Positions 1 through 64,000 of a stretch of DNA of 64,000 nucleotides are shown here, in pieces. The notes under the pieces were generated by a model. The model worked only from the letters and a program-made list of their open reading frames with translations. It was not told the DNA's origin and searched no databases. The position numbers and the translations under genes are program-made. Every line of letters starts with the position of its first letter. Within the stretch, counting starts at the first letter, position 1. The stretch lies in contig NZ_CM001441.1 in NCBI RefSeq assembly GCF_000244895.1, forward strand, positions 372,001 to 436,000, given 5' to 3'. Source of the stretch: Desulfosporosinus youngiae DSM 17734. GTDB lineage: Bacteria; Bacillota; Desulfitobacteriia; Desulfitobacteriales; Desulfitobacteriaceae.

Positions 1-2
1 AA

Positions 3-509
3 CTTCGCTCATTAGTTCCTTCTCCGGCCAGTGCGCAGGTTCAAGGTCCTCTTGAGGCTTTAAAAGGTTTTGACTTCGTGAACCTAGGTCCGGTTGATAT
101 TTCGAACTTGACAGAGAACAAAACCTTTCAGATTCCTATCGAGCAAGTATCATTGCCGTCAGGGGTTTCCTTTCTGAATGGGACAACCTTGAGTGTTATT
201 GCCCAGATTGGTCCTGGACCGATTCAAAAGAATCTTTCGAAGGTACCGATTCAAATCAGGAATATCGGGAAAGATCTAGAGATAGATCAGCCAATTCCGC
301 CGGTTGATATTGTTCTTGAAGGTCTCTCTGACGTCATGAAAAATGTAATAGCTGAACAAATCCAACTTTGGGTTGATGCCACCGGTCAAGAGGCTGGAAA
401 TTATACTAATGTAAAAGTTTATTGGCAGCTCCCGCCGGGAGTAACCATGATTACGACACCGCAAGTGAACTATAGTCTTAAAGCTCAAGTGGATAAAGGA
501 GCAGAGTAA
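3..509 (+). CDS. cdaR: CdaR (YbbR-domain) protein, 3' part only
   Basis: The reading frame is open from base 3, so the gene begins upstream of the window. The visible 168 residues contain the end of one YbbR repeat and another repeat, with the typical pattern of V-x-G-P followed by a 'V-D-I-S' strand (SPASAQVQGPLEAL, then NLGPVDISNLTENK). Proteins of this family are membrane-anchored extracytoplasmic regulators of the diadenylate cyclase CdaA, and the usual order in Firmicutes is cdaA-cdaR-glmM. The glmM gene 1.7 kb downstream supports the assignment. The N-terminal anchor and cdaA are outside the window. The stop lies 3 bases before the next start, so the two genes are co-transcribed. Confidence 0.85.
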   Translation, partial: LRSLVPSPASAQVQGPLEALKGFDFVNLGPVDISNLTENKTFQIPIEQVSLPSGVSFLNGTTLSVIAQIGPGPIQKNLSKVPIQIRNIGKDLEIDQPIPPVDIVLEGLSDVMKNVIAEQIQLWVDATGQEAGNYTNVKVYWQLPPGVTMITTPQVNYSLKAQVDKGAE

Positions 510-512
510 TAC

Positions 513-2114
513 GTGGACTTACTATGGTCAAATTTGAGAATTCCTGTTGAAGAGGATGTTTTCTTAACGACTACGATGGCTCACAAGTTAAAAGTACCTG
601 AGCAAAGTATAAACAATCTCCGTTTTCTGCGGCGTTCTTTGGATGCCCGTAAAAAACCTCATCTTGCCTTCGTTTATTCGCTCCAATTCTCCCTTGATGT
701 GCCTAGAACTGAGGGGAATCGTCTTCTGGCTCGAGTTCCCGGGCTTAAGGAAGTGCCGTTAGAGATTCCCATCTTATGGCCTAAACCAAGCAAAACCCTG
801 ACCCATCGTCCCGTAGTAATTGGTGCGGGACCGTCAGGGTATTTTGCTGCGTTAGCCTTAGCCAGAAGAGGGTATACTCCGCTTGTACTTGAGCGGGGTG
901 ACTCTGTTGAGGACCGCACCCAAAAGGTTCGGGAATTTTGGGATACAGGCAAGTTAGACACGGAGAGTAATGTACAATTTGGGGAAGGTGGGGCTGGGAC
1001 ATTTTCGGATGGCAAGCTAACGACTCGAATTCAAGATCGACGGATTTCGGATGTCTTGGAGACGTTTGTCAAACATGGAGCTCCTGCTGAGATTCAATAT
1101 CTGGCAAAACCCCATATAGGAACAGACATACTTAAAGATGTCGTGAAAAGAATTCGTCAGGAAATTGAGTCTTTAGGCGGCGAAGTTCGTTTCCGGGCTA
1201 AAGTAACGGGATTGAAGGCTTCTGGTGACCGTCTGAAAAAGGTTATCGTCAACGGTGAAGAGGAAATCCCTGCCGATGCAGCGATACTCGCTGTTGGGCA
1301 TAGTGCCCGGGATGTCTATAGATACCTATTTGACATGAATCTGACCCTTGAAAAGAAATCATTTGCCATTGGTCTGCGAGTCGAACACCCGCAGGCGCTT
1401 ATTAATAAATCCCAGTATGGAGTCGAGGAACACCCTCACGTTGGACCAGCGGATTATCAGTTGACGTATAAAGATGCACGAACTGGACGCGGGGCCTATG
1501 CTTTTTGTATGTGTCCAGGAGGTAAGGTTGTGGCAGCGGCTTCGGAAGAGGGAGGAGTTGCCACGAACGGAATGAGCGAATATGCTCGGGATACGAAGAT
1601 CGCTAACAGTGCAATTGTTGTGACCGTTGGAGCGGACGATTTTCCGACGGTGCACCCCCTTGCTGGCTTGGAGTTCCAAAGGGAATGGGAACATAAGGCG
1701 TTTAGAGCAGGCGGGTCAAATTATAGAGCTCCGGCTCAACGTGTTGTTGACTTTTTAGAGAGACGTGTAACGAATCGTTTTGACTTGTCGCCTACCTACT
1801 CGCCGGGGATTGTGCCTTATGAATTACATGAGGTGCTTCCGGCTGCGGTAGGAGAGGTTTTAGAACGGGCACTTCGAGATTTCGATAGGAAAATCAAAGG
1901 ATTTGCCGGGGAGAAGGCAACTCTGACAGGGATTGAGACACGGACAAGCTCTCCAATTCGCATTGTACGAAATACTCAGGGAGAATCTTTAGACTTAACA
2001 GGGCTTTATCCGGCCGGTGAAGGAGCGGGATATGCCGGAGGAATTACCAGTGCTGCTGTCGATGGGATAAGAATTGCTGAATTTCTTATGGCGCAATTTG
2101 CTCCTATAGAGTAA
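513..2114 (+). CDS. FAD-dependent oxidoreductase (COG2509-like)
   Basis: A 533-residue soluble protein with a GTG start; GGAG lies about 11 bases upstream. After about 100 N-terminal residues it has a Rossmann dinucleotide-binding motif, VVIGAGPSGYFAALALARRG, followed by an acidic residue at the end of beta-2 (VLERG). A second conserved stretch is FGEGGAGTFSDGKL, and the C-terminal GEGAGYAGGITSAAVDG motif closes the FAD site, as in other large 'uncharacterised FAD-dependent dehydrogenases'. The substrate is unknown. It sits between cdaR and glmM, 3 bases after cdaR, so it is expressed with the c-di-AMP/peptidoglycan precursor genes, but nothing in the sequence shows a direct role there. Confidence 0.8.
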   Translation: MDLLWSNLRIPVEEDVFLTTTMAHKLKVPEQSINNLRFLRRSLDARKKPHLAFVYSLQFSLDVPRTEGNRLLARVPGLKEVPLEIPILWPKPSKTLTHRPVVIGAGPSGYFAALALARRGYTPLVLERGDSVEDRTQKVREFWDTGKLDTESNVQFGEGGAGTFSDGKLTTRIQDRRISDVLETFVKHGAPAEIQYLAKPHIGTDILKDVVKRIRQEIESLGGEVRFRAKVTGLKASGDRLKKVIVNGEEEIPADAAILAVGHSARDVYRYLFDMNLTLEKKSFAIGLRVEHPQALINKSQYGVEEHPHVGPADYQLTYKDARTGRGAYAFCMCPGGKVVAAASEEGGVATNGMSEYARDTKIANSAIVVTVGADDFPTVHPLAGLEFQREWEHKAFRAGGSNYRAPAQRVVDFLERRVTNRFDLSPTYSPGIVPYELHEVLPAAVGEVLERALRDFDRKIKGFAGEKATLTGIETRTSSPIRIVRNTQGESLDLTGLYPAGEGAGYAGGITSAAVDGIRIAEFLMAQFAPIE

Positions 2115-2214
2115 ACTAGTGTAAGTTAACTAGTATCATTAAAAATAACAATACTGAAGATTAAGAACATTTAGCTAAAGACGTAATACACTAGATAGGA
2201 AGGGAGGGATCGAT

Positions 2215-3552
2215 TTGGGTCGACTCTTTGGAACAGATGGGGTGCGTGGTGTGGCTAACAGCCAGCTAACCCCTGATCTCGCTTTTTGCCTTGGGCAAGC
2301 AGGTGCTTATATACTTAGCAAGGAGCATCCACATCCCCGAATCGTCATCGGTAAAGATACCCGAATTTCTGGAGATATGCTTGAATCGGCACTGATCGCT
2401 GGGATTTGTTCTGTTGGAGCGGATGTATTAAGGGTTGGAGTTTTACCGACGCCTGGAATCGCTTTTTTAACACGAACCCTTGATGTCAGTGCTGGTGTTG
2501 TAATTTCCGCCTCACATAACCCTATTCAAGATAACGGAATTAAGTTTTTTAGTTCAACAGGCTATAAATTGCCGGATGCTATTGAAGATGAGATTGAAAG
2601 AATCGTAGTAAGTAAAGAAAAACCTTGGGATGTCCCGATTGGCGGGGAAGTGGGACGGGTGATTGACGTACCTGATGCCGAGTCTCGTTATAAAGATTTT
2701 CTTAAGATGACGGTTGGACGCTTGGATGGGATTAAAGTTGTTTTAGATTGTGCCAATGGAGCAGCATCCTTTGTGGGACCTAAAGTATTGCAGGAGGCAG
2801 GGGTTGAGGTAATCTCTATCTGTAATACGCCGGATGGTGTAAATATTAATGCTGACTGTGGGTCAACCCATCCGGAAAGATTACGGAGCGCAGTTTTAGA
2901 ACACGGTGCAGATCTGGGACTAGCTATGGATGGAGATGCTGACCGCCTTATTGTAGTCGATGAACAAGGAACTATCTTGGATGGGGACTTCATCATACTT
3001 ATTTGTGCCTTAGCTCAAAAAGCTAAGGGAAAATTAGCTCAAGACGCTGTTGTTGTAACCGTCATGAGTAATTTAGGGTTACACCTGGCCCTAAAAGAGG
3101 CTGGAATCAAGATTTACGAGACACAAGTTGGGGATCGCTATGTCATGGAAGAATTAATCCGAACGAGGGCTCAGCTTGGCGGAGAGCAGTCCGGACATAT
3201 TATTTTCCTCGACAGCAACACAACAGGGGATGGACTATTGACGGCCCTTCAGTTGTTATCCGTGGTTAAGGAACGACAAGTTCCGCTGTCAAAGCTCGCT
3301 TCTCAAATGCGGCGCCTACCTCAAGTTCTCCTTAATGCCAAGGTTCAACATAAGGAACGATTGATGACGGATGCCAGAGTACTCGCAAAAGTACATGAAG
3401 CTGAAGAAATCCTTAATGGCAAAGGCAGAGTGCTGGTACGTCCATCCGGGACAGAATCGTTGATCCGAGTTATGGTTGAGGGGCCGGATCAGCAAACATT
3501 AAAAGAGCTGGCCCAAGAAGTTATTGACACAATTATTCAATGTGATGAATAA
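2215..3552 (+). CDS. glmM: Phosphoglucosamine mutase GlmM
   Basis: This enzyme interconverts glucosamine-6-phosphate and glucosamine-1-phosphate on the way to UDP-GlcNAc. The 445-residue length is normal. The N-terminal FGTDGVRG motif, the phosphoserine loop SASHNP (Ser100), the metal loop DGDADR and the C-terminal phosphate-binding [15 protein letters not shown] motif are all present. The start is TTG, chosen because AAGGGAGGG lies just upstream and the protein then begins [10 protein letters not shown] as in the family. It lies downstream of cdaR and upstream of glmS, the usual cell-wall precursor order. Confidence 0.97.
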
Positions 3553-3559
3553 AATACTA

Positions 3560-3587
3560 TTGATAACTCTTTAGATTTGGTTATAAT
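3560..3587 (+). promoter_or_regulatory. Sigma-A promoter for the glmS leader
   Basis: TTGATA (3560-3565), a 16-base spacer and a perfect TATAAT (3582-3587) lie directly after glmM. Transcription would start near 3594, giving a leader of about 500 bases that contains the glmS ribozyme. glmS therefore has its own transcript in addition to any read-through from glmM. Confidence 0.7.
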
Positions 3588-3638
3588 GGTTCATGTGCCT
3601 TAAGTACTAAGTATTTTGTGGAAAAGGGCACATGAACC
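3588..3638 (+). other. 12-bp hairpin at the start of the glmS leader
   Basis: GGTTCATGTGCC (3588-3599) is perfectly complementary to GGCACATGAACC (3627-3638), with a 27-base loop. A second, outer pair of arms (TTAGATTT and AAATCTAA, about 3571-3578 and 3652-3659) nests around it. It could be a terminator of glmM read-through without a T-tract, or a 5'-end structure of the glmS transcript. Confidence 0.6.
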
Positions 3639-3744
3639 TAATTCGGAAACTAAATCTAAGTCATATTTAGAACCATATCGAAAGAGGTGATGCTTATACG
3701 TAAATCGTAATGTAAAATATATTTGATGGACGGTTGAATCAGTT

Positions 3745-3905
3745 AGGCAATCATATAAAGCGCCAGGACCTTAGCAGTTAATCTCTGAGGTCGACGAGGA
3801 AGAGGGTTATCGAAGGATTCGGCGGGTCCCTCTCGGTGGCTTGTCACCGTAAAGCTTACTTAAAACCGAAGAGTAATTTTCGGGACAAAGGTGAAGCTGA
3901 CAAGA
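3745..3905 (+). ncRNA. glmS ribozyme/riboswitch
   Basis: This self-cleaving RNA senses glucosamine-6-phosphate and down-regulates glmS. The conserved core is readable throughout: AAGCGCCAGGAC at the cleavage site, GACGAGG, ATCGA...TCGGCGG, GGTGGCTTGTCACC (P3-type hairpin), GTAAAGC, AAAACCG, and CGGGACAAAGGTGAAGCTGA at the 3' end. By analogy with characterised ribozymes, cleavage falls between A3759 and G3760. It sits about 200 bases before the glmS start codon, as expected. Confidence 0.95.
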
Positions 3906-3966
3906 CAAGGGGAAACTATGTTTATTTTGATCCTCCTTGCTTGTGTTGCCTTTAATTTGAATCAAC

Positions 3967-3992
3967 AAAGTCGTCCATATTAGGGCGGCTTT
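3967..3992 (+). terminator. Hairpin between the ribozyme and glmS
   Basis: AAAGTCGTCC (3967-3976) pairs with GGGCGGCTTT (3983-3992), with two G-U pairs and a 6-base loop, and is followed by ATTATTT. It resembles a weak intrinsic terminator lying after the ribozyme and before the glmS ribosome binding site. Confidence 0.5.
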
Positions 3993-4101
3993 ATTATTTC
4001 CCGAAAATCGTTTAGTACGCACATAGGATTAAGAAAAATTAATTATTAAAAATCTTGGTTGGAATGACCCCAACCCGTTTAATTTGAAAGGAGATACATG
4101 T

Positions 4102-5925
4102 ATGTGTGGTATCGTCGGATATATCGGAAAACGTGCAGCTATTCCCATTTTGGTAGATGGCTTAAAAAAATTAGAGTATAGAGGGTATGATTCCGCAGGC
4201 GTCGCTGTCTTGGATAATGAGAAAATCGTGGTTTCGAAAAGCGTGGGTAAGTTAATTGCTTTGGAAGAAGAACTTGGCCAGGGCTATTCACAGTCTTGCA
4301 TCGGGATTGGACACACCCGATGGGCGACCCATGGACGACCTTCCGAGGTTAATGCTCATCCGCATTGCGACTGCAACCATGATTTTGTTGTGGTGCATAA
4401 TGGAATCATCGAAAACTATCTGGAATTAAAGGATATGCTCCTTGAAAAAGGGCACAGATTTGTTTCGGAAACGGATACAGAGGTTTTGGCTCACTTGCTC
4501 GAGGATTACTATGAGGGAGATCTCGAGGGAGCTGTACGAAATGTTCTAAAGAGGATTCGCGGTTCCTATGCCATTGTTGTCTTAAGACGTCAGGACCCTG
4601 ACAAGATTGTTGCGGCCCGTAAAGACAGTCCGATGGTGGTTGGTCTTGGAGACGGGGAGTTTTTTGTGGCTAGCGATATCACCGCAATTTTAAACTATAC
4701 TCGCAGAGTCTATATTTTAGATGATGGTGAAATGGTCGTTATTACCGAAGATGGAGTTAAGGTCTCAGACTTCGGAGGCAATCCCCGTACGAAAGAAGTT
4801 TATGACGTCAAGTGGGATGCGGTGGCTGCGGAGAAGGGCGGATATGAGCATTTTATGCTCAAGGAAATCAACGAACAGCCTAAGGCGCTGAAAGATACGA
4901 TGTTGGGACGCTTGGAGGAAACGAAGGTTGTCCTTCAGGAAGTGGACTTAACTCTTGAAGAATTAGCGCAAATTCATAAGGTCTATATTGTCGCTTGTGG
5001 TACAGCCTGGCATGCCGGATTGGTCGGTAAGACCCTGATTGAACGATGGGCACATCTACCTGTTGAAGTAGATATTGCCTCGGAATTCCGCTATCGCTCT
5101 CCCCTTGTGGATGAGCATACTTTGGTTGTAGTAGTAAGCCAGTCCGGCGAAACAGCGGATACGTTAGCTGCTCTGCGCGAAGCTAAAAAACGAGGTGCAC
5201 GTGTGGTTGCGGTTACGAATGTCGTTGGGAGCACGGTATCCCGGGAAGCTCATGATGTGATCTTTACCTGGGCCGGCCCCGAGATCGCCGTAGCTTCGAC
5301 AAAAGCTTATACAACTCAGCTGGAAGGAATGGTTCTGCTGGGACTCTATCTCGCACAGGTCAAGGGGACATTGCCCTCTGAAAAAATAGGGGAGATTATT
5401 ACTGCCTTGAAACAGATTCCGGCTCAAGTCCAGGAGCTTTTAGACCAGTCCGGTCTAATTAAAGAGGTTGCAGAGTCGTTTGCTAAGGTTGAGAATACCT
5501 TCTTTATCGGCCGTTCCTTAGATTGGGCGGTTGCCATGGAAGGGTCTCTGAAACTGAAAGAGATTTCCTATATTCATGCTGAAGCTTATGCAGCAGGCGA
5601 GTTGAAACACGGCACCTTGGCTTTGATCACAGAAGCTACGCCTGTCGTTGCGTTAGCAACCCAGAGAGATGTCTATGAAAAGACGATTTCTAATGTCAAA
5701 GAGGTAAAAGCCCGGGATGCCAAAGTGATCGGATTGACCTATGAGGGGAATACCAGCATGGCTAAGTCAGTTGATCATGTGATTTATATCCCGGAGACAT
5801 TGGATGAGCTTTCGCCGATTCTGACGGTTATACCGCTGCAACTTCTATCGTACTATGTATCGGTTGCCAGAGGGTGTGACGTTGATAAGCCAAGGAATTT
5901 GGCTAAGAGTGTTACGGTGGAGTAG
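4102..5925 (+). CDS. glmS: Glutamine-fructose-6-phosphate aminotransferase GlmS
   Basis: This enzyme makes glucosamine-6-phosphate from fructose-6-phosphate and glutamine. I place the start at 4102 rather than the upstream in-frame TTG (4084): this gives MCGIVGYIG, so Cys2 becomes the N-terminal nucleophile after Met removal, and it leaves AAAGGAG as the ribosome binding site. The N-terminal glutaminase domain has GHTRWATHG and HNGIIENY. Two SIS domains follow, with SQSGETADT and the C-terminal sequence ending DKPRNLAKSVTVE, the family signature. The 607-residue length is normal. Expression is controlled by the upstream ribozyme. Confidence 0.98.
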   Translation: MCGIVGYIGKRAAIPILVDGLKKLEYRGYDSAGVAVLDNEKIVVSKSVGKLIALEEELGQGYSQSCIGIGHTRWATHGRPSEVNAHPHCDCNHDFVVVHNGIIENYLELKDMLLEKGHRFVSETDTEVLAHLLEDYYEGDLEGAVRNVLKRIRGSYAIVVLRRQDPDKIVAARKDSPMVVGLGDGEFFVASDITAILNYTRRVYILDDGEMVVITEDGVKVSDFGGNPRTKEVYDVKWDAVAAEKGGYEHFMLKEINEQPKALKDTMLGRLEETKVVLQEVDLTLEELAQIHKVYIVACGTAWHAGLVGKTLIERWAHLPVEVDIASEFRYRSPLVDEHTLVVVVSQSGETADTLAALREAKKRGARVVAVTNVVGSTVSREAHDVIFTWAGPEIAVASTKAYTTQLEGMVLLGLYLAQVKGTLPSEKIGEIITALKQIPAQVQELLDQSGLIKEVAESFAKVENTFFIGRSLDWAVAMEGSLKLKEISYIHAEAYAAGELKHGTLALITEATPVVALATQRDVYEKTISNVKEVKARDAKVIGLTYEGNTSMAKSVDHVIYIPETLDELSPILTVIPLQLLSYYVSVARGCDVDKPRNLAKSVTVE

Positions 5926-5988
5926 GTGGGAATAACCCGGACAGTTGTGGTTAGTGTGAAAATAACGCTATTGCTATTATGGAAAGGG

Positions 5989-6025
5989 AAAAAACGCTCT
6001 GTGCAAAATGCTCAGAGCGTTTTTT
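5989..6025 (+). terminator. Intrinsic terminator after glmS
   Basis: ACGCTCTG and CAGAGCGT form the stem, with an A-run before and a T6 run after it, so the hairpin can serve both strands. It ends the glmS transcript. Confidence 0.85.
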
Positions 6026-6088
6026 GATAATCTCACAATCTATTAAAACATCATTGGTTAGAAGTTTACACTTCCTTTATGTGTAATT

Positions 6089-6478
6089 TCACTTAAACTT
6101 CCTTGAATATATAAATTCGGTAATTGGTAGTGTAATAAATGTAAGACCAACTACAATAAGTAAAGGATAATTTTTAATGTCATTTAAATTAGACACACCT
6201 TCAGAAATAAACAAAATTAACGCTGATAGAACCATTAAAACAAAATAACCAATCTTAGCACTTCGAGTTTCAATATGCCTGTCTAATTCGTCTTTTTCTC
6301 CCCCTCCTTCATGTTGGCCCCAAGTAATCCAGTTGAAAAAGTAGGATAAGGAAAGAAAACTAAAAAATATAGAGCCTCCATCTATAGCTCCAAATCTTAT
6401 CCACTTGTATAAGGAAAAACCTGCGACAATCATAAAAACAATAAAGACAAAAACACCTATGATTTTCGGCTTACCCAT
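6089..6478 (-). CDS. Small integral membrane protein
   Basis: A 129-residue protein with about four hydrophobic segments: residues about 4-23, 32-50, 74-92 and 101-118. There is a charged, glycine-rich loop ([17 protein letters not shown]) in the middle. I do not recognise a named family. It overlaps the 3' end of the XRE regulator gene by 8 bases on the same strand. Pairs of an XRE regulator and a small membrane protein of this size are common in Firmicutes, and the regulator often controls its own operon. The function is unknown. Confidence 0.65.
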
Positions 6479-6686
6479 TTCTTTTCACACCATTCTTTGA
6501 ATTAATAAATAAATCCTCCATAGCAGTCCCTAATACCCTTGCAATATCAAATGCCAACTGTAAACTTGGGTCGTATTTATTATTTTCGATGGCATTAATC
6601 GTTTGTCTGCTTACATTGCATAATTCTGCTAACTTAACTTGGGAAAGACTGTTTTTTTCTCTATACTCCTTAATTTTATTTTCCAT
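6471..6686 (-). CDS. XRE-family transcriptional regulator
   Basis: A 71-residue single-domain HTH protein. The sequence [37 protein letters not shown] is a complete Cro/C1-type helix-turn-helix, and the tail [10 protein letters not shown] is typical of the YgzD/short-XRE group. The start is set at [10 protein letters not shown] (6686) because GGAGG then lies 8 bases upstream; an earlier in-frame ATG has no good site. A short imperfect palindrome around 6731-6755 (CTTTAGGCT / AAGCCGAAGG), upstream on this strand, could be its operator. Confidence 0.85.
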
Positions 6687-7095
6687 TCCATATGCCTCCA
6701 CATTGCAAGGTTTAAAAGACTCTTGACACCTTTAGGCTAATATAAGCCGAAGGGGATGTCAAATATGTTTTACATCTCTTTTGTTTTAGTGCGCCACGCA
6801 TGGCGATTTACTTGATGGCGAAAATCCACTAAGGGACTTGTAGTTGCTAACCATTAATCGAGAGCAAGGGTTCCATCGCCTTGCGCCTTGAATTCTGTGT
6901 GAATTGTAGCTGATCGGGATATCCCAAAAGAGGTTGTGAGAAATATAGAATGGTACATACGGCATTTCGTCTGGAACTACACCGGTTATCAATTGACAAT
7001 TGGGACAAAGTGATTTAGTCTATGAAGAGATAAGATTTGTGATAACTTTAACGAGAAAACTATTTAAAATATGGCTCGAATTGAATTCGGAAATA

Positions 7096-7121
7096 GAACC
7101 ATTTCAATCATGAAATGGTTC
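7096..7121 (+). promoter_or_regulatory. Predicted enhancer site A for the dmdAB promoter
   Basis: A perfect palindrome with 11-base arms: GAACCATTTCA, spacer ATCA, TGAAATGGTTC. It shares the core TTTCA-N4-TGAA with five other sites near the two other sigma-54 promoters of this island. It lies about 200 bases upstream of the -24 element. It is proposed to bind the regulator encoded at 9951. Confidence 0.65.
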
Positions 7122-7166
7122 GTTTCACTTAAGTTGTTATCTTAGCTTAAGCACAGAGAACAACGT

Positions 7167-7199
7167 AGAGAAACTATTTCAGTATTGAATGGTTTCTCT
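7167..7199 (+). promoter_or_regulatory. Predicted enhancer site B for the dmdAB promoter
   Basis: A palindrome with one single-base indel: AGAGAAACTATTTCA, spacer GTAT, TGAATGGTTTCTCT. It has the same TTTCA-N4-TGAA core as site A, about 70 bases closer to the promoter (about 100 bases upstream of the -24 element). Confidence 0.6.
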
Positions 7200-7293
7200 G
7201 AAACGAATTTTCAATTGGGATTAAGGATATAGATTAATGCTTTTTCTAGAAGAGATTGGAAGCCTTATTATCTTTGAGGTAGAGTAATGGGGT

Positions 7294-7311
7294 TTGGCAC
7301 AAATCTTGCTT
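7294..7311 (+). promoter_or_regulatory. Sigma-54 promoter for dmdAB
   Basis: TTGGCAC, AATC-type spacer, TTGCTT: GG at 7296-7297 and GC at 7308-7309, exactly 12 bases apart as required for -24/-12 recognition. The leader to the dmdA start is about 180 bases. Apart from this promoter and the two palindromes, I see nothing identifiable in the 6702-7498 gap. Confidence 0.8.
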
Positions 7312-7498
7312 ATTATTTTAGCAAGGTTGTTTAATGTCCTTCTTTAAGACAGGTGAATGGGGTGTAATTATACTTACTCTCCAGAAATGTATCCTACTTG
7401 GGCTGTGCAACTGGCACAGGTTGGCAACAGGTTAGCAGTTCCTGTTATTGTTGCAGAACCACTTTAGAGATTTCGATAACAATATAAAGGAGAATACA

Positions 7499-8785
7499 AT
7501 GGGAAAAACAATAGCTGAGAAATTATTTGATGCACACAGGGTAAATATGCCGTTTCCTGATACGCATGTTTTAAAATTGGATAGGGTTTTCTGTCATGAA
7601 ATTACCACTCCGATTGCCATCACGGATCTTATAGCTAGAGACATGGACAGAGTCTTTGATCCTACGAAAATCAAAGCTGTCATAGACCATGTAACACCTG
7701 CCAAAGATTCTAAAACTGCCGAACAGGGAAAGATACTGCGGGATTGGGCTAAAAGACATGGTATTAAGGATTTTTTTGACGTTGGAAGAAATGGTGTTTG
7801 TCATGCGATTTTCCCGGAAAAAGGATTCGTAAGACCGGGTTATACAGTGATCATGGGGGATTCCCATACATGTACCCATGGAGCGTTTGGAGCGTTTGCT
7901 GCAGGGGTTGGAACCACTGACCTTGAAGTAGGGATACTTAAGGGTGTATGTGCCTTCCACTTCCCGAAAACCATTAAAATGGTGCTTAATGGCACCTTAA
8001 AACCGGGCGTTTATGCCAAAGACCTGATCCTTTTTATTATTAAAGAACTGACTGTAAACGGTGCCACAAACATGGTTATAGAATTTACCGGACCGGTGGT
8101 CGATGCCATGTCCATGGAATCCCGTATGACTTTGTGCAATATGGCCATTGAAGCCGGAGGGACTTGTGGAATATGCTACCCGGATATGACAACCGTGGAA
8201 TACCTGTGGGAATTCATTAAAGACGAATTTAACACAAAAGAAGACGCTTTGAAAGAATACTCAAAATGGGTTTCGGATGCGGATGCTTCCTATGAAAAAG
8301 TCTATGAATATGATGTTACGAATTTAGAACCAATGGTTACGTTCGGGTTCAAACCTGACCAGGTTAAAACCGTCCATGAAATGTCGGGTACAAAAATTGA
8401 TCAGGTTTATATTGGAAGCTGTACCAATGGCCGCATAGAAGATTTGAGAATTGCTGCAAGCATCCTTAAGGACAAAAAAATAAGTGATGACCTGCGTGCT
8501 ATTGTCAGTCCTGCAACCCCGGATATCTATTCCATGGCCTTAAAAGAAGGACTCATTGAGGTCTTTCAGAACGCTGGTTTTTGCGTTACCAACCCTACCT
8601 GCGGAGCTTGTCTCGGCATGAGTAATGGGGTTCTTGCTGATGGTGAAACCTGTGCTTCTACGACAAACCGCAATTTTAATGGCAGAATGGGAAAGGGCGG
8701 TACCGTTCATCTGATGAGTCCGGCTACTGCAGCAGCTTCAGCGATTGAAGGAAAAATAGCCAATTCAGAATTGTATAAAGTGTAA
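7499..8785 (+). CDS. dmdA: 2,3-dimethylmaleate hydratase large subunit
   Basis: An aconitase/LeuC-family subunit of 428 residues. The start is at MGKTIAEKLF because AAAGGAG precedes it. It shows GDSHTCTHGAFGAFAAGVGTTD and three cluster cysteines in SCTNGR and TNPTCGACLG, which would hold the [4Fe-4S] cluster. In Eubacterium barkeri the DmdAB pair converts dimethylmaleate into (2R,3S)-2,3-dimethylmalate, the penultimate step of nicotinate fermentation. The sequence alone cannot separate this from 3-isopropylmalate or homoaconitate isomerase. The assignment rests on the neighbouring complete nicotinate pathway, the shared regulatory sites and the absence of leucine genes. It is followed closely by dmdB. 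Confidence 0.85.
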   Translation: MGKTIAEKLFDAHRVNMPFPDTHVLKLDRVFCHEITTPIAITDLIARDMDRVFDPTKIKAVIDHVTPAKDSKTAEQGKILRDWAKRHGIKDFFDVGRNGVCHAIFPEKGFVRPGYTVIMGDSHTCTHGAFGAFAAGVGTTDLEVGILKGVCAFHFPKTIKMVLNGTLKPGVYAKDLILFIIKELTVNGATNMVIEFTGPVVDAMSMESRMTLCNMAIEAGGTCGICYPDMTTVEYLWEFIKDEFNTKEDALKEYSKWVSDADASYEKVYEYDVTNLEPMVTFGFKPDQVKTVHEMSGTKIDQVYIGSCTNGRIEDLRIAASILKDKKISDDLRAIVSPATPDIYSMALKEGLIEVFQNAGFCVTNPTCGACLGMSNGVLADGETCASTTNRNFNGRMGKGGTVHLMSPATAAASAIEGKIANSELYKV

Positions 8786-8800
8786 GTATCGGAGGTAAAA

Positions 8801-9325
8801 ATGAAAGAATTTAGCGGAAAAGTCTTATTCTTAGATAGAAGTGATATTAATACCGATGAAATCATTCCGGCAAAGTATCTTACTGAAATCACCAAAGAAG
8901 CTTTGAAACCTTATTTATTGGAGGATTTGTCTCTGACCGGATTTAACAATAAAGACGATATAAAGGATAAAGCTGTGCTTGTGACAAGAGCTAATTTTGG
9001 TTGTGGTTCTTCCAGAGAGCATGCTCCCTGGGCGTTAGAAGTCAATGGAATCAACGTAGTGATAGCTGAAAGCTTCGCGAGAATATTCAGACAGAATATG
9101 TACAATTGCGGTATGTTCGCCATAGAATTGCCAACAGAAAAGATCGACTATCTTTTTGAGAACTACGCGGGGAAAGATACTTCGCTAACTATTGACATTG
9201 AAAACGATAAGATTATCGTCGTTTCTACAGACCAATCAGAAGAGATTGATTTCAACGTCGGCGAGTTTGACAAGACGCTTGTTAAAGAAGGCGGCTGGGT
9301 AGGTTACGCGGATAAAAACTATTAA
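8801..9325 (+). CDS. dmdB: 2,3-dimethylmaleate hydratase small subunit
   Basis: A LeuD-like swivelling subunit of 174 residues, longer than the shortest LeuD proteins by a C-terminal strand region. It has the family motifs DINTDEIIPAKYL near the N terminus and NFGCGSSREHAPWAL, which carries the substrate-binding Ser-Arg pair. It follows dmdA by 15 bases with its own GGAGG. Together they form the dehydratase that makes 2,3-dimethylmalate for the lyase encoded at 29595. Separation of dmdAB from the main operon, yet with a matching promoter, suggests one regulon in two transcripts. Confidence 0.85.
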   Translation: MKEFSGKVLFLDRSDINTDEIIPAKYLTEITKEALKPYLLEDLSLTGFNNKDDIKDKAVLVTRANFGCGSSREHAPWALEVNGINVVIAESFARIFRQNMYNCGMFAIELPTEKIDYLFENYAGKDTSLTIDIENDKIIVVSTDQSEEIDFNVGEFDKTLVKEGGWVGYADKNY

Positions 9326-9376
9326 TGTATTAACCTATTATTTATCGCGTAAGCAAAAGCCTTAAGCAACATTTAA

Positions 9377-9410
9377 CGGCTTGGTTCCGAAATCAATCGG
9401 AGCTAGGCCG
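9377..9410 (+). terminator. Probable terminator after dmdB
   Basis: CGGCTTGGTTCCG pairs with CGGAGCTAGGCCG through several G-U pairs, with an 8-base loop, and the hairpin is followed by CTTACTTTTAA. It lies about 50 bases after the dmdB stop. Confidence 0.45.
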
Positions 9411-9477
9411 CTTACTTTTAATGGGTAAATTATCCTAATGGGTAAATTTTTCTTTCTTGTGAAATCAATTGGAACCT

Positions 9478-9808
9478 ATAATTAGGGCTTGCTAATTTAT
9501 CAAAAACTCTAGATTCTCCAAGGGTTTAAGGGTGGTTTTGCGTAATCTATGTGCATGGAAAAACAGCTTTTGGCGTCAAAAACCGTGCACGTGGAGTTAA
9601 AATCGATATAGTGTAAACAAATGTTAACGTCAGACTCGACCAGGCTTGTACCAAGAATCTTACGCGCGTAAGATTCTTGGTACAAGCCTAGGGCAAGCCT
9701 CCCGCTATCGGGATCGCCCAATGTCTGAGTTGGATATTGGTGTGAAAAAATCCTAAGATTCTGGTGGCCTAAGAGAAAAAAGAGGTTTAGTTAGCAAACC
9801 CTAATTAT
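9478..9808. mobile_element. Possible MITE-like element with 19-bp terminal inverted repeats
   Basis: ATAATTAGGGCTTGCTAAT (9478-9496) is repeated in inverse orientation at 9790-9808 with two differences. The 331-base interior has no gene and carries a perfect 48-base palindrome near its centre. No target-site duplication is visible and there is no second copy in the window, so mobility is a guess. The alternative is a large structured regulatory region between dmdB and the regulator gene. Confidence 0.4.
9642..9689. repeat. Perfect 48-bp palindrome
   Basis: The arm at 9642-9665 (AGGCTTGTACC...TTACGC) is the exact reverse complement of 9666-9689, with no loop. As RNA it would form a 24-base-pair hairpin on either strand, and as DNA a cruciform. 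There is no T-tract, so it is not a standard terminator. The adjacent CCCGCTATCGGG (9700-9711) forms a further small hairpin. Confidence 0.85.
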
Positions 9809-9950
9809 GGCCGATTCACTTGGTGTGGGAAAAGTATGTAGGATTGGCATTATATAGTTGTTTAAAAAACGTTGAAAATTCCGTATTATGAATAGACAAT
9901 ATATTACCCGAATCTCCTTTATATTTGATCGCTTTGAGAGGTGGATGCTT

Positions 9951-11555
9951 GTGTGGGATCCAGAGTTTGAAAATCTTGTTCATATTCTCCCAATTTTAGC
10001 GAAGACCACCGGTGGTTATGCCGCTATTGCGGATTTAAATGGATCGCTGGCGATGGCATTGGACTGTAATGGTAAAGCTGTATCGGAATTAGAAGGAGAT
10101 ATACTTGAATTAGCCAGAAAAGCAGGAGAGTTAGGTTATTCGCAAATTGGAGCCCCGAAGTCATGTGAAGGGGCTAACGCTTGGGCCTTGCCCATAGGTA
10201 AATATGTCTTAATTTCTAGTAACGCTGAAAGAGTAAAACGAGAACATCATTTGAAAGAATCCTTGCTCAGAGCTTTACCAATGATTGCACAAGTAGCCGG
10301 TGGAGAAGCCGTTTTGTTTAATGGTGCTGGAGAACGGATCATCAGTTTTAATAGCGATGGGACTGAAAGAAAACAATATAAAGGCAAAGTCAGCGGTCCG
10401 GCGAAAATTGCGATTGAGAAGCAAGAACCGGTAGTTGGGAAGTCCTTTTCAATTAACGGGGCAACTGCTGTACGTATTCCGATGACTAAAGAATTCGGAT
10501 TTGGTTTTAATAATCAGGATATAACCCGGCAGCAGCAAGTTCTTTATGAAGAGATTAAAAGGCTTCAACATACGAATTATACGTTTGACGATATCATTGG
10601 CGGTAGTCAGGAATTGATGAAAATAAAGAGTATGGCAAAGTTCGTAGCTAATGGTGTGTCGACGATCCTTATAAGCGGTGAAACGGGCACGGGTAAAGAA
10701 TTATTTGCCCAATCCATTCACAATGCAAGTGAACGTTATAAGAAGCCTTTTGTAGCTTTGAACTGCGGAGCACTGCCTGGTTCACTCATTGAAAGTAATT
10801 TGTTTGGATATGAGGAGGGGGCTTTCACTGGTGCTAAAAAAGGGGGAAGTCCGGGCGCCTTTGAACAAGCTAATAATGGAACTATTTTTCTTGACGAGAT
10901 TAGCGAAATGGAAATCGGGTTGCAAACGAAGCTTTTGCGGGTATTACAGGAACGTGAAGTTGTTCGCATTGGCGGATTCAAGCCGATTAAAGTTAACGTC
11001 AGGGTCATATCTTCGACGAATAAAGACCTAAACACGTTAATCGCCAATGGAAAGTTTCGCCAGGATCTTTTCTATCGCCTGAATGTCGTTCAGATTAAAG
11101 TACCGGCTCTTCGTGAGCGGTCATCAGATGTGGAGTTATTGAGCAGATATTTTCTGCAGAGATATAATACCTTGTTAGGCAAATATATTGAAGAAATTGA
11201 TTTAGAAACATTAAAGATTCTTCAACAACACACATGGCCGGGAAATGTTCGTGAACTCCAAAATTGTATTGAATCGGCTATGAACATGGTCGAACAGGAA
11301 GAGTTTCGGCTTATGCCCAAACATTTGCCAATGTATCTAAGGCATAGTCCTAAGAATGTTAAGGAGTCTGTGGTTGTTGAGATCGGGTCAAGCGGGGTGA
11401 ATTTAAAAGAAGCATTGGCTGAAACAGAAAAAGCCATTATCCGGAAGGCATTGGAAATGGCTAGGTATAAACGAACAAAGGCGGCTGGTTTGTTAGGAAT
11501 AAGTACCCCTACTTTATGGAGAAAAATGACTGAATACGGTCTTGATAAGGAGTAA
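9951..11555 (+). CDS. Sigma-54-dependent enhancer-binding regulator
   Basis: An NtrC-family activator of 534 residues from a GTG start at 9951, chosen because GAGAGGTGG lies 6 bases upstream; in-frame ATGs at 9888 and 9945 are alternatives. The AAA+ domain has Walker A GETGTGKE, the sigma-54-contacting GAFTGA loop, Walker B-like GTIFLDEI and an arginine-finger region. The C terminus is a Fis-type HTH (RTKAAGLLGISTPTLWRKM). The N-terminal 200 residues are not a receiver domain and contain two similar units, LPILAKTTGGYA and LPMIAQVAGGEA, so it probably senses a small molecule. It sits between the two catabolic transcripts and is the obvious activator of the three sigma-54 promoters here. Confidence 0.9.
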   Translation: MWDPEFENLVHILPILAKTTGGYAAIADLNGSLAMALDCNGKAVSELEGDILELARKAGELGYSQIGAPKSCEGANAWALPIGKYVLISSNAERVKREHHLKESLLRALPMIAQVAGGEAVLFNGAGERIISFNSDGTERKQYKGKVSGPAKIAIEKQEPVVGKSFSINGATAVRIPMTKEFGFGFNNQDITRQQQVLYEEIKRLQHTNYTFDDIIGGSQELMKIKSMAKFVANGVSTILISGETGTGKELFAQSIHNASERYKKPFVALNCGALPGSLIESNLFGYEEGAFTGAKKGGSPGAFEQANNGTIFLDEISEMEIGLQTKLLRVLQEREVVRIGGFKPIKVNVRVISSTNKDLNTLIANGKFRQDLFYRLNVVQIKVPALRERSSDVELLSRYFLQRYNTLLGKYIEEIDLETLKILQQHTWPGNVRELQNCIESAMNMVEQEEFRLMPKHLPMYLRHSPKNVKESVVVEIGSSGVNLKEALAETEKAIIRKALEMARYKRTKAAGLLGISTPTLWRKMTEYGLDKE

Positions 11556-11575
11556 TCAAACTGTATTTTCCAAGA

Positions 11576-11603
11576 TTGACCTGCTCACGAATGAAATGGT
11601 CAA
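11576..11603 (+). promoter_or_regulatory. Predicted enhancer site E for the main operon
   Basis: TTGACCTGCTCA, spacer CGAA, TGAAATGGTCAA. The outer six bases and the inner TCA/TGA pair, while the middle is imperfect. It shares the right half-site TGAAATGGT with sites A and C. It is about 280 bases upstream of the -24 element. Confidence 0.5.
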
Positions 11604-11670
11604 ATTTTTTGGAATCAAGTAAATAAAATTCGTGTTTTTTTCGCGGATACGTGGTATCCCAGAAAGGGGC

Positions 11671-11709
11671 AAGAAATAAACCTTTCACCAATGAAATGGT
11701 TTATTTCTT
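11671..11709 (+). promoter_or_regulatory. Predicted enhancer site C for the main operon
   Basis: A long palindrome with one indel: AAGAAATAAACCTTTCA, spacer CCAA, then TGAAATGGTTTATTTCTT. It has the core TTTCA-N4-TGAAA shared with sites A, B and D, about 170 bases upstream of the -24 element. It could also be read as a terminator of the regulator gene, but there is no T-tract. Confidence 0.6.
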
Positions 11710-11873
11710 ATTTGAAGGACTAAACGCCCTTGAAATTACAATGAATTTTATGAACGTTTCGACATTGAAATATGCATAATGTGAACGACTGGAGTAAATA
11801 ACCATATTATAGGAAATTGAGTCGAATTTAGCAGTTTAAACATGGTTATTATAGGTTTGATGCTTAGTTTATA

Positions 11874-11891
11874 TTGGCATGATAATTGCTT
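11874..11891 (+). promoter_or_regulatory. Sigma-54 promoter for the 17-gene operon
   Basis: TTGGCAT, GATAA, TTGCTT with GG at 11876-11877 and GC at 11888-11889, 12 bases apart. It lies 72 bases before the corrinoid protein start, and no other terminator or obvious promoter interrupts the genes that follow up to 30461. Confidence 0.8.
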
Positions 11892-11962
11892 ATATAGTTA
11901 GATGTCGGCGGCATAAGTTTACGTGGATTTTATCTAAGTAGAAAATAGTGGAGGTAAAGAAG

Positions 11963-12598
11963 ATGGCAAGTTATTCAGAATTAGCGCAAAGCGTAGTAAA
12001 AGGCAATGAAGGTCAAGTAAAAGAACAAGTTAATGCCCTCGTGGCAGCGGGCAATAACCCTATGGAAATTATCAACGAAGGATTAATTGCGGGGATGAAT
12101 ATTGTGGGTCCTCGCTTTAAAGCGGGAGATATGTTTGTTCCGGAAGTTCTCATGTCGGCACGGAGTATGGCTGCAGGGGTTGAGATTGTAAAACCGTTAA
12201 TTGCTGATGGAGACATGAAAAGTCAGGGTAAAGTAATTATTGGCACTGTTAAAGGCGACTTACATGATATTGGCAAGAATCTTGTAGGAATGATGGTTGA
12301 AAGCAGCGGTTTGGAGGTCGTTAATCTGGGAGTGGATATTTCAGCAGACACATTTGTAGCGGCGGTTAAAGAACATAACCCTGATGTGGTTGCACTCTCT
12401 GCCTTATTGACAACGACCATGGCAAATATGAAGGATACGATTGAGGTATTAACGGAAAATGGATTAAGAGACAAAATTAAGATTATCGTTGGCGGAGCTC
12501 CTGTTTCTAAGGAATTTGCGGATTCCATTGGTGCTGATGGCTTTGCCCCTGATGCTGCTTCTGCTGCTGATCTGTGCAAAGAATTAATTGCGAAATAG
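11963..12598 (+). CDS. MtbC/MttC-type corrinoid protein
   Basis: A 211-residue methyl-carrier protein. The N-terminal four-helix cap domain (residues about 1-85) is followed by a B12-binding Rossmann domain with GTVKGDLHDIGKNL, in which Asp-x-His-x-x-Gly supplies the lower histidine ligand to cobalt, and with ALLTTTMANM and IIVGGAPVS. The start is at MASYSELAQ because GGAGGTAAAGAAG is the ribosome binding site. It would accept the methyl group from the MttB homologue encoded at 13434 and pass it to the methyltransferase encoded at 12610. It is the first gene of the long operon behind a sigma-54 promoter. Confidence 0.9.
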   Translation: MASYSELAQSVVKGNEGQVKEQVNALVAAGNNPMEIINEGLIAGMNIVGPRFKAGDMFVPEVLMSARSMAAGVEIVKPLIADGDMKSQGKVIIGTVKGDLHDIGKNLVGMMVESSGLEVVNLGVDISADTFVAAVKEHNPDVVALSALLTTTMANMKDTIEVLTENGLRDKIKIIVGGAPVSKEFADSIGADGFAPDAASAADLCKELIAK

Positions 12599-12609
12599 GA
12601 GATAAAAAA

Positions 12610-13413
12610 ATGCTTATTGTTGGAGAATTGATTAATACCAGTCGAAAGGCGATTAAGCCTGCTGTTGAGAGTCGGGACGCCGCCTATATTCAGAGTATTG
12701 CTCAGCAACAAGTAGACGCGGGAGCGAACTATGTTGATGTTAATTGCGGGACCATGGTTTATAACGAAGAGGAGACTATGGCCTGGTTAGTGGAAACGAT
12801 TCAGCAAAAAGTGACGGCCCCCTTATGTATTGACAGTCCGAATCCAAAGGCACTTGAAGCTGGGCTTTCCTTAGCCAAAAATGGACAGCCAATGATTAAT
12901 TCAATTACGGGTGAAAAGGAACGCTATGAGACTATTCTTCCTTTGATACTTAAGTATAAACCTAAAGTCGTAGCACTTTGTATGGATGATACCGGTATGC
13001 CAGAGACTGCTGAGCAGCGCTTAAAGATCGCTTTTAAATTAATTGGTGATTTGGCAGCAGCCGGGGTACCTGAAGACGATATTTATATTGACCCCTTAGT
13101 AAAGCCTGTAAGTACTGGGGATACTGCGGGAATGGAAGTCCTCGAAACGATTTATGGAGTTAAACAAAAATATCCAAAGGTCCATGGGATTTGTGGCTTG
13201 AGTAATGTCTCCTATGGATTACCGAATCGCAAGGTTCTTAATCATGCTTTCATGATCCAAACCATGACTATGGGAATGGATGGATATATTCTTGATCCGC
13301 TCGATAAGACCATGATGGGTTTTGTACATGCATCAAAGGCATTGCTCGGCAAAGACGCTTACTGCATGGAATATTTAGTCGCTCACCGTAACGGTCTATA
13401 CGAAACAAAATAG
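12610..13413 (+). CDS. Methyltetrahydrofolate:corrinoid methyltransferase (pterin-binding type)
   Basis: A 267-residue TIM-barrel protein of the AcsE/MetH pterin-binding family (MtqA-like). The start MLIVGELINTSRKAI follows AGGAGA, and an earlier in-frame start would lie inside the preceding gene. Family motifs seen are GANYVDVNCGT, PLCIDSPNP, NSITGE and the C-terminal GLSNVSYGLPNR. In demethylation systems such proteins move the methyl group from the methylcob(III)amide protein to tetrahydrofolate, producing methyl-H4folate for the Wood-Ljungdahl pathway. The second methyltransferase locus in this window uses an unrelated MtrH-type enzyme for the same job. Confidence 0.88.
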   Translation: MLIVGELINTSRKAIKPAVESRDAAYIQSIAQQQVDAGANYVDVNCGTMVYNEEETMAWLVETIQQKVTAPLCIDSPNPKALEAGLSLAKNGQPMINSITGEKERYETILPLILKYKPKVVALCMDDTGMPETAEQRLKIAFKLIGDLAAAGVPEDDIYIDPLVKPVSTGDTAGMEVLETIYGVKQKYPKVHGICGLSNVSYGLPNRKVLNHAFMIQTMTMGMDGYILDPLDKTMMGFVHASKALLGKDAYCMEYLVAHRNGLYETK

Positions 13414-13433
13414 AAGTTGATGGGGGTAAAAAA

Positions 13434-14882
13434 ATGGCTCGCAATTTAAGCGCTCGAATTCTAAGTGCTGAAGAAGTTGAATTTCTAAAAGAGAAAATCC
13501 AGGTCTTGCTTGAAACTAAAGGCATTCATATTGAGCATCCTGAGGTCATGGAGATATTGAAAAAAGCAGGAGCTATTGTATCGGAAGAAACAGGTTCTGT
13601 AAAATTCCCTAAGGCTCTTTATGAAGAAGCATTAAAAGCAGCGCCGCGTGAGTTTACGCTTGCCGGTATCGATCCGAAAAATGATATGAAATTCCCTCAT
13701 CCGGAAGGATCGTTTTATGTCAGAACCAACACCGGTGGTATGTATTATCTAACTGAAGAGGGCGAGTATCGCAACATCGTTCTTGATGATGTTGCGGAAT
13801 TTACCCGGCTCGCTAATGCATTGCCCAATGTTAACTATTGGTCGTTGCCATCAACGGATCCTGTCGATTTCCCGGCTGAGACGATTGACATTCATACCCT
13901 GAATACAGTCTTAAGGAATACCACAAAACACGGATGGGTGCAACCTTATGAAGCCGAAAACATCAAATATTTGATTGAAATGGCAGCCGCGGTCGTTGGG
14001 GGAAAGGAAGAACTTCGCAAACGTCCTATCATCAGTGCGATCTGCTGTTCAGTACCCCGTTTGACCTACAAATATATGGATATGAACATTATTTATGAGT
14101 GCTGTAAGGCCGGCGTTCCTCTCCAACCTTGTGCATTGCCTGCTGCAGGGGCTAATGTACCGATTACTCCATCAGGTTTAGCTTTGATGGCCGCCGCAGA
14201 TGTTGTGGCGATGATCGTTATGGCTCAGATTATTGCTCCCGGACATCCTTGTGTTGCAACCCCATTACTCTTTGAAATGGATATGCTGACAACCAATACG
14301 ACTCAAGCCACCATGTCCACGACAATGGGCCGCATGATAGCTATGCAGCTCTTTAAAGAAGGATATGGTATCCCTGTTCACACCTATGCTACAGGAACGG
14401 ATAGTTCTACATTAGACGCCCAGGCGGGATTTGAGGCAGCTTCCTTAAGTCATATGGTGGCTTTGTCCGGTGGTTCTGTTCTTGGCGGAGCCGGACAAGT
14501 CGAGACAGCTAAAACAATTAGCCCGCTTCAATTAATTATCGATAATGATGTCTTTGGCATGGTTAAACAACTTAAAGCCGGTCTTGAAGTGAATGAAGAA
14601 ACGATTGCCTGGGATGACATTCAAGCCATGACCTACCAAGATAGCTTTGTGGATAAGATGCATACCTTTAATCATTTCAGGGATGGCTATCGGGCAAAAA
14701 CCTTTACTCGTGATTCCAGAACGACCTGGGCTGAAAAGGGCTGCAAGGATCTTGCTGCACGGGCCAAAGAACAATATCAGATCATCAAAGAAAACTATGA
14801 GCCCGTTACACTGACGAAAGAAGTAGCCGATGCTTTGGATGCTATTGTCGCACGCGCTGACCGCGAACTTGGTCGTAAGTAA
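13434..14882 (+). CDS. MttB-family (non-pyrrolysine) methyltransferase, proposed trigonelline demethylase
   Basis: A 482-residue member of the MttB superfamily without an in-frame amber codon, so it belongs to the pyrrolysine-free group that demethylates quaternary amines such as glycine betaine. Family features include a DAQAGFEAA motif near residue 330, the region that follows the pyrrolysine position in true MttB. It is only distantly similar to the second MttB homologue encoded at 58145, so the two probably have different substrates. The gene stands directly before the nicotinate dehydrogenase genes in one transcript. From that I infer that its substrate is N-methylnicotinate (trigonelline) or a close analogue. 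The family call is firm; the substrate is inference. Confidence 0.85.
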   Translation: MARNLSARILSAEEVEFLKEKIQVLLETKGIHIEHPEVMEILKKAGAIVSEETGSVKFPKALYEEALKAAPREFTLAGIDPKNDMKFPHPEGSFYVRTNTGGMYYLTEEGEYRNIVLDDVAEFTRLANALPNVNYWSLPSTDPVDFPAETIDIHTLNTVLRNTTKHGWVQPYEAENIKYLIEMAAAVVGGKEELRKRPIISAICCSVPRLTYKYMDMNIIYECCKAGVPLQPCALPAAGANVPITPSGLALMAAADVVAMIVMAQIIAPGHPCVATPLLFEMDMLTTNTTQATMSTTMGRMIAMQLFKEGYGIPVHTYATGTDSSTLDAQAGFEAASLSHMVALSGGSVLGGAGQVETAKTISPLQLIIDNDVFGMVKQLKAGLEVNEETIAWDDIQAMTYQDSFVDKMHTFNHFRDGYRAKTFTRDSRTTWAEKGCKDLAARAKEQYQIIKENYEPVTLTKEVADALDAIVARADRELGRK

Positions 14883-14897
14883 GTATTAACCATACAA

Positions 14898-14956
14898 GGC
14901 TCTTAATGTGTTCTTCCTAAAAACTTAAAAATAGGCTATGGAACACATTAAGAGTC
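14898..14956 (+). other. Intercistronic hairpin between the methyltransferase and ndhF
   Basis: CTCTTAATGTGTTC (14900-14913) is perfectly complementary to GAACACATTAAGAG (14941-14954), and two further outer pairs extend it. No T-tract follows. It lies in the only gap of more than about 50 bases in the 17-gene run and separates the demethylation module from the nicotinate module. It may adjust RNA stability or read-through between them. Confidence 0.7.
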
Positions 14957-14979
14957 ACTACTTTATAGGGTGGGTTACT

Positions 14980-15855
14980 ATGCCAGAATGCAGTGTATAT
15001 TACCAACCAGAATCTATCTCAGATGCCGTGAAGTATTTGGCAAGCGCTGATAAAAGGTTAAAACCCTTAGCAGGCGGAACAGATATTGTCCCAGCTATGC
15101 GAAAGGGCGAAATGAACGTCGATGGATTAGTTGACTTATCAAAGATTCCAGGCCTTCGAGAAATTAATATAGATGATAATGAACTTAAACTAGGAAGTTT
15201 GTGCACGTTTGCGCAGATTGAAAAATCCCTTTTGATTCAAACCCAGGTGCCGCTTCTAGCGCAGGCCGCAGGTGCAGTCGGTTCACCGCAAATACGTAGT
15301 TTGGGGACCATTGGCGGAAATATTGCCAATGCTTCGCCTGCGGCTGATACGGTTACAGCATTTGTGGCTTTAGATGCCAAGGCAAGGCTGGAGTCAACGC
15401 GGGGAACGCGAAGTGTTCCTGTCAGTGAGTTATTATGTGGGGTTGGCAAAACCAATATTTCCCGAGATGAAATAATCGCAGAAATAAGGTTTCAAATACC
15501 TTCCGAAAATAGTCAATCAGGCTTTATTAAGTTAGGGCGTCGGAAAGCTTTAGCGATTGCCCGGATGAATCTAGCCATAATTATAACAGAACATGACGGG
15601 CTTATTGATTTTGCCCGTGTAAGTTTAGGTGCAGTCGGCCCTAATCCGAGTCGGAATACCAGTCTGGAGGAATTTCTGATTGGGCAAAAGCCTTCAGAGT
15701 CACTAATCGATAGTTTTGCGCGGTTTGCAGGTGAAGAAGTTTCGCGAATGCTCGGTTCACGGGCATCAGCCGCTTATAAATGTGAGGCGGTTAAGGGTAT
15801 TGTTCGGGATTTATCCAGCCGATTGTTCTTAGGTAATGAGCAGGTGGTGATTTAA
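14980..15855 (+). CDS. ndhF: Nicotinate dehydrogenase FAD subunit
   Basis: A 291-residue FAD-binding subunit of the xanthine dehydrogenase family. The start is at MPECSVYYQPES after AGGGTGG; the earlier ATG at 14938 lies in the hairpin arm. FAD-binding motifs are LAGGTDIVPAMRKGE and, further on, IRSLGTIGGNIANASPAADT. With NdhS, NdhL and NdhM it forms the enzyme that hydroxylates nicotinate to 6-hydroxynicotinate, passing electrons from the molybdenum site through the iron-sulfur subunit to FAD and then NADP. The four-gene order F-S-L-M is the one known in E. barkeri. Confidence 0.88.
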   Translation: MPECSVYYQPESISDAVKYLASADKRLKPLAGGTDIVPAMRKGEMNVDGLVDLSKIPGLREINIDDNELKLGSLCTFAQIEKSLLIQTQVPLLAQAAGAVGSPQIRSLGTIGGNIANASPAADTVTAFVALDAKARLESTRGTRSVPVSELLCGVGKTNISRDEIIAEIRFQIPSENSQSGFIKLGRRKALAIARMNLAIIITEHDGLIDFARVSLGAVGPNPSRNTSLEEFLIGQKPSESLIDSFARFAGEEVSRMLGSRASAAYKCEAVKGIVRDLSSRLFLGNEQVVI

Positions 15856-15856
15856 T

Positions 15857-16351
15857 ATGGCACAGTATCATCTCGAAATGACGGTCAATGGAAATTCAGT
15901 CGCTCTCGATATCGATCCGGGACTTCGTTTGCTGGATGTTTTACGTGATTGCTTACATTTAACGGGGACTAAAGAAGGCTGCAGTGAAGGCGAATGTGGC
16001 GCTTGTTCTGTTATTCTGGATGGTGAATTAGTGGACTCCTGTTTAGTTTTTGCTCCTCAGGCCTCAGGCCGGGAAGTTATAACCATTGAAGGGGTGGCGC
16101 GGAATGGGGAATTAGATTATCTGCAACAAGCTTTTTTAGATGCGGGCGCTGTCCAATGTGGATATTGCACCCCGGGAATGATTCTTGCTGCAAAAGTTTT
16201 ACTTGACCGTAATCCCCATCCTACGCGTCAGGAAATTTTGAAGGCTATATCGGGTAATATTTGCCGCTGTACAGGTTATACCAAGATGGTGCAAGGAGTT
16301 GAATTAGCCGCAGCGAGTAAAGAGGCGAAGGAGGGTGCTGCCCGTGCCTGA
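15857..16351 (+). CDS. ndhS: Nicotinate dehydrogenase [2Fe-2S] subunit
   Basis: A 164-residue protein with two [2Fe-2S] domains: a plant-ferredoxin-like site CSEGECGACSVILDG with a fourth Cys in DSCLVFA, and the helical-domain site QCGYCTPGMI...CRCTGYTKMV. It relays electrons from the molybdopterin subunits to NdhF. It begins 2 bases after the ndhF stop and overlaps ndhL by 8 bases, so the subunits are translationally coupled. Confidence 0.92.
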   Translation: MAQYHLEMTVNGNSVALDIDPGLRLLDVLRDCLHLTGTKEGCSEGECGACSVILDGELVDSCLVFAPQASGREVITIEGVARNGELDYLQQAFLDAGAVQCGYCTPGMILAAKVLLDRNPHPTRQEILKAISGNICRCTGYTKMVQGVELAAASKEAKEGAARA

Positions 16352-17615
16352 ATTCAGTGTTATCGGTAAATCGGTGCAACGACTTGATGGTCAGGAAAAG
16401 GTGACCGGAGCAACTCAGTTTGCGGCGGACCTTGATCTTCCGGGAGCACTTTGTCTTAAAGTACTGCGGAGTAACGTTGCCCATGCTCATATTAAGACGA
16501 TCGATGTGGATGAGGCTCTCCAAGTACCTGGAGTTGTCGGAATATTCACCCATAAGGATATTGACGGAATTAACAGTTACGGGATTATTGTTAAAGATCA
16601 GCCCGCCTTAACAAATAAAGTTCGTTTTAAAGGGGATGCTCTGGCCTTAGTAGCAGCTGAAAATGAAGCAAGCGCTAAAGAAGCTCTTAGACTGATAAAA
16701 GTGGAATTAGAAGAGCTGCCGGCGGTTTATGACGTTTGGAGCGCCATGAATGATGCAGCGCCGGCGATTCACGAAAACGGCAACATTCTTACAGTAAGTA
16801 AGATTAAAAAGGGAGATGTGGAATCCGCCCTTAATCAGGCTGCAGTTATTATTTCGAGAAACTATACAACTCAGAGGATAGAACATTGCTACATCGAAAC
16901 CGAAGCCGGTGTCGCTTATATGGACGGAGATAGTCTCGTCATAAAAGTTTGTACACAGAATCCCCATTATGACCGGCGTGATGTCGCTCGTGTGTTAGGT
17001 ATTCCAATGAACAAGGTCAGGGTCATCCAAACGGCTACCGGGGGCGGCTTCGGGGGGAAACTTGATATTACGATCCAGTGTTTTCTGGGCTTGGCTGCCC
17101 TGAAACTGAGACGTCCCGTAAGAATGACCTATGACCGTCATGAGTCCTTCATCGCCAGCGGTAAACGTCATCCGTTTTTTATTGATTACACGACGGCGGC
17201 AGATAAAGAAGGAAAACTCCTGGCAGTCAAAGTCAGAATTGTGGGGGATACCGGTGCCTATGCTTCCTATGGACCTGCTACGTTAATTCGGGCAGCCGTC
17301 CATGCGACAGGGCCTTATGAAGTGCCTAATGTGGATATTGAAGGGGCTTGTGTGTACACCAATAATCCGTTCAGTGGGGCAATGAGGGGTTTTGGTACTC
17401 CCCAATTGGCTTTTGCAAGCGAAAGTCAGTTAGACATTGTTGCCCGTGCTTTAAATATAAGTCCGATTGAAATCCGCCGCCGCAATATAGTCCATGAAGG
17501 TTCGATTACGGCAACAGGACAGAAGCTCGAAGGAAGTATCGGAATCAGTAAGACGTTAGAGGCTGCCTGGGATAAGGCTCTCCAGGTTATGCCTGGCCTG
17601 GAGGGACGAAAGTAA
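16344..17615 (+). CDS. ndhL: Nicotinate dehydrogenase large molybdopterin subunit
   Basis: The N-terminal half of a xanthine dehydrogenase-type molybdenum subunit, 423 residues. The start is GTG 16344 (MPEFSVIGKSV) with AAGGAGGG 8 bases upstream, rather than GTG 16335. It has the hammerhead domain, TGGGFGGKLD and GAMRGFGTPQ, both contacting the molybdopterin. The protein stops where the family normally continues into its second half, which here is the separate gene ndhM. This split is the hallmark of the E. barkeri nicotinate dehydrogenase, an enzyme that carries labile selenium but no selenocysteine; no in-frame TGA is present here either. Confidence 0.9.
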   Translation: MPEFSVIGKSVQRLDGQEKVTGATQFAADLDLPGALCLKVLRSNVAHAHIKTIDVDEALQVPGVVGIFTHKDIDGINSYGIIVKDQPALTNKVRFKGDALALVAAENEASAKEALRLIKVELEELPAVYDVWSAMNDAAPAIHENGNILTVSKIKKGDVESALNQAAVIISRNYTTQRIEHCYIETEAGVAYMDGDSLVIKVCTQNPHYDRRDVARVLGIPMNKVRVIQTATGGGFGGKLDITIQCFLGLAALKLRRPVRMTYDRHESFIASGKRHPFFIDYTTAADKEGKLLAVKVRIVGDTGAYASYGPATLIRAAVHATGPYEVPNVDIEGACVYTNNPFSGAMRGFGTPQLAFASESQLDIVARALNISPIEIRRRNIVHEGSITATGQKLEGSIGISKTLEAAWDKALQVMPGLEGRK

Positions 17616-18598
17616 TGAAAAAGCGCGGTTACGGTATGGCTAACATGTGGTATGGAATAGGAAATACGGCGGCCAATAATCCATCCGGTGCCTTTGTTGA
17701 TATTTTAGATGATGGCACAGTGATTGTTTTAACGGGGTGTGCCGATATGGGCCAGGGCTCAACGACGGCTTTAGCCCAGATAGCCGCTGAGACTGTTGGG
17801 GTAAGGGTTGAAGATGTTGTGGTTGTTTCAGGGGATACGGGAGTTTCCCCGGACGCAGGGGCCTCATCTGCCTCGCGGCAGACTTACATTTCGGGAAATG
17901 CGGTCCGTTTGGCAGCCGAAAAGGCACGTGAGCAAATCATAGCTAAAGCGGCTCAGATGTTAAATACAACGATCGATTCGGTGAGCCTGAAGAGCGGTCG
18001 AGTATGGAATGGAGAGGAACAAACGAGCTTAACCGTCAAAGAAATGCTTGCTCAGTGCCGCGGTGAAGGAGTATTGACCCTTGGTCATGGTTACTTTAAC
18101 CCTGCAACGACGAAACTCGATCCGGAAACCGGACACGGGAAACCCTTTGCTACGTATGCTTTTGCGACTCAGGTTGCGGAAGTCATCGTCGATACGGAAA
18201 CAGGGGTAGTCGAGGTTACCAAAATCGTAGCGGCCCACGATGTGGGAAGAGCCATAAACCCCCAAAGTGTGGAAGGGCAAATTGAAGGCGGTTGTGCCAT
18301 GGGCTTGGGTTATGCCTTAGTAGAGGAAGTCATCCTAAAAGACGGAGTCATTAAAAACCCCGAGATGTCTACTTACCTTGTCCCTACGTCAATGGATGTT
18401 CCGGAAATCTATCCGATCATTATTGAAGAATTAGAAGCAAGCGGCCCTTATGGCGCAAAGGGGGTAGGGGAACCAGCCTTAGTACCGACGGCCGCGGCTA
18501 TTGCCAATGCGGTCAGCGATGCTTTAGGTGTTCGCATCTACGATCTGCCAATGACGCCTGAGCGGGTCGTAGCCACGATCAAGGCGGCTCAGAAGTAG
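17615..18598 (+). CDS. ndhM: Nicotinate dehydrogenase medium molybdopterin subunit
   Basis: The C-terminal half of the molybdenum subunit, 327 residues. It has GCADMGQGSTTALAQI, which contacts the cofactor, and GAKGVGEPALVPTAAAI, whose Glu is the conserved catalytic base of the family. Its ATG overlaps the TAA of ndhL by one base, indicating coupled translation of the two halves. The reading frames differ between the two genes, so this is a real gene boundary and not a sequencing error within one frame, and it matches the known two-subunit arrangement. Confidence 0.92.
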   Translation: MKKRGYGMANMWYGIGNTAANNPSGAFVDILDDGTVIVLTGCADMGQGSTTALAQIAAETVGVRVEDVVVVSGDTGVSPDAGASSASRQTYISGNAVRLAAEKAREQIIAKAAQMLNTTIDSVSLKSGRVWNGEEQTSLTVKEMLAQCRGEGVLTLGHGYFNPATTKLDPETGHGKPFATYAFATQVAEVIVDTETGVVEVTKIVAAHDVGRAINPQSVEGQIEGGCAMGLGYALVEEVILKDGVIKNPEMSTYLVPTSMDVPEIYPIIIEELEASGPYGAKGVGEPALVPTAAAIANAVSDALGVRIYDLPMTPERVVATIKAAQK

Positions 18599-18631
18599 TC
18601 ATTGCTATGAAACTTAGAGGAGGTTAGACGA

Positions 18632-19792
18632 ATGTCTGTAATTGCACTTACAAATATCGGAAAGCTCGTCACCGGCAATATTCAAAAACCTCTGGGTGAG
18701 GAAACTACGATTGTCCTTCAGGACGGATTAATCGCTAAGATGGGTAATTCAGATATTCTTCAAGATTACACCGTCGAAAAAGTAATCGATGTTAACGGTA
18801 TGACAGTAACTCCGGGTCTGATCGACTCACATGTACACACTACCCTCGGTGATTATTCACCGCGGCAAAAAACTCAGGACTATCTCGATGGCTCGGTTCA
18901 TGGTGGTGTAACCACATTTATCTCAGCCGGAGAATGCCATACGCCGGGCCGTCCAAAAGATCCTGCCGGTACGAAAGCATTAGCTATCCTTGCTCATAAA
19001 GCCTATGCTAACTTACGTTCAACCGGACTGAAAGTTCATGGCGGAGCCGTCATTCTGGAAAAGGGACTGACTGAGGGGGATTTTGCTGAAATGGCTAAAG
19101 AAGGGGTCTGGCTGGTTGGCGAAATCGGTTTGGGAAGTGTAAAAAAACCAGAAGACGCCATCCCCATGGTGAAATGGGCAAAAGAAAACGGGATGAAAAT
19201 CGCTATGCATACCGGAGGAACCTCTATCCCCGGCAGTTCAACAGTCTCTGCAGCCGATGTAGCCGCCGTTCAACCCACGGTTGTGTCCCATATTAACGGC
19301 GGCCCGACAGCGATCGCCCCTTCCGAAGTAGAAAAACTGATCAATGAGACGGATCTGGCGTTAGAGATTGTTCAATGCGGAAATCCCAAAATCGCCGATT
19401 TTACGGTCCGCAAGCTAACCGAGAAGGATCAATTAAACCGGGTAATTATCGGAAATGATTCCCCTTCTGGTACCGGAATTATTCCTTTAGGTATATTAAG
19501 AACGGTTTGCTCTATCTCCTCCATGTCGGATGTGGCACCGGAAAAAGCGATCGCTATGGCCAGCGGCAATACAGCAAGTACGTTTGGCTTAAATACCGGG
19601 ATAATTGCTGAAGGAAAAGAAGCTGATTTAGTGGTAATGGATGCTCCTATGGGCTCAGTCGGTGAAGATGCCCTAGAGGCTTTAGCGGCGGGTGATCTGC
19701 CGGCAGTTGTCATGGTATTGGTTGATGGCACAATCCGAGTCAATAAAAGCCGCAATACACCACCCTCAAGTCGCAGCTGCAAAATAAAATAG
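18632..19792 (+). CDS. ena: Enamidase
   Basis: An amidohydrolase-superfamily enzyme of 386 residues, the size of the E. barkeri enzyme. It has the metal-binding HxH in TPGLIDSHVHTTLGD, further metal ligands in AMHTGG and SHINGG, and the conserved acidic residue in IGNDSPSGTG. The enzyme is a bifunctional Fe-Zn hydrolase that opens 1,4,5,6-tetrahydro-6-oxonicotinate, releasing ammonia and (S)-2-formylglutarate. It lies between ndhM and hnr, with GAGGAGG before the start. A related imidazolonepropionase-like function cannot be excluded from sequence alone, but the context is decisive. Confidence 0.88.
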   Translation: MSVIALTNIGKLVTGNIQKPLGEETTIVLQDGLIAKMGNSDILQDYTVEKVIDVNGMTVTPGLIDSHVHTTLGDYSPRQKTQDYLDGSVHGGVTTFISAGECHTPGRPKDPAGTKALAILAHKAYANLRSTGLKVHGGAVILEKGLTEGDFAEMAKEGVWLVGEIGLGSVKKPEDAIPMVKWAKENGMKIAMHTGGTSIPGSSTVSAADVAAVQPTVVSHINGGPTAIAPSEVEKLINETDLALEIVQCGNPKIADFTVRKLTEKDQLNRVIIGNDSPSGTGIIPLGILRTVCSISSMSDVAPEKAIAMASGNTASTFGLNTGIIAEGKEADLVVMDAPMGSVGEDALEALAAGDLPAVVMVLVDGTIRVNKSRNTPPSSRSCKIK

Positions 19793-19814
19793 ATTTTGAA
19801 CTGGGGGCGATTAA

Positions 19815-21296
19815 GTGATCGTTATAGATCTTGAGGTTTGTAAGGGTTGTGGGATATGCGCTAAAGAGTGTCCGAACAAAGCAATCCTCATAGAAAATAA
19901 AAAAGCAGTGATTCAGGAAAACTGTTCAAGCTGCGGGATTTGCACCCGGGTTTGTACGTTTAAGGCCGCACGTAGAACGTCAGAAATAAGACAAAGCGCG
20001 GTTAAATGCGCTTCTTGTCCCGTTCAGTGTGAGATTATCGAGGGTTTTTTAGGGGCCTGTCAGCGTTATCGCAATGAAGCAGGTAAGCTTGTACGTAACC
20101 GAAAACTGGTGACGGAAATTGGGAAAAAGGGTCCGCTCCTTACCGCAGTCGGTGCCGGAACGAACTATCCTTGCTGCCGTCCGGCCCCTCACATTGTTCA
20201 GGATACGGTGGATGGAATTGAAATGGTGACGGTTGTTACAGAAGCTCCTTTAAGCTATAGCGGGATCAAGGTCAAGATTGATACGAATAGGCACATTGGT
20301 GAAGAAGGGGCTAAAGTAAAACGTAACGGTAAAGTTATCGGGATGGTTGATACGGAAGAATACGGTTCGAAAATGCTTTCGATTGGCGGTGCGAATTTGC
20401 TCACGGGTAAGGATGGTTTCATCGTCGCCCGGACCATCGTCGAAATCGCAAACGGTGAGCGGGTTACCCTGAAGGTTGAAGGGGATAACACAACGTTAGA
20501 ACTTCAAGTCGGGCATCCTCCGATCATTAATGGTTTAGAAGACAATAAAATGCGGGTTGGTTGTGGAAGTGCAACCGTCGGTATGTTCGCAAATCAGTTA
20601 AAAGACGTTGTCGATGAGGCGATTGTTTTGGATTACCATGTGGTCGGCTTGCTTTCTGAGCATTTAGCCGGGGAAGACGTAGGGATGACCTGGAGCGGAG
20701 TTGTTCCAAATGCGAGAAAGAGCACACGAGGGCGTTATTTTGGAGAACTCGGACACGGCTGGGGTGGAACTACCATCGAAAAACCGAGTGATGCGATTCA
20801 ATCCATTGATATGACTCATGCCAAAGCAGGTATGAAAATTCTCGTGACTGAAACAACCGGCCGGCAAGCTGCCTTATTTGAAGTACAAGCTGATGGCTCG
20901 CCTAAAGAAATTCCGATGATCCCTGAGGTTCAAAATGCGGTTGATTTCATTTCGAGTAACTGCGAGAGTTCAAGAGTTTCAGGAATTTATGTGGGAGGTA
21001 CTGGGGGCAGCGCCCGGGCCGGGGTAACTGTAAATCCTATTAAAATAACCCAGGCTGTTCATAGTGGGGATGCTAAATTAACCATTGGCGGCGCTGAGAC
21101 CTATGTCTTACCTGGTGGCGGCATTAATTTTATGGTTGATGTTGAAAAAATGGTACCCCAAGCGTTCACATGGGTTCCGACACCTGCGACGATTGCACCA
21201 GTCGAATATACTATGTCCCGCGCAAAATATGAAGAAATAGGCGGACATATTGAATATATTAAAAAACTTAAAGAGCTGAGAACAGGCAATGATTGA
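19815..21296 (+). CDS. hnr: 6-Hydroxynicotinate reductase
   Basis: A 493-residue enzyme starting at GTG. The N terminus is a bacterial two-cluster ferredoxin: CKGCGICAKECPNKAI and CSSCGICTRVCTFKAA. Four more cysteines follow at CASCPVQC and GACQRY, and two in NYPCCRPAPH; these could hold the extra [2Fe-2S] cluster reported for the E. barkeri enzyme. The remaining 400 residues have no other familiar fold signature. It reduces 6-hydroxynicotinate to 1,4,5,6-tetrahydro-6-oxonicotinate, probably with reduced ferredoxin. The E. barkeri protein has a covalently bound flavin. No standard ApbE target motif is seen here. The gene overlaps the UPF0280 gene by 8 bases. Confidence 0.88.
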   Translation: MIVIDLEVCKGCGICAKECPNKAILIENKKAVIQENCSSCGICTRVCTFKAARRTSEIRQSAVKCASCPVQCEIIEGFLGACQRYRNEAGKLVRNRKLVTEIGKKGPLLTAVGAGTNYPCCRPAPHIVQDTVDGIEMVTVVTEAPLSYSGIKVKIDTNRHIGEEGAKVKRNGKVIGMVDTEEYGSKMLSIGGANLLTGKDGFIVARTIVEIANGERVTLKVEGDNTTLELQVGHPPIINGLEDNKMRVGCGSATVGMFANQLKDVVDEAIVLDYHVVGLLSEHLAGEDVGMTWSGVVPNARKSTRGRYFGELGHGWGGTTIEKPSDAIQSIDMTHAKAGMKILVTETTGRQAALFEVQADGSPKEIPMIPEVQNAVDFISSNCESSRVSGIYVGGTGGSARAGVTVNPIKITQAVHSGDAKLTIGGAETYVLPGGGINFMVDVEKMVPQAFTWVPTPATIAPVEYTMSRAKYEEIGGHIEYIKKLKELRTGND

Positions 21297-22128
21297 GGTT
21301 TTAGCTGAGGACAGGGTATTTCTTGATTATGGGCCGATGCAGATCCATCTTAAGGCGGACCGCTTCGGACAAGGCATGACAACGGAGTTGCAAGAAGCGG
21401 CAACCTATGGAATTGAGATGCTGAAAGAATTGGCAGGGGTTCTTCCCCTGGCGAAGGATAAGCGGACGTTAGGCTATCCGCATCCAGAGAATCTTCCGTT
21501 GCCCCTCCGTTTGATGCTTGAGGCTGTGTCGGTTACAAAGGATCAGACCCTAACACCGATGGCTGCAGTGGCCGGGACATTTTCCGATCTTCTCGCTGAT
21601 TGGTTAGTTGCTAAAGGGGCTACCAAAGTTTTGATCAATAACGGAGGGGATATCGCGGTTCGTTTGCTGGAAAAGGAACGAACAAAAATCGGACTCACCC
21701 CGAGTATTGAGGCTCCATCATTTACCCATGTCCTTAGTTTAGAGGCATCCCATAAAATCGGCGGAGTTGCGACGAGCGGGTTCGGTGGACGAAGTTTTAC
21801 ACAAGGAATTGCCAGTTCGGTAACAGTCCTGGCGAGGACATCCCGGGTGGCCGATGCTTGTGCGACCTTAATCGGCAATCATTGTTTTGTTGAAGATCCG
21901 GGTATAATCCGTGTATCCGCAGAAACCTTAGATCCCAACACCGATATTCCTGGTCTCCCTGTAACGGTAGGCATTGAAGAACTAAGACCGGAGACTCCGT
22001 CCCTGGCTATGAATAGCGGGCTGTTAAAAGTACGCGAACTTTATAATAAAGGAATTATTCAAGGGGCAGTTATCTGTATTGGGTCACTTGTTGCAATGCA
22101 TCCTGAAGGATTGTGTCAAGCAATATAA
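21289..22128 (+). CDS. UPF0280 (ApbE-like superfamily) protein
   Basis: A 279-residue protein of the UPF0280/DUF375 family, with the family's INNGGDIAVRL and VATSGFGGRSFTQGIASSVTVLA motifs and a LGNH-like 'TLIGNHC' stretch. The family belongs to the ApbE-like structural superfamily but has no assigned reaction that I know of. The start overlaps the end of hnr by 8 bases, so the two proteins are made together. Because the E. barkeri homologue of Hnr has covalently bound flavin, a role as a flavin transferase or maturase for Hnr is a reasonable guess, but only a guess. It is not one of the nine established pathway enzymes. Confidence 0.75.
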   Translation: MIEVLAEDRVFLDYGPMQIHLKADRFGQGMTTELQEAATYGIEMLKELAGVLPLAKDKRTLGYPHPENLPLPLRLMLEAVSVTKDQTLTPMAAVAGTFSDLLADWLVAKGATKVLINNGGDIAVRLLEKERTKIGLTPSIEAPSFTHVLSLEASHKIGGVATSGFGGRSFTQGIASSVTVLARTSRVADACATLIGNHCFVEDPGIIRVSAETLDPNTDIPGLPVTVGIEELRPETPSLAMNSGLLKVRELYNKGIIQGAVICIGSLVAMHPEGLCQAI

Positions 22129-22179
22129 GTTGGATTTAAATAGAAATGGGACTAAAAAGAACGTTATGGAGGGATAAAA

Positions 22180-22758
22180 GTGGAAATTCGTAAGATTGTT
22201 ACGGTTGTCGAGGAAACTCATAAAGATGGTGTTAAAGCCCTTGATAAAGCAACCCGTAAAGCTGCGGCAGTGGCTGTGATCAAAAATCCATTTGCCGGCC
22301 AATATGCGGAAGATTTAACGGAGTTAATGGAAGTCGGAGAACAATTGGGCGAGTTGTTGGCGGCACGGGCGGTCCAAGCTTTGGGACTATCCGGTGGAGA
22401 AGCACACAGCTATGGCAAGGGGGCTATTGTTGGGGAACAGGGCGAATTGGAGCATGCCGCGGCAATCCTTCATCCCCGCTTAGGCAAGCCTTTCCGGGAG
22501 CAGCTCGGCGGAGGTAAAGCTATTATCCCTTCCGCTAAAAAGATGGGTGGTATAGGCACCGCTTTAGATGTACCGGTTCACTATAAGGATGCCGCTTTCG
22601 TCCGGACTCACTATGACGCGATGGAAGTCAGGGTACCCGATGCTCCCCATGCAGATGAGATTTTGGTAGCACTGGTTGTAACAGATTCCGGTCGCCCGCA
22701 TCCACGCATTGGTGGGTTACAGCGTGAAGAGATCAAAGGGGAAGATGGACTAAGATAA
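22180..22758 (+). CDS. Amino acid synthesis family (DUF1185-like) protein
   Basis: A 192-residue soluble protein resembling the 'amino acid synthesis' family (PF06684). Seen motifs are LSGGEAHSYGKGAIVGEQGELEHAAAI in the middle, KMGGIGTALDVPVHYKDAAFVRTHYDAM and the C-terminal VVTDSGRPHPRIGGL. GTG start after GGAGGG. The family name does not reflect a proven activity. It is not one of the known nicotinate fermentation enzymes, yet it stands between hnr/UPF0280 and hgd in the same transcript with tight spacing, so an accessory or side-product role in the pathway is likely. Confidence 0.7.
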   Translation: MEIRKIVTVVEETHKDGVKALDKATRKAAAVAVIKNPFAGQYAEDLTELMEVGEQLGELLAARAVQALGLSGGEAHSYGKGAIVGEQGELEHAAAILHPRLGKPFREQLGGGKAIIPSAKKMGGIGTALDVPVHYKDAAFVRTHYDAMEVRVPDAPHADEILVALVVTDSGRPHPRIGGLQREEIKGEDGLR

Positions 22759-22773
22759 TTGGAGGAAAATAAT

Positions 22774-23661
22774 GTGCGTGTAGGATTTATCGGTATTGGT
22801 GCGATGGGGAAGCCTATGGCGGCCAATATTTTAAAGGCTGGCTATGGATTAGTTGTCAATGATGTTAATGCCGAAGCCGTGAAAGAATTAGTCTCCCTCG
22901 GTGCCGACAGTGCAGCGACTCCGCAAGAATTAGCCCGGTCGGTGGATGTGGTGATTACGATGCTGCCGAATGGAGGGATTGTGGAACAGATTCTATTAGG
23001 GGCACAGGGAGTTTTTGCCGGAGCTAAGCCGGGATTTGCCATTATTGATATGTCCAGCGTTTCGCCGGGTTTTACCCGCAAGATGGCTAAGCTTGCTGAA
23101 GAAAGAGAGATAGGCTACTTAGATGCGCCTGTGAGCGGTGGTGTTAAAGGAGCCGCAGAAGGCACTCTGACAATTATGCTTGGAGGGAATGCGGAACTGG
23201 TTGCCAAGTATCGTCCTTTACTCGAGGTTATGGGCAAGAAACTATATCATGTTGGTGAAGTAGGTGCCGGGGATTCTGTTAAGATCGTCAATAACTTATT
23301 ATTGGGGATTAATATGACAGCGGCGGCCGAGGCGTTTGCTTTGGGCACAAAACTAGGGATTGCCCCACAGGTTTTACTCGATGTTATCAGTGTGAGCTCG
23401 GGAAACAGTTATGCGCTAACGGCTAAAATGCCGAACTTTGTATTCAAGAGGAATTTTGCACCGGGGTTTGCCGTTGATTTACAGTATAAGGATTTGGAAC
23501 TGGCCACCCAAACGGCCAAAGAACTAAACGTCCCTTTAATGCTGACCAACATTGCTCAACAAGTTTTTGAACAAGCAAGGGCTAAAGGTTTAGGCCGTGA
23601 GGATATTTCGGCCGTCATTAAATTATTGGAAGAAATGTTGGATATTGAAGTTAAAGCCTAG
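22774..23661 (+). CDS. hgd: 2-(Hydroxymethyl)glutarate dehydrogenase
   Basis: A 295-residue member of the 3-hydroxyisobutyrate/6-phosphogluconate dehydrogenase family. The start is GTG 22774 with GGAGG 8 bases upstream, giving VRVGFIGIGAMGKPMAANI with the NAD-binding GxGxMG. The substrate signature DAPVSGGVKGAAEGTL and the catalytic Lys in GDSVKIVNNLL are present. It reduces (S)-2-formylglutarate to (S)-2-(hydroxymethyl)glutarate with NADH, following enamidase in the pathway. A generic beta-hydroxyacid dehydrogenase is the alternative; the context supports hgd. Confidence 0.87.
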   Translation: MRVGFIGIGAMGKPMAANILKAGYGLVVNDVNAEAVKELVSLGADSAATPQELARSVDVVITMLPNGGIVEQILLGAQGVFAGAKPGFAIIDMSSVSPGFTRKMAKLAEEREIGYLDAPVSGGVKGAAEGTLTIMLGGNAELVAKYRPLLEVMGKKLYHVGEVGAGDSVKIVNNLLLGINMTAAAEAFALGTKLGIAPQVLLDVISVSSGNSYALTAKMPNFVFKRNFAPGFAVDLQYKDLELATQTAKELNVPLMLTNIAQQVFEQARAKGLGREDISAVIKLLEEMLDIEVKA

Positions 23662-23702
23662 ATTAAGGCCTATAAGGACTAAACATGAGCTGGGGGATTT
23701 TT

Positions 23703-25124
23703 ATGGAGAAGATTCAAGAAATGGTAAAAGCGAAAGGATTTCAATTCGGCAGTTTGTCCTTGGGCCAGACGGTCGAGATTGCTGCAGAGTCCGGACTCCG
23801 GGTAAGTGATGTCGTAATAGCCGAAGCCATGTTTGAGAATTATATGACAAAGGAAGAGGTCATGGATGCGGTCTTAAATTCCTTCGCCCATAATCTTTAC
23901 GCTTTAAACTCGGGCATTACGACCGGATCGAGTTTCCTACTTGGTGAAGTTCCGCAGGAACTGGCGGAACGTGATTTTGCCAAGCGGTTAACCGATGATG
24001 ATTTGGTTAATAAAATAGTTGTTTATACCTTAGGTGCGCAAGTGGGAAATCATACCTGCGGGTTGCAGCCTTGTGCAGGGACGGGTGATTCTTGTACTTA
24101 TACGGGACTCTATCGGGCTCTTAAAGACGTTATTGAGGATAAAGAAGAATTAGCCAGGATAGTCGCCGTGATGCTTAAAGTAGGAACCATCTTCCGCGCG
24201 GGCAAAACTTCAACCGGATGCAATATGGAAGGGTTCGGAGCCGGCGCCGCTGCGACAGCAGCTACGCTTGTCGAGTTTTATCAAGGCACTCCGGAAGCAA
24301 TGGCCAAGGCTGTTGTACTGGCCTTGTCACCAACCATAGGGAATCCCTGTACGCCACGGGTGATGGTTGCGGGACTCTGTGCAACTCATATCGGCGGGGG
24401 AGTAGTTATCGGGAATCTCGCGGCCAATCTGGCCCTTAAGACCAATATTCCCGTCAATGTACCGGTGGATGTTATGATTGCTATGGCGGCTGCCGTTCAT
24501 CCTGTATCAGCGAAACAAATTGTGCCTGTTGTGATTAAGTATATGCAGCCCTTTTTTAAAACCAATCTGGATGTGGAATATTTTGTCGATGAGGGTATTA
24601 AGGACGAAGAGCGGAACGTGATTCAGGAAACCATGACCCTTGCTTTAAATGAGGCCCAAGCTTTAGCGGCGAAAGCGAATTCTATTATTAAGCCCTTTGG
24701 CGAAGCCGTCGTTGGCGGAAGCAGTCAAGCGGTGGGTTCACCGACTAATACGGCACGGATTGCTCATGCTTTGACAAAAGGTGAGATTAAGGGCGTTAAG
24801 ATCGACTTGTATCCCGAACTTTTTGCCCGCCGGGGGATCAATGTCCCCGGTATTCTCATGGGAGCTGTCTTAGGAGCAAGCACGGATAATGGCAAGGCTT
24901 ATAAAGATATTATACGCCAGGTGCGTGAGAAAAAGATTAAGGTTGAAATTAACCAAGTGAATGAATCTCAATTACAGCGCGTAACAATCGAAGCGACAAA
25001 ACAGGGGTCCATGGTTGAAGCCCTTAATCGTGGGGGGGCGCGCCTCGCACTTAAAAAAGCAACCCCTTCTTTGGAAGAGGCTTACAAAGCTGCCCAACGT
25101 CTGGGGATTGTTCTTGTCGATTGA
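23703..25124 (+). CDS. hmd: 2-(Hydroxymethyl)glutarate dehydratase, serine dehydratase-like
   Basis: A single-chain protein of about 473 residues related to iron-sulfur L-serine dehydratase. Cysteine-bearing motifs that could hold a [4Fe-4S] cluster are NHTCGLQPCAGTGDSC, TGCNMEGFGAGAAAT and GNPCTPRVMVAGLC. GGGGG is 6 bases before ATG 23703; ATG 23685 is an alternative start. It is predicted to remove water from 2-(hydroxymethyl)glutarate to give 2-methyleneglutarate. In E. barkeri this step was also predicted from a serine dehydratase-like gene. It lies between hgd and mgm, in the same order as the reactions. Confidence 0.82.
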   Translation: MEKIQEMVKAKGFQFGSLSLGQTVEIAAESGLRVSDVVIAEAMFENYMTKEEVMDAVLNSFAHNLYALNSGITTGSSFLLGEVPQELAERDFAKRLTDDDLVNKIVVYTLGAQVGNHTCGLQPCAGTGDSCTYTGLYRALKDVIEDKEELARIVAVMLKVGTIFRAGKTSTGCNMEGFGAGAAATAATLVEFYQGTPEAMAKAVVLALSPTIGNPCTPRVMVAGLCATHIGGGVVIGNLAANLALKTNIPVNVPVDVMIAMAAAVHPVSAKQIVPVVIKYMQPFFKTNLDVEYFVDEGIKDEERNVIQETMTLALNEAQALAAKANSIIKPFGEAVVGGSSQAVGSPTNTARIAHALTKGEIKGVKIDLYPELFARRGINVPGILMGAVLGASTDNGKAYKDIIRQVREKKIKVEINQVNESQLQRVTIEATKQGSMVEALNRGGARLALKKATPSLEEAYKAAQRLGIVLVD

Positions 25125-25148
25125 TTTGGTTAAGAGGAGGCGTACTAA

Positions 25149-26993
25149 ATGCAGGAGCGGACAAAGCAAATTATCCGCGAAGACTATGAACGGGTACAAG
25201 CTTATGAACGGGTTTTCGGAGTAGAAATGCCCAAGGTTCTCGAGGATGGTTCTATTAGTGGTTTGCCGGAGCCCTTTCCCCGGGTTGTCAATGGGGTTGA
25301 ACGAAGTGGTTACCGCATCGCTGAATTAGGGCGGCTTGCCGCTCAGTCGGGGATACCCGTCCAAAACCCGATTCTAGGCAGAAACACTGCGGAAGAAACC
25401 TATAAAGAGTCCTTGGAAATGTACAAGGTTGCTGAGGAGTTGGGGATAACCCTATTTCAATTTGTGCATTCCGAGGCAACACGACATATTGATCCCTTAA
25501 ATGGGGCGGAGCTGATTGAGCAATCAAGGGGTAAGGGCGGAATTACTCCGCTTGGGGAACGTGAATTTGTGGCTGCGGGCGGCGGATCGAAACACCCCTT
25601 GCGCATCAATGCCACGGGAGATACGCCTCATTTATCGATTATCAATTCTTTAATGGCAGGATTTGATGGGACGGACATCGGCCCGGTTATCCATGTCCAC
25701 TTCGGAGGTCGCGGGATTCACGATTATAAGACAAAAGTTATTAATGGCTATAAAGCCTTACAGATTTGCGCTGAAAACAATATTTTTGTGCAAACAGACT
25801 CCCATAAGCACCTTAATAATATTGGCGGAACCGATGGCATGGCTTTAGCAATGTGTTTACTTGCCGAAGGATTGGCTATTCATGCGGGTCTGCCCAGGGG
25901 GCTAAGCGCAATTCAAATGAATGTCGGCGGGATTAATCTTCTGGCCGATTTAGCGGTGATGAGGGCCTTTAAAAAGGTGATGTGGAGTGAATTCCTAATT
26001 GTTGTACCAGAAACCTTCCAAAACCCGCCGGCTGATCTTATTGCTGAGCAGGCCCACTTTGCCCGCATGGCCTTAAGCGCCAAACTTGGCGGTGCGAACT
26101 TCTACCGGCCTAAAGCAGCAGAAAATGTGGGGATTCCGACCGGTGCATCAATGGCCAAGGCCATCTGGGCAACTCAAAACGTATTTGAAAACACGGCCTC
26201 TATTACGATTAATGATCCGGAAATCGATCGCCGTGAAGCTGAGATACTTGATGAGGCAATGGCTGTATTAGCAAGGGTTTTCGGACTTAAGGAGCTTCAT
26301 CCTGAAGAGATCAGGCCGGAGTTCTGGTTAAAGTATGGGGATATGGAGCTGGTCGATCTCATTGTAGCGGCCGGTAAAAAGGGAATCCTTGATGCTCCTA
26401 ATGCCGGGGGATGGGATTTAAAACGAGGCGTAAAGACCCATCGGGATAAAGATGGCATCAAGCGGTATGTGCCTGGTTATGGACCCGTTGGAATCCCTCA
26501 GGATAAATTAGCGTTTACCCAAGAGTCGATAAGAGTCAAGGGGAAACCGGTAATAACTCAAAAAGAAAAGGTTCTTTTAGCGACAGTGGGAGCTGATGCT
26601 CACGTTGTAGGGATTAACATGATTCGTGAGGCATTTGAACAAGCAGGATATGAAGTGATCTATCTGCGCGGAATGAATTTGCCGGAGACCGTAGCTGAGG
26701 TCGCTGCAGAGGCAAAAGTTGATGTCGTGGGAGTCAGCAACCTGTTGGGCTTGGGGCAAATCCTCTTTAATCGCGTGGAACAACGACTTAAAGAACTGGG
26801 GATCCGGGATGAGGTCATTTTAATGGGTGGTGGCCGAATCGCGGAGAAAGAAGAAGAACATGCTCAGGTCCAAGAGAAGATTAAAAACGAAGGCACCCGT
26901 TTCCTCGGTGTAGACGGATTCTTCGGACCGGGTACTGATCCCCGGGAAGCTATTATTTGGGTTCAGGAAAGAGTGGAAGGGAGACGAAAATAA
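25149..26993 (+). CDS. mgm: 2-Methyleneglutarate mutase (adenosylcobalamin-dependent)
   Basis: A 614-residue fusion of a TIM-barrel mutase domain and a C-terminal B12-binding domain (from about residue 475). The B12 signature is complete: [12 protein letters not shown] (Asp-x-His-x-x-Gly), [12 protein letters not shown] (S-x-L) and ILMGGGRI (GG). The barrel resembles glutamate mutase E and the kindred carbon-skeleton mutases. It isomerises 2-methyleneglutarate to (R)-3-methylitaconate. Its length equals the E. barkeri protein as I remember it. The nearby mutL-like gene probably supplies a reactivating partner. It is followed after one base by mii. Confidence 0.92.
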
Positions 26994-26994
26994 A

Positions 26995-28134
26995 ATGAGT
27001 GAACAACGTCGGATCCGCTGCACAATTTTGCGCTGTGGCACAAGTAAAGGGATTTTTCTCATGGAGAATGATTTGGCAACGGATTCTCAAAAACGGGATC
27101 AAGAAATTCTCGCGATTTTCGGAAGCCCTGACGTAAGACAAATCAATGGATTAGGAGGAGCGGATCCTTTAACAAGCAAGCTTGCCATTATTGCTCCCTC
27201 CACACGCCCCGATGCCGACGTCAACTATACGTTCGGTCAAGTGAGTTTCACGGATACCTTCGTGGATTATTCCGGGAACTGCGGCAATATTTCTTCCGGG
27301 GTGGGTCCCTTTGCTATTGATGAAGGCCTGATCTGGGCAGTAGAACCAATTACGACCGTGCGCATTCACAATACAAATACGGGAAAGATTTTAGTTGCTG
27401 AGGTCCCTGTGAGAAATGGAAAGGCTCAAGTAGCGGGAGATTATCAAATTGCCGGGGTTCCGGGCAGCGGGGCTAAAATCATGTTGGACTTTGCCGGCAC
27501 AGCGGGCTCGGCCACCGATAAGGTATTACCCACGGGTAAAGCCAGAGATACCTTGAATATTGAAGGGTTCGGGCAATTAGAGGCCTCGATCGTAGATGTT
27601 GCCAACCCAATGGTTTTTGTCAGAGCGAAAGATCTGGGATTAACGGGAATTGAAACACCTGCAGAAATTAATGGCAACCAAGAAATGTTGGGTCTCTTAG
27701 AGAAAATTCGCGGCAAGGCGGCAACCATGATTGGTATGGCTAAAGATGAAGCGGATGCCTTGAAGCACAGTCCCGCTTTCCCGATGATTGCTTTCGTGAG
27801 TGAACCTCAGGATTACGCCGATTTTACGACGGGAAGGATGATTCGTGCGGATCAAGTCGATTTCGTATCCCGGCTGATGTATATGCAAGTCATGCACAAG
27901 ACCTACGCAGGGACAGGAACGACCTGTACCGGTGCAGCGGCGAAAATTCCGGGGACAATTGCCTATGAAGTCTGTCAGGCAAAATCCTCGGAAGTTCGTA
28001 TCGGTCACCCTGCGGGAGTCATTGAGATCGAGGTCGAAGTTGAAGCGAAGGCCGCTGAACTACAGGTCAAAAGAGCTGCTTTCGGTCGGACGGCGCGGCG
28101 CATTATGGATGGATATGTCTACATCTTAGAATAG
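26995..28134 (+). CDS. mii: 3-Methylitaconate delta-isomerase
   Basis: A PrpF-family protein of 379 residues with the N-terminal RCTILRCGTSKGIFLMENDL, the central YSGNCGNISSGVGPFAIDEGL, and the late TYAGTGTTCTGAAAKIPGT, all family signatures with conserved cysteines and the diaminopimelate-epimerase-like fold. It shifts the double bond of 3-methylitaconate to give 2,3-dimethylmaleate. The start ATG lies one base after the mgm stop. PrpF proteins acting on aconitate are close relatives, but the position between mgm and dml fixes the call. Confidence 0.9.
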   Translation: MSEQRRIRCTILRCGTSKGIFLMENDLATDSQKRDQEILAIFGSPDVRQINGLGGADPLTSKLAIIAPSTRPDADVNYTFGQVSFTDTFVDYSGNCGNISSGVGPFAIDEGLIWAVEPITTVRIHNTNTGKILVAEVPVRNGKAQVAGDYQIAGVPGSGAKIMLDFAGTAGSATDKVLPTGKARDTLNIEGFGQLEASIVDVANPMVFVRAKDLGLTGIETPAEINGNQEMLGLLEKIRGKAATMIGMAKDEADALKHSPAFPMIAFVSEPQDYADFTTGRMIRADQVDFVSRLMYMQVMHKTYAGTGTTCTGAAAKIPGTIAYEVCQAKSSEVRIGHPAGVIEIEVEVEAKAAELQVKRAAFGRTARRIMDGYVYILE

Positions 28135-28145
28135 GAGAGAACAAC

Positions 28146-29570
28146 ATGATCGAGGTAAGCTTTCTTGTTTATGATGTTGGGAGCACCTATACCAAACTAT
28201 CCGCCTTTAATCGAAATGGAAATTTGTTAGAGTTTGTTGGGCGTTCTCAAGCACCGACGACTGTACAAAATATAGAAATCGGCTTAAATAACGCAAGAAG
28301 TAATCTCGAGAAGGTTTTGGGCTCAGGTCCAATTTCGGCCCGGTTTACTCTGGCCACAAGTTCGGCAGCAGGGGGCCTGCGAATGGTGGCGATGGGATAC
28401 ATGCCGCGTGTGACTGCGAAGGCGGCCAAAGAAGTCGCAATGAGTGCCGGAGCCAGAGTTTTAGAGATAATTTCTTTTGAAACGCCGGTTGATTTTCGCT
28501 TACAAATTCTCAAAGAAATCAAACCCGATATTATTTTGCTGGCAGGCGGCACCGATGGAGGGGACCAGGAATCCCTTTTTGAGAATGCAAAAGTGATTGT
28601 TCAAGCGGAATCCTCCGGGGTCGTGATCATCGCGGGGAATAATGAAGCTCAGGCAAAGGTTGAGGAAATCCTTGAGTCCGGCGGCATTCGGACGCAACGT
28701 GTCCCTAATGTCATGCCCACCATTCATGAACTAAAGGTCAAACCCGCCCGTGAGGCGATTCATCAGGAGTTTATCCGTCAAATTACCCGGGCAAAAGGGT
28801 TAGGGGCGCTCTTAGAGAAGGTATCCAACCGCAAAGTAATTCCTACCCCTGGCGCGGTTTTGATGGCCGCGGAACTTTTGGCGATGGGCACTCCGGAGCA
28901 GGATGGTTTAGACGGGCTCTTAGTTATTGACCTTGGGGGGGCTACCACGGATGTTCACTCCGTACTTCCGAGCTTAGCGAAATTAAGCAATGAAGAAAAG
29001 GGCCTTGTGATTTCCAATGAAAAGCAGGTTTCTTATCGTACGGTCGAAGGAAACTTAGGTTTAAGAGTGAGTGCGACGGGAATCGTCGAAACTGCCGGCG
29101 CGAGCGGGGTTTTAGCTAAAGTTGGCTTAGAGGGTGAAGAGTTAAGCAAAGAACTAATAAATTATGTACATTTTTTAGAAAGTGAACCTGAGCATCTAAG
29201 CAGCGGCGATCAGGAGCACATTTTTGATAAGGCACTGGCAATTACGGCGATTGAACTGGCTTTAAAACGGCATGCAGGGTATTTGGCCCAGGGTTTTGAT
29301 CCGGTAATGGGCATTATTCCGGGCTCCCCGGTCGGGCGGGATTTGCGAAGGGTTGAACGAGTGATTATTGTGGGCGGAATTTTCGCCCATGCTTCGGAAG
29401 AACAAAGCCGGGAAATCGTCAAAAAGGCTCTCGCCAATCCGGGAATTTCGTTATTGCCCCATGATCCCGCGATTATCGTCGATAAGAACTATCTTCTTTA
29501 CACGGTAGGGGCTATCGCCCAGGACCACGCCAACGATGCTTTAGCGTTAGCGCTGGATTTTTTTAACTAA
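28146..29570 (+). CDS. GlmL/MutL-family mutase-associated ATPase
   Basis: A 474-residue ASKHA-fold protein with a phosphate-1 loop DVGSTYTKLSAFN at the N terminus and the second nucleotide motif LVIDLGGATTDVHS near residue 260, plus IVGGIFAHA late in the protein. It is like the MutL/GlmL proteins encoded beside glutamate mutase, which probably reactivate the mutase when its cobalamin is damaged. Here it lies two genes after mgm and would serve methyleneglutarate mutase. This accessory is not among the nine named enzymes of the E. barkeri pathway. The exact activity is inferred from family and position. Confidence 0.85.
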   Translation: MIEVSFLVYDVGSTYTKLSAFNRNGNLLEFVGRSQAPTTVQNIEIGLNNARSNLEKVLGSGPISARFTLATSSAAGGLRMVAMGYMPRVTAKAAKEVAMSAGARVLEIISFETPVDFRLQILKEIKPDIILLAGGTDGGDQESLFENAKVIVQAESSGVVIIAGNNEAQAKVEEILESGGIRTQRVPNVMPTIHELKVKPAREAIHQEFIRQITRAKGLGALLEKVSNRKVIPTPGAVLMAAELLAMGTPEQDGLDGLLVIDLGGATTDVHSVLPSLAKLSNEEKGLVISNEKQVSYRTVEGNLGLRVSATGIVETAGASGVLAKVGLEGEELSKELINYVHFLESEPEHLSSGDQEHIFDKALAITAIELALKRHAGYLAQGFDPVMGIIPGSPVGRDLRRVERVIIVGGIFAHASEEQSREIVKKALANPGISLLPHDPAIIVDKNYLLYTVGAIAQDHANDALALALDFFN

Positions 29571-29594
29571 TAAGAGAATTAAGGGGAGTTTGAA

Positions 29595-30461
29595 ATGAGT
29601 AAAGGGAAAGTATTAAGAGAACTGATCGCAGCAAAGGAGATCCTCGTTGCACCGGGAGCACATGATGCCTTGACTGCGAAAATTATTGAAAAGAGCGGTT
29701 TTAATGCCGTTTATATGACCGGTTATGGTCAGGCTGCCAGTCACTTAGGAATGCCCGATGTTGGCTTATTGAGCATGACAGAAATGCTTTCCAGAGCTAA
29801 TAACTTTGCCAGTGCGGTAAAGATACCCGTTATTGCTGATGGAGATACAGGGTTTGGCAACGCTGTTAATGTGATGCGTACGGTCAGACAATATGAAATG
29901 GCCGGTGCAGCAGCAATTCAATTGGAAGATCAGGTAGCACCGAAACGATGTGGACATATGATAGGGCGGCAGGTTATTTCCAAGGAGGAAATGGTGGGTA
30001 AAATCAAGGCTGCAGTTGAGGCACGTGAGAATCCGGACTTCGTTATTATTGCCCGTACAGACTCCCGAACCGTTCATGGAATTGAAGAAGCCATTCAAAG
30101 AGGGAAAGCTTATCAAGAAGCCGGTGCTGATGTCTTGTTCATTGAGTCGCCGGAATCGGTTGAAGAAATGAAAGCAATAACATCAAGTTTTGATATACCT
30201 GTACTTGCCAATATGGTTGAGGGTGGGCGGACCCCGCTTCTTTCGTCCAAAGAGCTTGAGGAGCTGGGTTTTAACCTGGTGATTTTCCCGACGGCTTCCA
30301 CCTATATTACAGCCCAGGCAATGAAAAACTTGATGGAGGAAATCAGGGACAAGGGAACAACTAAGGATCTAGTGGGTCAAATGATTCCATTTGAGGAATT
30401 TAATCAATTTATTGGCTTAGCAGAAATACGTCAATTGGAGTCAAAATATATATTAGATTAA
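29595..30461 (+). CDS. dml: 2,3-Dimethylmalate lyase
   Basis: A 288-residue PEP mutase/isocitrate lyase superfamily enzyme. It has DGDTGFGNAVNVMRTV (metal-binding region), LEDQVAPKRCGHMIG with the catalytic Cys of the K-R-C-G-H motif, and IARTDSRTVHGIEEAI. It cleaves (2R,3S)-2,3-dimethylmalate to pyruvate and propionate, the last step of nicotinate fermentation. Methylisocitrate lyase is the close alternative, but there are no methylcitrate-cycle genes here. It is the last gene of the 17-gene transcript. Confidence 0.9.
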   Translation: MSKGKVLRELIAAKEILVAPGAHDALTAKIIEKSGFNAVYMTGYGQAASHLGMPDVGLLSMTEMLSRANNFASAVKIPVIADGDTGFGNAVNVMRTVRQYEMAGAAAIQLEDQVAPKRCGHMIGRQVISKEEMVGKIKAAVEARENPDFVIIARTDSRTVHGIEEAIQRGKAYQEAGADVLFIESPESVEEMKAITSSFDIPVLANMVEGGRTPLLSSKELEELGFNLVIFPTASTYITAQAMKNLMEEIRDKGTTKDLVGQMIPFEEFNQFIGLAEIRQLESKYILD

Positions 30462-30696
30462 CTTGGCTTTGTCGAAAGCTTTGTAGGACTTGTGTTACCA
30501 TCATTTTGGAGGGATCCCTTCCTTTCGATTGGCGTGTTTAGTTACCTACCAATTCTCGTACAGGAAGGGCATTCCTCTTTTTTGCTAAAAAATTCAGGAC
30601 GGGATTTAGGGCCAGAGTGTTGGTATTCCTGGGTTAGGACATTGTACTTAGCGGAAACAAGATTAAAGAAAAAGGAATACCTTAATCCTTTTCATA

Positions 30697-30736
30697 TTTA
30701 AGATGTTTATTTCAAATATGAAATAAACATCTTAAA
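30697..30736 (+). promoter_or_regulatory. Predicted enhancer site D for the transporter promoter
   Basis: A perfect palindrome with 18-base arms around the spacer AATA (30715-30718); the inner part reads ATTTCA-AATA-TGAAAT. It has the same core as sites A-C and is about 145 bases upstream of the -24 element. Confidence 0.65.
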
Positions 30737-30770
30737 TGGAACCCTCTAAAACCCAGGATATTCTCAAATC

Positions 30771-30786
30771 ATTTCATTTGTGAACT
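30771..30786 (+). promoter_or_regulatory. Predicted enhancer site F for the transporter promoter
   Basis: ATTTCA-TTTG-TGAACT keeps the core TTTCA-N4-TGAA but the outer arms barely pair. It lies about 90 bases upstream of the -24 element and gives the third promoter the same two-site arrangement as the others. Apart from sites D and F and the promoter, I see nothing identifiable in the 30462-31055 gap. Confidence 0.45.
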
Positions 30787-30876
30787 ATAATCCTGTTGAG
30801 TGGGTAAAAAAATTGTTATACTGAGCCCAAAAAGCCTAGAAAATGCAGGATTATTATCGAAATATTCGATACAAAT

Positions 30877-30893
30877 TGGCATGAAAATTGCAA
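30877..30893 (+). promoter_or_regulatory. Sigma-54 promoter for the transporter genes
   Basis: TTGGCAT, GAAAA, TTGCAA with GG at 30879-30880 and GC at 30891-30892, 12 bases apart. It lies about 160 bases before the small membrane protein gene. Confidence 0.8.
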
Positions 30894-31055
30894 ATACTAT
30901 AAATACCTTAAATTATCAGTATTCTATGCAAGGGAAATTTAAGGAATGATTTAAGAAGATGATCATAAAGGAGTGAGCGACACAAAACATCCGTAAAAAC
31001 CCTTTAGTAAGGCTTCTGTAAATGAAGATGTTTAAGATGTAAGGGAGGATACACG

Positions 31056-31334
31056 ATGGCTAAAAAGCAGGAAGCTTATAAAAGAACCGAAAAATGGTGG
31101 TTAGGCTCAGTAATCTTTTTCTATGCCCTATACAATTTACCTGGGGTTCCCAATTATCATGATCCAAAGGCCGCACTTATTCACGGGGCACTGACAATTA
31201 TACCGCTTTGGATTGTTACTTATGTTGGATTGGTTGTCGTCAATAAGCAAAGAAAGCTGAAAAATACGACCGAAGCCGTTGGGGCTAAAAGTGATGATAA
31301 CTCGGCTAAAAATAAGGAGGGTGCAGCATGCTAA
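31056..31334 (+). CDS. Small membrane protein paired with a sodium symporter (DUF3311/YhdT-like)
   Basis: A 92-residue protein with two hydrophobic helices (residues about 16-27 and 44-65) and a long charged C-terminal tail. It overlaps the following symporter gene by 7 bases. Small two-helix proteins of this kind commonly precede SSS-family symporter genes (as yhdT precedes panF) and are thought to be accessory subunits. It has a good ribosome binding site (GGGAGG). It is the first gene behind the third sigma-54 promoter. Confidence 0.75.
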   Translation: MAKKQEAYKRTEKWWLGSVIFFYALYNLPGVPNYHDPKAALIHGALTIIPLWIVTYVGLVVVNKQRKLKNTTEAVGAKSDDNSAKNKEGAAC

Positions 31335-32851
31335 GCGTTGTAACTACCTGGGCATTATATGTTATTTATATGGGTGCCCTCGTTGGCTTCGGAATTTATA
31401 TGTGGTGGCGTAATCGAAATGCATCCGCCAATGAGTATTATACAGCAAACAACCAGATTCATTGGTTCGTTCTTTGTATGACCTATATTGCTGCACTAAT
31501 GAGTACCTGGGTATTTTTCTCAGGGCCAGGAGGTTACTATCGGGGCGGGTTCGGGTATTTTATGTCAGAGCTCAGTTATATGCCTTTGTTCCCCGTTCTG
31601 ACGTATTTTGTCATGAACAAGGTATGGCTGTTAAACACTCAAAGAAACTATACAACTCCGGCGGATATTTACTATGATCGTTTTCGGAGTCCTGTTTTAA
31701 GGTTGATTTTAGCTCTAGTATTCTTTAGCGTATCCTTACCGTATGCTGCGGCAATTTATATTGCCTGTGGTCAGGCTGCACAAATCGCCAGTGGTGGAGC
31801 GGTTTCCTATAATGCAGTGGTTATATTTGTCGGATTGACGGCGTTGTTATTTATTCCTTTCGGCGGCGTAAAATCTGTAGCCTTTGCAGCGACAGTTCAA
31901 GGTTGGATTTTCATGGTTGCGTTGTGGGTAATCGGCATAGCAGGATTGAAATATGGGTATGGCGGCAATCTTCCAGCTGCTATTTCGAACGTATGGAATA
32001 ATGTGAGTTCATGGTTTTCTTATCCCGGCCCGGACAATTGGGTTCCGTATTCCGCCCGGTTTGGCTATCCGTTAGCTTGTGCAATCGGTTGGACGATTAT
32101 GTTGCCGGATGTCTTTATTCGAGCGGGCTACATGGGTAAAGATCTTGGAGCCCAAAGAAAACTGATGGCCTATCAACCGATTCTTCAGATTATCGTTTGG
32201 TCGGGAACCATGTTTATCGGATTTGTAGCTATTGCTTTACTCCCGGGGTTAAAAGGCAGTGAGACAGAACTCGTAATTCCTTTATTGATTGAAAAAGTCA
32301 TCTCTCCACATACGATTGGCGGTGCCGCACTTTTAATGGGAATTTTCGTATGGGGTGCTTTAGCAAAAGGGTTATCAGCGGCAACATCTCACCTTCTCGT
32401 GGCAGGCTCGATCATTTCTGAAGATATTTTAGCGAACACATTCAAGTTGAAAGTTAAGCCGAGTGTTCATACGACGATTGCGCGTTGTTCCGTAGCACTT
32501 CTGGGCTTAGCCGCTCTAGGGCTCGCACTCAAGCCGCCCGAATTAATTTGGACCTTGATTATGTTTGCTATTGCAGTGGTTATGCCGATGTTTCCCGTCC
32601 TTGTCGGGGCACTCTACTGGAGAAGAGCAACAGCCCCCGCAGCCACTATTGCTTCGGCCGTTGGGGTTATCGGTGTATTGCTTACGTATAAGTTTGGATA
32701 TGGGGATAGCTGGTATGGAGTCTTTGGTATGCTGATTTCACTGGTCCTTTTTGTCGGAATCAGCTTAGTAACGAAACCAACGGACGAAAATGTTCTGGAC
32801 GAGTTTTATGGAGCTCTTGAAACGGCGGAATCAAAATATTATGCGAATTAA
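31328..32851 (+). CDS. Sodium:solute symporter (SSS family), proposed trigonelline/nicotinate importer
   Basis: A 507-residue protein with about 13 hydrophobic segments and the LeuT-fold SSS features, for example the early YYTANNQIHWFVLCMTYIAALMSTW, and GYPLACAIGWTIMLPDVFIRAGY in the middle. It overlaps the small partner gene and is transcribed from a sigma-54 promoter with the same palindromic sites as the catabolic genes. From this co-regulation I infer that it imports the substrate of the pathway, whether trigonelline or nicotinate. The substrate cannot be read from the sequence. Confidence 0.85.
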   Translation: MLSVVTTWALYVIYMGALVGFGIYMWWRNRNASANEYYTANNQIHWFVLCMTYIAALMSTWVFFSGPGGYYRGGFGYFMSELSYMPLFPVLTYFVMNKVWLLNTQRNYTTPADIYYDRFRSPVLRLILALVFFSVSLPYAAAIYIACGQAAQIASGGAVSYNAVVIFVGLTALLFIPFGGVKSVAFAATVQGWIFMVALWVIGIAGLKYGYGGNLPAAISNVWNNVSSWFSYPGPDNWVPYSARFGYPLACAIGWTIMLPDVFIRAGYMGKDLGAQRKLMAYQPILQIIVWSGTMFIGFVAIALLPGLKGSETELVIPLLIEKVISPHTIGGAALLMGIFVWGALAKGLSAATSHLLVAGSIISEDILANTFKLKVKPSVHTTIARCSVALLGLAALGLALKPPELIWTLIMFAIAVVMPMFPVLVGALYWRRATAPAATIASAVGVIGVLLTYKFGYGDSWYGVFGMLISLVLFVGISLVTKPTDENVLDEFYGALETAESKYYAN

Positions 32852-32872
32852 AATGGTTTAACAAAAATTATT

Positions 32873-32906
32873 AAGCAGATCGGGGTAAGGATATCCCGAT
32901 CTGCTT
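32873..32906 (+). terminator. Hairpin after the symporter gene
   Basis: AAGCAGATCGGG and CCCGATCTGCTT form a 12-base-pair stem with a short loop, 21 bases after the stop codon. No T-tract follows, but position and strength suggest the 3' end of the transporter transcript. Confidence 0.6.
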
Positions 32907-33032
32907 ATCCGATCCGGCCCCGATAGGGTATTATCAAGTATTTCCCCCTATCCAAGGGGCCTTATTTGATAGTCTTATTTTCTTACCTAGTTGCTGAGGC
33001 AAATTTAGTACGGCCTTGTGTTTTAGTAATAA

Positions 33033-34427
<1,395 letters not shown>

Positions 34428-34437
34428 GAAAAAGTGA

Positions 34438-34481
34438 GCGGGGAGGAAGGGCAGCCTTTAGTTGATTGGCCGACCTCCCGC
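34438..34481 (+). terminator. Possible terminator after gdhA
   Basis: GCGGGGAGG and CCTCCCGC pair with one bulge across a 27-base loop, 10 bases after the gdhA stop. No T-tract follows. Confidence 0.4.
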
Positions 34482-34548
34482 ACTGTGCGTACCATCAGGC
34501 TGAAGATATAGTTATAACAATGATTCTATTATGAAGGAAGCAACAGAC

Positions 34549-35457
34549 TTGAACGATTCTATTATGTTAAACAAGCGATGGAAAGGTGCTGCAGCTGTTT
34601 TATTATCAGCTGCCAGCTTTGCCTTGTCATCAATTTTATATAAAATAGCCTTTCGTGCTGAACTAACCCCTGCTCAGGTTCTTGCTGCCCACACATGGAT
34701 TGCTTCGGGATTACTTACAGTATATGTAATCTTATTTCAGCGTAATATCCTGCGTTTGAATTGGAGTATACTTGGGGCTATGGCCATTGCCGGATTATTA
34801 GGAAAGCTTGGTACGAACATTTTATTCGCTTCCTCTCTTCAGTATTTGCCAGCATCCTTAGCTACTTTGCTACTCTACCTCTATGTGGTTTTTGTCATAG
34901 CTTCAAGGATAATTTTTCTTAAAAAGAAGACGAACCTTGTGGAGGGAATAGCTTCATTAATAGTTTTGATGGGTGCCTTCTTAGCAAGCGGAATTATGTT
35001 TAATGCAGAGTCTATGTCACTCATAGGTGTTTTTATAGCTTTAGGAGCGGCTTTCTGCTATACCATCTACAATATTTTGGGCGAAGTATTTCTCGGCAAA
35101 ATCTCTCCTCTGGCGGTGATGTTTTATACCCAATGGTTTTCAGCACTGGGACTTTTGGGATATCTGGGAAAAGAGGTTACTAAAATACCTTGGGGTAATC
35201 CCAGTCTATGGCTTATAGGGGCAGCAATGGCTTTTATTTGTTCCATTTTGCCGTTTTATTTGATCTTGTATGGTATTGCAAGAATTGGTTCTAGTAAAGC
35301 ATCTATTCTTAGCACCTTAGAGTTGCCTTTGGCGTATATATTAAGCGGAATTTTGTTAGGGGAACTGCCAACCTGGAACCAAACACTGGGTGGCTTATTC
35401 GTGTTGATCGGAATAGTTTTTTCGAATTTCCGGAAAAGGGTGCACATAGAGAATTAA
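34549..35457 (+). CDS. EamA/DMT-family transporter
   Basis: A ten-helix membrane protein of about 300 residues with the two EamA repeats (residues about 10-140 and 155-295). The first repeat begins AAAVLLSAASFALSSILYKIAF, and the second ends with GELPTWNQTLGGLFVLIGIVFSN, a typical EamA closing motif. I favour the TTG start at 34549 because AAGGAAG lies 8 bases upstream; ATG 34531 has no such site. The substrate is unknown: drug/metabolite exporters of many kinds share this fold. It appears to be a single gene. Confidence 0.8.
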   Translation: MNDSIMLNKRWKGAAAVLLSAASFALSSILYKIAFRAELTPAQVLAAHTWIASGLLTVYVILFQRNILRLNWSILGAMAIAGLLGKLGTNILFASSLQYLPASLATLLLYLYVVFVIASRIIFLKKKTNLVEGIASLIVLMGAFLASGIMFNAESMSLIGVFIALGAAFCYTIYNILGEVFLGKISPLAVMFYTQWFSALGLLGYLGKEVTKIPWGNPSLWLIGAAMAFICSILPFYLILYGIARIGSSKASILSTLELPLAYILSGILLGELPTWNQTLGGLFVLIGIVFSNFRKRVHIEN

Positions 35458-35465
35458 ACGATCGA

Positions 35466-35505
35466 TAATGGCAAATCCGCCGAAAGACGGGGACGCGAAG
35501 CTATA
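35466..35505 (+). other. 5' half of a c-di-GMP-I (GEMM) riboswitch, apparently truncated
   Basis: The sequence ATAATGGCAAATCCGCC-GAAA-GACGGGGACGCGAAGCTATAGAGG matches the first half of the GEMM-I consensus: the GGCAAA entry, a stem capped by a GAAA tetraloop, and GACGC(A)AAGC. The second helix, with the tetraloop receptor, is not recognisable, and the ribosome binding site and ATG of the chemoreceptor gene follow at once. It may be a remnant or a divergent form. Confidence 0.6.
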
Positions 35506-35518
35506 GAGGGGGATCCTT

Positions 35519-37594
35519 ATGAAGACAAGTGATCTAGGTTTTTCAGGCATGAGGACTAAATTAATGATGATTTTTTTAATCTTAGTTATTGTGCCGATCG
35601 CTTTTATCAGCTATGGAGTAAATAGTTATGTTAAAAATCAGGTTCTGGATAACTTTGTCATTTCAACAACCAAAGAAATTACTCAGGTAAACAATATGAT
35701 TAATACCTTTTTTGCCTCAGTAAGCGATAACTGTGATTTGCTGGCCAATGATGCTGCTGTTGAAAAGGCAGATCAAACGATTACCACATATATAAATAAA
35801 AAAGGTGACGGAACTAAAATGACACCGTCCCAAAACGGAGGCATTGAACAAGAAATATATAATAGTTTTTTAAGGTATGCACAAACGCACCCTAATACCG
35901 CTTATTTATACATGGGGACAACCCATGGAGGATATATTCAATGGCCTGAAAGTAAAGTTGCGGATAATTATGACCCAAGAGAACGGCTCTGGTATAAAAC
36001 CGCTATGAATAATAAAGGCAAGGTAGTCAGGACTGCTCCTTATTACTATGAGACGGATAATTCAACGTATGTTGATACCGTAAAGACTATTTCCAATAAT
36101 TCAGGAGAAATTATGGGGGTCCAAGTACTTAGTATAAGCTTAAATAGGATCACAGAAGAGATTAAAACTATTAAAGTTGGAAAAACCGGTTATCTAATGT
36201 TAGTGGATAGTGATGGGACAATTATTGCCAATCCTAATAAACCTGAGTACAATTTTAAGAAGATTTCGGAGTTAGACATCCATGAATTAAATAAAATTAC
36301 AGAAATTAATTCCGATTACTTCTATGCCAATATTGATAAGCAAAGGAATATTGTCAATGTATATACGTCTCCTGAAACAAATTGGAAATTTGTTGCGATA
36401 ATCCCGGAAGTGGAAGCGATGGCAAGTGCCAGTCAGATTCAGAAAACGATTGTCATTTTGGCCCTTATTTTTGTTGCTGCAGGTTTGTTGGCTGCGTTTA
36501 TTATTTCTAAAAAAATTGCCAAACCTATAGCTGTAACGGCTTCATATTTGGATACGATGAAAACGGGTGATTTCAGCAAGGAATTTCCTGAAAATCTCTT
36601 GCGCAGGAAGGATGAAATAGGAGTTTTGGGAAAGGCTGTAAAGGATATGTGTCATGACATAGGAAATTTGATAAAACAAGTTAAAGATTCTTCAGGTATG
36701 GTAAGGAATACCTCAAATTTTCTGACAGACATGACTACGCATACAGACGACGCTACCAAGGAAGTTGTAGGGGCCGTCCGACAGATAGCCCTTGCAGCTG
36801 CTGAACAGGCCAGGGAGTTGGAGATTAGTTCCTCAAAAACCAATGAATTAGCTGAGCGCATAGAAATCGTTAGTAAATCTGTTGAGGAAATGGGGAAAAT
36901 ATCCTCACAAACAAGCGGGCTGAATTTAAAGGGTTTAAATATTATGAAATCACTGATCGATAAATCAGTGGCTACAAAAGAGTCGGCTCAACAAGTGAAT
37001 GATTTAGTACTTGGAATGGATAAGATGTCGGGGGAAATCAGTGCCATAACGGAAACTATTCGTCAAATTGCCGAGCAAACTAATCTCCTGGCTCTAAATG
37101 CGGCTATCGAAGCGGCTCGTGCCGGAGAGCATGGAAGGGGATTTGCAGTTGTAGCTGAAGAAGTAAGGAAGCTTGCTGAGGAATCCGGAAATGCTACAAA
37201 GGATATTAATAAGCTAATCGGAAACCTTCAGAATCAAACGAAAGATGTTGTTTTGGCAACGAAGAAATTGATTAACTTCACCAATGAACAAGAGAACTCC
37301 GTCAATGAGACTGAAGAGATTTTCCGTGAAACCGAAAACGGAATAGGAGTATTAGATATAAAAGTCGCAGAAGTAAAGGAACAAAATAGGCAGATGGAAG
37401 AAAAAAAGGATATGCTTATTAGTTCCATAGATAACATTTCGGCCGTATCTGAAGAAACCGCCGCCAGCACTGAGGAAGTTTCCGCCTCTATGGACGAACA
37501 AGCGGCTGCTATTGAACAAATTACTAGATATTCAACAGAGTTAAAAAGTCTGGCCGGAAATCTACAAAGGCTAATTGAGAAATTTGTCATTTAA
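35519..37594 (+). CDS. Methyl-accepting chemotaxis protein
   Basis: A 691-residue receptor. TM1 is at residues about 12-30 and TM2 at about 307-329. Between them is a Cache-type sensor with [13 protein letters not shown], typical of dCache domains that bind small metabolites. A HAMP domain (about 330-385) and a long coiled-coil signalling domain follow, with the hairpin tip [30 protein letters not shown]. The ligand is unknown. There are no che genes directly beside it. A partial c-di-GMP riboswitch precedes it, and chemoreceptor genes are frequent targets of that riboswitch class in clostridia. Confidence 0.93.
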
Positions 37595-37681
37595 GGGAAT
37601 GTAAATTATTTTGGGTAAGGAATTTTTGCCTAGAAGGAAATTTAGTTGGCCGATTCAAATCAGGTGGTTCGTCTAAAGTCA

Positions 37682-38092
37682 TTAAATGTCAGTGAATTTA
37701 ATAGTTGGTACTTCATGCTTTAATGTCAATTCGATATGGTTTATATCCTCTATCTGACGTTTATAGACGGAAACATCTTCTAAATCAACCCAGTGTTTGG
37801 TAAATGCTACCTGTTCTTCCCCTAAAAGTATGCGAATAATCTCTGGTGCAGCCAGGTTGGCAGGGGCTGCAGAAAAAAGGTCTTTTTTTTCGATTACGAG
37901 TTCTTCGCGCTTAACCGGCACAGTGAAATTCTTTTCCTGAGTGTAAGTTTCTCTATAAATTTTCACCTCTCCCGTTTGTAGCCACTTTTTGATTATCTTG
38001 AGCTGTTCTGCTTTAATCTGAAGGGCTGCATCTTCATTCGAGCAACTGCCTTGAAATGGTGAGTCCGTTTCCAATGATGACTTGTCTTCCAC
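37682..38092 (-). CDS. DUF2382 (YsnF/AvaK) domain protein
   Basis: A 136-residue acidic soluble protein with a DUF2382-like repeat: QTGEVKIYRETYTQEKNFTVPVKREELVIEKK, followed by a half-repeat with GEEQVAFTKHWVDLEDVSVYK. The family is associated with stress responses in other bacteria, but no biochemical activity is known. It is similar to the neighbouring gene product on the same strand, which suggests tandem duplication followed by divergence. The start at MEDKSSLETDS is followed by a poorly conserved N terminus. Confidence 0.75.
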   Translation of the reverse strand: MEDKSSLETDSPFQGSCSNEDAALQIKAEQLKIIKKWLQTGEVKIYRETYTQEKNFTVPVKREELVIEKKDLFSAAPANLAAPEIIRILLGEEQVAFTKHWVDLEDVSVYKRQIEDINHIELTLKHEVPTIKFTDI

Positions 38093-38112
38093 TTTTGTCC
38101 CCCCATTTAGAG

Positions 38113-38152
38113 AACCACCTCACCAATCATGGGTACGATGGGTGAGGTGGTT
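38113..38152 (-). terminator. Hairpin between the two DUF2382 genes
   Basis: AACCACCTCACC and GGTGAGGTGGTT form a perfect 12-base-pair stem with a 16-base loop, just after the end of the gene at 38160 (minus strand). T-rich sequence is stronger on the plus-strand side, so termination efficiency on the minus strand is uncertain. Confidence 0.5.
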
Positions 38153-38159
38153 TTAGTTG

Positions 38160-38651
38160 TTATTGTAATTGCTGATCTGTTACATTCTCGATTACATCGG
38201 GATTACCATATTTATTAACCCTGGCCTCTTCATGTCTAAGAGTTTCATCGATATGCTTAGTATCTTCTACAATATTCTTGTGAGCTAAAACCTCTCCTGT
38301 TACAACGGTATATTTATCCACAGTAACCGTTTCCTGACTAACGGGAATCCGTATGGTTTCTTCGTTAGTAATAGGTGAATCCGTCGCTTCGTTATTTAAA
38401 ACTCTTCTTTCAATAACGATTTCTTCACGCATTACAGGAATATCAACCGTTCTTTGTTCCTCAATGATTTCCTTACTAAGTTCTACTTCACCTGTTTGTA
38501 CTCTGTCTTTTTCGATATTGAGTTCCTCTTTGCGGAGAAGCAGTTTTGCATCATCAACAGCAGTATTCGTTTGATCTTTAATCTCTTCCCGAGTCTCTCC
38601 TTGTATTTCGTCAGCATTTCCATTTCCAAAAATATCATTTAAGATTCCCAT
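38160..38651 (-). CDS. DUF2382 (YsnF/AvaK) domain protein
   Basis: A 163-residue acidic protein. Two related beta-rich half-repeats are visible: QTGEVELSKEIIEEQRTVDIPVMREEIVIER and VVTGEVLAHKNIVEDTKHIDETLRHEE. I start it at MGILNDIFGNGNA (38651), with AAGGAGG 13 bases upstream; an in-frame start further upstream lies before that site. It resembles the product of the next gene downstream. The family is linked to stress, but its mechanism is unknown. Confidence 0.78.
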   Translation of the reverse strand: MGILNDIFGNGNADEIQGETREEIKDQTNTAVDDAKLLLRKEELNIEKDRVQTGEVELSKEIIEEQRTVDIPVMREEIVIERRVLNNEATDSPITNEETIRIPVSQETVTVDKYTVVTGEVLAHKNIVEDTKHIDETLRHEEARVNKYGNPDVIENVTDQQLQ

Positions 38652-38799
38652 AATTATATTAATACCTCCTTGTTTTATCCCTTTGAAGTTCACTATTTAT
38701 ATTGCCCGCCAAAAGAACAATCTATGAAATGAAATTCTTGCTGATTTTTGGTACAATAACGGGAAGAATAAACTAAATACCTTGAAAGGGATGATTAAT

Positions 38800-38979
38800 A
38801 TGAGTCTTAAAGAAGATGTGTTAAATGCAATGAGAGATGCAGGAAAACCGGTAAGCGCGGGAGAAATTGAGAAATTAACGGGACTTGACCGAAAAGAAAT
38901 TGATAAAGCATTTAAAGAATTAAAAAAGGACAATTCAATTACTTCTCCTGTAAGATGCAAATGGGAACCAACGAACTGA
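38800..38979 (+). CDS. Small winged-helix protein
   Basis: A 59-residue protein, MSLKEDVLNAMRDAGKPVSAGEIEKLTGLDRKEIDKAFKEL..., that looks like the core of a winged-helix DNA-binding domain: three helices, with a recognition helix about residues 30-43, and a short wing ending CKWEP. The start is at 38800 with GAAAGGG 9 bases upstream. Such minimal domains are common in Desulfosporosinus-type genomes and archaea, with no defined target. It stands alone between divergent DUF2382 genes and a convergent DUF456 gene. Confidence 0.75.
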   Translation: MSLKEDVLNAMRDAGKPVSAGEIEKLTGLDRKEIDKAFKELKKDNSITSPVRCKWEPTN

Positions 38980-38994
38980 ACAAAAAGCAAGAAA

Positions 38995-39035
38995 ACTCCT
39001 GTTGCGGATTAAGGTTTGTAATCAGCAACAGGAGT
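38995..39035. terminator. Bidirectional terminator
   Basis: ACTCCTGTTGC and GCAACAGGAGT form an 11-base-pair stem. It has A-rich sequence before and TAAATAGTTTT after, and it lies between convergent genes, so it can end transcripts from both sides. Confidence 0.7.
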
Positions 39036-39088
39036 AAATAGTTTTAGTGATATTTAAAAGCATCCCATAAATCAAGAATCTTACTGTG

Positions 39089-39565
39089 TTAAATGCGCAT
39101 AAAGAAATAGACAATCATTAAGATTTCAGCACATAGTTTTAAGACCGTTCCACCGAGGATACCAATAAGAGTGCCAAATCCAACCCGGATTGCTTGATTG
39201 AGTTCTATTCCTCGCACTAATTCAGCTATAACAGCACCTAAGAAGGGACCAATGACGATACCTAAAGGACCGAAGGAAATTATACCAAAGATTGTGCCGA
39301 TGACTGCCCCCCAGGCTGCCTGTTTACTGCCATTGGAACGCCGTGTGCCGGCAGCAGAGGCCAGAAAATCTATGGAAAAAATTAAGATCAGCACGAGTGC
39401 TTGCAAGAGAAAGAAATTGACATCGAGTGATGCGAACTTAGTCATGAAGCCGTACAGAAGCATTCCGCCGTAAATTAGAACGGCACCAGGCAGAATAGGG
39501 AGTATAGTCCCCAGCAGACCGGCTATAAATAGAATGATCGATAAGATTAGAGCTGTTGTCTCCAA
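39089..39565 (-). CDS. DUF456 membrane protein
   Basis: A 158-residue membrane protein with about five hydrophobic stretches, two of them glycine-rich hairpins (LLGTILPILPGAVLIYGGML and GIISFGPLGIVIGPFLGAVI), the signature of the DUF456/COG2839 family. I set the start at TTG 39565 because AAAGGAGG lies 8 bases upstream; the longer frame adds a non-conserved N terminus. The family's function is unknown. It is a single gene convergent with the winged-helix gene. Confidence 0.8.
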   Translation of the reverse strand: METTALILSIILFIAGLLGTILPILPGAVLIYGGMLLYGFMTKFASLDVNFFLLQALVLILIFSIDFLASAAGTRRSNGSKQAAWGAVIGTIFGIISFGPLGIVIGPFLGAVIAELVRGIELNQAIRVGFGTLIGILGGTVLKLCAEILMIVYFFMRI

Positions 39566-39867
39566 TTTCGTTGCCTCCTTTAGCAAGGAAAGTAAATGAG
39601 ACGGACCCAAGCTGAAGTTGTATCTTGCTAAGAATAGCATATCATAAGACATGAAGTCCCGGCAATCTTAAAAGGACTAAATTTAGACCAGAAGTTTTGC
39701 GACAAACAACTTTGGTGTTATAATAAAGTTGTTTGATCGATATTCTTGGGCGTTGACAACATAAGAAGATAGAGCATAAGAAGACAGATAGGTTAGAAAT
39801 AAAACAGATCGCTTGGGAATAAAATAACAAATCGGCAAGGATTATCATGTAATGAAAGGTGTTAATA

Positions 39868-40731
39868 ATGAATATCAAATTACCGGCCTATTTTTCCAAG
39901 AAAGGTCATGACTTATGGTTAACTGAAGACGAACGTGAGGATTTGAAAATAAGTTACCGAATTAAAGAAATTCTTTATGAAGAACAATCTGAGTTTCAAC
40001 ATGTTATGATCCTGGATTCCTATAGCTTTGGACGTATGCTCGTTTTAGATGGTATTGTCCAGACCACTTCTTTAGATGGGTACATCTATAACGAGATGAT
40101 TTCTCATATACCCCTATCCATCCATCCTGATCCAAGACGAGTGCTAATTATAGGTGGCGGAGATTGTGGGGTGGCCAGAGAAGTATGTAAGTATCGTTCT
40201 GTTGAACGGATTGATATGGCTGAAATTGATAAACTGGTGGTTGAAGCCTGCCTGAAACATTTGCCGGAAGTATCAGGGCGTTTGTCTGATCCACGAGTTC
40301 AGTTCATTTTTGATGATGGGGTAAAATTTGTCTTGAACAAAGTAAATGAATACGATGTAATTATCGTTGATTCATCCGACCCTATCGGACCGGCAAAGAG
40401 TCTTTTTGAAAAAAGTTTCTATCAAAGCTTACACAAGGCTTTAAAAAAGGACGGCTTAATGGTTTGTCAAAGCCAGTCTCCGATTTTCCATGCTGAAGTC
40501 ATGAAGCAAACGTTCCAACGGATCAGGAGTCTTTTTGCTGACGTAAAATTATATACGGCCGTTGTCCCTACTTATCCCGGCGGATTATGGAGTTTTACCC
40601 TGGGATTAAAGCGTTCTGCCGCTCCAAATCCGGAAAAGCTAAATGAAAATGATACACATTATGTCAATAAACAGATCATTGAGAGATGCTTTTCACTACC
40701 TCAATTTATGCGTGATCAATTGAACCACTAG
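39868..40731 (+). CDS. speE: Spermidine synthase
   Basis: A 287-residue aminopropyltransferase. Start at MNIKLPAYFSKK with GAAAGGTG 8 bases upstream. It has the N-terminal beta domain (SYSFGRMLVLDGIVQTT), the decarboxylated SAM-binding RVLIIGGGDCGVAREV, the catalytic Asp region VIIVDSSDPIGPAKSLF and YPGGLWSFTLG. It transfers an aminopropyl group to putrescine. No speD or putrescine gene lies nearby, so it appears to be a single-gene unit. No terminator is obvious after it. Confidence 0.93.
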   Translation: MNIKLPAYFSKKGHDLWLTEDEREDLKISYRIKEILYEEQSEFQHVMILDSYSFGRMLVLDGIVQTTSLDGYIYNEMISHIPLSIHPDPRRVLIIGGGDCGVAREVCKYRSVERIDMAEIDKLVVEACLKHLPEVSGRLSDPRVQFIFDDGVKFVLNKVNEYDVIIVDSSDPIGPAKSLFEKSFYQSLHKALKKDGLMVCQSQSPIFHAEVMKQTFQRIRSLFADVKLYTAVVPTYPGGLWSFTLGLKRSAAPNPEKLNENDTHYVNKQIIERCFSLPQFMRDQLNH

Positions 40732-40789
40732 TTTGCTGCGACGGTTAAATTAAGGGATAGCAGCTGATATGGGTATCAAAATGAAGTTT

Positions 40790-40800
40790 GGCGTGTTATA
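40790..40800 (+). promoter_or_regulatory. Extended -10 promoter of the hflX leader
   Basis: TG-T-TATACT (from about 40794) forms an extended -10 element with no convincing -35 sequence. Transcription would begin about 30 bases before the leader peptide. Confidence 0.45.
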
Positions 40801-40837
40801 CTTAAAGTAATGTTATTGAATGGAGGGTTGTCTTAAA

Positions 40838-40885
40838 ATGGGTATTTGGTATATTAGATTTCGATTTGCTACTTTATGCAACTAA
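40838..40885 (+). CDS. Leader peptide of hflX
   Basis: A 15-codon open frame, MGIWYIRFRFATLCN, preceded by a strong GGAGGG 11 bases upstream. It is the only translated element before two hairpins and the hflX gene. Its position and the terminator that follows match the ribosome-stalling leaders found before hflX and ABC-F resistance genes in other Firmicutes. A drug-stalled ribosome on the leader would favour an antiterminated RNA. The peptide sequence itself is not one I can match with certainty. Confidence 0.65.
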   Translation: MGIWYIRFRFATLCN

Positions 40886-40981
40886 TTGAATAGTGCTTAA
40901 AGGCTCTGCCTATGTGTAGGGTAATCGGGATTGGTATGCCTATTTTTAAGACGCCTTATTAACGATATATGGAAGTTCGTT

Positions 40982-41013
40982 AAAGAGGGAGGGATAAATA
41001 TACCCTCTTTTTG
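40982..41013 (+). terminator. Attenuator terminator in the hflX leader
   Basis: AAAGAGGG pairs with CCCTCTTT around a 13-base loop, followed by TTTTTG. It lies about 100 bases after the leader peptide stop and 210 bases before hflX, so transcripts must read through it to express the gene. Confidence 0.75.
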
Positions 41014-41173
41014 TGTATCTTGCTAATGAATATAATCTTCTTAAAGAGTCTGGTTCTTGAAACGTTCCGCAACATCTTTCTGAGAAGATCTATATAATTG
41101 GTAAAAATGCTTGTTTTTCTATATTACTAAGGGGTTCTTTCGTCTTTTATTCGGCATCTCCCGTTTACTCAAT

Positions 41174-41200
41174 GCACAGGTAATCAGCCTGTGTATTTTT
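41174..41200 (+). terminator. Second hairpin directly before hflX
   Basis: CACAGG and CCTGTG form a 6-base-pair stem around TAATCAG, followed by TATTTTTG. A nearly identical element, GCACAGGTAA(A)CCAGCCTGTG with a T6 run, lies at 47011-47037. Confidence 0.55.
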
Positions 41201-41224
41201 GTTATCACAAATGGGGGTATAGAT

Positions 41225-42484
41225 ATGCGACAAAAGCAAAAAGCGATTCTCGTGGGAGTTAACCTTAACAACCAGCAGGACTTTACAAACTCAATGAAGG
41301 AATTATCTAACCTGGCTGAGGCTTGTGAGATAGAGGTAGTTGGCGAAAAGAGCCAAAACTTGAATAGTGTGATAAAAGCTTATTATATAGGTAAAGGAAA
41401 ACTACAAGAAGTATTGGCGCTAATCCAAGAGAAGAAGGCTGATATGGTGATTTTCAATGATGAACTGTCTCCTTCACAAATCCGCAACCTGGAGGCCACG
41501 CTAAAATGTAAGGTAATAGACCGTACGGTACTGATTTTGGACATTTTTGCTCAGAGGGCTAGAACCAGAGAAGCTCAACTACAGGTAGAGGTAGCCAAAC
41601 TTCAATATATGCTTCCGCGGCTGATTGGCTCCGGAGAATCGTTGGGCCGTCAGGGGGGAGGAGCCGGCCTTAAAAACAGAGGCTCAGGAGAGACTAAACT
41701 AGAGCTTGATCGCAGAAAGATTGAAGAAAGAATCAGCAGCTTGAACAAAGAATTAGAGATACTTGTAGCTCAACGTCAAAACCAACGGAAACGACGTAAG
41801 AAGAAAGAAATACCTGTGATTGCCTTAGTAGGATATACGAATACAGGCAAGTCAACGATTATGAATGTCATGCTGGATCTGTTTAATCCAACAAGCGAAA
41901 AGCAGGTGTTTGAAAAAAATATGTTGTTTGCCACCTTAGAAACCTCGGTGAGGAGTATTGAATTACCGGATAATAAGACCTTTTTGTTAACTGATACCGT
42001 AGGGTTTATTAGTAAATTGCCTCACCATCTGGTAAAGGCCTTTCGCTCAACGTTAGAAGAAGTTGCGGAAGCTGATCTTCTGATTCATGTCGTTGATTAC
42101 TCAAATCCTTTTTATAAGGAACAGATTGAGGTTACGAAGGAGACCTTAAAGGAGCTTGGAGCAGATAATATCCCTGTGATTTATGCTTATAACAAAACTG
42201 ATTTAGCAGAGGTTGAAATTCCAAAGGGTGCTGAAGATAATGTATACCTTTCAGCTAAGAGAAAAACGGGGATTGATGATTTAGTCGGGGCAATCAGGGA
42301 AAAGGCTTTCGCACATTATGTTTGCTGCGAAATGCTGATTCCCTATGACAAAGGAAAGGTTGTATCCTATTTTAATGATAATGCCACGATTAAATCAACC
42401 GTGTATGAAAGCAATGGGGTATTGATTTCTATGGAGTGCAAGGAAGCCGATTATGAACGATATCATCAATATTGCCTAGTATGA
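41225..42484 (+). CDS. hflX: Ribosome-associated GTPase HflX
   Basis: A 419-residue GTPase starting MRQKQKAILVGVNL after GGGGGT; the longer frame would begin upstream of the second leader hairpin. The N-terminal ND1/ND2 domains have DELSPSQIRNLE and the glycine-rich linker GSGESLGRQGGGAGLKNRGSGE. The G domain has G1 GYTNTGKST, G3 DTVGF and G4 NKTD. HflX splits stalled 70S ribosomes after heat or antibiotic stress. The translated leader with an attenuator suggests that it is induced by ribosome-targeting drugs. Confidence 0.94.
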   Translation: MRQKQKAILVGVNLNNQQDFTNSMKELSNLAEACEIEVVGEKSQNLNSVIKAYYIGKGKLQEVLALIQEKKADMVIFNDELSPSQIRNLEATLKCKVIDRTVLILDIFAQRARTREAQLQVEVAKLQYMLPRLIGSGESLGRQGGGAGLKNRGSGETKLELDRRKIEERISSLNKELEILVAQRQNQRKRRKKKEIPVIALVGYTNTGKSTIMNVMLDLFNPTSEKQVFEKNMLFATLETSVRSIELPDNKTFLLTDTVGFISKLPHHLVKAFRSTLEEVAEADLLIHVVDYSNPFYKEQIEVTKETLKELGADNIPVIYAYNKTDLAEVEIPKGAEDNVYLSAKRKTGIDDLVGAIREKAFAHYVCCEMLIPYDKGKVVSYFNDNATIKSTVYESNGVLISMECKEADYERYHQYCLV

Positions 42485-42566
42485 ATATAAGCAAATGGCA
42501 AAAGAAGCATTGGAGGCTTAACTTAAGGTTATCAAGAAATTATAGTTTAGTTGGCTGCATTTAACG

Positions 42567-42607
42567 AAACCGGTTGAGGTGAATTGATATCACCTTGACC
42601 GGTTTTT
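42567..42607 (+). terminator. Intrinsic terminator after hflX
   Basis: AACCGGTTGAGGTG and CACCTTGACCGGTT form a long stem, with a T5 run immediately after. Confidence 0.85.
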
Positions 42608-42610
42608 GTG

Positions 42611-42653
42611 TTGACATATACAGTCCGACTGACTATATTGACTGTAGTCGGAA
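42611..42653 (+). promoter_or_regulatory. Promoter with overlapping palindromic operator upstream of apbE
   Basis: A consensus promoter TTGACA (42611-42616), 17 bases, TATATT (42634-42639). The imperfect palindrome AGTCCGACT...AGTCGGAACT spans the -10 and spacer region, the layout of a TetR-type repressor site. No TetR gene is present in the window. The leader to apbE is about 200 bases and contains a small hairpin (GAGCTTACGC / GCGTGAGCTT) before the ribosome binding site. Confidence 0.6.
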
Positions 42654-42849
42654 CTAAAAATTGGAGTTGTGAACCTGTCCCTGTGTTTCGCCAGTTGGAG
42701 TGTATCGTCTTACATATTTCGACAATAATCGTTTTATTATATCTAATTGTGTGCTATATTTTAAAGATGACAGGGTGAAGCAATCGAAGAGCTTACGCTA
42801 ACTGCGTGAGCTTCAGTATATAAATGCTAATTATTGAGAAGGGAATGAA

Positions 42850-43911
42850 ATGTTGTTGAAGTTTAAAAACCGGAATAGAAAAGGTTGGGCTGCTATAGTG
42901 CTGGTGATCCTGGCGGCAGGAATATTAACAGCTTGCAACTCGGACAAGAATGAATCGTTTGAAGCTGACGGCTTTGCTATGGGGACGGTCATTTCCCAAA
43001 AGGTTTATGGAGTAAAAGGACAAGCTGTAATGGATGAGGTTATGGAAAAGATAAACTATCTGGACGGACTCTTAACCTTTAATGCCCCGGAAGGGGACAT
43101 ATTCAATCTGAACCAAAATGCAGGAATAAAGAATGTGGAATTGAATCCTGAAACTGTCAAGATAATAAAAAAGGCTCAACAAGTATCTGAACTGAGCAAC
43201 GGGGCTTTTGATGTCACCATAGGGCCGGTGGTTAAAAGCTGGGGAATAGGAACCGAGCAAGAACATATTCCGGGCAATGAAGAATTGCAAAAATTACTCT
43301 CCTTAGTTAATTACCAGGATATTTATATAAATGAATCATCCGTCGGACTGAAAAGGGCCGGGCAAATGGTTGATCTTGGGGGTATTGCCAAAGGCTATGC
43401 AGGAGATGTTGCTAAGGAGATTTATAAAGAGAAAGGTATCCATTCCGCGTATATTAACCTGGGCGGGAATGTCGTAACCGTAGGAAATAAGCCCGATGGA
43501 AGTCCTTGGAAGGCAGGCATTCGTAATCCGCGGCCTGTAGGGCAACAGAGCGGACAAGTCGTGGGGATTGTTAAGGTAACTGATAAAGCGGTGGTAACTG
43601 CAGGGGATGAACAAAGATACTTTGAAAAAGATGGTCAACGCTATCATCATATTCTTGACCCAAAGACAGGGTATCCGGCCAAATCGGATTTGATGAGCGT
43701 TACTTTGGTCACAGATTCTTCGTTGGAGGCAGATGCTCTTGATACAGCGGTCTTTATCTTAGGGTTGGAGAAAGGTAAGGAACTTCTCCGTCAGTATGGG
43801 GGTGTTGAGGCTGTTTTTATTACGACGGATAAAAAGATCTATGTTACTGAAGGGTTGAAAGGGAACTTTGAGTTTCATGATGAAAGCAAGCAATTTGAGT
43901 ATATTGAGTAG
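42850..43911 (+). CDS. apbE: FAD:protein FMN transferase (ApbE), lipoprotein
   Basis: A 353-residue lipoprotein: a signal peptide with a lipobox ending LTAC (Cys29) and a catalytic domain with FAMGTVISQKVYG, the FAD-binding DLGGIAKGYAGDVAKEI, NLGGNVVTVG and the late metal-site Asp/Thr region EADALDTAVFILG. It attaches FMN covalently to Thr or Ser of target proteins outside the membrane. The lipoprotein encoded at 46183 has a target-like motif and is the likely substrate. It heads a run of membrane genes with 15-40 base gaps. Confidence 0.93.
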   Translation: MLLKFKNRNRKGWAAIVLVILAAGILTACNSDKNESFEADGFAMGTVISQKVYGVKGQAVMDEVMEKINYLDGLLTFNAPEGDIFNLNQNAGIKNVELNPETVKIIKKAQQVSELSNGAFDVTIGPVVKSWGIGTEQEHIPGNEELQKLLSLVNYQDIYINESSVGLKRAGQMVDLGGIAKGYAGDVAKEIYKEKGIHSAYINLGGNVVTVGNKPDGSPWKAGIRNPRPVGQQSGQVVGIVKVTDKAVVTAGDEQRYFEKDGQRYHHILDPKTGYPAKSDLMSVTLVTDSSLEADALDTAVFILGLEKGKELLRQYGGVEAVFITTDKKIYVTEGLKGNFEFHDESKQFEYIE

Positions 43912-43946
43912 AGCTATAACAGAAAAAAGGAGGCAGGATTCCTAAG

Positions 43947-44324
43947 ATGAAGGCAAAACGTGGATTCAAAAAGGGTGACATAGTTCTGGTGTTATTCATT
44001 GGAATTATAGCCTTAATCCCTCTGTTATCGACCTTTCTCGCTGACGGAGGCAAGCCAGGCGATGAGCTGATAGCAGTGATCAGCCGGGACGGAAAGCGTG
44101 TGAAGGAAATTGACCTCAATAAGGTAGAGGAGCCTCAATATATTAAGTTCGAAGACGGTCTTAAGGTTACTATTTTAGCGGAAAAGGGACAGATAAAGTT
44201 TTTAGAAGCTGATTGTCCCGATAAAATATGTATCAAAACCGGATTATTGACTAAGCGGGGCGATAAAGCGGTTTGCCTGCCTAGTAAAACAATCGTGACA
44301 ATTGAAGGCGAAGGTACTGAGTAA
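43947..44324 (+). CDS. NusG domain II (DUF1312) membrane-anchored protein
   Basis: A 125-residue protein with one N-terminal transmembrane helix (about 12-30) and an extracytoplasmic NusG-II domain carrying CPDKICIKTGLLTKRGDKAVCLPSKTIV, in which the three cysteines are conserved in the family. These proteins are found with apbE and Gx transporter genes, and also with Rnf-type and extracellular electron transfer loci. The function is unknown. The stop overlaps the start of the next gene (TAATG). Confidence 0.85.
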   Translation: MKAKRGFKKGDIVLVLFIGIIALIPLLSTFLADGGKPGDELIAVISRDGKRVKEIDLNKVEEPQYIKFEDGLKVTILAEKGQIKFLEADCPDKICIKTGLLTKRGDKAVCLPSKTIVTIEGEGTE

Positions 44325-44839
44325 TGAATAAAAATAGAAAGTATGCCTTGATCATAATTCTAGTCACCAATGCCATTATAATCTCATTTTTGGAATCCTT
44401 TATTCCTATACCGATTCCTATACCAGGTGTTAAGCTGGGATTAGGAAATATAATCACCATGATTGGGATTGCTTTTCTCGGTTTTAAAGATGTCCTTTTT
44501 ATTGTGATTGTGCGCAGTTTTGTTGTAGCGGTCCTGACGAGGGGAGTTATGATGCTGGCCTTTAGTTTAACAGGCGGCATTTTGAGCGCTGTGATCATGT
44601 GGCTGCTCTATAAAAAGTTCTCAAGCTTCTTTAGTATCAAGGGTATAAGCATTGCCGGAGCAATCGTTCATAGTACGGCACAAGTCGTGGTTGCAGCGAT
44701 GATCTTAGGGCAGACTGTCGTTTTGCTTTATTTGCCTATTCTCTTAGTCTCCTCCGTAGTAACGGGTTTAATCACGGGAAGCATTGCTGAACTATCGATC
44801 AATGAAGTCAGAAAAAAAGGGGTTTTCGAGGATGGATAA
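44324..44839 (+). CDS. Gx transporter family protein (Hpre_diP_synt_I)
   Basis: A 171-residue integral membrane protein with about five helices. PIPIPGVKLGLGNIITMIGIAFLGFKD is the characteristic N-terminal stretch of the family, once annotated as heptaprenyl diphosphate synthase component I. It resembles ECF-transporter S components in size and topology. It is translationally coupled to the NusG-II protein and followed by an EcfT-like gene. A role in moving flavin, quinone precursors or electrons across the membrane is suggested by the neighbourhood, not proven. Confidence 0.85.
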   Translation: MNKNRKYALIIILVTNAIIISFLESFIPIPIPIPGVKLGLGNIITMIGIAFLGFKDVLFIVIVRSFVVAVLTRGVMMLAFSLTGGILSAVIMWLLYKKFSSFFSIKGISIAGAIVHSTAQVVVAAMILGQTVVLLYLPILLVSSVVTGLITGSIAELSINEVRKKGVFEDG

Positions 44840-44863
44840 TTCGCGGAGAGAGTTATGTGAGCT

Positions 44864-45646
44864 ATGTTGAACAATTCAACGTTAAGCAGTTCAAAACCTC
44901 AAAAAGACGCTGAATCCTGGGACATGGATGGGCTTATTAAGTTTATCTTAGCTATGGTTCTTTCTATTATGCCGTTTATAGTTCATGAGCGGATGAGTTT
45001 TGGAATTCTGGCAGTCTATTTATTGATAGTGACCTTAGTCTCTAAAATTAAATTACGAATCTTAATTATCAGTGCTGCCTCATATGGAATTATTGTTTTG
45101 ATTCCTTACCTTTTTGGACTATTAATGAACAGCCTTTTATACACCTTCGCTGATATTCAATTCTCAGATCAAGGGTCGTACGAAATATTAATAAGACTGT
45201 TTAGATTGTTAGTCATCTGGTATGTCAGTATCCTGTATTTTCATACAACCCCGATGAAAACGGTGCTTGGGTTGGTGGATAAACTTTTTACCCCGTTGAA
45301 GTTAGTGGGTATTCCAGTTAAAGACTATTTAAACGTAGTTATGTGTATTGTTTTAGAACTCAAAGAGACGGGAGCTGAAGTGACCAAGGGTTTAGGAGAA
45401 CGTATGCGTTCAGTCACGGGGGAGGGCAAGAAAAGGTTTAAAATAAATATCAAGGGGATATCCCAAATTATCGTTTCTTTGATTGTTAATTCCTTTGATA
45501 AATTGGATAAGATAGAGCACTTGGTTGAAAAGGTCAATCCGGAGGATTTATATAATTACAGGTTTAAACTATCTAAAAACGATCTGATTGGAGTACTAAG
45601 CTTTATTGCGCTGACAGCGGTAGTTTTGATGATTGAAAAGGGGTAA
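44864..45646 (+). CDS. EcfT-type energy-coupling factor transmembrane protein
   Basis: A 260-residue membrane protein with hydrophobic helices at residues about 23-75, 80-100, 110-130 and at the C terminus, and a cytoplasmic region with a coupling-helix-like KGLGERMRSVTGEGKKR. It is like the EcfT/CbiQ T-component. No A-component ATPase gene is found next to it, so it may share ATPases encoded elsewhere. The preceding Gx-family protein may be its substrate-binding partner. The call is by topology and context; sequence motifs are weak. Confidence 0.65.
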   Translation: MLNNSTLSSSKPQKDAESWDMDGLIKFILAMVLSIMPFIVHERMSFGILAVYLLIVTLVSKIKLRILIISAASYGIIVLIPYLFGLLMNSLLYTFADIQFSDQGSYEILIRLFRLLVIWYVSILYFHTTPMKTVLGLVDKLFTPLKLVGIPVKDYLNVVMCIVLELKETGAEVTKGLGERMRSVTGEGKKRFKINIKGISQIIVSLIVNSFDKLDKIEHLVEKVNPEDLYNYRFKLSKNDLIGVLSFIALTAVVLMIEKG

Positions 45647-45672
45647 GTGTCCATTTGAATATTAAATACTTT

Positions 45673-45722
45673 AAAACTCCCGTTGCCTGGAATCATTAAG
45701 ATCCAAAGCCCGGGGGTTTTTT
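45673..45722 (+). terminator. Intrinsic terminator after the apbE operon
   Basis: AAAACTCCCG pairs with CGGGGGTTTT (one G-U pair) across a loop of about 28 bases and is followed by TTG. It lies about 25 bases after the last gene of the run. Confidence 0.6.
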
Positions 45723-45887
45723 GTATCCGTGATTTTGCTTTAAAATTCGTTCTGGCTAGGGGTAGTTATTATCACCCTGCTACTTTGTGGATTCTATGGT
45801 CCAAACTACCACAAATTTCGCACAAAATATTACAAATAATTATCTAAACTACACTATTCGACATAATTATTATTTATACACTGTTTA

Positions 45888-45917
45888 TTGACAAAATGAT
45901 ATAGTATTTGCTATTCT
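45888..45917 (+). promoter_or_regulatory. Promoter of the flavinylated lipoprotein gene
   Basis: TTGACA (45888-45893), an 18-base spacer and TATTCT (45912-45917). The leader would be about 260 bases and contains a small hairpin (CTGATT / AATCAG) near 46048-46072; I do not recognise a riboswitch in it. Confidence 0.5.
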
Positions 45918-46182
45918 CATAGGGAGCTGAAGATTGTTAAGAGAAGTACAAGAACTTGGCTAATTATTGACTTCTATAGCAAGCGAATTCATGCTCCTAA
46001 AAGTGGCTGGCTATCAAGTCGAAAGATGTTAAAAAACTAGGTACTTACTGATTTCAAGATATCAGAATCAGGAGTAAATAACCCACTAAATGAAAAGGAG
46101 GGTTAGGGTCAGAAATAAAACTTAAAGTTTCCTGAACTTGAACTTATAGTAAAAAAATATAATTAAAAAGGAGACTATTCAT

Positions 46183-46872
46183 ATGAAAAACATTAAAACA
46201 ATCACAGTTGGCTTAACTCTGACAGCAGCGTTGCTCGTTTTAGGAGGATGCGGTGCCAGTACTCCTGCGGCAAATGATAAGGCTTCCGGAGCAGACGTTA
46301 AATTATCCCAAGGAATGGGTCAAACTTCAGTTTTCCGTGTAAAAGTAGATGCGGCAACGAAAAAAGAATCATACAGTACGAGTACAGTAACTGCAAGCGC
46401 AGTTTTTGATCAAGACGGCAAGGTTGTCAGTGTTTTATTTGATACTTTAGAGATTGTTCCGGAAGCCAAAAAAGAGGGTTCGACTGTATTCCCGGGATGG
46501 CCTGGCGGAACGATCGTTAGCGACAACGTGAAAAAAGATGTTGCGAACTGGCAGACAAAGCGTGAGCGCGGTGATGCTGCCTATGGAATGAATTGGTCAG
46601 AGCAAGTTGACCTTTACCAAGAGTTCTTTAAAGGTAAGACGGTTGCGGAAATAGAAGCATGGTACGCTAAAAATACGTCAGATGCCAACGGAAAACCTTT
46701 AACAGAGGAAGCAACCAGTGATGCAGATAAAGCGAAGTTTGCCAAGCTTTCAGATGCAGAAAAGGAAGCGCTTGCTGATGTAACTTCCGGCGCTTCGATC
46801 AGCTTGAAAGATGATCATGGGGATTTCATCGGAGCACTCAAAGAAGCTTATGAGAATAAAAAGGACATCTAA
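46183..46872 (+). CDS. FMN-binding-type lipoprotein (PplA-like), probable ApbE target
   Basis: A 229-residue secreted lipoprotein with a clear signal peptide and lipobox (VLGGC, Cys23). The body has repeated short beta segments, and near the C terminus the sequence DVTSGAS (residues about 199-205) matches the D-x-x-(S/T)-G-A-(T/S) motif that ApbE uses to attach FMN. It is therefore probably a flavin-carrying surface lipoprotein like PplA of Listeria, which donates electrons outside the cell. The gene has its own promoter, 0.5 kb after the apbE-NusG-II-Gx-EcfT run. No second FMN domain is seen. The electron acceptor is unknown. Confidence 0.8.
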   Translation: MKNIKTITVGLTLTAALLVLGGCGASTPAANDKASGADVKLSQGMGQTSVFRVKVDAATKKESYSTSTVTASAVFDQDGKVVSVLFDTLEIVPEAKKEGSTVFPGWPGGTIVSDNVKKDVANWQTKRERGDAAYGMNWSEQVDLYQEFFKGKTVAEIEAWYAKNTSDANGKPLTEEATSDADKAKFAKLSDAEKEALADVTSGASISLKDDHGDFIGALKEAYENKKDI

Positions 46873-46916
46873 GAATCTAACCTAAGAAATTAAGTTTGAT
46901 TTAGGTAGTCTAACTA

Positions 46917-46962
46917 GAGGGTATCCCGAAAGGTAATTTTATTACACTTTGGGGATACCCTC
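46917..46962 (+). terminator. Hairpin terminator after the lipoprotein gene
   Basis: GAGGGTATCCC and GGGATACCCTC form a perfect 11-base-pair stem followed by ATATTTTG. Confidence 0.75.
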
Positions 46963-47010
46963 ATATTTTGTTTACTCATCTTTTTTTGTTTGGCATTACC
47001 CTTTATCAAA

Positions 47011-47037
47011 GCACAGGTAAACCAGCCTGTGTTTTTT
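47011..47037 (+). terminator. GCACAGG-type hairpin with T6
   Basis: CACAGG and CCTGTG around TAAACCAG, followed by TTTTTT. It is almost the same as the hairpin before hflX (41174-41200), so the two loci share a small repeated terminator module. Confidence 0.6.
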
Positions 47038-47211
47038 ATGCGGATCGGTCTTTAGGACATAGACCTAAATGAGAGGGGATGTGTAATGGAAAAATATGAT
47101 AAGATAAAATGGGTAAGAAACGACGTAATAAAATAGGTGTATCATGGCAGTTGATTTTAAATTAAATAAGAAGGATTCATTTCCTGAAAGTTAGTGGAGG
47201 AGGAGTTAATA

Positions 47212-48057
47212 ATGAAGAGAATTTTAGGGTTGGCAGCTTCTCAGCGTAAACTGGCCAATGGTGAGATTCTTACAAAAGAAGTGGCTGCTGCGGCGGGAAA
47301 GGATTGCGAGCTGGAATTATTAAGATTGGCCGATTTAAAGTTAGAGCTGTGCCGTGGCTGTTATGCCTGCTTGAAACCAGGTAAGCAATGCCCCCTAGAT
47401 GACGATCTTTATCTTCTGGTCGAAAAAATTAAAGCTGCAGATGGAATTATTCTTTCTGCTCCTTGTTATGCTCTGGGCCCTGCCGCCGTGGCTAAAGTAT
47501 TGGGTGATCGAATTATTGCACTTGCCCAAATGATCGACGATTTTTGGGGGAAGCCCTGTGTAGTTATTACTACTGCAGGCATCAAAGGCTGGGAAGGGTA
47601 TACTTCATCTGCTATGAATACTGTAGCTCGGTTTATGGGCTTTGATCTTAAAGACAGCCATATGTTTATGGGAGCTTTACCTGGAGAAGGGATATCAGGA
47701 GAGGGAGCCTTACATAGAGCAAGAGAGATGGGGCAAGCATTATTCGGGCAGGCTCGTCAGCCTGGAAACGGCGAGTGTCCAACTTGCTGGTCGGATATTT
47801 GGAAATTCCCCCAGGCCGGAACTGCGGTTTGTTCTATCTGTGGTCAGACAGCTTACCTGGCATCAGGCGAAAATGAGATTAAATGGGTTTATAATGAGCG
47901 GAGTAATATGTTTGGCAAAGAACCGTTGAAACATCATTTTCAGGAGTGGTTAAACGGTAAAGTACAAGAGTTTATATCCCGCAGAAAGGAGCTGTCGGCA
48001 GTACGAGAGCGCTATAAAGAGATGCCCTTGTCAGGAGGGGCAGAAAAGGAAGGATGA
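47212..48057 (+). CDS. Iron-sulfur flavoprotein (NADPH-dependent FMN reductase family) with zinc-ribbon tail
   Basis: A 281-residue protein starting MKRILGLAASQRKLANGE after GGAGGAGG. It has a flavodoxin-like fold with the compact cysteine motif CRGCYACLKPGKQC (C-x2-C-x2-C-x6-C) of the Isf family, which binds a [4Fe-4S] cluster, and with SAPCYALGPAAVAK at the FMN site. It also has an unusual C-terminal extension with CPTC...CSIC, which looks like a zinc ribbon or rubredoxin-like site. It probably moves electrons between reduced ferredoxin and another acceptor. It follows the flavin-transfer block but has its own leader. Confidence 0.8.
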   Translation: MKRILGLAASQRKLANGEILTKEVAAAAGKDCELELLRLADLKLELCRGCYACLKPGKQCPLDDDLYLLVEKIKAADGIILSAPCYALGPAAVAKVLGDRIIALAQMIDDFWGKPCVVITTAGIKGWEGYTSSAMNTVARFMGFDLKDSHMFMGALPGEGISGEGALHRAREMGQALFGQARQPGNGECPTCWSDIWKFPQAGTAVCSICGQTAYLASGENEIKWVYNERSNMFGKEPLKHHFQEWLNGKVQEFISRRKELSAVRERYKEMPLSGGAEKEG

Positions 48058-48084
48058 TTGCTAAATCCGGGATATGTGAAACAA

Positions 48085-48126
48085 AAAGAGCAATAAGCTC
48101 CAAATAAAAAGGGGCTATTGCTCTTT
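48085..48126 (+). terminator. Intrinsic terminator after the flavoprotein gene
   Basis: AAAGAGCAATA and TATTGCTCTTT form a stem of 11 pairs. It begins 28 bases after the stop codon. Confidence 0.7.
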
Positions 48127-48185
48127 AAATGGCTTTTACCGGCTTCTTTAAGACAAAAATGTTATTAATTATTTAAGTATCTTTG

Positions 48186-48223
48186 AAAAGCACCAAGCAT
48201 TAAAATTGTTTGGTGCTTTTTTT
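48186..48223 (+). terminator. Second terminator with T-tract
   Basis: AAAAGCACCAA and TTGGTGCTTTT form the stem, followed by TTT. It lies between the flavoprotein gene and the sensor kinase operon. Confidence 0.75.
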
Positions 48224-48355
48224 CAGCATTTGTTATAAAGCCTAAGCATATGACATGCATCGACATATTTGCCAAAGGAGATTGTTAATCAAATATTGAA
48301 TCACTACAAGACATTAAAGTGTTAACGTTCACATCTTGCAGAAAGGAAGTGCAAC

Positions 48356-51106
48356 ATGAGGCTTAAAGCGAGGTTATTCCTAGGATTTACAACACTTTTG
48401 TTTATGATGGCTGTATTCTTTGGAATCTCAATCTATTCTTTGGATCGGGCCAATAAAAGCGTAGAAAAAAATCAACAGGAACGCTATCAAAAAATCAAAT
48501 ATTCTAAAACCGTTGAAAATGAACTTAATAATATCAGCAGATACCTAAGGGACCTGGCTTTTATGGACAGCGGTTATGATTTCGAAGTGACCATTGGTTT
48601 GATCCGTGATTCCAGGGCGGAGGTAGAGTCGGCGCTGCATGCCCTTCAGATTACGGCGATTCGCGATTCTGTAAAAACCTTGCTTCGTCAGATAAGAGCC
48701 GAAAATCTTATTTACATAGAACTGCAAGAGAATTGTATCGCCTTAGCTTCTTTAGAGAATAAAGAGGACTACGAGCGGGCAATAAAAGAGGGAGCAGTGG
48801 AACGAGGTCAGATATTCAAGTACGTTGAGGAATTAAATGCTTTGGAAGATGAGGCTATGAACGATTTGATGAAATCCTCTTCTGCGGCCTATAATCGGGC
48901 AATCTTGTTCTTCTTCATTTCTCTAATGTTAACATTGCTTGCAGGAGTAGGAATAACTCTCTTGATTACACGAAGGATTACAGGGGATATACGCAACATC
49001 ACTAACGTAATGAACCGTTTTTCGTGGATTCGGGATCATTCTGATTTACCGCGTATTGAAGTCCATACAAATGATGAGATTGGAGAAATTGGGGAGTCTT
49101 TTAATGAAATGGCACGTTCCTTGGAAGAACACGCCATGAATGAGAAAGAATTTATCAATAAAATAGAAGCTCAAAACTGGTTAAAGTCCGGGACGGCAGA
49201 AATTACTGCCTTGTGTCAGGGGGTAGAGGACCTTCAAACTCTGGCTAATCTTTTGATCACCAGGATAATTCCCATGGTCGAAGCCAGTTATGGCATATTT
49301 TATATACTGGAGGAGTTTGGAAAAAAACAGTGCATCAAACGGTATGCTGTTTATGCACCTTATTCGCTGGCCTCAGCGCGAGAGATTTTTCTTCTGGGGG
49401 AAGGCTTGGTTGGGCAATGTGCCTTAGAAAATAAAACGATTCTGATGGATAGGGTCCCAGAGGATTATATAAAGATTTCCTCCGGCTTAGGTGAGACGTT
49501 ACCTCAAACTATTATTATACTTCCGGTGGCCTTTGAGGGTCAGGTAGTGGCTGTTATTGAGATGGCATCTCTTCGGCCTTTCACAGATCTTCAACAGGAG
49601 CTGCTGGAACAGATCTCTAAAAATATTGGAATTACCATTAACCGGGTTCAAGCTCATATGAAAATTGGAAGCCTCTTGAAGGAATCGCAGGTCCTGACTG
49701 AAGAGCTTCAGTCTCAATCAGAAGAACTACAGGTGCAGCAGGAGGAACTCAAAATCTTTAACGAAAATCTTGAGGAGCAGTATAAGAATTCAGAAAGGAG
49801 GGCAACTGAACTCGAAGCCTTAAAGGCTGCTCTTGAAGAGAAGGCCAGGGAACTTGAAGAGAGTTCCAATTATAAAACGGAGTTTTTGTCCAACATGTCT
49901 CATGAGTTACGGACGCCGCTGAATAGCTTATTGATCCTTTCTCAAATGTTGACCGAAAACAAGGAAGGGAACTTGACTCCCGATCAAATTGAGTATGTGA
50001 AAACTATTTTTTCCTCCGGTAATGAACTATTGACTTTGATTAATGATATATTAGACCTTTCTAAGATTGAAGCGGGGAAGGTAACAATACATCCCGAGGT
50101 TTTGAGATTAGCTGATATGATGGACTATCTTAAAGAGTTTTTTGCTCCTGTCGCTCGGCAAAAAGAATTAGATTTCATAATTGAAATAGATGAAGATCTG
50201 CCTGATACTGCTCATGTCGATGAATATAGGCTTTTACAAATCCTGAAGAATTTATTATCAAATGCCTTTAAATTTACGGAAAGAGGCAGTATATCCCTGA
50301 AGGTTAGAAGGGCAGAAGATCAAGTGATCGAAAATAATGACGTTTTTAAGGAGTCGGAGTGGGTTCTGGCCTTTTCCGTGACGGATACCGGTATTGGAAT
50401 TCCGAAATTTAAGCAGAGTATGGTCTTTGAGGCCTTTCAGCAAGCCAATGGCACAACCTCCAGGAAGTACGGGGGTACAGGTCTGGGCTTAACCATTAGT
50501 CAGAAGCTCGCTAACTTGTTAGGCGGGTTTATAGATATCGACAGTGTCGAAGGAAAGGGGAGTACTTTTACCCTTTATCTTCCGGGCAAAGAAGTTTCAG
50601 ATAGTTCCTGCGAAGAAATCGCTGCAAGCGCAGAAAGCTTTTCAGCTCAAGACGTTGATTCAATCACAAGCGTTTCAGACGAGAACTGGGAAGCGGACAA
50701 CCTGCAAATATTAGAGAATGGGAATGGGCGCTTAGAAGGTAAAAAGATCCTGGTTGTGGACGACGATATGCGGAATGTGTTTGCACTTACGACAGCTCTT
50801 GAAAATCGAAATATCCAAACCGTGTTTGCTGAAAATGGCAGAGAGGGCATTGAGGTTTTGCAGAAAAACTCGGATATTGACTTAGTACTTATGGACATCA
50901 TGATGCCTGAGATGGATGGATATGAAGCTTTACAATGCATTCGCCAAATGCCTGAGTATGTGAACTTGCCAATTATTGCGCTGACTGCCAAGGCTATGAA
51001 ACAAGACAGGGAAAAATGTATCGAAGCGGGTGCATCGGATTACATTAGTAAACCAGTTAATCTTGAACAGCTGTTTACATTAATCAAGATCTGGTTATTT
51101 AGATAG
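48356..51106 (+). CDS. Hybrid sensor histidine kinase/response regulator
   Basis: A 916-residue membrane kinase. Two transmembrane helices (about 8-28 and 180-203) bracket a four-helix-bundle sensor. HAMP (about 204-258), GAF (about 290-430) and a coiled coil (about 440-500) follow. The HisKA site is FLSNMSHELRTPLNSL, and the HATPase has LKNLLSNAFKF, DTGIGI and GGTGLGL. At the C terminus is a receiver domain, ILVVDDD...VLMDIMMPEMDGYEAL, with the phosphoacceptor Asp. It lies 2 bases before the CheR gene, so the kinase, methyltransferase and second kinase probably form one operon. The signal is unknown. Confidence 0.92.
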   Translation: MRLKARLFLGFTTLLFMMAVFFGISIYSLDRANKSVEKNQQERYQKIKYSKTVENELNNISRYLRDLAFMDSGYDFEVTIGLIRDSRAEVESALHALQITAIRDSVKTLLRQIRAENLIYIELQENCIALASLENKEDYERAIKEGAVERGQIFKYVEELNALEDEAMNDLMKSSSAAYNRAILFFFISLMLTLLAGVGITLLITRRITGDIRNITNVMNRFSWIRDHSDLPRIEVHTNDEIGEIGESFNEMARSLEEHAMNEKEFINKIEAQNWLKSGTAEITALCQGVEDLQTLANLLITRIIPMVEASYGIFYILEEFGKKQCIKRYAVYAPYSLASAREIFLLGEGLVGQCALENKTILMDRVPEDYIKISSGLGETLPQTIIILPVAFEGQVVAVIEMASLRPFTDLQQELLEQISKNIGITINRVQAHMKIGSLLKESQVLTEELQSQSEELQVQQEELKIFNENLEEQYKNSERRATELEALKAALEEKARELEESSNYKTEFLSNMSHELRTPLNSLLILSQMLTENKEGNLTPDQIEYVKTIFSSGNELLTLINDILDLSKIEAGKVTIHPEVLRLADMMDYLKEFFAPVARQKELDFIIEIDEDLPDTAHVDEYRLLQILKNLLSNAFKFTERGSISLKVRRAEDQVIENNDVFKESEWVLAFSVTDTGIGIPKFKQSMVFEAFQQANGTTSRKYGGTGLGLTISQKLANLLGGFIDIDSVEGKGSTFTLYLPGKEVSDSSCEEIAASAESFSAQDVDSITSVSDENWEADNLQILENGNGRLEGKKILVVDDDMRNVFALTTALENRNIQTVFAENGREGIEVLQKNSDIDLVLMDIMMPEMDGYEALQCIRQMPEYVNLPIIALTAKAMKQDREKCIEAGASDYISKPVNLEQLFTLIKIWLFR

Positions 51107-51108
51107 GG

Positions 51109-51981
51109 ATGATAGATAGGGTGAGTTCAGATAATATTGAAAAGTGTTCGGAAGCGGAAAGCCGGGACGAATTAGAAAAAATTGAAATACAATTGCTCTT
51201 GGAAGGTATTTATCGCTACTATGGCTTTGACTTTAGAAATTATGTGTTTGCTTCTATTAGGCGAAGAATTTGGTACCGCATCCGGTCTGAAGGGTTAAAA
51301 AGTGTATCCAGGCTGCAGGAAAAGGTGCTTCATGACTGCAGCGCCATGGCAAGGCTGCTCTCGGATTTTTCAATTCACGTATCTGAGATGTTTAGGGATC
51401 CTAATTTTTTTAAGTCGTTTCGAACGGATGTTGTACCGATTCTTAAAGAACTTCCCTTTGTGCGGATTTGGCACGCCGGATGTTCCACAGGGGAAGAAGT
51501 TTACTCCATGGCCATTATTCTGCATGAGGAAGGTTTATACCATAAAACAAAGATTTACGCTACAGATATGAATGAGGATTTGTTAAGAACGGCCAAAGAA
51601 GGGATTTATCCTTTAGATAAAATCCAGACATACAAAGACAATTACCTGAAAGCCGGGGGAATAAACGAATTTACAGAGTATTTTTTGGTCTGCCCGGATA
51701 AAGCAATTTTCCATCCTTTTATAAGCCGAAACTTGGTGTTCGCCCAACATAACTTAGCTACAGACTATTCCTTTAATGAATTTCACGTAATAATCTGCAG
51801 GAATGTCATGATCTATTTTGATAAGGTCTTGCAAAACCGTGTACATAGGTTGTTCTATGAGAGCCTTTGCGAGCCGGGATTTTTGGGGTTGGGCGGAAAA
51901 GAGGACATCGCCTTTAACAATTATTCTCATTATTATGAATCATTTAACTCGGAACAAAAAATCTATCGGAAGATAAAGTAG
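51109..51981 (+). CDS. CheR-type protein-glutamate methyltransferase
   Basis: A 290-residue CheR family protein with the N-terminal helical domain (YYGFDFRNYVFASIRRRI), the SAM-binding RIWHAGCSTGEEVYSMAI, IYATDMNEDLLRTAKEG and the late VIICRNVMIYFDKVLQNRV. Standalone CheR genes beside hybrid kinases usually belong to signalling systems in which chemotaxis-like methylation tunes a non-motility output. No CheB gene is present here. Start ATG 51109 is weakly supported; GTG 51121 is an alternative. Confidence 0.9.
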   Translation: MIDRVSSDNIEKCSEAESRDELEKIEIQLLLEGIYRYYGFDFRNYVFASIRRRIWYRIRSEGLKSVSRLQEKVLHDCSAMARLLSDFSIHVSEMFRDPNFFKSFRTDVVPILKELPFVRIWHAGCSTGEEVYSMAIILHEEGLYHKTKIYATDMNEDLLRTAKEGIYPLDKIQTYKDNYLKAGGINEFTEYFLVCPDKAIFHPFISRNLVFAQHNLATDYSFNEFHVIICRNVMIYFDKVLQNRVHRLFYESLCEPGFLGLGGKEDIAFNNYSHYYESFNSEQKIYRKIK

Positions 51982-52051
51982 CTAAATACCATGGAAGTTT
52001 AATCATTATGACAGAAATAAAGGATCTGAGGGTACCGGGAGAGAGGAAAAA

Positions 52052-54010
52052 ATGAAAATATTGATTGTGGATGACCGCAAGGAAAATTTACTGGCCTTAG
52101 AAGCTGTTCTTACATCACCAGATTATCAATTGATGTTTGCCAGTTCTGGAGAGGAGGCTTTAAGGTGCTTATTGAAAGACGATTTTGCTGTGATTATACT
52201 GGATGTTCAGATGCCGGGCATGGATGGCTTTGAAACTGCCAGACTGATTAGAGCAAGGAAACGGCATGAAGGCACGCCCATTATTTTTATTACAGCAATT
52301 TATCAATCCGCAGAAAATATTAAGCAAGGGTATTCCCTAGGCGCAATCGACTATTTGTTTAAACCGTTTAATCCCGAGATGTTAAAATTTAAGATCGAAG
52401 CCTTTGTAAAGCTGCATTTTAATAAGAAGCAAATCAAGCTTCAGAATGAACTCCTTCAGCAGCATGCCATTAAACTGGAAGCGTTAAATGAAAGCTTAGA
52501 GCAGACCACTTCGGATCTGCGTAAGGCTGAGGCCCTTGCCCGCGTGATTGGAGAAACATCTATAGATTCTGTGATCACCATGGATGCTTCAGGTAGTGTT
52601 ATAAGATCTAATCCTGCAATAACTGCGATGTTCGGATATGAACAAGAGGAATTACAGGGACAGCATGTTTCAATTCTTTTTCCGAAAGATTACGTTGACT
52701 TTCTGAATGAGAATGCTCTTGTTATGAGTAAACGCAGAAAAATCCAAGACGCTGTAGCAATACACAAAAATGGGATGACGTTTCCTGTAGAGATTCAGAT
52801 CGGAAGGTCGAGTATTGAAGGGCAGCAGATTATTGTCTGGTCCATTAGGGACATCACTGAGCGGAAACAATTGGAAAAGGAGCGCGGAGACCGCTGTAAA
52901 ACCCTTGAAAGGCTTGTTCAGGAACGCACTTGTGAACTCTTCCAGACGAATGAAAAGCTTCGGGAAGAGATATTACAACGCAACAAAGTAGGGAAAAAAC
53001 TAATTGAGACAAACCTGAGGATTACTAATATTCTTGAAAGCATAACAGATATCTTCTTTGCCTTGGATTTTGAGTGGCGGTTTATTATTGTTAACAAAGT
53101 GGCGGAGAAATATTGGCAGAAGGACCGGAAAGAGTTGATCGGACGAATTATTTGGGAGGTTTTCCCTGAGCTGATCCCCAAGTTCCAACCTTTTCTGCAA
53201 AGGTCCATGAACACGAGAGAAGCCGTACATTTTGAGTTTAAGGCACAACATTCTAATGCACCCTATGAAGTGCATGTCTATCCGTCTGAGGAAGGCTTGT
53301 CTGTCTATTGCCAGGATATTTCCGAACGCAGGATGTTTGAAAAGGAAATGGCACGCTTGGATCGCCTTAACCTTGTAGGACAAATGGCGGCGGGAATAGG
53401 TCACGAAGTCAGAAATCCAATGACGACCATTCGAGGGTTCCTTCAGCTATTAGGGGCAAAAGAAGAATTAAAACAGTGTAAGGGTTATTTTGAACTGATG
53501 ATTGAGGAGCTTGATAGAGCAAATTCTATTATCTCAGAATTCCTGAGCCTGGCCAAAAACAAGACCGTCGATTTGAAACCCTTGAGTCTGAACAGTCTGA
53601 TTGAAAACTTGTTCCCACTGATTCAAGCGGGGGCAATGCTCAGTGACAAAAACATTATCATAGAGCTACAGGATATTGAAGTCTTGTACCTGGATGAAAA
53701 AGAGATTCGCCAGCTGATCTTAAATTTAGTCCGAAATGGAATGGAGGCAATGCCAGGCAGCGGAACGCTGACCATAAGAACATTTTCGGATGGCGGGGAG
53801 GTCGTTCTGTCTGTACAAGACGAGGGGACCGGCATCAAGGCCGGGATCATCGAGAAGGTTGGGACCCCTTTTTTCACCACTAAAGAGGATGGTACCGGTC
53901 TGGGGCTGGCTACTTGTCACAGCATTGCTGCCAGGCATAACGCAAATATAGAGATTGACACGGGAGAATCCGGCACAACCTTTTTCGTACGGTTTAAGTC
54001 GCACAAATAG
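52052..54010 (+). CDS. Response regulator-PAS-histidine kinase hybrid
   Basis: A 652-residue cytoplasmic protein. A receiver domain at the N terminus (ILIVDDRKENLL... IILDVQMPGMDGFETARL) is followed by a coiled coil, a PAS domain (about 170-280, SVITMDASGSVIRSNPAITAMFGY), a second PAS (about 325-430), and a HisKA of the HPK4 type, GQMAAGIGHEVRNPMTTIRGFL, with a HATPase ending GTGLGLATCHSIA. It has no output domain. The receiver may be phosphorylated by the hybrid kinase of the same operon. It is the last gene before a strong terminator. Confidence 0.92.
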   Translation: MKILIVDDRKENLLALEAVLTSPDYQLMFASSGEEALRCLLKDDFAVIILDVQMPGMDGFETARLIRARKRHEGTPIIFITAIYQSAENIKQGYSLGAIDYLFKPFNPEMLKFKIEAFVKLHFNKKQIKLQNELLQQHAIKLEALNESLEQTTSDLRKAEALARVIGETSIDSVITMDASGSVIRSNPAITAMFGYEQEELQGQHVSILFPKDYVDFLNENALVMSKRRKIQDAVAIHKNGMTFPVEIQIGRSSIEGQQIIVWSIRDITERKQLEKERGDRCKTLERLVQERTCELFQTNEKLREEILQRNKVGKKLIETNLRITNILESITDIFFALDFEWRFIIVNKVAEKYWQKDRKELIGRIIWEVFPELIPKFQPFLQRSMNTREAVHFEFKAQHSNAPYEVHVYPSEEGLSVYCQDISERRMFEKEMARLDRLNLVGQMAAGIGHEVRNPMTTIRGFLQLLGAKEELKQCKGYFELMIEELDRANSIISEFLSLAKNKTVDLKPLSLNSLIENLFPLIQAGAMLSDKNIIIELQDIEVLYLDEKEIRQLILNLVRNGMEAMPGSGTLTIRTFSDGGEVVLSVQDEGTGIKAGIIEKVGTPFFTTKEDGTGLGLATCHSIAARHNANIEIDTGESGTTFFVRFKSHK

Positions 54011-54017
54011 TCTCCCG

Positions 54018-54070
54018 AAACAAGGGGACAGGTTCACTGTTTTTAAAACAGTGAACCTGTCCCCTTGTTT
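54018..54070. terminator. Strong bidirectional terminator with 22-bp stem
   Basis: The arm 54018-54039 (AAACAAGGGGACAGGTTCACTG) is the exact reverse complement of 54049-54070, and TTTT/AAAA at the tip can pair as well. It is followed by TGTTTC. The GGGACAGGTTCAC sequence recurs, in reverse orientation and partly, at 42671-42682, so it may derive from a REP-like repeat. Confidence 0.85.
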
Positions 54071-54153
54071 TGTTTCTTATTGGGTTTCATGAATTATTAA
54101 AAGAGAACTGAGAATTCTATAATATGAAAGGTTTTAGAAAATAGGTGATTTAA

Positions 54154-54633
54154 ATGCAATTTTATAAGAAGGGCTTCATTATATTGGGATTAATTTTTTT
54201 AGTTATATATGGTGCACATAGATTTTCCTATGCTTGGTTTACTCATTCCTCTGCGTGTATAAGATGCCATGAAATTGAACCGTATGCTGCATCCTGGGAA
54301 AAATCCCCTCACAGTAATATAGACTGCCGGGACTGTCACGAAACCAGAGGGCCGTTTAGCAGACTTGATACGACTGTTCGTGGAGTAAGAGATATTGTAA
54401 TCCATTTAAAAGGGCGGTACTCTTTTCCAATGCGAGCTGTAGTTTACGATACTAATTGTATTAATTGCCACTTGGGTATTTTTAAACCGGAAACTAATGC
54501 CCCCTTATTGCCTAAGGGCCATGCGGGATTAATCAAGAACGGCGTTGGCTGTAATAACTGTCATAGAGACACAGGTCATGAGAACGGCCTTGAGGTTGAG
54601 GCAAAGTTAGACTCCATAATACGGCAAAAGTAA
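54154..54633 (+). CDS. Tetraheme cytochrome c, NapC/NirT-NrfH family
   Basis: A 159-residue protein with an N-terminal membrane anchor (residues about 6-25) and four c-type heme motifs: CIRCH (35-39), CRDCH (58-62), CINCH (102-106) and CNNCH (133-137). The length and motif spacing are those of the small NrfH/NapC quinol dehydrogenases, which pass electrons from the menaquinone pool to periplasmic or surface reductases. The catalytic partner (such as NrfA) is not in the window. It stands alone between the signalling operon and the betaine locus. Confidence 0.88.
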   Translation: MQFYKKGFIILGLIFLVIYGAHRFSYAWFTHSSACIRCHEIEPYAASWEKSPHSNIDCRDCHETRGPFSRLDTTVRGVRDIVIHLKGRYSFPMRAVVYDTNCINCHLGIFKPETNAPLLPKGHAGLIKNGVGCNNCHRDTGHENGLEVEAKLDSIIRQK

Positions 54634-54766
54634 CATTGTTGTTAATCAAGGGGCTTGAAATCATGCGGGAGGCCCTTTTGAGTTCTGATCAAATGAGAAT
54701 TACTATCCTGGGGATGAATATAGAAGATTGAGAATATTTAGCGAAAGTCTTTGGAATAAATCATAA

Positions 54767-54822
54767 ATGTAGCAAAATGAGCATGATTATGGTATTTTAG
54801 AAAATTAAGAAGATGATATGAT
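54767..54822 (+). promoter_or_regulatory. Upstream box and -10 of the first BCCT gene
   Basis: AATGTAGCAAAATGAGCAT followed by GATTATGGTATT matches a box at 56577 in most positions. A TATGAT -10 hexamer starts 46 bases after AGCAAAA. There is no good -35 sequence, which suggests an activator-dependent promoter. Confidence 0.55.
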
Positions 54823-54927
54823 ATGTCATAAATACGGTGTATTAGAAGTAAATCAAAGGACGGTATCAATCCTTAGTCAAGGTATTTTACTTCGAACCAA
54901 CATTTAATTTAGGAGGGGGAACTAAGA

Positions 54928-56433
54928 ATGACTGAAAAACGCAGTTTTTTCGGCAAAATTGATCGTCCCATCTTCTCAATATCTGCGTTGATTATGCTGC
55001 TGTTTGTCTTCTGGACACTTCTCCAGCCTAAAGAGGCAGGCAACACATTCAGCGCAGTACAGAAATTTATTACGGACAATTTTGGCTGGAGTTACTTAAT
55101 TGGTGTTAGTTTCTTTTTGTTTTTTGCTTTTTTTGTGGCCTTAAGCAAATATGGCAATATTACCTTGGGTAAAGATGGGGATAAGCCGGAGTACAGCACT
55201 TGGAGCTGGTTTGCCATGCTTTTTGCGGCTGGTATGGGCATTGGACTTGTCTTCTGGGGAGTCGCTGAACCGATGACGCATTATGCTAATCCTCCCTTCG
55301 GTCAGCCCTCGACCATAGAATCTGCCCAAACGGCTATGCGCTATACCTTTTTTCATTGGGGCCTACATCCTTGGGGCGTTTATAGCATTGTAGGGCTGTC
55401 TATGGCTTATTTTCAGTTCCGCAAAGGTCTGCCGGCCTTAGTAAGCTCCACTCTTTATCCGTTGTTGGGGGAAAAGGGCATAAGCGGCTGGATTGGCAAG
55501 GCAGTTGATATCTTAGCTGTATTTGCAACCATATTTGGAGTTGCTACTTCCCTGGGATTAGGTGCTTTGCAGATCAGTACCGGCTTGAATTACGCCTATG
55601 GACTTCCCACCGGTACAACGACGACGGTTATTATTATCGTTGTGATTACGGCATTATTTGTAACCTCCGCAGTAACTGGAATTGAACGGGGAATTAAGTT
55701 CTTAAGCAACGCCAATATGCTGCTGCTCTTCTCTATTCTAGCTTTCATGCTAATTATTGGTCCGACCAGGTTTATCCTTAATGGGGTTACTGAAACCATA
55801 GGGGTTTATTTGCAAAACCTTGTTCAAATGAGCTTTTGGGCAGATACGTTTAATATGAATCCTGGTTGGGTAGGGGGGTGGACCATTTTCTACTGGGCAT
55901 GGTGGGTTGCCTGGGGTCCTTTTGTTGGTTCGTTTATTGCCCGTATATCCAGGGGCCGGTCAGTAAGAGAGTTTGTTGTGGGCGTGCTTATTGCTCCTAC
56001 TTTAATGAGTTTTTTGTGGATGGGAGTTATGGGCAACAGTGCGCTGTATATTGATGTTTTACAAAATGGAGGAATTGCCGCTCAAGTAGCTAAAGATATA
56101 AGTACCGCTGTTTTCGCTATGTTCCAGTACTATCCGCTCAATGGCATCCTGACAGTTCTGACGACCTTGATCATAGCGGTTTTCTTTATTACATCGGCTG
56201 ATTCTGCAACGTTTGTTATGGCAATGTTTACTTCGGGCGGTGATCTAAACCCTAATGCAGGGCTGAAGATTACCTGGGGAGTGATCGAGGGTGCTGTAGC
56301 TATTGCCTTGTTGATCGCCGGAGGGCTAAGTGCTTTGCAGACCGCCTCAATTGCTTCGGCATTTCCATTTATGATCGTCATGTTTGCTATGACTGTATCG
56401 ATTATTAAGGCATTCAGGGGGGAATTTAAGTAA
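54928..56433 (+). CDS. BCCT-family betaine/carnitine/choline transporter
   Basis: A 501-residue carrier with 12 hydrophobic segments. The GAGMGIGLVFWGVAEPMTHY stretch is the conserved TM3 motif of the family, and FYWAWWVAWGPFVGSFIARISRGRS is the TM8 region with the tryptophan-rich substrate box. The glycine-rich GMGIG form is found in sodium-coupled uptake carriers. It is the first gene of a quaternary-amine demethylation locus and has a second BCCT paralogue at 60512. The substrate is probably a betaine. Confidence 0.9.
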   Translation: MTEKRSFFGKIDRPIFSISALIMLLFVFWTLLQPKEAGNTFSAVQKFITDNFGWSYLIGVSFFLFFAFFVALSKYGNITLGKDGDKPEYSTWSWFAMLFAAGMGIGLVFWGVAEPMTHYANPPFGQPSTIESAQTAMRYTFFHWGLHPWGVYSIVGLSMAYFQFRKGLPALVSSTLYPLLGEKGISGWIGKAVDILAVFATIFGVATSLGLGALQISTGLNYAYGLPTGTTTTVIIIVVITALFVTSAVTGIERGIKFLSNANMLLLFSILAFMLIIGPTRFILNGVTETIGVYLQNLVQMSFWADTFNMNPGWVGGWTIFYWAWWVAWGPFVGSFIARISRGRSVREFVVGVLIAPTLMSFLWMGVMGNSALYIDVLQNGGIAAQVAKDISTAVFAMFQYYPLNGILTVLTTLIIAVFFITSADSATFVMAMFTSGGDLNPNAGLKITWGVIEGAVAIALLIAGGLSALQTASIASAFPFMIVMFAMTVSIIKAFRGEFK

Positions 56434-56452
56434 AATTACCCGATTTCACAGG

Positions 56453-56484
56453 AGACCTCATACTTTGTAGTATGAGGTCTTTAT
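56453..56484 (+). terminator. Terminator after the first BCCT gene
   Basis: AGACCTCATACT and AGTATGAGGTCT form a perfect 12-base-pair stem with a 4-base loop, followed by TTATTTG. The first BCCT gene is therefore a separate transcript from the methyltransferase genes. Confidence 0.8.
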
Positions 56485-56576
56485 TTGTTTAATTCGGTCA
56501 TTTTTTGAAAAGTAGTTGAGAAAATGTGAAAATAATATCAAAAAAGGAATAATCGGAATTTTCATTTTTGGCTCCG

Positions 56577-56634
56577 AATGTAGCAAAACGAGCATAACTG
56601 TAGTGTTAATACCCAAGAACTATGGTGTTATGAT
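56577..56634 (+). promoter_or_regulatory. Upstream box and -10 of the methyltransferase genes
   Basis: AATGTAGCAAAACGAGCAT followed by AACTGTAGTGTT is the second copy of the box seen at 54767. The TATGAT hexamer (56629-56634) starts 47 bases after AGCAAAA, against 46 in the other copy, and again lacks a -35. The transcript would have a leader of about 200 bases before 56841. Confidence 0.55.
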
Positions 56635-56825
56635 GGATACATGGAAAAGCCGTTAAGAAATTGTATCCGTCATCAGTATTTAGGGGGTGAACTGCTTAGT
56701 ATTGCGGCAGCGTATTGGTAAATGAGTAATGTTCCCTATGTAAAAAGGTTTGATAGCGAAGGGAATTCTTGGCCAAGATATTAATAATTGCAGGCAAAAC
56801 CTTGAAGGGGTTCCAAATAATATAA

Positions 56826-57761
<936 letters not shown>

Positions 57762-57854
57762 GAACGGTTCAGCAAAGTCTTGAACATGGAGACTTCAGTC
57801 GGATCTACACTGAAAAAAGACCATAAAGACCTGCAGAACAATCCCCAGATCCCG

Positions 57855-58102
57855 CAAGCAGGGCAGCTTCGTCCACAGAAGCGAACCCATTGCATGAAGA
57901 GGCGGTAAAAGCCCACAAGACGGTGCGGGAAGACGGAGCCACGGGTTCACATCAGGTATTACCCGGAGGTTTGGCGAAGTCCCGCATCGGCGAGTGGGTG
58001 AGCCTCGGAATGCTGCGGTAAGCGGATGTGGGCGAAGCTGCCCGACCAGAGCGACCTCATTTTCATCATCAGCTGGTGCCGCCTCAGCGGCATAAGAGCT
58101 AC
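57855..58102 (+). repeat. Structured non-coding repeat, copy R1
   Basis: This roughly 250-base stretch between the MtgA-like and MttB-like genes is mostly identical to 62145-62453. It has no open frame. It is closed by a long-range stem: GGGCAGCTTCG (57861-57871) pairs with CGAAGCTGCCC (58033-58043). Inside, GAACCC and GGGTTC can also pair. It is more GC-rich than its surroundings. It ends with GGTGCCGCCTCAGCGGCAT, a small hairpin. See copy R2. Confidence 0.7.
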
Positions 58103-58144
58103 TCTAAAAGGGACTACTAAAAAATGTTAAAGGGGTGTCAAGTC

Positions 58145-59557
58145 ATGTTGCCAAAGTATAATGTTCTGACCCAAGAACAAGTAGAGATTATTCATAATGA
58201 ATCCATCAAAATCCTTGAAGAAATCGGTATGGACTTTGAATATGAACCAGCTCTGGAAGTTTTTAGGGCACAAGGACTTAAGGTAGAGGGAAACCGGGTG
58301 CATTTTACGAGAGAATTTATTGAGGGAAAAGTCAAGCTGGCACCTTCGGAATTCACCTTGCATGCGCGCAATCCGGAACACAATCTGGTCTGCGGCGGTG
58401 AAAACATTATTTATATGCCTGGTTACGGGGCACCCTTTATCCAATTAGCTGACGGGTCCCGCCGTAAAAGCACCATGCAGGACTATGATAATATCGTTAA
58501 ATTAGCCGGAGCCAGCAAAAACTTGCATATGACCGGCGGAACGGTAGCAGAACCTCAGGATATCCCGGATGAAATCCGGCATCTGAAAATGATTTACAGC
58601 TCCATTAAAAACTCGGATAAGTGTTTTATGGGCAGTGCTGAAGGCCGGGAACGGGCAGAAGACTCAATCGAAATGGTGTCACTCCTTTTCGGCGGCAGAG
58701 ATGTTATTAAGGAAAAGCCGGTTCTCATTTCCCTGATTAACTCCCTGACTCCTTTGAAATATGACGAGAGAATGCTGGGAGCCCTGATGGCTTATGCTGA
58801 AGCAGGACAAGCCGTGGTTATTGCTTCGTTGGTCATGGCCGGTTCTACCGGACCTGCGGCCTTAGTCGGTACCTTAGCCCTGCAGAATGCCGAAGTTTTA
58901 GCAGGGATTGCTCTGGCCCAAAGTATTAATCCCGGGACACCCGTTGTTTACGGCTCGACCTCTGCTCTCAGCGATATGCGTAATGGCAGCCTCTCCATCG
59001 GCAGCCCGGAGTGTGCTCTGTTTATTTCGGCCAGCGCTCAAATTGCCCGCTACTATGGGATTCCCAGCCGGTCCGGCGGCGGCTTGAACGATGCCAAGAT
59101 TGTCGATGCTCAAGCCGGTTATGAGTCAATGATGACATTGATGGCAGCCAGTGTCACCGGAATCAATTTTGTTCTGCATACGGCAGGGATTTTGCAATAT
59201 TTCATGGCAATTTCTTATGAAAAGTTTATGATGGACGATGAAATGGCCGGCATGCTCTTGCATTATATGAAGGGCTTCAACTTTGATGAGGACGGTTTGG
59301 CTTATGATGCCATTGCTAATGTAGGACCGGGCGGACACTTCCTCACCCAAAAGCATACTCGCAAGAATCATAAGAAAGAGTTCCGTACTCCTCAATTGAG
59401 TGATCGCTCTGCTTACGAGGCTTGGTCCAGAGAAGGCCTGGATACAAATCAAAGAGCCCATAAACAATGGCAAGAAGTATTGGCTAATTATGTACCCCCA
59501 GCTCTTGATGAAAGTATTGATCAAAAACTATTAGAATTCATCGCCAAACGTGGTTAG
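58145..59557 (+). CDS. MttB-family (non-pyrrolysine) methyltransferase, betaine type
   Basis: A 470-residue MttB homologue, starting MLPKYNVLTQEQVEII after AAAGGGG; the ATG at 58124 lies upstream of that site. It has no in-frame amber codon and shows the family motif DAQAGYESMMTLMAASVTG. It is probably a glycine betaine or related quaternary amine:corrinoid methyltransferase, because it stands with BCCT carriers, an MtrH-type methyltransferase and a corrinoid protein, the order known for MtgB-type loci. The substrate cannot be fixed from sequence, since carnitine and proline betaine enzymes look alike. Confidence 0.88.
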   Translation: MLPKYNVLTQEQVEIIHNESIKILEEIGMDFEYEPALEVFRAQGLKVEGNRVHFTREFIEGKVKLAPSEFTLHARNPEHNLVCGGENIIYMPGYGAPFIQLADGSRRKSTMQDYDNIVKLAGASKNLHMTGGTVAEPQDIPDEIRHLKMIYSSIKNSDKCFMGSAEGRERAEDSIEMVSLLFGGRDVIKEKPVLISLINSLTPLKYDERMLGALMAYAEAGQAVVIASLVMAGSTGPAALVGTLALQNAEVLAGIALAQSINPGTPVVYGSTSALSDMRNGSLSIGSPECALFISASAQIARYYGIPSRSGGGLNDAKIVDAQAGYESMMTLMAASVTGINFVLHTAGILQYFMAISYEKFMMDDEMAGMLLHYMKGFNFDEDGLAYDAIANVGPGGHFLTQKHTRKNHKKEFRTPQLSDRSAYEAWSREGLDTNQRAHKQWQEVLANYVPPALDESIDQKLLEFIAKRG

Positions 59558-59622
59558 ACGTGAATGCTTTCTATTGTAATAGAAATGGCTACCCATCTTA
59601 ATTAAAATTGGAGGAATAGAAA

Positions 59623-60273
59623 ATGAGTGAAGCAGTTTTTGCAGGATTAAAGCAAGCCGTTATCGATGGTGACGAGGATATCGTTGAAGAACTTTCCAAC
59701 CAGGTACTTGAGGAATCCATTAACCCTGTTGACGCTGTGCAGCTGGGGCTGATCAAAGGAATTGAAGTTGTCGGAGAGTTATGGAAAGCCGGAGAAGTCT
59801 TTTTGCCGGATGTCATGATGTCGGCTGAGGCAATGAAAGTAGGGCTGGGTCTTCTCGAACCTGAAATTGCTAAATTAGGTATGAGCCAAGGTGAAGCTAA
59901 AGGCAAGATCGTGTTAGGAACCGTCGAAGGTGATATTCATGATATCGGAAAAAATATCACAGGCGCTATGTTTACAGCAGCAGGCTATAAAGTGTTTGAT
60001 GTCGGCACAGATATTAAAGCAGCAGATTTTGTCGCAAAAGCTCAAGAAGTTGGAGCGGACATTATTGGAGCCAGTGCTCTGTTGACTACGACGATGAATG
60101 CCCAAAAAGAAATTATTGATTATTTGAAAGAGCATAATCTCAGAGATCAGTTTAAAGTATTCATCGGCGGCGGCCCTACCAGCCAGGTTTTTGCGGATGA
60201 AATCGGTGCTGATGGCTGGGCTGAATCGGCAGATCAGGCAGTCGAACTGGCGGACCGTTTGCTGGCTAAATAA
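59623..60273 (+). CDS. MtgC-type corrinoid protein
   Basis: A 216-residue methyl carrier, with a helical cap (residues about 1-90) and the B12-binding motif GTVEGDIHDIGKNI (Asp-x-His-x-x-Gly), SALLTTTMNAQKEI and VFIGGGPTS. It resembles the corrinoid protein encoded at 11963 closely in length and motifs. It follows the MttB homologue gene by 65 bases, with GGAGG before the start, and would carry the methyl group to the MtgA-like protein. Confidence 0.92.
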   Translation: MSEAVFAGLKQAVIDGDEDIVEELSNQVLEESINPVDAVQLGLIKGIEVVGELWKAGEVFLPDVMMSAEAMKVGLGLLEPEIAKLGMSQGEAKGKIVLGTVEGDIHDIGKNITGAMFTAAGYKVFDVGTDIKAADFVAKAQEVGADIIGASALLTTTMNAQKEIIDYLKEHNLRDQFKVFIGGGPTSQVFADEIGADGWAESADQAVELADRLLAK

Positions 60274-60342
60274 GTTTCTGAGGTTTCTCCTGATTAAATG
60301 ATTAGAAGTCTCAGGATTGAATGAAATTTTAACGGCGGAATT

Positions 60343-60390
60343 AACTTCTAGGGACCTTATAATATGCAATGCTTAAAGTCCCTAGAAGTT
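60343..60390 (+). terminator. Terminator after the corrinoid gene
   Basis: AACTTCTAGGGAC and GTCCCTAGAAGTT form a perfect 13-base-pair stem followed by CTTTAT. It separates the methyltransferase genes from the second BCCT gene. Confidence 0.75.
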
Positions 60391-60511
60391 CTTTATACCT
60401 AGTCGGATGCTCATCCTTCAATGCACCATCATTAAATGAGCTTTTCAAAGGAGGGTAGTAGGGAGTGTTTTAAGAACCCATTAAATTTGTTATGAGAGGA
60501 GAATGCTATTC

Positions 60512-62014
60512 ATGTCAAATCCTAAGGGATCTACTCAGAACCGTAGCGTTATGTATATTTCCTCTGCCATCATAGTTTTGTTCGTAATTTTCGGAATGTT
60601 CTTACCTAAAGAAATGGGAAAAGTAGCTAATGCCAGCTTCGCATTTTTAACCACGGACTTTGGATGGCTATATTTATTAGCGGTGGCCTTTTTCACGGTT
60701 TTTGTTTACGGGATCGCCTTTAGCCGCTTTGGTTTGATCAAGTTGGGAAAAGAGGGCGACAAGCCTGAGTTTACTAACTTTCAGTGGTTTTCTATGTTAT
60801 TCGGAGGAGGTATGGGTATCGGGCTTGTATTCTGGTCGGTCGCCGAACCCATGATGCATTACCTTACCCCGCCGATGAGCGAGGCGGGTACTCCTGAGGC
60901 CATGCGTACAGCCATGCGTATTATGTTTTTTCACTGGGGTATTCACCCTTGGGTAATTTTCGCCATCGGCGGCTTAGCTCTGGCTTACTTCCAATTCCGC
61001 AAAGATCTGCCCTTCCTGGTCAGTTCTGCTTTCTATCCGCTGATAGGGGATCGGATTTACGGCCCGATTGGTAAAGCCATTGACATCTTGGCCGTATTTG
61101 CTACAGTGTTTGGTGTAGCCACCAGCTTGGGTCTGGGCTCTAATCAAATCGCCACAGGGCTGCAATATATCTGGGGGATTCCGGCGACGCCCACAACCGT
61201 CTCAATTGTTATCGCCGTAATGACTCTGCTCTTCACTCTTGCTACGATCTCCGGTCTGCATAAGGCTATGCAGATCGCCGCTGATATCAAGATATGGCTT
61301 TCCATCGGTTTCATGGTATTTATCTTCTTGTTTGGCGGCACGGTTTTAATTCTGAACAACTTCACAGATACTTTAGGTGCCTACTTGCAGAACTTTGTCG
61401 GACAGACCTTCTGGATGGGCAATATTGAATGGCTCAATGGCTGGACTGTCTTCTACTGGGCATGGTGGATCGCCTGGGCTCCCTTCGTCGGACAATTCGT
61501 TGCCCGTGTTTCTAAGGGCCGTTCCATCCGGGAATTTGTTTTGGCAGTAACCTTGCTGCCATCGGGATTTTCCATGGTTTGGCTATCAATATACGGCAGC
61601 GCGGCTTTCAACCTGGATAAGCTTTCTAATGGGGCCATCCAAGAAGCCGTTAAAACGGACTATACAACTGCTTTATTCGCGATGCTGCAACAGTTACCCT
61701 TATATTCAATCACCGCTCCTTTAGCAATTCTTCTCATCGTTGCCTGCTTCGTAGGTGCAGCCAATTCCGCAACCTATGTTCTGGCCATGCTGACTTCCAA
61801 CGGCGACATGGACCCCGGCAAGAAACTGCGTAGTTTCTGGGGTGTTATCCAAGGTGCTTTCACCATCATTCTGATTCTGGTCGGCGGAGGTACAGCAGCA
61901 TTAGCCGTCTTGCAGACAGTTTCGATTGTCGCGGCCTTCCCCTTCATGCTGATCATGATAGCCATGTGCTTCAGCATTTATAAAGCACTTGTACAGGAAA
62001 AGCCTTTAGGCTAA
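60512..62014 (+). CDS. BCCT-family transporter, second copy in the locus
   Basis: A 500-residue paralogue of the BCCT carrier encoded at 54928. It has GGGMGIGLVFWSVAEPMMHY and VFYWAWWIAWAPFVGQFVARVSKGRS, the family motifs. The start MSNPKGSTQ (60512) is preferred because GAGAGGAG lies about 10 bases upstream; ATG 60503 is too close. The two carriers differ in the outer loops, so they may take different betaines or differ in affinity. It is preceded by a terminator and about 100 bases of leader. Confidence 0.9.
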   Translation: MSNPKGSTQNRSVMYISSAIIVLFVIFGMFLPKEMGKVANASFAFLTTDFGWLYLLAVAFFTVFVYGIAFSRFGLIKLGKEGDKPEFTNFQWFSMLFGGGMGIGLVFWSVAEPMMHYLTPPMSEAGTPEAMRTAMRIMFFHWGIHPWVIFAIGGLALAYFQFRKDLPFLVSSAFYPLIGDRIYGPIGKAIDILAVFATVFGVATSLGLGSNQIATGLQYIWGIPATPTTVSIVIAVMTLLFTLATISGLHKAMQIAADIKIWLSIGFMVFIFLFGGTVLILNNFTDTLGAYLQNFVGQTFWMGNIEWLNGWTVFYWAWWIAWAPFVGQFVARVSKGRSIREFVLAVTLLPSGFSMVWLSIYGSAAFNLDKLSNGAIQEAVKTDYTTALFAMLQQLPLYSITAPLAILLIVACFVGAANSATYVLAMLTSNGDMDPGKKLRSFWGVIQGAFTIILILVGGGTAALAVLQTVSIVAAFPFMLIMIAMCFSIYKALVQEKPLG

Positions 62015-62144
62015 AGTAAACTTGTTCAACTAAAAGCTGAAACATCCAGGACATGGGTGGTCACTCTGAAAAAGAAGACTCCTGTTTTTATCCTCTACTG
62101 GTGCCGCGGCAGCGGCATGGACGGTTACTCTGAAAAAAGACCCG

Positions 62145-62453
62145 TAAGCAGGGCAGCTTCGTCCACAGAAGCGAACCCATGGCATGGAGAGGCGGTAAAA
62201 GCCCACAAGACGGTGCGGGGAGACGGAGCCACGGGTTCACATCATGTACTACCCGGAGGTTTGGCACGAAAGTGTCCGGTGGACAGTTTCGCCGAAGCGG
62301 CTATCTCCAAAGAATGCTTATCCGCTGAAGGCAGCTCCCGCACCGGCGAGTGGGCGAGCCTCGGAATGCTGCGTGAGCGGATGTGGTGAAGCTGCCTGAC
62401 CCGAGAGCACTCTCGTTTTCACCCTCTGCTGGTGCTGCAACAGTGGCATGGGA
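62145..62453 (+). repeat. Structured non-coding repeat, copy R2
   Basis: The second copy of the R1 repeat. The first 110 bases are almost identical to R1. A block of about 70 bases (near 62264-62337), containing a hairpin GTGTCCGGTGGACA, is inserted relative to R1. The closing stem persists: GGGCAGCTTC (62151-62160) with GAAGCTGCCT (62388-62397), where the last pair becomes G-U. GGTGCCGCGGCAGCGGCAT at 62100 and GGTGCTGCAACAGTGGCAT at 62431 flank it and resemble the end of R1. Confidence 0.7.
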
Positions 62454-62498
62454 TCTACTTCACGAATAATCAATACTAAGACAACACTAAGACCTAAA

Positions 62499-62535
62499 AA
62501 AGAACGCCCAAGTTAAAAAGACTTGGGTGTTCTTT
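62499..62535 (+). terminator. Hairpin terminator before the DUF1638 genes
   Basis: AAAGAACGCCCAAGT and ACTTGGGTGTTCTTT form a 15-pair stem (with a G-U pair) around TAAAAAG, followed by TCATAC. Confidence 0.75.
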
Positions 62536-62575
62536 CATACAATTTGAATAAACAGTGCCGGGGAGGTAGGATTTG

Positions 62576-63274
62576 GTGGATAAAGATATAAAACTTATTA
62601 TTGCTTGTGAGGCCTTCAAAGGTGAGCTGGAAGCCTTTAAAGATTCCATTACAGTCGATATTTTATGGATTGAGCAAGCTTTGCATAACCTCCCGGATAC
62701 GCTGCATGAAAAAGTTCTGGAAAAGATTCAGGATGCCGAGACCTATTTGAATCCTGGGGATATGGTCCTCTTATTCCTGGGGAACTGTGGAGGGGCTCTA
62801 AAAGGGATCTCTTCTCAAACCCTGACGCTTATCTATCCCAATGTCGATGATTGCATCCCGGTGATTTTAGGATCTATGGAAAGGTATAAGGCCATTCAGG
62901 CGGAAAGAATAGGAACGTTTTATCTCAACAAAAACTGGATTGATGCCGGGGAAGATCCTTTGAATTCCAGTAAGAAATACATTGAAATGTATGGAGAGAA
63001 GAAGGGCTGGAAGGTTTCTAAGCTGATGTATAAAAACTATACTCATTTTACCTTGATTGATAATGGCTGCTACGAACTTGACAAATATCGTCTGCATGTG
63101 CATGAAGCATGTGAAAAATACGGTAAAATATATTCCGAGGAAAAAGGGGATCTTAAATTTGTAGAGGCAATTCTTAACAGACAGTGCAACATGGTGACTG
63201 TACTTCAGAACTCCCAAAGCGATGATCTTAAAGAGACCTACCAAAGCAGAAAGGCCTTTTTTCCGGAGACTTAA
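62576..63274 (+). CDS. DUF1638 domain protein
   Basis: A 232-residue soluble protein. It has the family core LFLGNCGGALKGISSQTLTLIYPNVDDCIPVILGSMERY, in which a Cys and the DCI-x4-GS motif are conserved. The start is GTG 62576 or TTG 62573, both after GGGAGGTAGG. DUF1638 genes are regularly found next to MttB-type methyltransferase genes, so a role in corrinoid methyl transfer, such as reactivation or cofactor handling, is suspected, but no function is proven. A second, divergent copy follows. Confidence 0.8.
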   Translation: MDKDIKLIIACEAFKGELEAFKDSITVDILWIEQALHNLPDTLHEKVLEKIQDAETYLNPGDMVLLFLGNCGGALKGISSQTLTLIYPNVDDCIPVILGSMERYKAIQAERIGTFYLNKNWIDAGEDPLNSSKKYIEMYGEKKGWKVSKLMYKNYTHFTLIDNGCYELDKYRLHVHEACEKYGKIYSEEKGDLKFVEAILNRQCNMVTVLQNSQSDDLKETYQSRKAFFPET

Positions 63275-63313
63275 AAATCATAGGGTTTTCAAGTGTTATG
63301 GAGGATGATACAG

Positions 63314-63991
63314 ATGAAGATTAAGTTAATTGGCTGCCATTCGACCATGAATGAAGTCCGTGCTCAAGTGTCCGGTCAAGGGATTGATTGTGAATTCTTA
63401 GATTACAGTTTTCATGCTCAGCCTGAGAAGTTACATGCTAAACTCCAGGAGATAATCAATGAAAGTCAAGCTTATGATTTAATCATTCTGACCTACGGAC
63501 GGTGTTCCAATTCCATGGTTGGTTTGCTCTCTCCCCATGTGCCGCTCTTATTTCCGGCGACACACGACTGTATAGGCCTTATGTTAGGTTCGACAACCAG
63601 GCATATGGAATTATTTAAGGAGAATTCTCTTACCTATTATTTCAGCCAGGGATGGTTGGACTATGGGCGTACTCCTTTGGCAGAGTACTACGAATATGAG
63701 ACACAGTTTGGGGAGAAGAAAGCGCGTAAACTGATCAAGATGTTGTATGGAAGATATCAAAAGGCTGTCTTTATAAAAACACCTGGCATTAACGACCCTG
63801 AACGATATCAAAAGAAAGTTCGGGAAATTGCGGATTTCTTTGGCTGGGAGGTTGGAGAAATCGAGGGGGATATAAGTCTTCTCAGCTCAGTTGTCAGAGG
63901 AATTAAGGTACCGGAATCCATCTATATCGAGGCAGGGCAAGTAATTACTTTAGAACTATTAGCCGGAGGACGGCAGAAAAACAACGATTAA
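63314..63991 (+). CDS. DUF1638 domain protein, second copy
   Basis: A 225-residue paralogue of the preceding protein, starting MKIKLIGCHSTMNEVRAQ after GGAGG. It shares LTYGRCSNSMVGLLSPHVPLLFPATHDCIGLMLGSTTRHMELF with the same Cys and DCI-x-L-x-L-GS pattern, and a closely matching YFSQGWLDYGRTPLAEY. The two copies lie 39 bases apart and probably act together, perhaps as a heterodimer. The gene ends 9 bases before the window edge, so further genes of the locus may follow. Confidence 0.8.
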   Translation: MKIKLIGCHSTMNEVRAQVSGQGIDCEFLDYSFHAQPEKLHAKLQEIINESQAYDLIILTYGRCSNSMVGLLSPHVPLLFPATHDCIGLMLGSTTRHMELFKENSLTYYFSQGWLDYGRTPLAEYYEYETQFGEKKARKLIKMLYGRYQKAVFIKTPGINDPERYQKKVREIADFFGWEVGEIEGDISLLSSVVRGIKVPESIYIEAGQVITLELLAGGRQKNND

Positions 63992-64000
63992 CCCAAATCG

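Follow-up and report, generated by a model that had tools for sequence, protein, structure and literature searches.

Which compound is demethylated by an MttB-type methyltransferase whose gene lies among genes for nicotinate fermentation? This question is raised by a locus of Desulfosporosinus youngiae DSM 17734 within the 64 kb of DNA analysed here (the window), where 17 genes, all on the forward strand, extend from 11948 to 30461. The first reading frame begins with GTG at 11948 or ATG at 11963, the last gene ends at 30461, and the 16 junctions within the run measure -25 to +55 bp. These reading frames and coordinates agree with the tight same-strand packing described in an earlier note on this sequence. 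We consider it very probable that the locus is a regulon for anaerobic catabolism of trigonelline (N-methylnicotinate), controlled by a sigma-54 activator.

The run opens with a demethylation module, and the family profiles bear out its composition as first proposed: a corrinoid protein, a pterin-type methyltransferase and a non-pyrrolysine MttB. The first gene (11948..12598, or from ATG 11963) matches best the MtgC-type profile NF047996 (1.9e-72; 243.1 bits against a curated cut-off of 370), followed by TIGR02370 (8.3e-63, also under cut-off), and its predicted product is a corrinoid protein distinct from MtgC. The second (12574..13413) encodes an MtrH/MtgA-like methyl-corrinoid:tetrahydrofolate methyltransferase that passes the curated cut-off for this activity (NF005719, 369.9 bits against 259). 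The third (13434..14882), the proposed trigonelline:corrinoid methyltransferase, belongs to the MttB superfamily (PF06253, 239.7 bits against a curated cut-off of 25), and its frame has no internal stop, hence no pyrrolysine. A pyrrolysine-type trimethylamine methyltransferase was considered and rejected, given 335.2 bits against the 525 required by TIGR02369, the lack of an in-frame amber codon, and Gly321 at the Pyl position.

The AlphaFold model of this MttB (pLDDT 90.5) has the MttB/MtgB fold, with best matches to 2qne (Z 51.9, rmsd 1.9, 472 residues), 9yce (Z 51.6) and 7xcl (Z 51.5). We take 2qne and 9yce to be MtgB of the MtgB/MtgC/MtgA glycine betaine system of Desulfitobacterium hafniense, which resembles the present module in its non-pyrrolysine fold and in combining a corrinoid protein with a methyl-THF methyltransferase. 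The two differ in that identity over the structural alignment is only 25-26%, that the Pyl position holds Leu in MtgB 9yce and Gly here, and that the window MttB is embedded in a predicted ring-degradation operon.

The steps that would follow demethylation are those of the nicotinate pathway of Eubacterium barkeri. Nicotinate dehydrogenase is encoded in four subunits: ndhF (FAD subunit, 14938..15855; XdhB-type matches under cut-off, cluster position), ndhS (2Fe-2S subunit, 15857..16351; XdhC-type matches under cut-off), ndhL (N-terminal half of the molybdopterin subunit, 16335..17615, resembling the first half of XDH large subunits) and ndhM (molybdopterin subunit, 17615..18598; best PDB match nicotinate dehydrogenase 3hrd_B, 1.8e-98). 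Best PDB matches also identify ena (enamidase, 18632..19792; 2vun, 7.9e-163, residues 2-385), hgd (2-(hydroxymethyl)glutarate dehydrogenase, 22759..23661; 3cky, 4.4e-94) and mii (3-methylitaconate isomerase, 26995..28134; 3g7k, 2e-149). The entries 2vun, 3hrd, 3cky and 3g7k are presumably E. barkeri proteins, and Ndh with its split L and M subunits, Ena, Hgd and Mii form an E. barkeri-type set. The window shares this split with E. barkeri, for which PMC5746545 describes it, and the same paper presents Tyr13 of E. barkeri NdhM as a modelled binder of the ring nitrogen. Tyr stands at residue 13 in all 12 aligned NdhM proteins (the window's and 11 others; equivalence to E. barkeri by residue number), which by that published distinction points to a nicotinate dehydrogenase and not a generic xanthine dehydrogenase.

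The other pathway genes are candidates of fitting family type and place. By type and position, the names hnr, hmd and mgm are assigned to a 6-hydroxynicotinate reductase (19815..21296; ferredoxin-type N-terminus, with ena in relatives; the name presumably that of the E. barkeri pathway), a 2-(hydroxymethyl)glutarate dehydratase of the serine-dehydratase type (23685..25124; weak TIGR00718 match, 2.4e-10, under cut-off) and a B12-dependent 2-methyleneglutarate mutase (25149..26993; B12-binding C-terminus). The candidate 2,3-dimethylmalate lyase gene dml (29595..30461) belongs to the PrpB/PEP mutase superfamily; its best PDB match is the petal death protein 1zlp, with 2,3-dimethylmalate lyase 3fa3 ranking lower, so that its name rests on context. 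Three genes had been passed over in the earlier naming: a UPF0280/ApbE-like gene (21289..22128; PRK04334 212.3 bits, under cut-off; ApbE 28.5 bits against 25.6), a PF06684 gene (22180..22758; 2.9e-74, solved relative 2qtp) and a GlmL/MutL-type mutase reactivase gene (28146..29570; PF13941, 449 bits). As to the completeness claimed for the nicotinate pathway, a dimethylmalate dehydratase is supplied only when the dmdAB-like genes outside the operon are counted.

These dmdAB genes upstream and the symporter genes downstream (31056-32851) belong to the same locus, and the flanking genes described here lie on the forward strand. The dmdA-like gene (7502..8785) encodes a LeuC-type aconitase-family large subunit (PF00330, 387 bits; NF001614, 588.6 bits over cut-off), a candidate 2,3-dimethylmalate dehydratase by context only, and the dmdB-like gene (8801..9325) a LeuD-type small subunit (PF00694; TIGR00171, 119.2 bits against a cut-off of 116.25). 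The pair might alternatively serve leucine synthesis; a second dmdAB copy in the genome, 97% identical, stands beside acyl-CoA ligase and SDR genes, with no leu gene named among the scanned neighbours. Between dmdAB and the operon lies a sigma-54-dependent activator with a Fis-type HTH (9888..11555; PF00158, PF02954), homologues of which are found upstream of the cluster in four genomes with the MttB (G021, G012, G044, G368) and in three without it (G001, G003, G017). Downstream, a small membrane subunit without family match (31056..31334), paired with the symporter also in G012, G044 and G368, precedes a PanF/SSS-family sodium/solute symporter (31328..32851, under cut-offs) that is proposed to take up trigonelline.

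Where a single sigma-54 promoter had been claimed, the locus carries three sigma-54-like sites: an exact consensus -24/-12 site upstream of dmdAB (7295..7310, forward strand, TGGCACNNNNNTTGCW) and two sites with one mismatch, that of the predicted 17-gene operon (11875..11890, forward, TGGCATGATAATTGCT) and one upstream of the symporter (30877..30892, forward, TGGCATGAAAATTGCA). The window contains seven sites with at most one mismatch against 1.97 expected, a number reached in 0 of 100 shuffles, and sites resembling that at 11875 occur in several relatives as plain matches, without a chance control. Between 11500 and 31400, neither terminators (32 against 31.1 in shuffles) nor sigma-70 sites (23 against 22.1) are in excess, counts that speak neither for nor against a continuous transcript.

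The earlier note had suggested looking across genomes for the adjacency of MttB and ndhFSLM. All seven loci found with this MttB at 58-100% identity, from four families, hold it among nicotinate genes (G000, G005, G021, G012, G044, G368 and G105), and none of the homologues at 46-49% identity is so placed. Gene order is rearranged in G105 (SSS-ena-hnr-UPF0280-PF06684-MttB, both ends cut by contig ends). In G021, G012 and G044 no MtrH gene adjoins MttB, and an MtrH-like gene at 51-52% identity is located after dml. In congeners this nicotinate operon also occurs without MttB. The MttB gene is present in 5 of 60 relatives, all within the 11 of 60 carrying full-length Hnr (Fisher 8.5e-5), and among 398 genomes of the phylum MttB (at least 46% identity) occurs in 5, Hnr in 15 and both in 4 (6.5e-6), related genomes being counted as independent in all Fisher tests. 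These distributions come from whole-genome searches, a contig scan by MttB alone having yielded only three relatives. At the individual loci, presence and absence of genes were scored by tblastn (E 1e-15) because reading-frame calls had lost true genes under longer spurious frames (among them the G100 MttB in L133 and the MttB in L130).

The genes accompanying this MttB are informative as to its substrate. An SSS (at least 55% identity) or BCCT betaine carrier is found at 6/6 assessable MttB-positive loci against 0/19 MttB-negative Hnr loci (Fisher 5.6e-6; G005, with broken contigs and no carrier in its 19 kb, is outside the count), and corrinoid and MtrH-like genes at 6/6 against 1/19 (4.0e-5; without G105, a contig of 5.6 kb); the compared stretches are unequal, about 5.6-55 kb, and absence means absence from that stretch. 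Symporter relatives at 55-75% identity occur at four other MttB-positive loci, and the 19 MttB-negative loci show just two weaker ones (26% and 38%). In nine of these 19 no mgm was seen, and the MttB-negative set therefore does not consist purely of clusters of the E. barkeri type. Corrinoid protein, MtrH-like protein and carrier are what a carboxylated quaternary amine would need, and trigonelline is favoured because it is such an amine and yields nicotinate. According to a 2025 study, the quaternary-amine substrates known for the superfamily carry a carboxylate, phosphocholine excepted (PMC12155760). The earlier proposal of trigonelline as the MttB substrate, which had only the adjacency in a single genome behind it, therefore gains support from the sevenfold adjacency, the MttB-less congeners and the co-occurring genes, and it stays a prediction from sequence.

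An alternative is that the enzyme acts on another N-methylated pyridine feeding the nicotinate pathway, for instance N1-methylnicotinamide or N-methyl-6-hydroxynicotinate, or on a mixture. The genomic context would then be identical; however, the 17 genes, part of which were covered by the Pfam scan, gave no nicotinamidase family match, and the BCCT carrier in G021 suggests a betaine. Furthermore, MttB precedes the ndh genes in 6/6 loci showing both, directly before ndhF in five and with SSS and MtrH in between in G368, and we judge this alternative unlikely. Less probable still is that MttB demethylates a quaternary amine of an unrelated kind, for instance glycine betaine or a similar compound, and that its co-regulation serves only to provide one-carbon units or reductant during growth on nicotinate. 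The genome does hold 13 MttB genes, and relatives with known substrates use non-aromatic quaternary amines (PMC12155760); yet this MttB is only 22-30% identical to the 8 of its 12 paralogues compared and, at 58% identity or more, is found solely among nicotinate genes. Counting against the trigonelline reading itself, G100 has an MttB of different lineage beside its nicotinate cluster, which shows that such a neighbour may be there by chance or that MttBs of other kinds may be recruited. That operon rearrangement has merely thrown MttB and the nicotinate genes together, with no function in common, is hardly credible, for although MttB-family genes abound in these genomes, the association recurs in four families with differing gene orders, and the carrier genes co-vary.

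For the trigonelline regulon we infer the following substrate, methyl flow, transport and co-regulation. The sodium symporter, or a BCCT carrier instead in D. nitroreducens, would import trigonelline; MttB would hand its N-methyl group to the Co(I) corrinoid protein, setting nicotinate free, and the MtrH-like protein would move the methyl to tetrahydrofolate, probably feeding Wood-Ljungdahl enzymes. NdhFSLM would then hydroxylate nicotinate, Hnr reduce it and Ena open the ring, after which Hgd, Hmd, Mgm (with the GlmL reactivase), Mii, DmdAB and Dml would lead to propionate and pyruvate. The E. barkeri cluster, as Alhapel et al. are said to have described it in 2006, has no MttB module, whereas here the demethylation module precedes the nicotinate genes. 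Aerobic degradation in Acinetobacter baylyi, reportedly described by Perchat et al. in 2018, shares the proposed starting compound but is said to require O2 and to open the ring before the methyl group is removed. The MtpB, MtcB, MtyB and MthB enzymes of Eubacterium limosum, as PMC12155760 describes them, are likewise MttB-superfamily members acting on acidic quaternary amines; they differ in that their substrates are not aromatic, a comparison by substrate, not by sequence.

The predicted active site is compatible with a ring. In alignments, the sole basis for placing these residues, Gly321 and Gly351 stand at the positions of Pyl334 and Tyr364 of M. barkeri MttB, and this replacement would leave space for one. 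The MttB falls on its own branch; that of the six nicotinate-linked MttBs is weakly supported (71). A sister branch has the same active-site residues, so they are no marker of trigonelline alone; its members are not beside nicotinate genes and in two genomes lie beside purine genes, which hints at N-methylpurines as substrates. The larger branch comprising both is marked by Gly in place of Pyl334 and of Tyr364 and by invariant Arg97, Trp168, Tyr172 and His316 (window MttB numbering). We give about an even chance to the idea that this larger branch is specialised in demethylating aromatic heterocycles at nitrogen: trigonelline where the gene lies in a nicotinate cluster, and N-methylpurines where the cluster has molybdenum hydroxylase, purine-type permease and aminohydrolase genes.

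Trigonelline is a common betaine of plants and coffee, and the open-licence literature searched yielded no anaerobic route for it. To our knowledge, no heteroaromatic or aromatic substrate has been known for the MttB superfamily, and the novelty would lie in an additional substrate class joined to an already known nicotinate pathway. A peat methylotrophy study reports trigonelline as detected, chemically distinct and possibly an aromatic methylamine substrate not known so far (PMC10805028). The locus supplies a candidate enzyme, partner proteins, carrier and regulator for its use. If the proposal is true, the MttB superfamily would gain its first aromatic substrate, one-carbon metabolism and fermentation of the vitamin B3 ring would be tied together in one regulon, and anaerobes able to turn trigonelline back into nicotinate would become predictable.

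The operon lies on the + strand at 11948-30461 of the window (G000:C1:372001-436000, from a single-contig genome of 5.66 Mb) and comprises 17 genes separated by junctions of -25 to +55 bp. This bears out the earlier description of a tightly packed, same-strand run that joins an MttB module to a nicotinate gene set. The methyl-transfer module accounts for three of these genes, encoding a corrinoid protein, an MtrH-like protein that scores above the NF005719 cut-off, and a non-pyrrolysine MttB (13434-14882). The nicotinate set is found among the other genes: the top PDB match of Ena is an enamidase entry, that of NdhM a nicotinate dehydrogenase, that of Hgd a 2-hydroxymethylglutarate dehydrogenase and that of Mii a methylitaconate isomerase, all four of which we take to be E. 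barkeri proteins, while the names Hnr, Hmd, Mgm and Dml were assigned from family type and position. Residue 13 of NdhM is Tyr, and Tyr13 of the corresponding subunit of E. barkeri nicotinate dehydrogenase is described as modelled to bind the heterocyclic nitrogen (PMC5746545). A UPF0280/ApbE-like gene (21289-22128) and a PF06684 gene (22180-22758) often adjoin hnr in relatives.

The operon had been placed behind one sigma-54 promoter; a sigma-54-like site does precede it at 11875, but two more occur, at 7295 before dmdAB, the candidate dimethylmalate dehydratase genes, and at 30877 before a sodium/solute symporter (SSS, 31328-32851). A sigma-54 activator gene is located at 9888-11555. In a pattern scan run without a chance control, G021, G012, G368 and G105 showed similar sites 5' of either the cluster or the carrier gene, as did G001, G003 and G017, whose clusters lack MttB; the pattern matched nothing 5' of the G044 cluster.

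A distinct dmdA (34-36% identical) lies between hmd and mgm in G021, G012, G044, G368, G001, G003 and G017. This interval is empty in the window and in G005, and in the window the LeuCD-type pair at 7502-9325 would have to supply the step. Over 7472-9326 this pair is a 97% copy of one near G000:C1 2,989,000, in which the small-subunit gene is frameshifted. The sole further LeuC-type match found is an aconitase.

MttB at 69% identity or more occurs in five of 60 relatives, the source genome included, and in the same five of 73 genomes order-wide; below these, the closest matches are only 32-33% identical. The phylum set (398 genomes, E 1e-120) added G368 (65%) and homologues at 46-49% in G105 (two), G166 and G417. 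The orders of G368 (20 genomes) and G105 (four) yielded no further MttB, and that of G417 (25 genomes) yielded three (48-49%). G105 also carries a partial MttB next to hnr (58% over 175 residues). Nicotinate genes accompany MttB at all seven loci where it is at least 58% identical, and were found at none of the seven loci of 46-49% homologues (13-20 kb around each).

Eleven of the 60 relatives encode a full-length Hnr, as do 15 of the 398 phylum genomes at a threshold of E 1e-80. Comparison of 26 Hnr loci, over stretches of 5.6-55 kb, contrasted seven that contain this MttB with 19 that do not, ten of which also have mgm. An SSS protein at 55% identity or more, or a BCCT carrier, accompanies all six assessable MttB loci (five SSS, one BCCT) versus 0/19 of the others, two of which have weaker SSS proteins (26% and 38%). 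The BCCT-family protein (PF02028, 546 bits) lies 5' of the corrinoid gene in G021; as its name indicates, this family carries betaine, carnitine and choline. Corrinoid and MtrH genes occur at 6/6 assessable MttB loci versus 1/19 of the others. Exact tests, which ignore shared ancestry, gave 5.6e-6 for carriers and 4.0e-5 for corrinoid plus MtrH. MFS permeases like that of G001 were found in both groups (3/7 and 7/19). A PTS_EIIC_2 (PF13303) membrane protein (L087:7063-8127 and relatives) is present at seven of the 19 loci without this MttB and at none of the seven with it, and is a possible nicotinate permease. The one locus with corrinoid and MtrH genes but without this MttB is that of G100, where the cluster is flanked by an MttB from a different lineage (26% identical to that of the window, 45% to another paralogue of the source genome), which may reflect independent recruitment or chance. 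At G100:C47 (L132/L133), MttB, corrinoid and MtrH genes lie immediately 5' of a sigma-54 regulator and the nicotinate genes.

The predicted MttB structure (pLDDT 90.5) has MtgB and MttB as its closest folds. In a quick 20-row tree that took eight of the 12 other MttBs of the source genome, a branch of 12 separated from these eight paralogues (SH-aLRT 100); it holds six nicotinate-linked, three G417-type and three G105/G166-type members, with the nicotinate-linked six forming one side of a weakly supported branch (71). Gly321 and Gly351, present in all 12 full-length branch members, align with Pyl334 and Tyr364 of M. barkeri MttB, residues with described roles (PMC9842639). In aligned MttBs outside the branch, these positions are occupied by Pyl, Leu, Ile, Val or Cys and by Tyr, His or Gln, respectively. 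Judging from the alignment, the two glycines may open the cavity for a ring. Of the 13 MttB-family genes on G000:C1, five contain an in-frame stop codon, which is TAG in four of them, like that of Pyl enzymes, and TAA in the fifth.

In two genomes, sister-branch MttBs lie beside purine-type genes. At G105:C42 (L091, L135), two in tandem adjoin XdhA (NF043082, 1209 bits, cut-off 780). Their other neighbours are a PucR-family regulator, a Transp_cyt_pur permease, SsnA, which scores 637 against a cut-off of 444, a protein resembling 8-oxoguanine deaminase, at 530.4 under its cut-off of 532, and corrinoid, MtrH and MtmB homologues. The G166:C3 locus (L090, L134) has a partly similar set: molybdenum hydroxylases (Se_dep_XDH 764.5, under the cut-off of 830), a Transp_cyt_pur permease, aminohydrolases and corrinoid, MtrH and MtmB homologues; XdhA exceeds its cut-off in G105 only. 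As a lead, these loci could serve anaerobic N-methylpurine demethylation.

Known quaternary-amine substrates of the MttB superfamily except phosphocholine are described as bearing a carboxylate, regarded as a binding determinant (PMC12155760), and trigonelline has been named as a possible unknown substrate (PMC10805028). Among the open-licence papers listed by the literature searches, none was recognisable from its title and abstract as describing anaerobic breakdown of trigonelline. We infer substrate, methyl flow and uptake: as the earlier note proposed, MttB probably demethylates trigonelline, because this carboxylated quaternary amine would yield nicotinate directly on N-methyl loss and the carriers fit, and the nicotinate would then be fermented.
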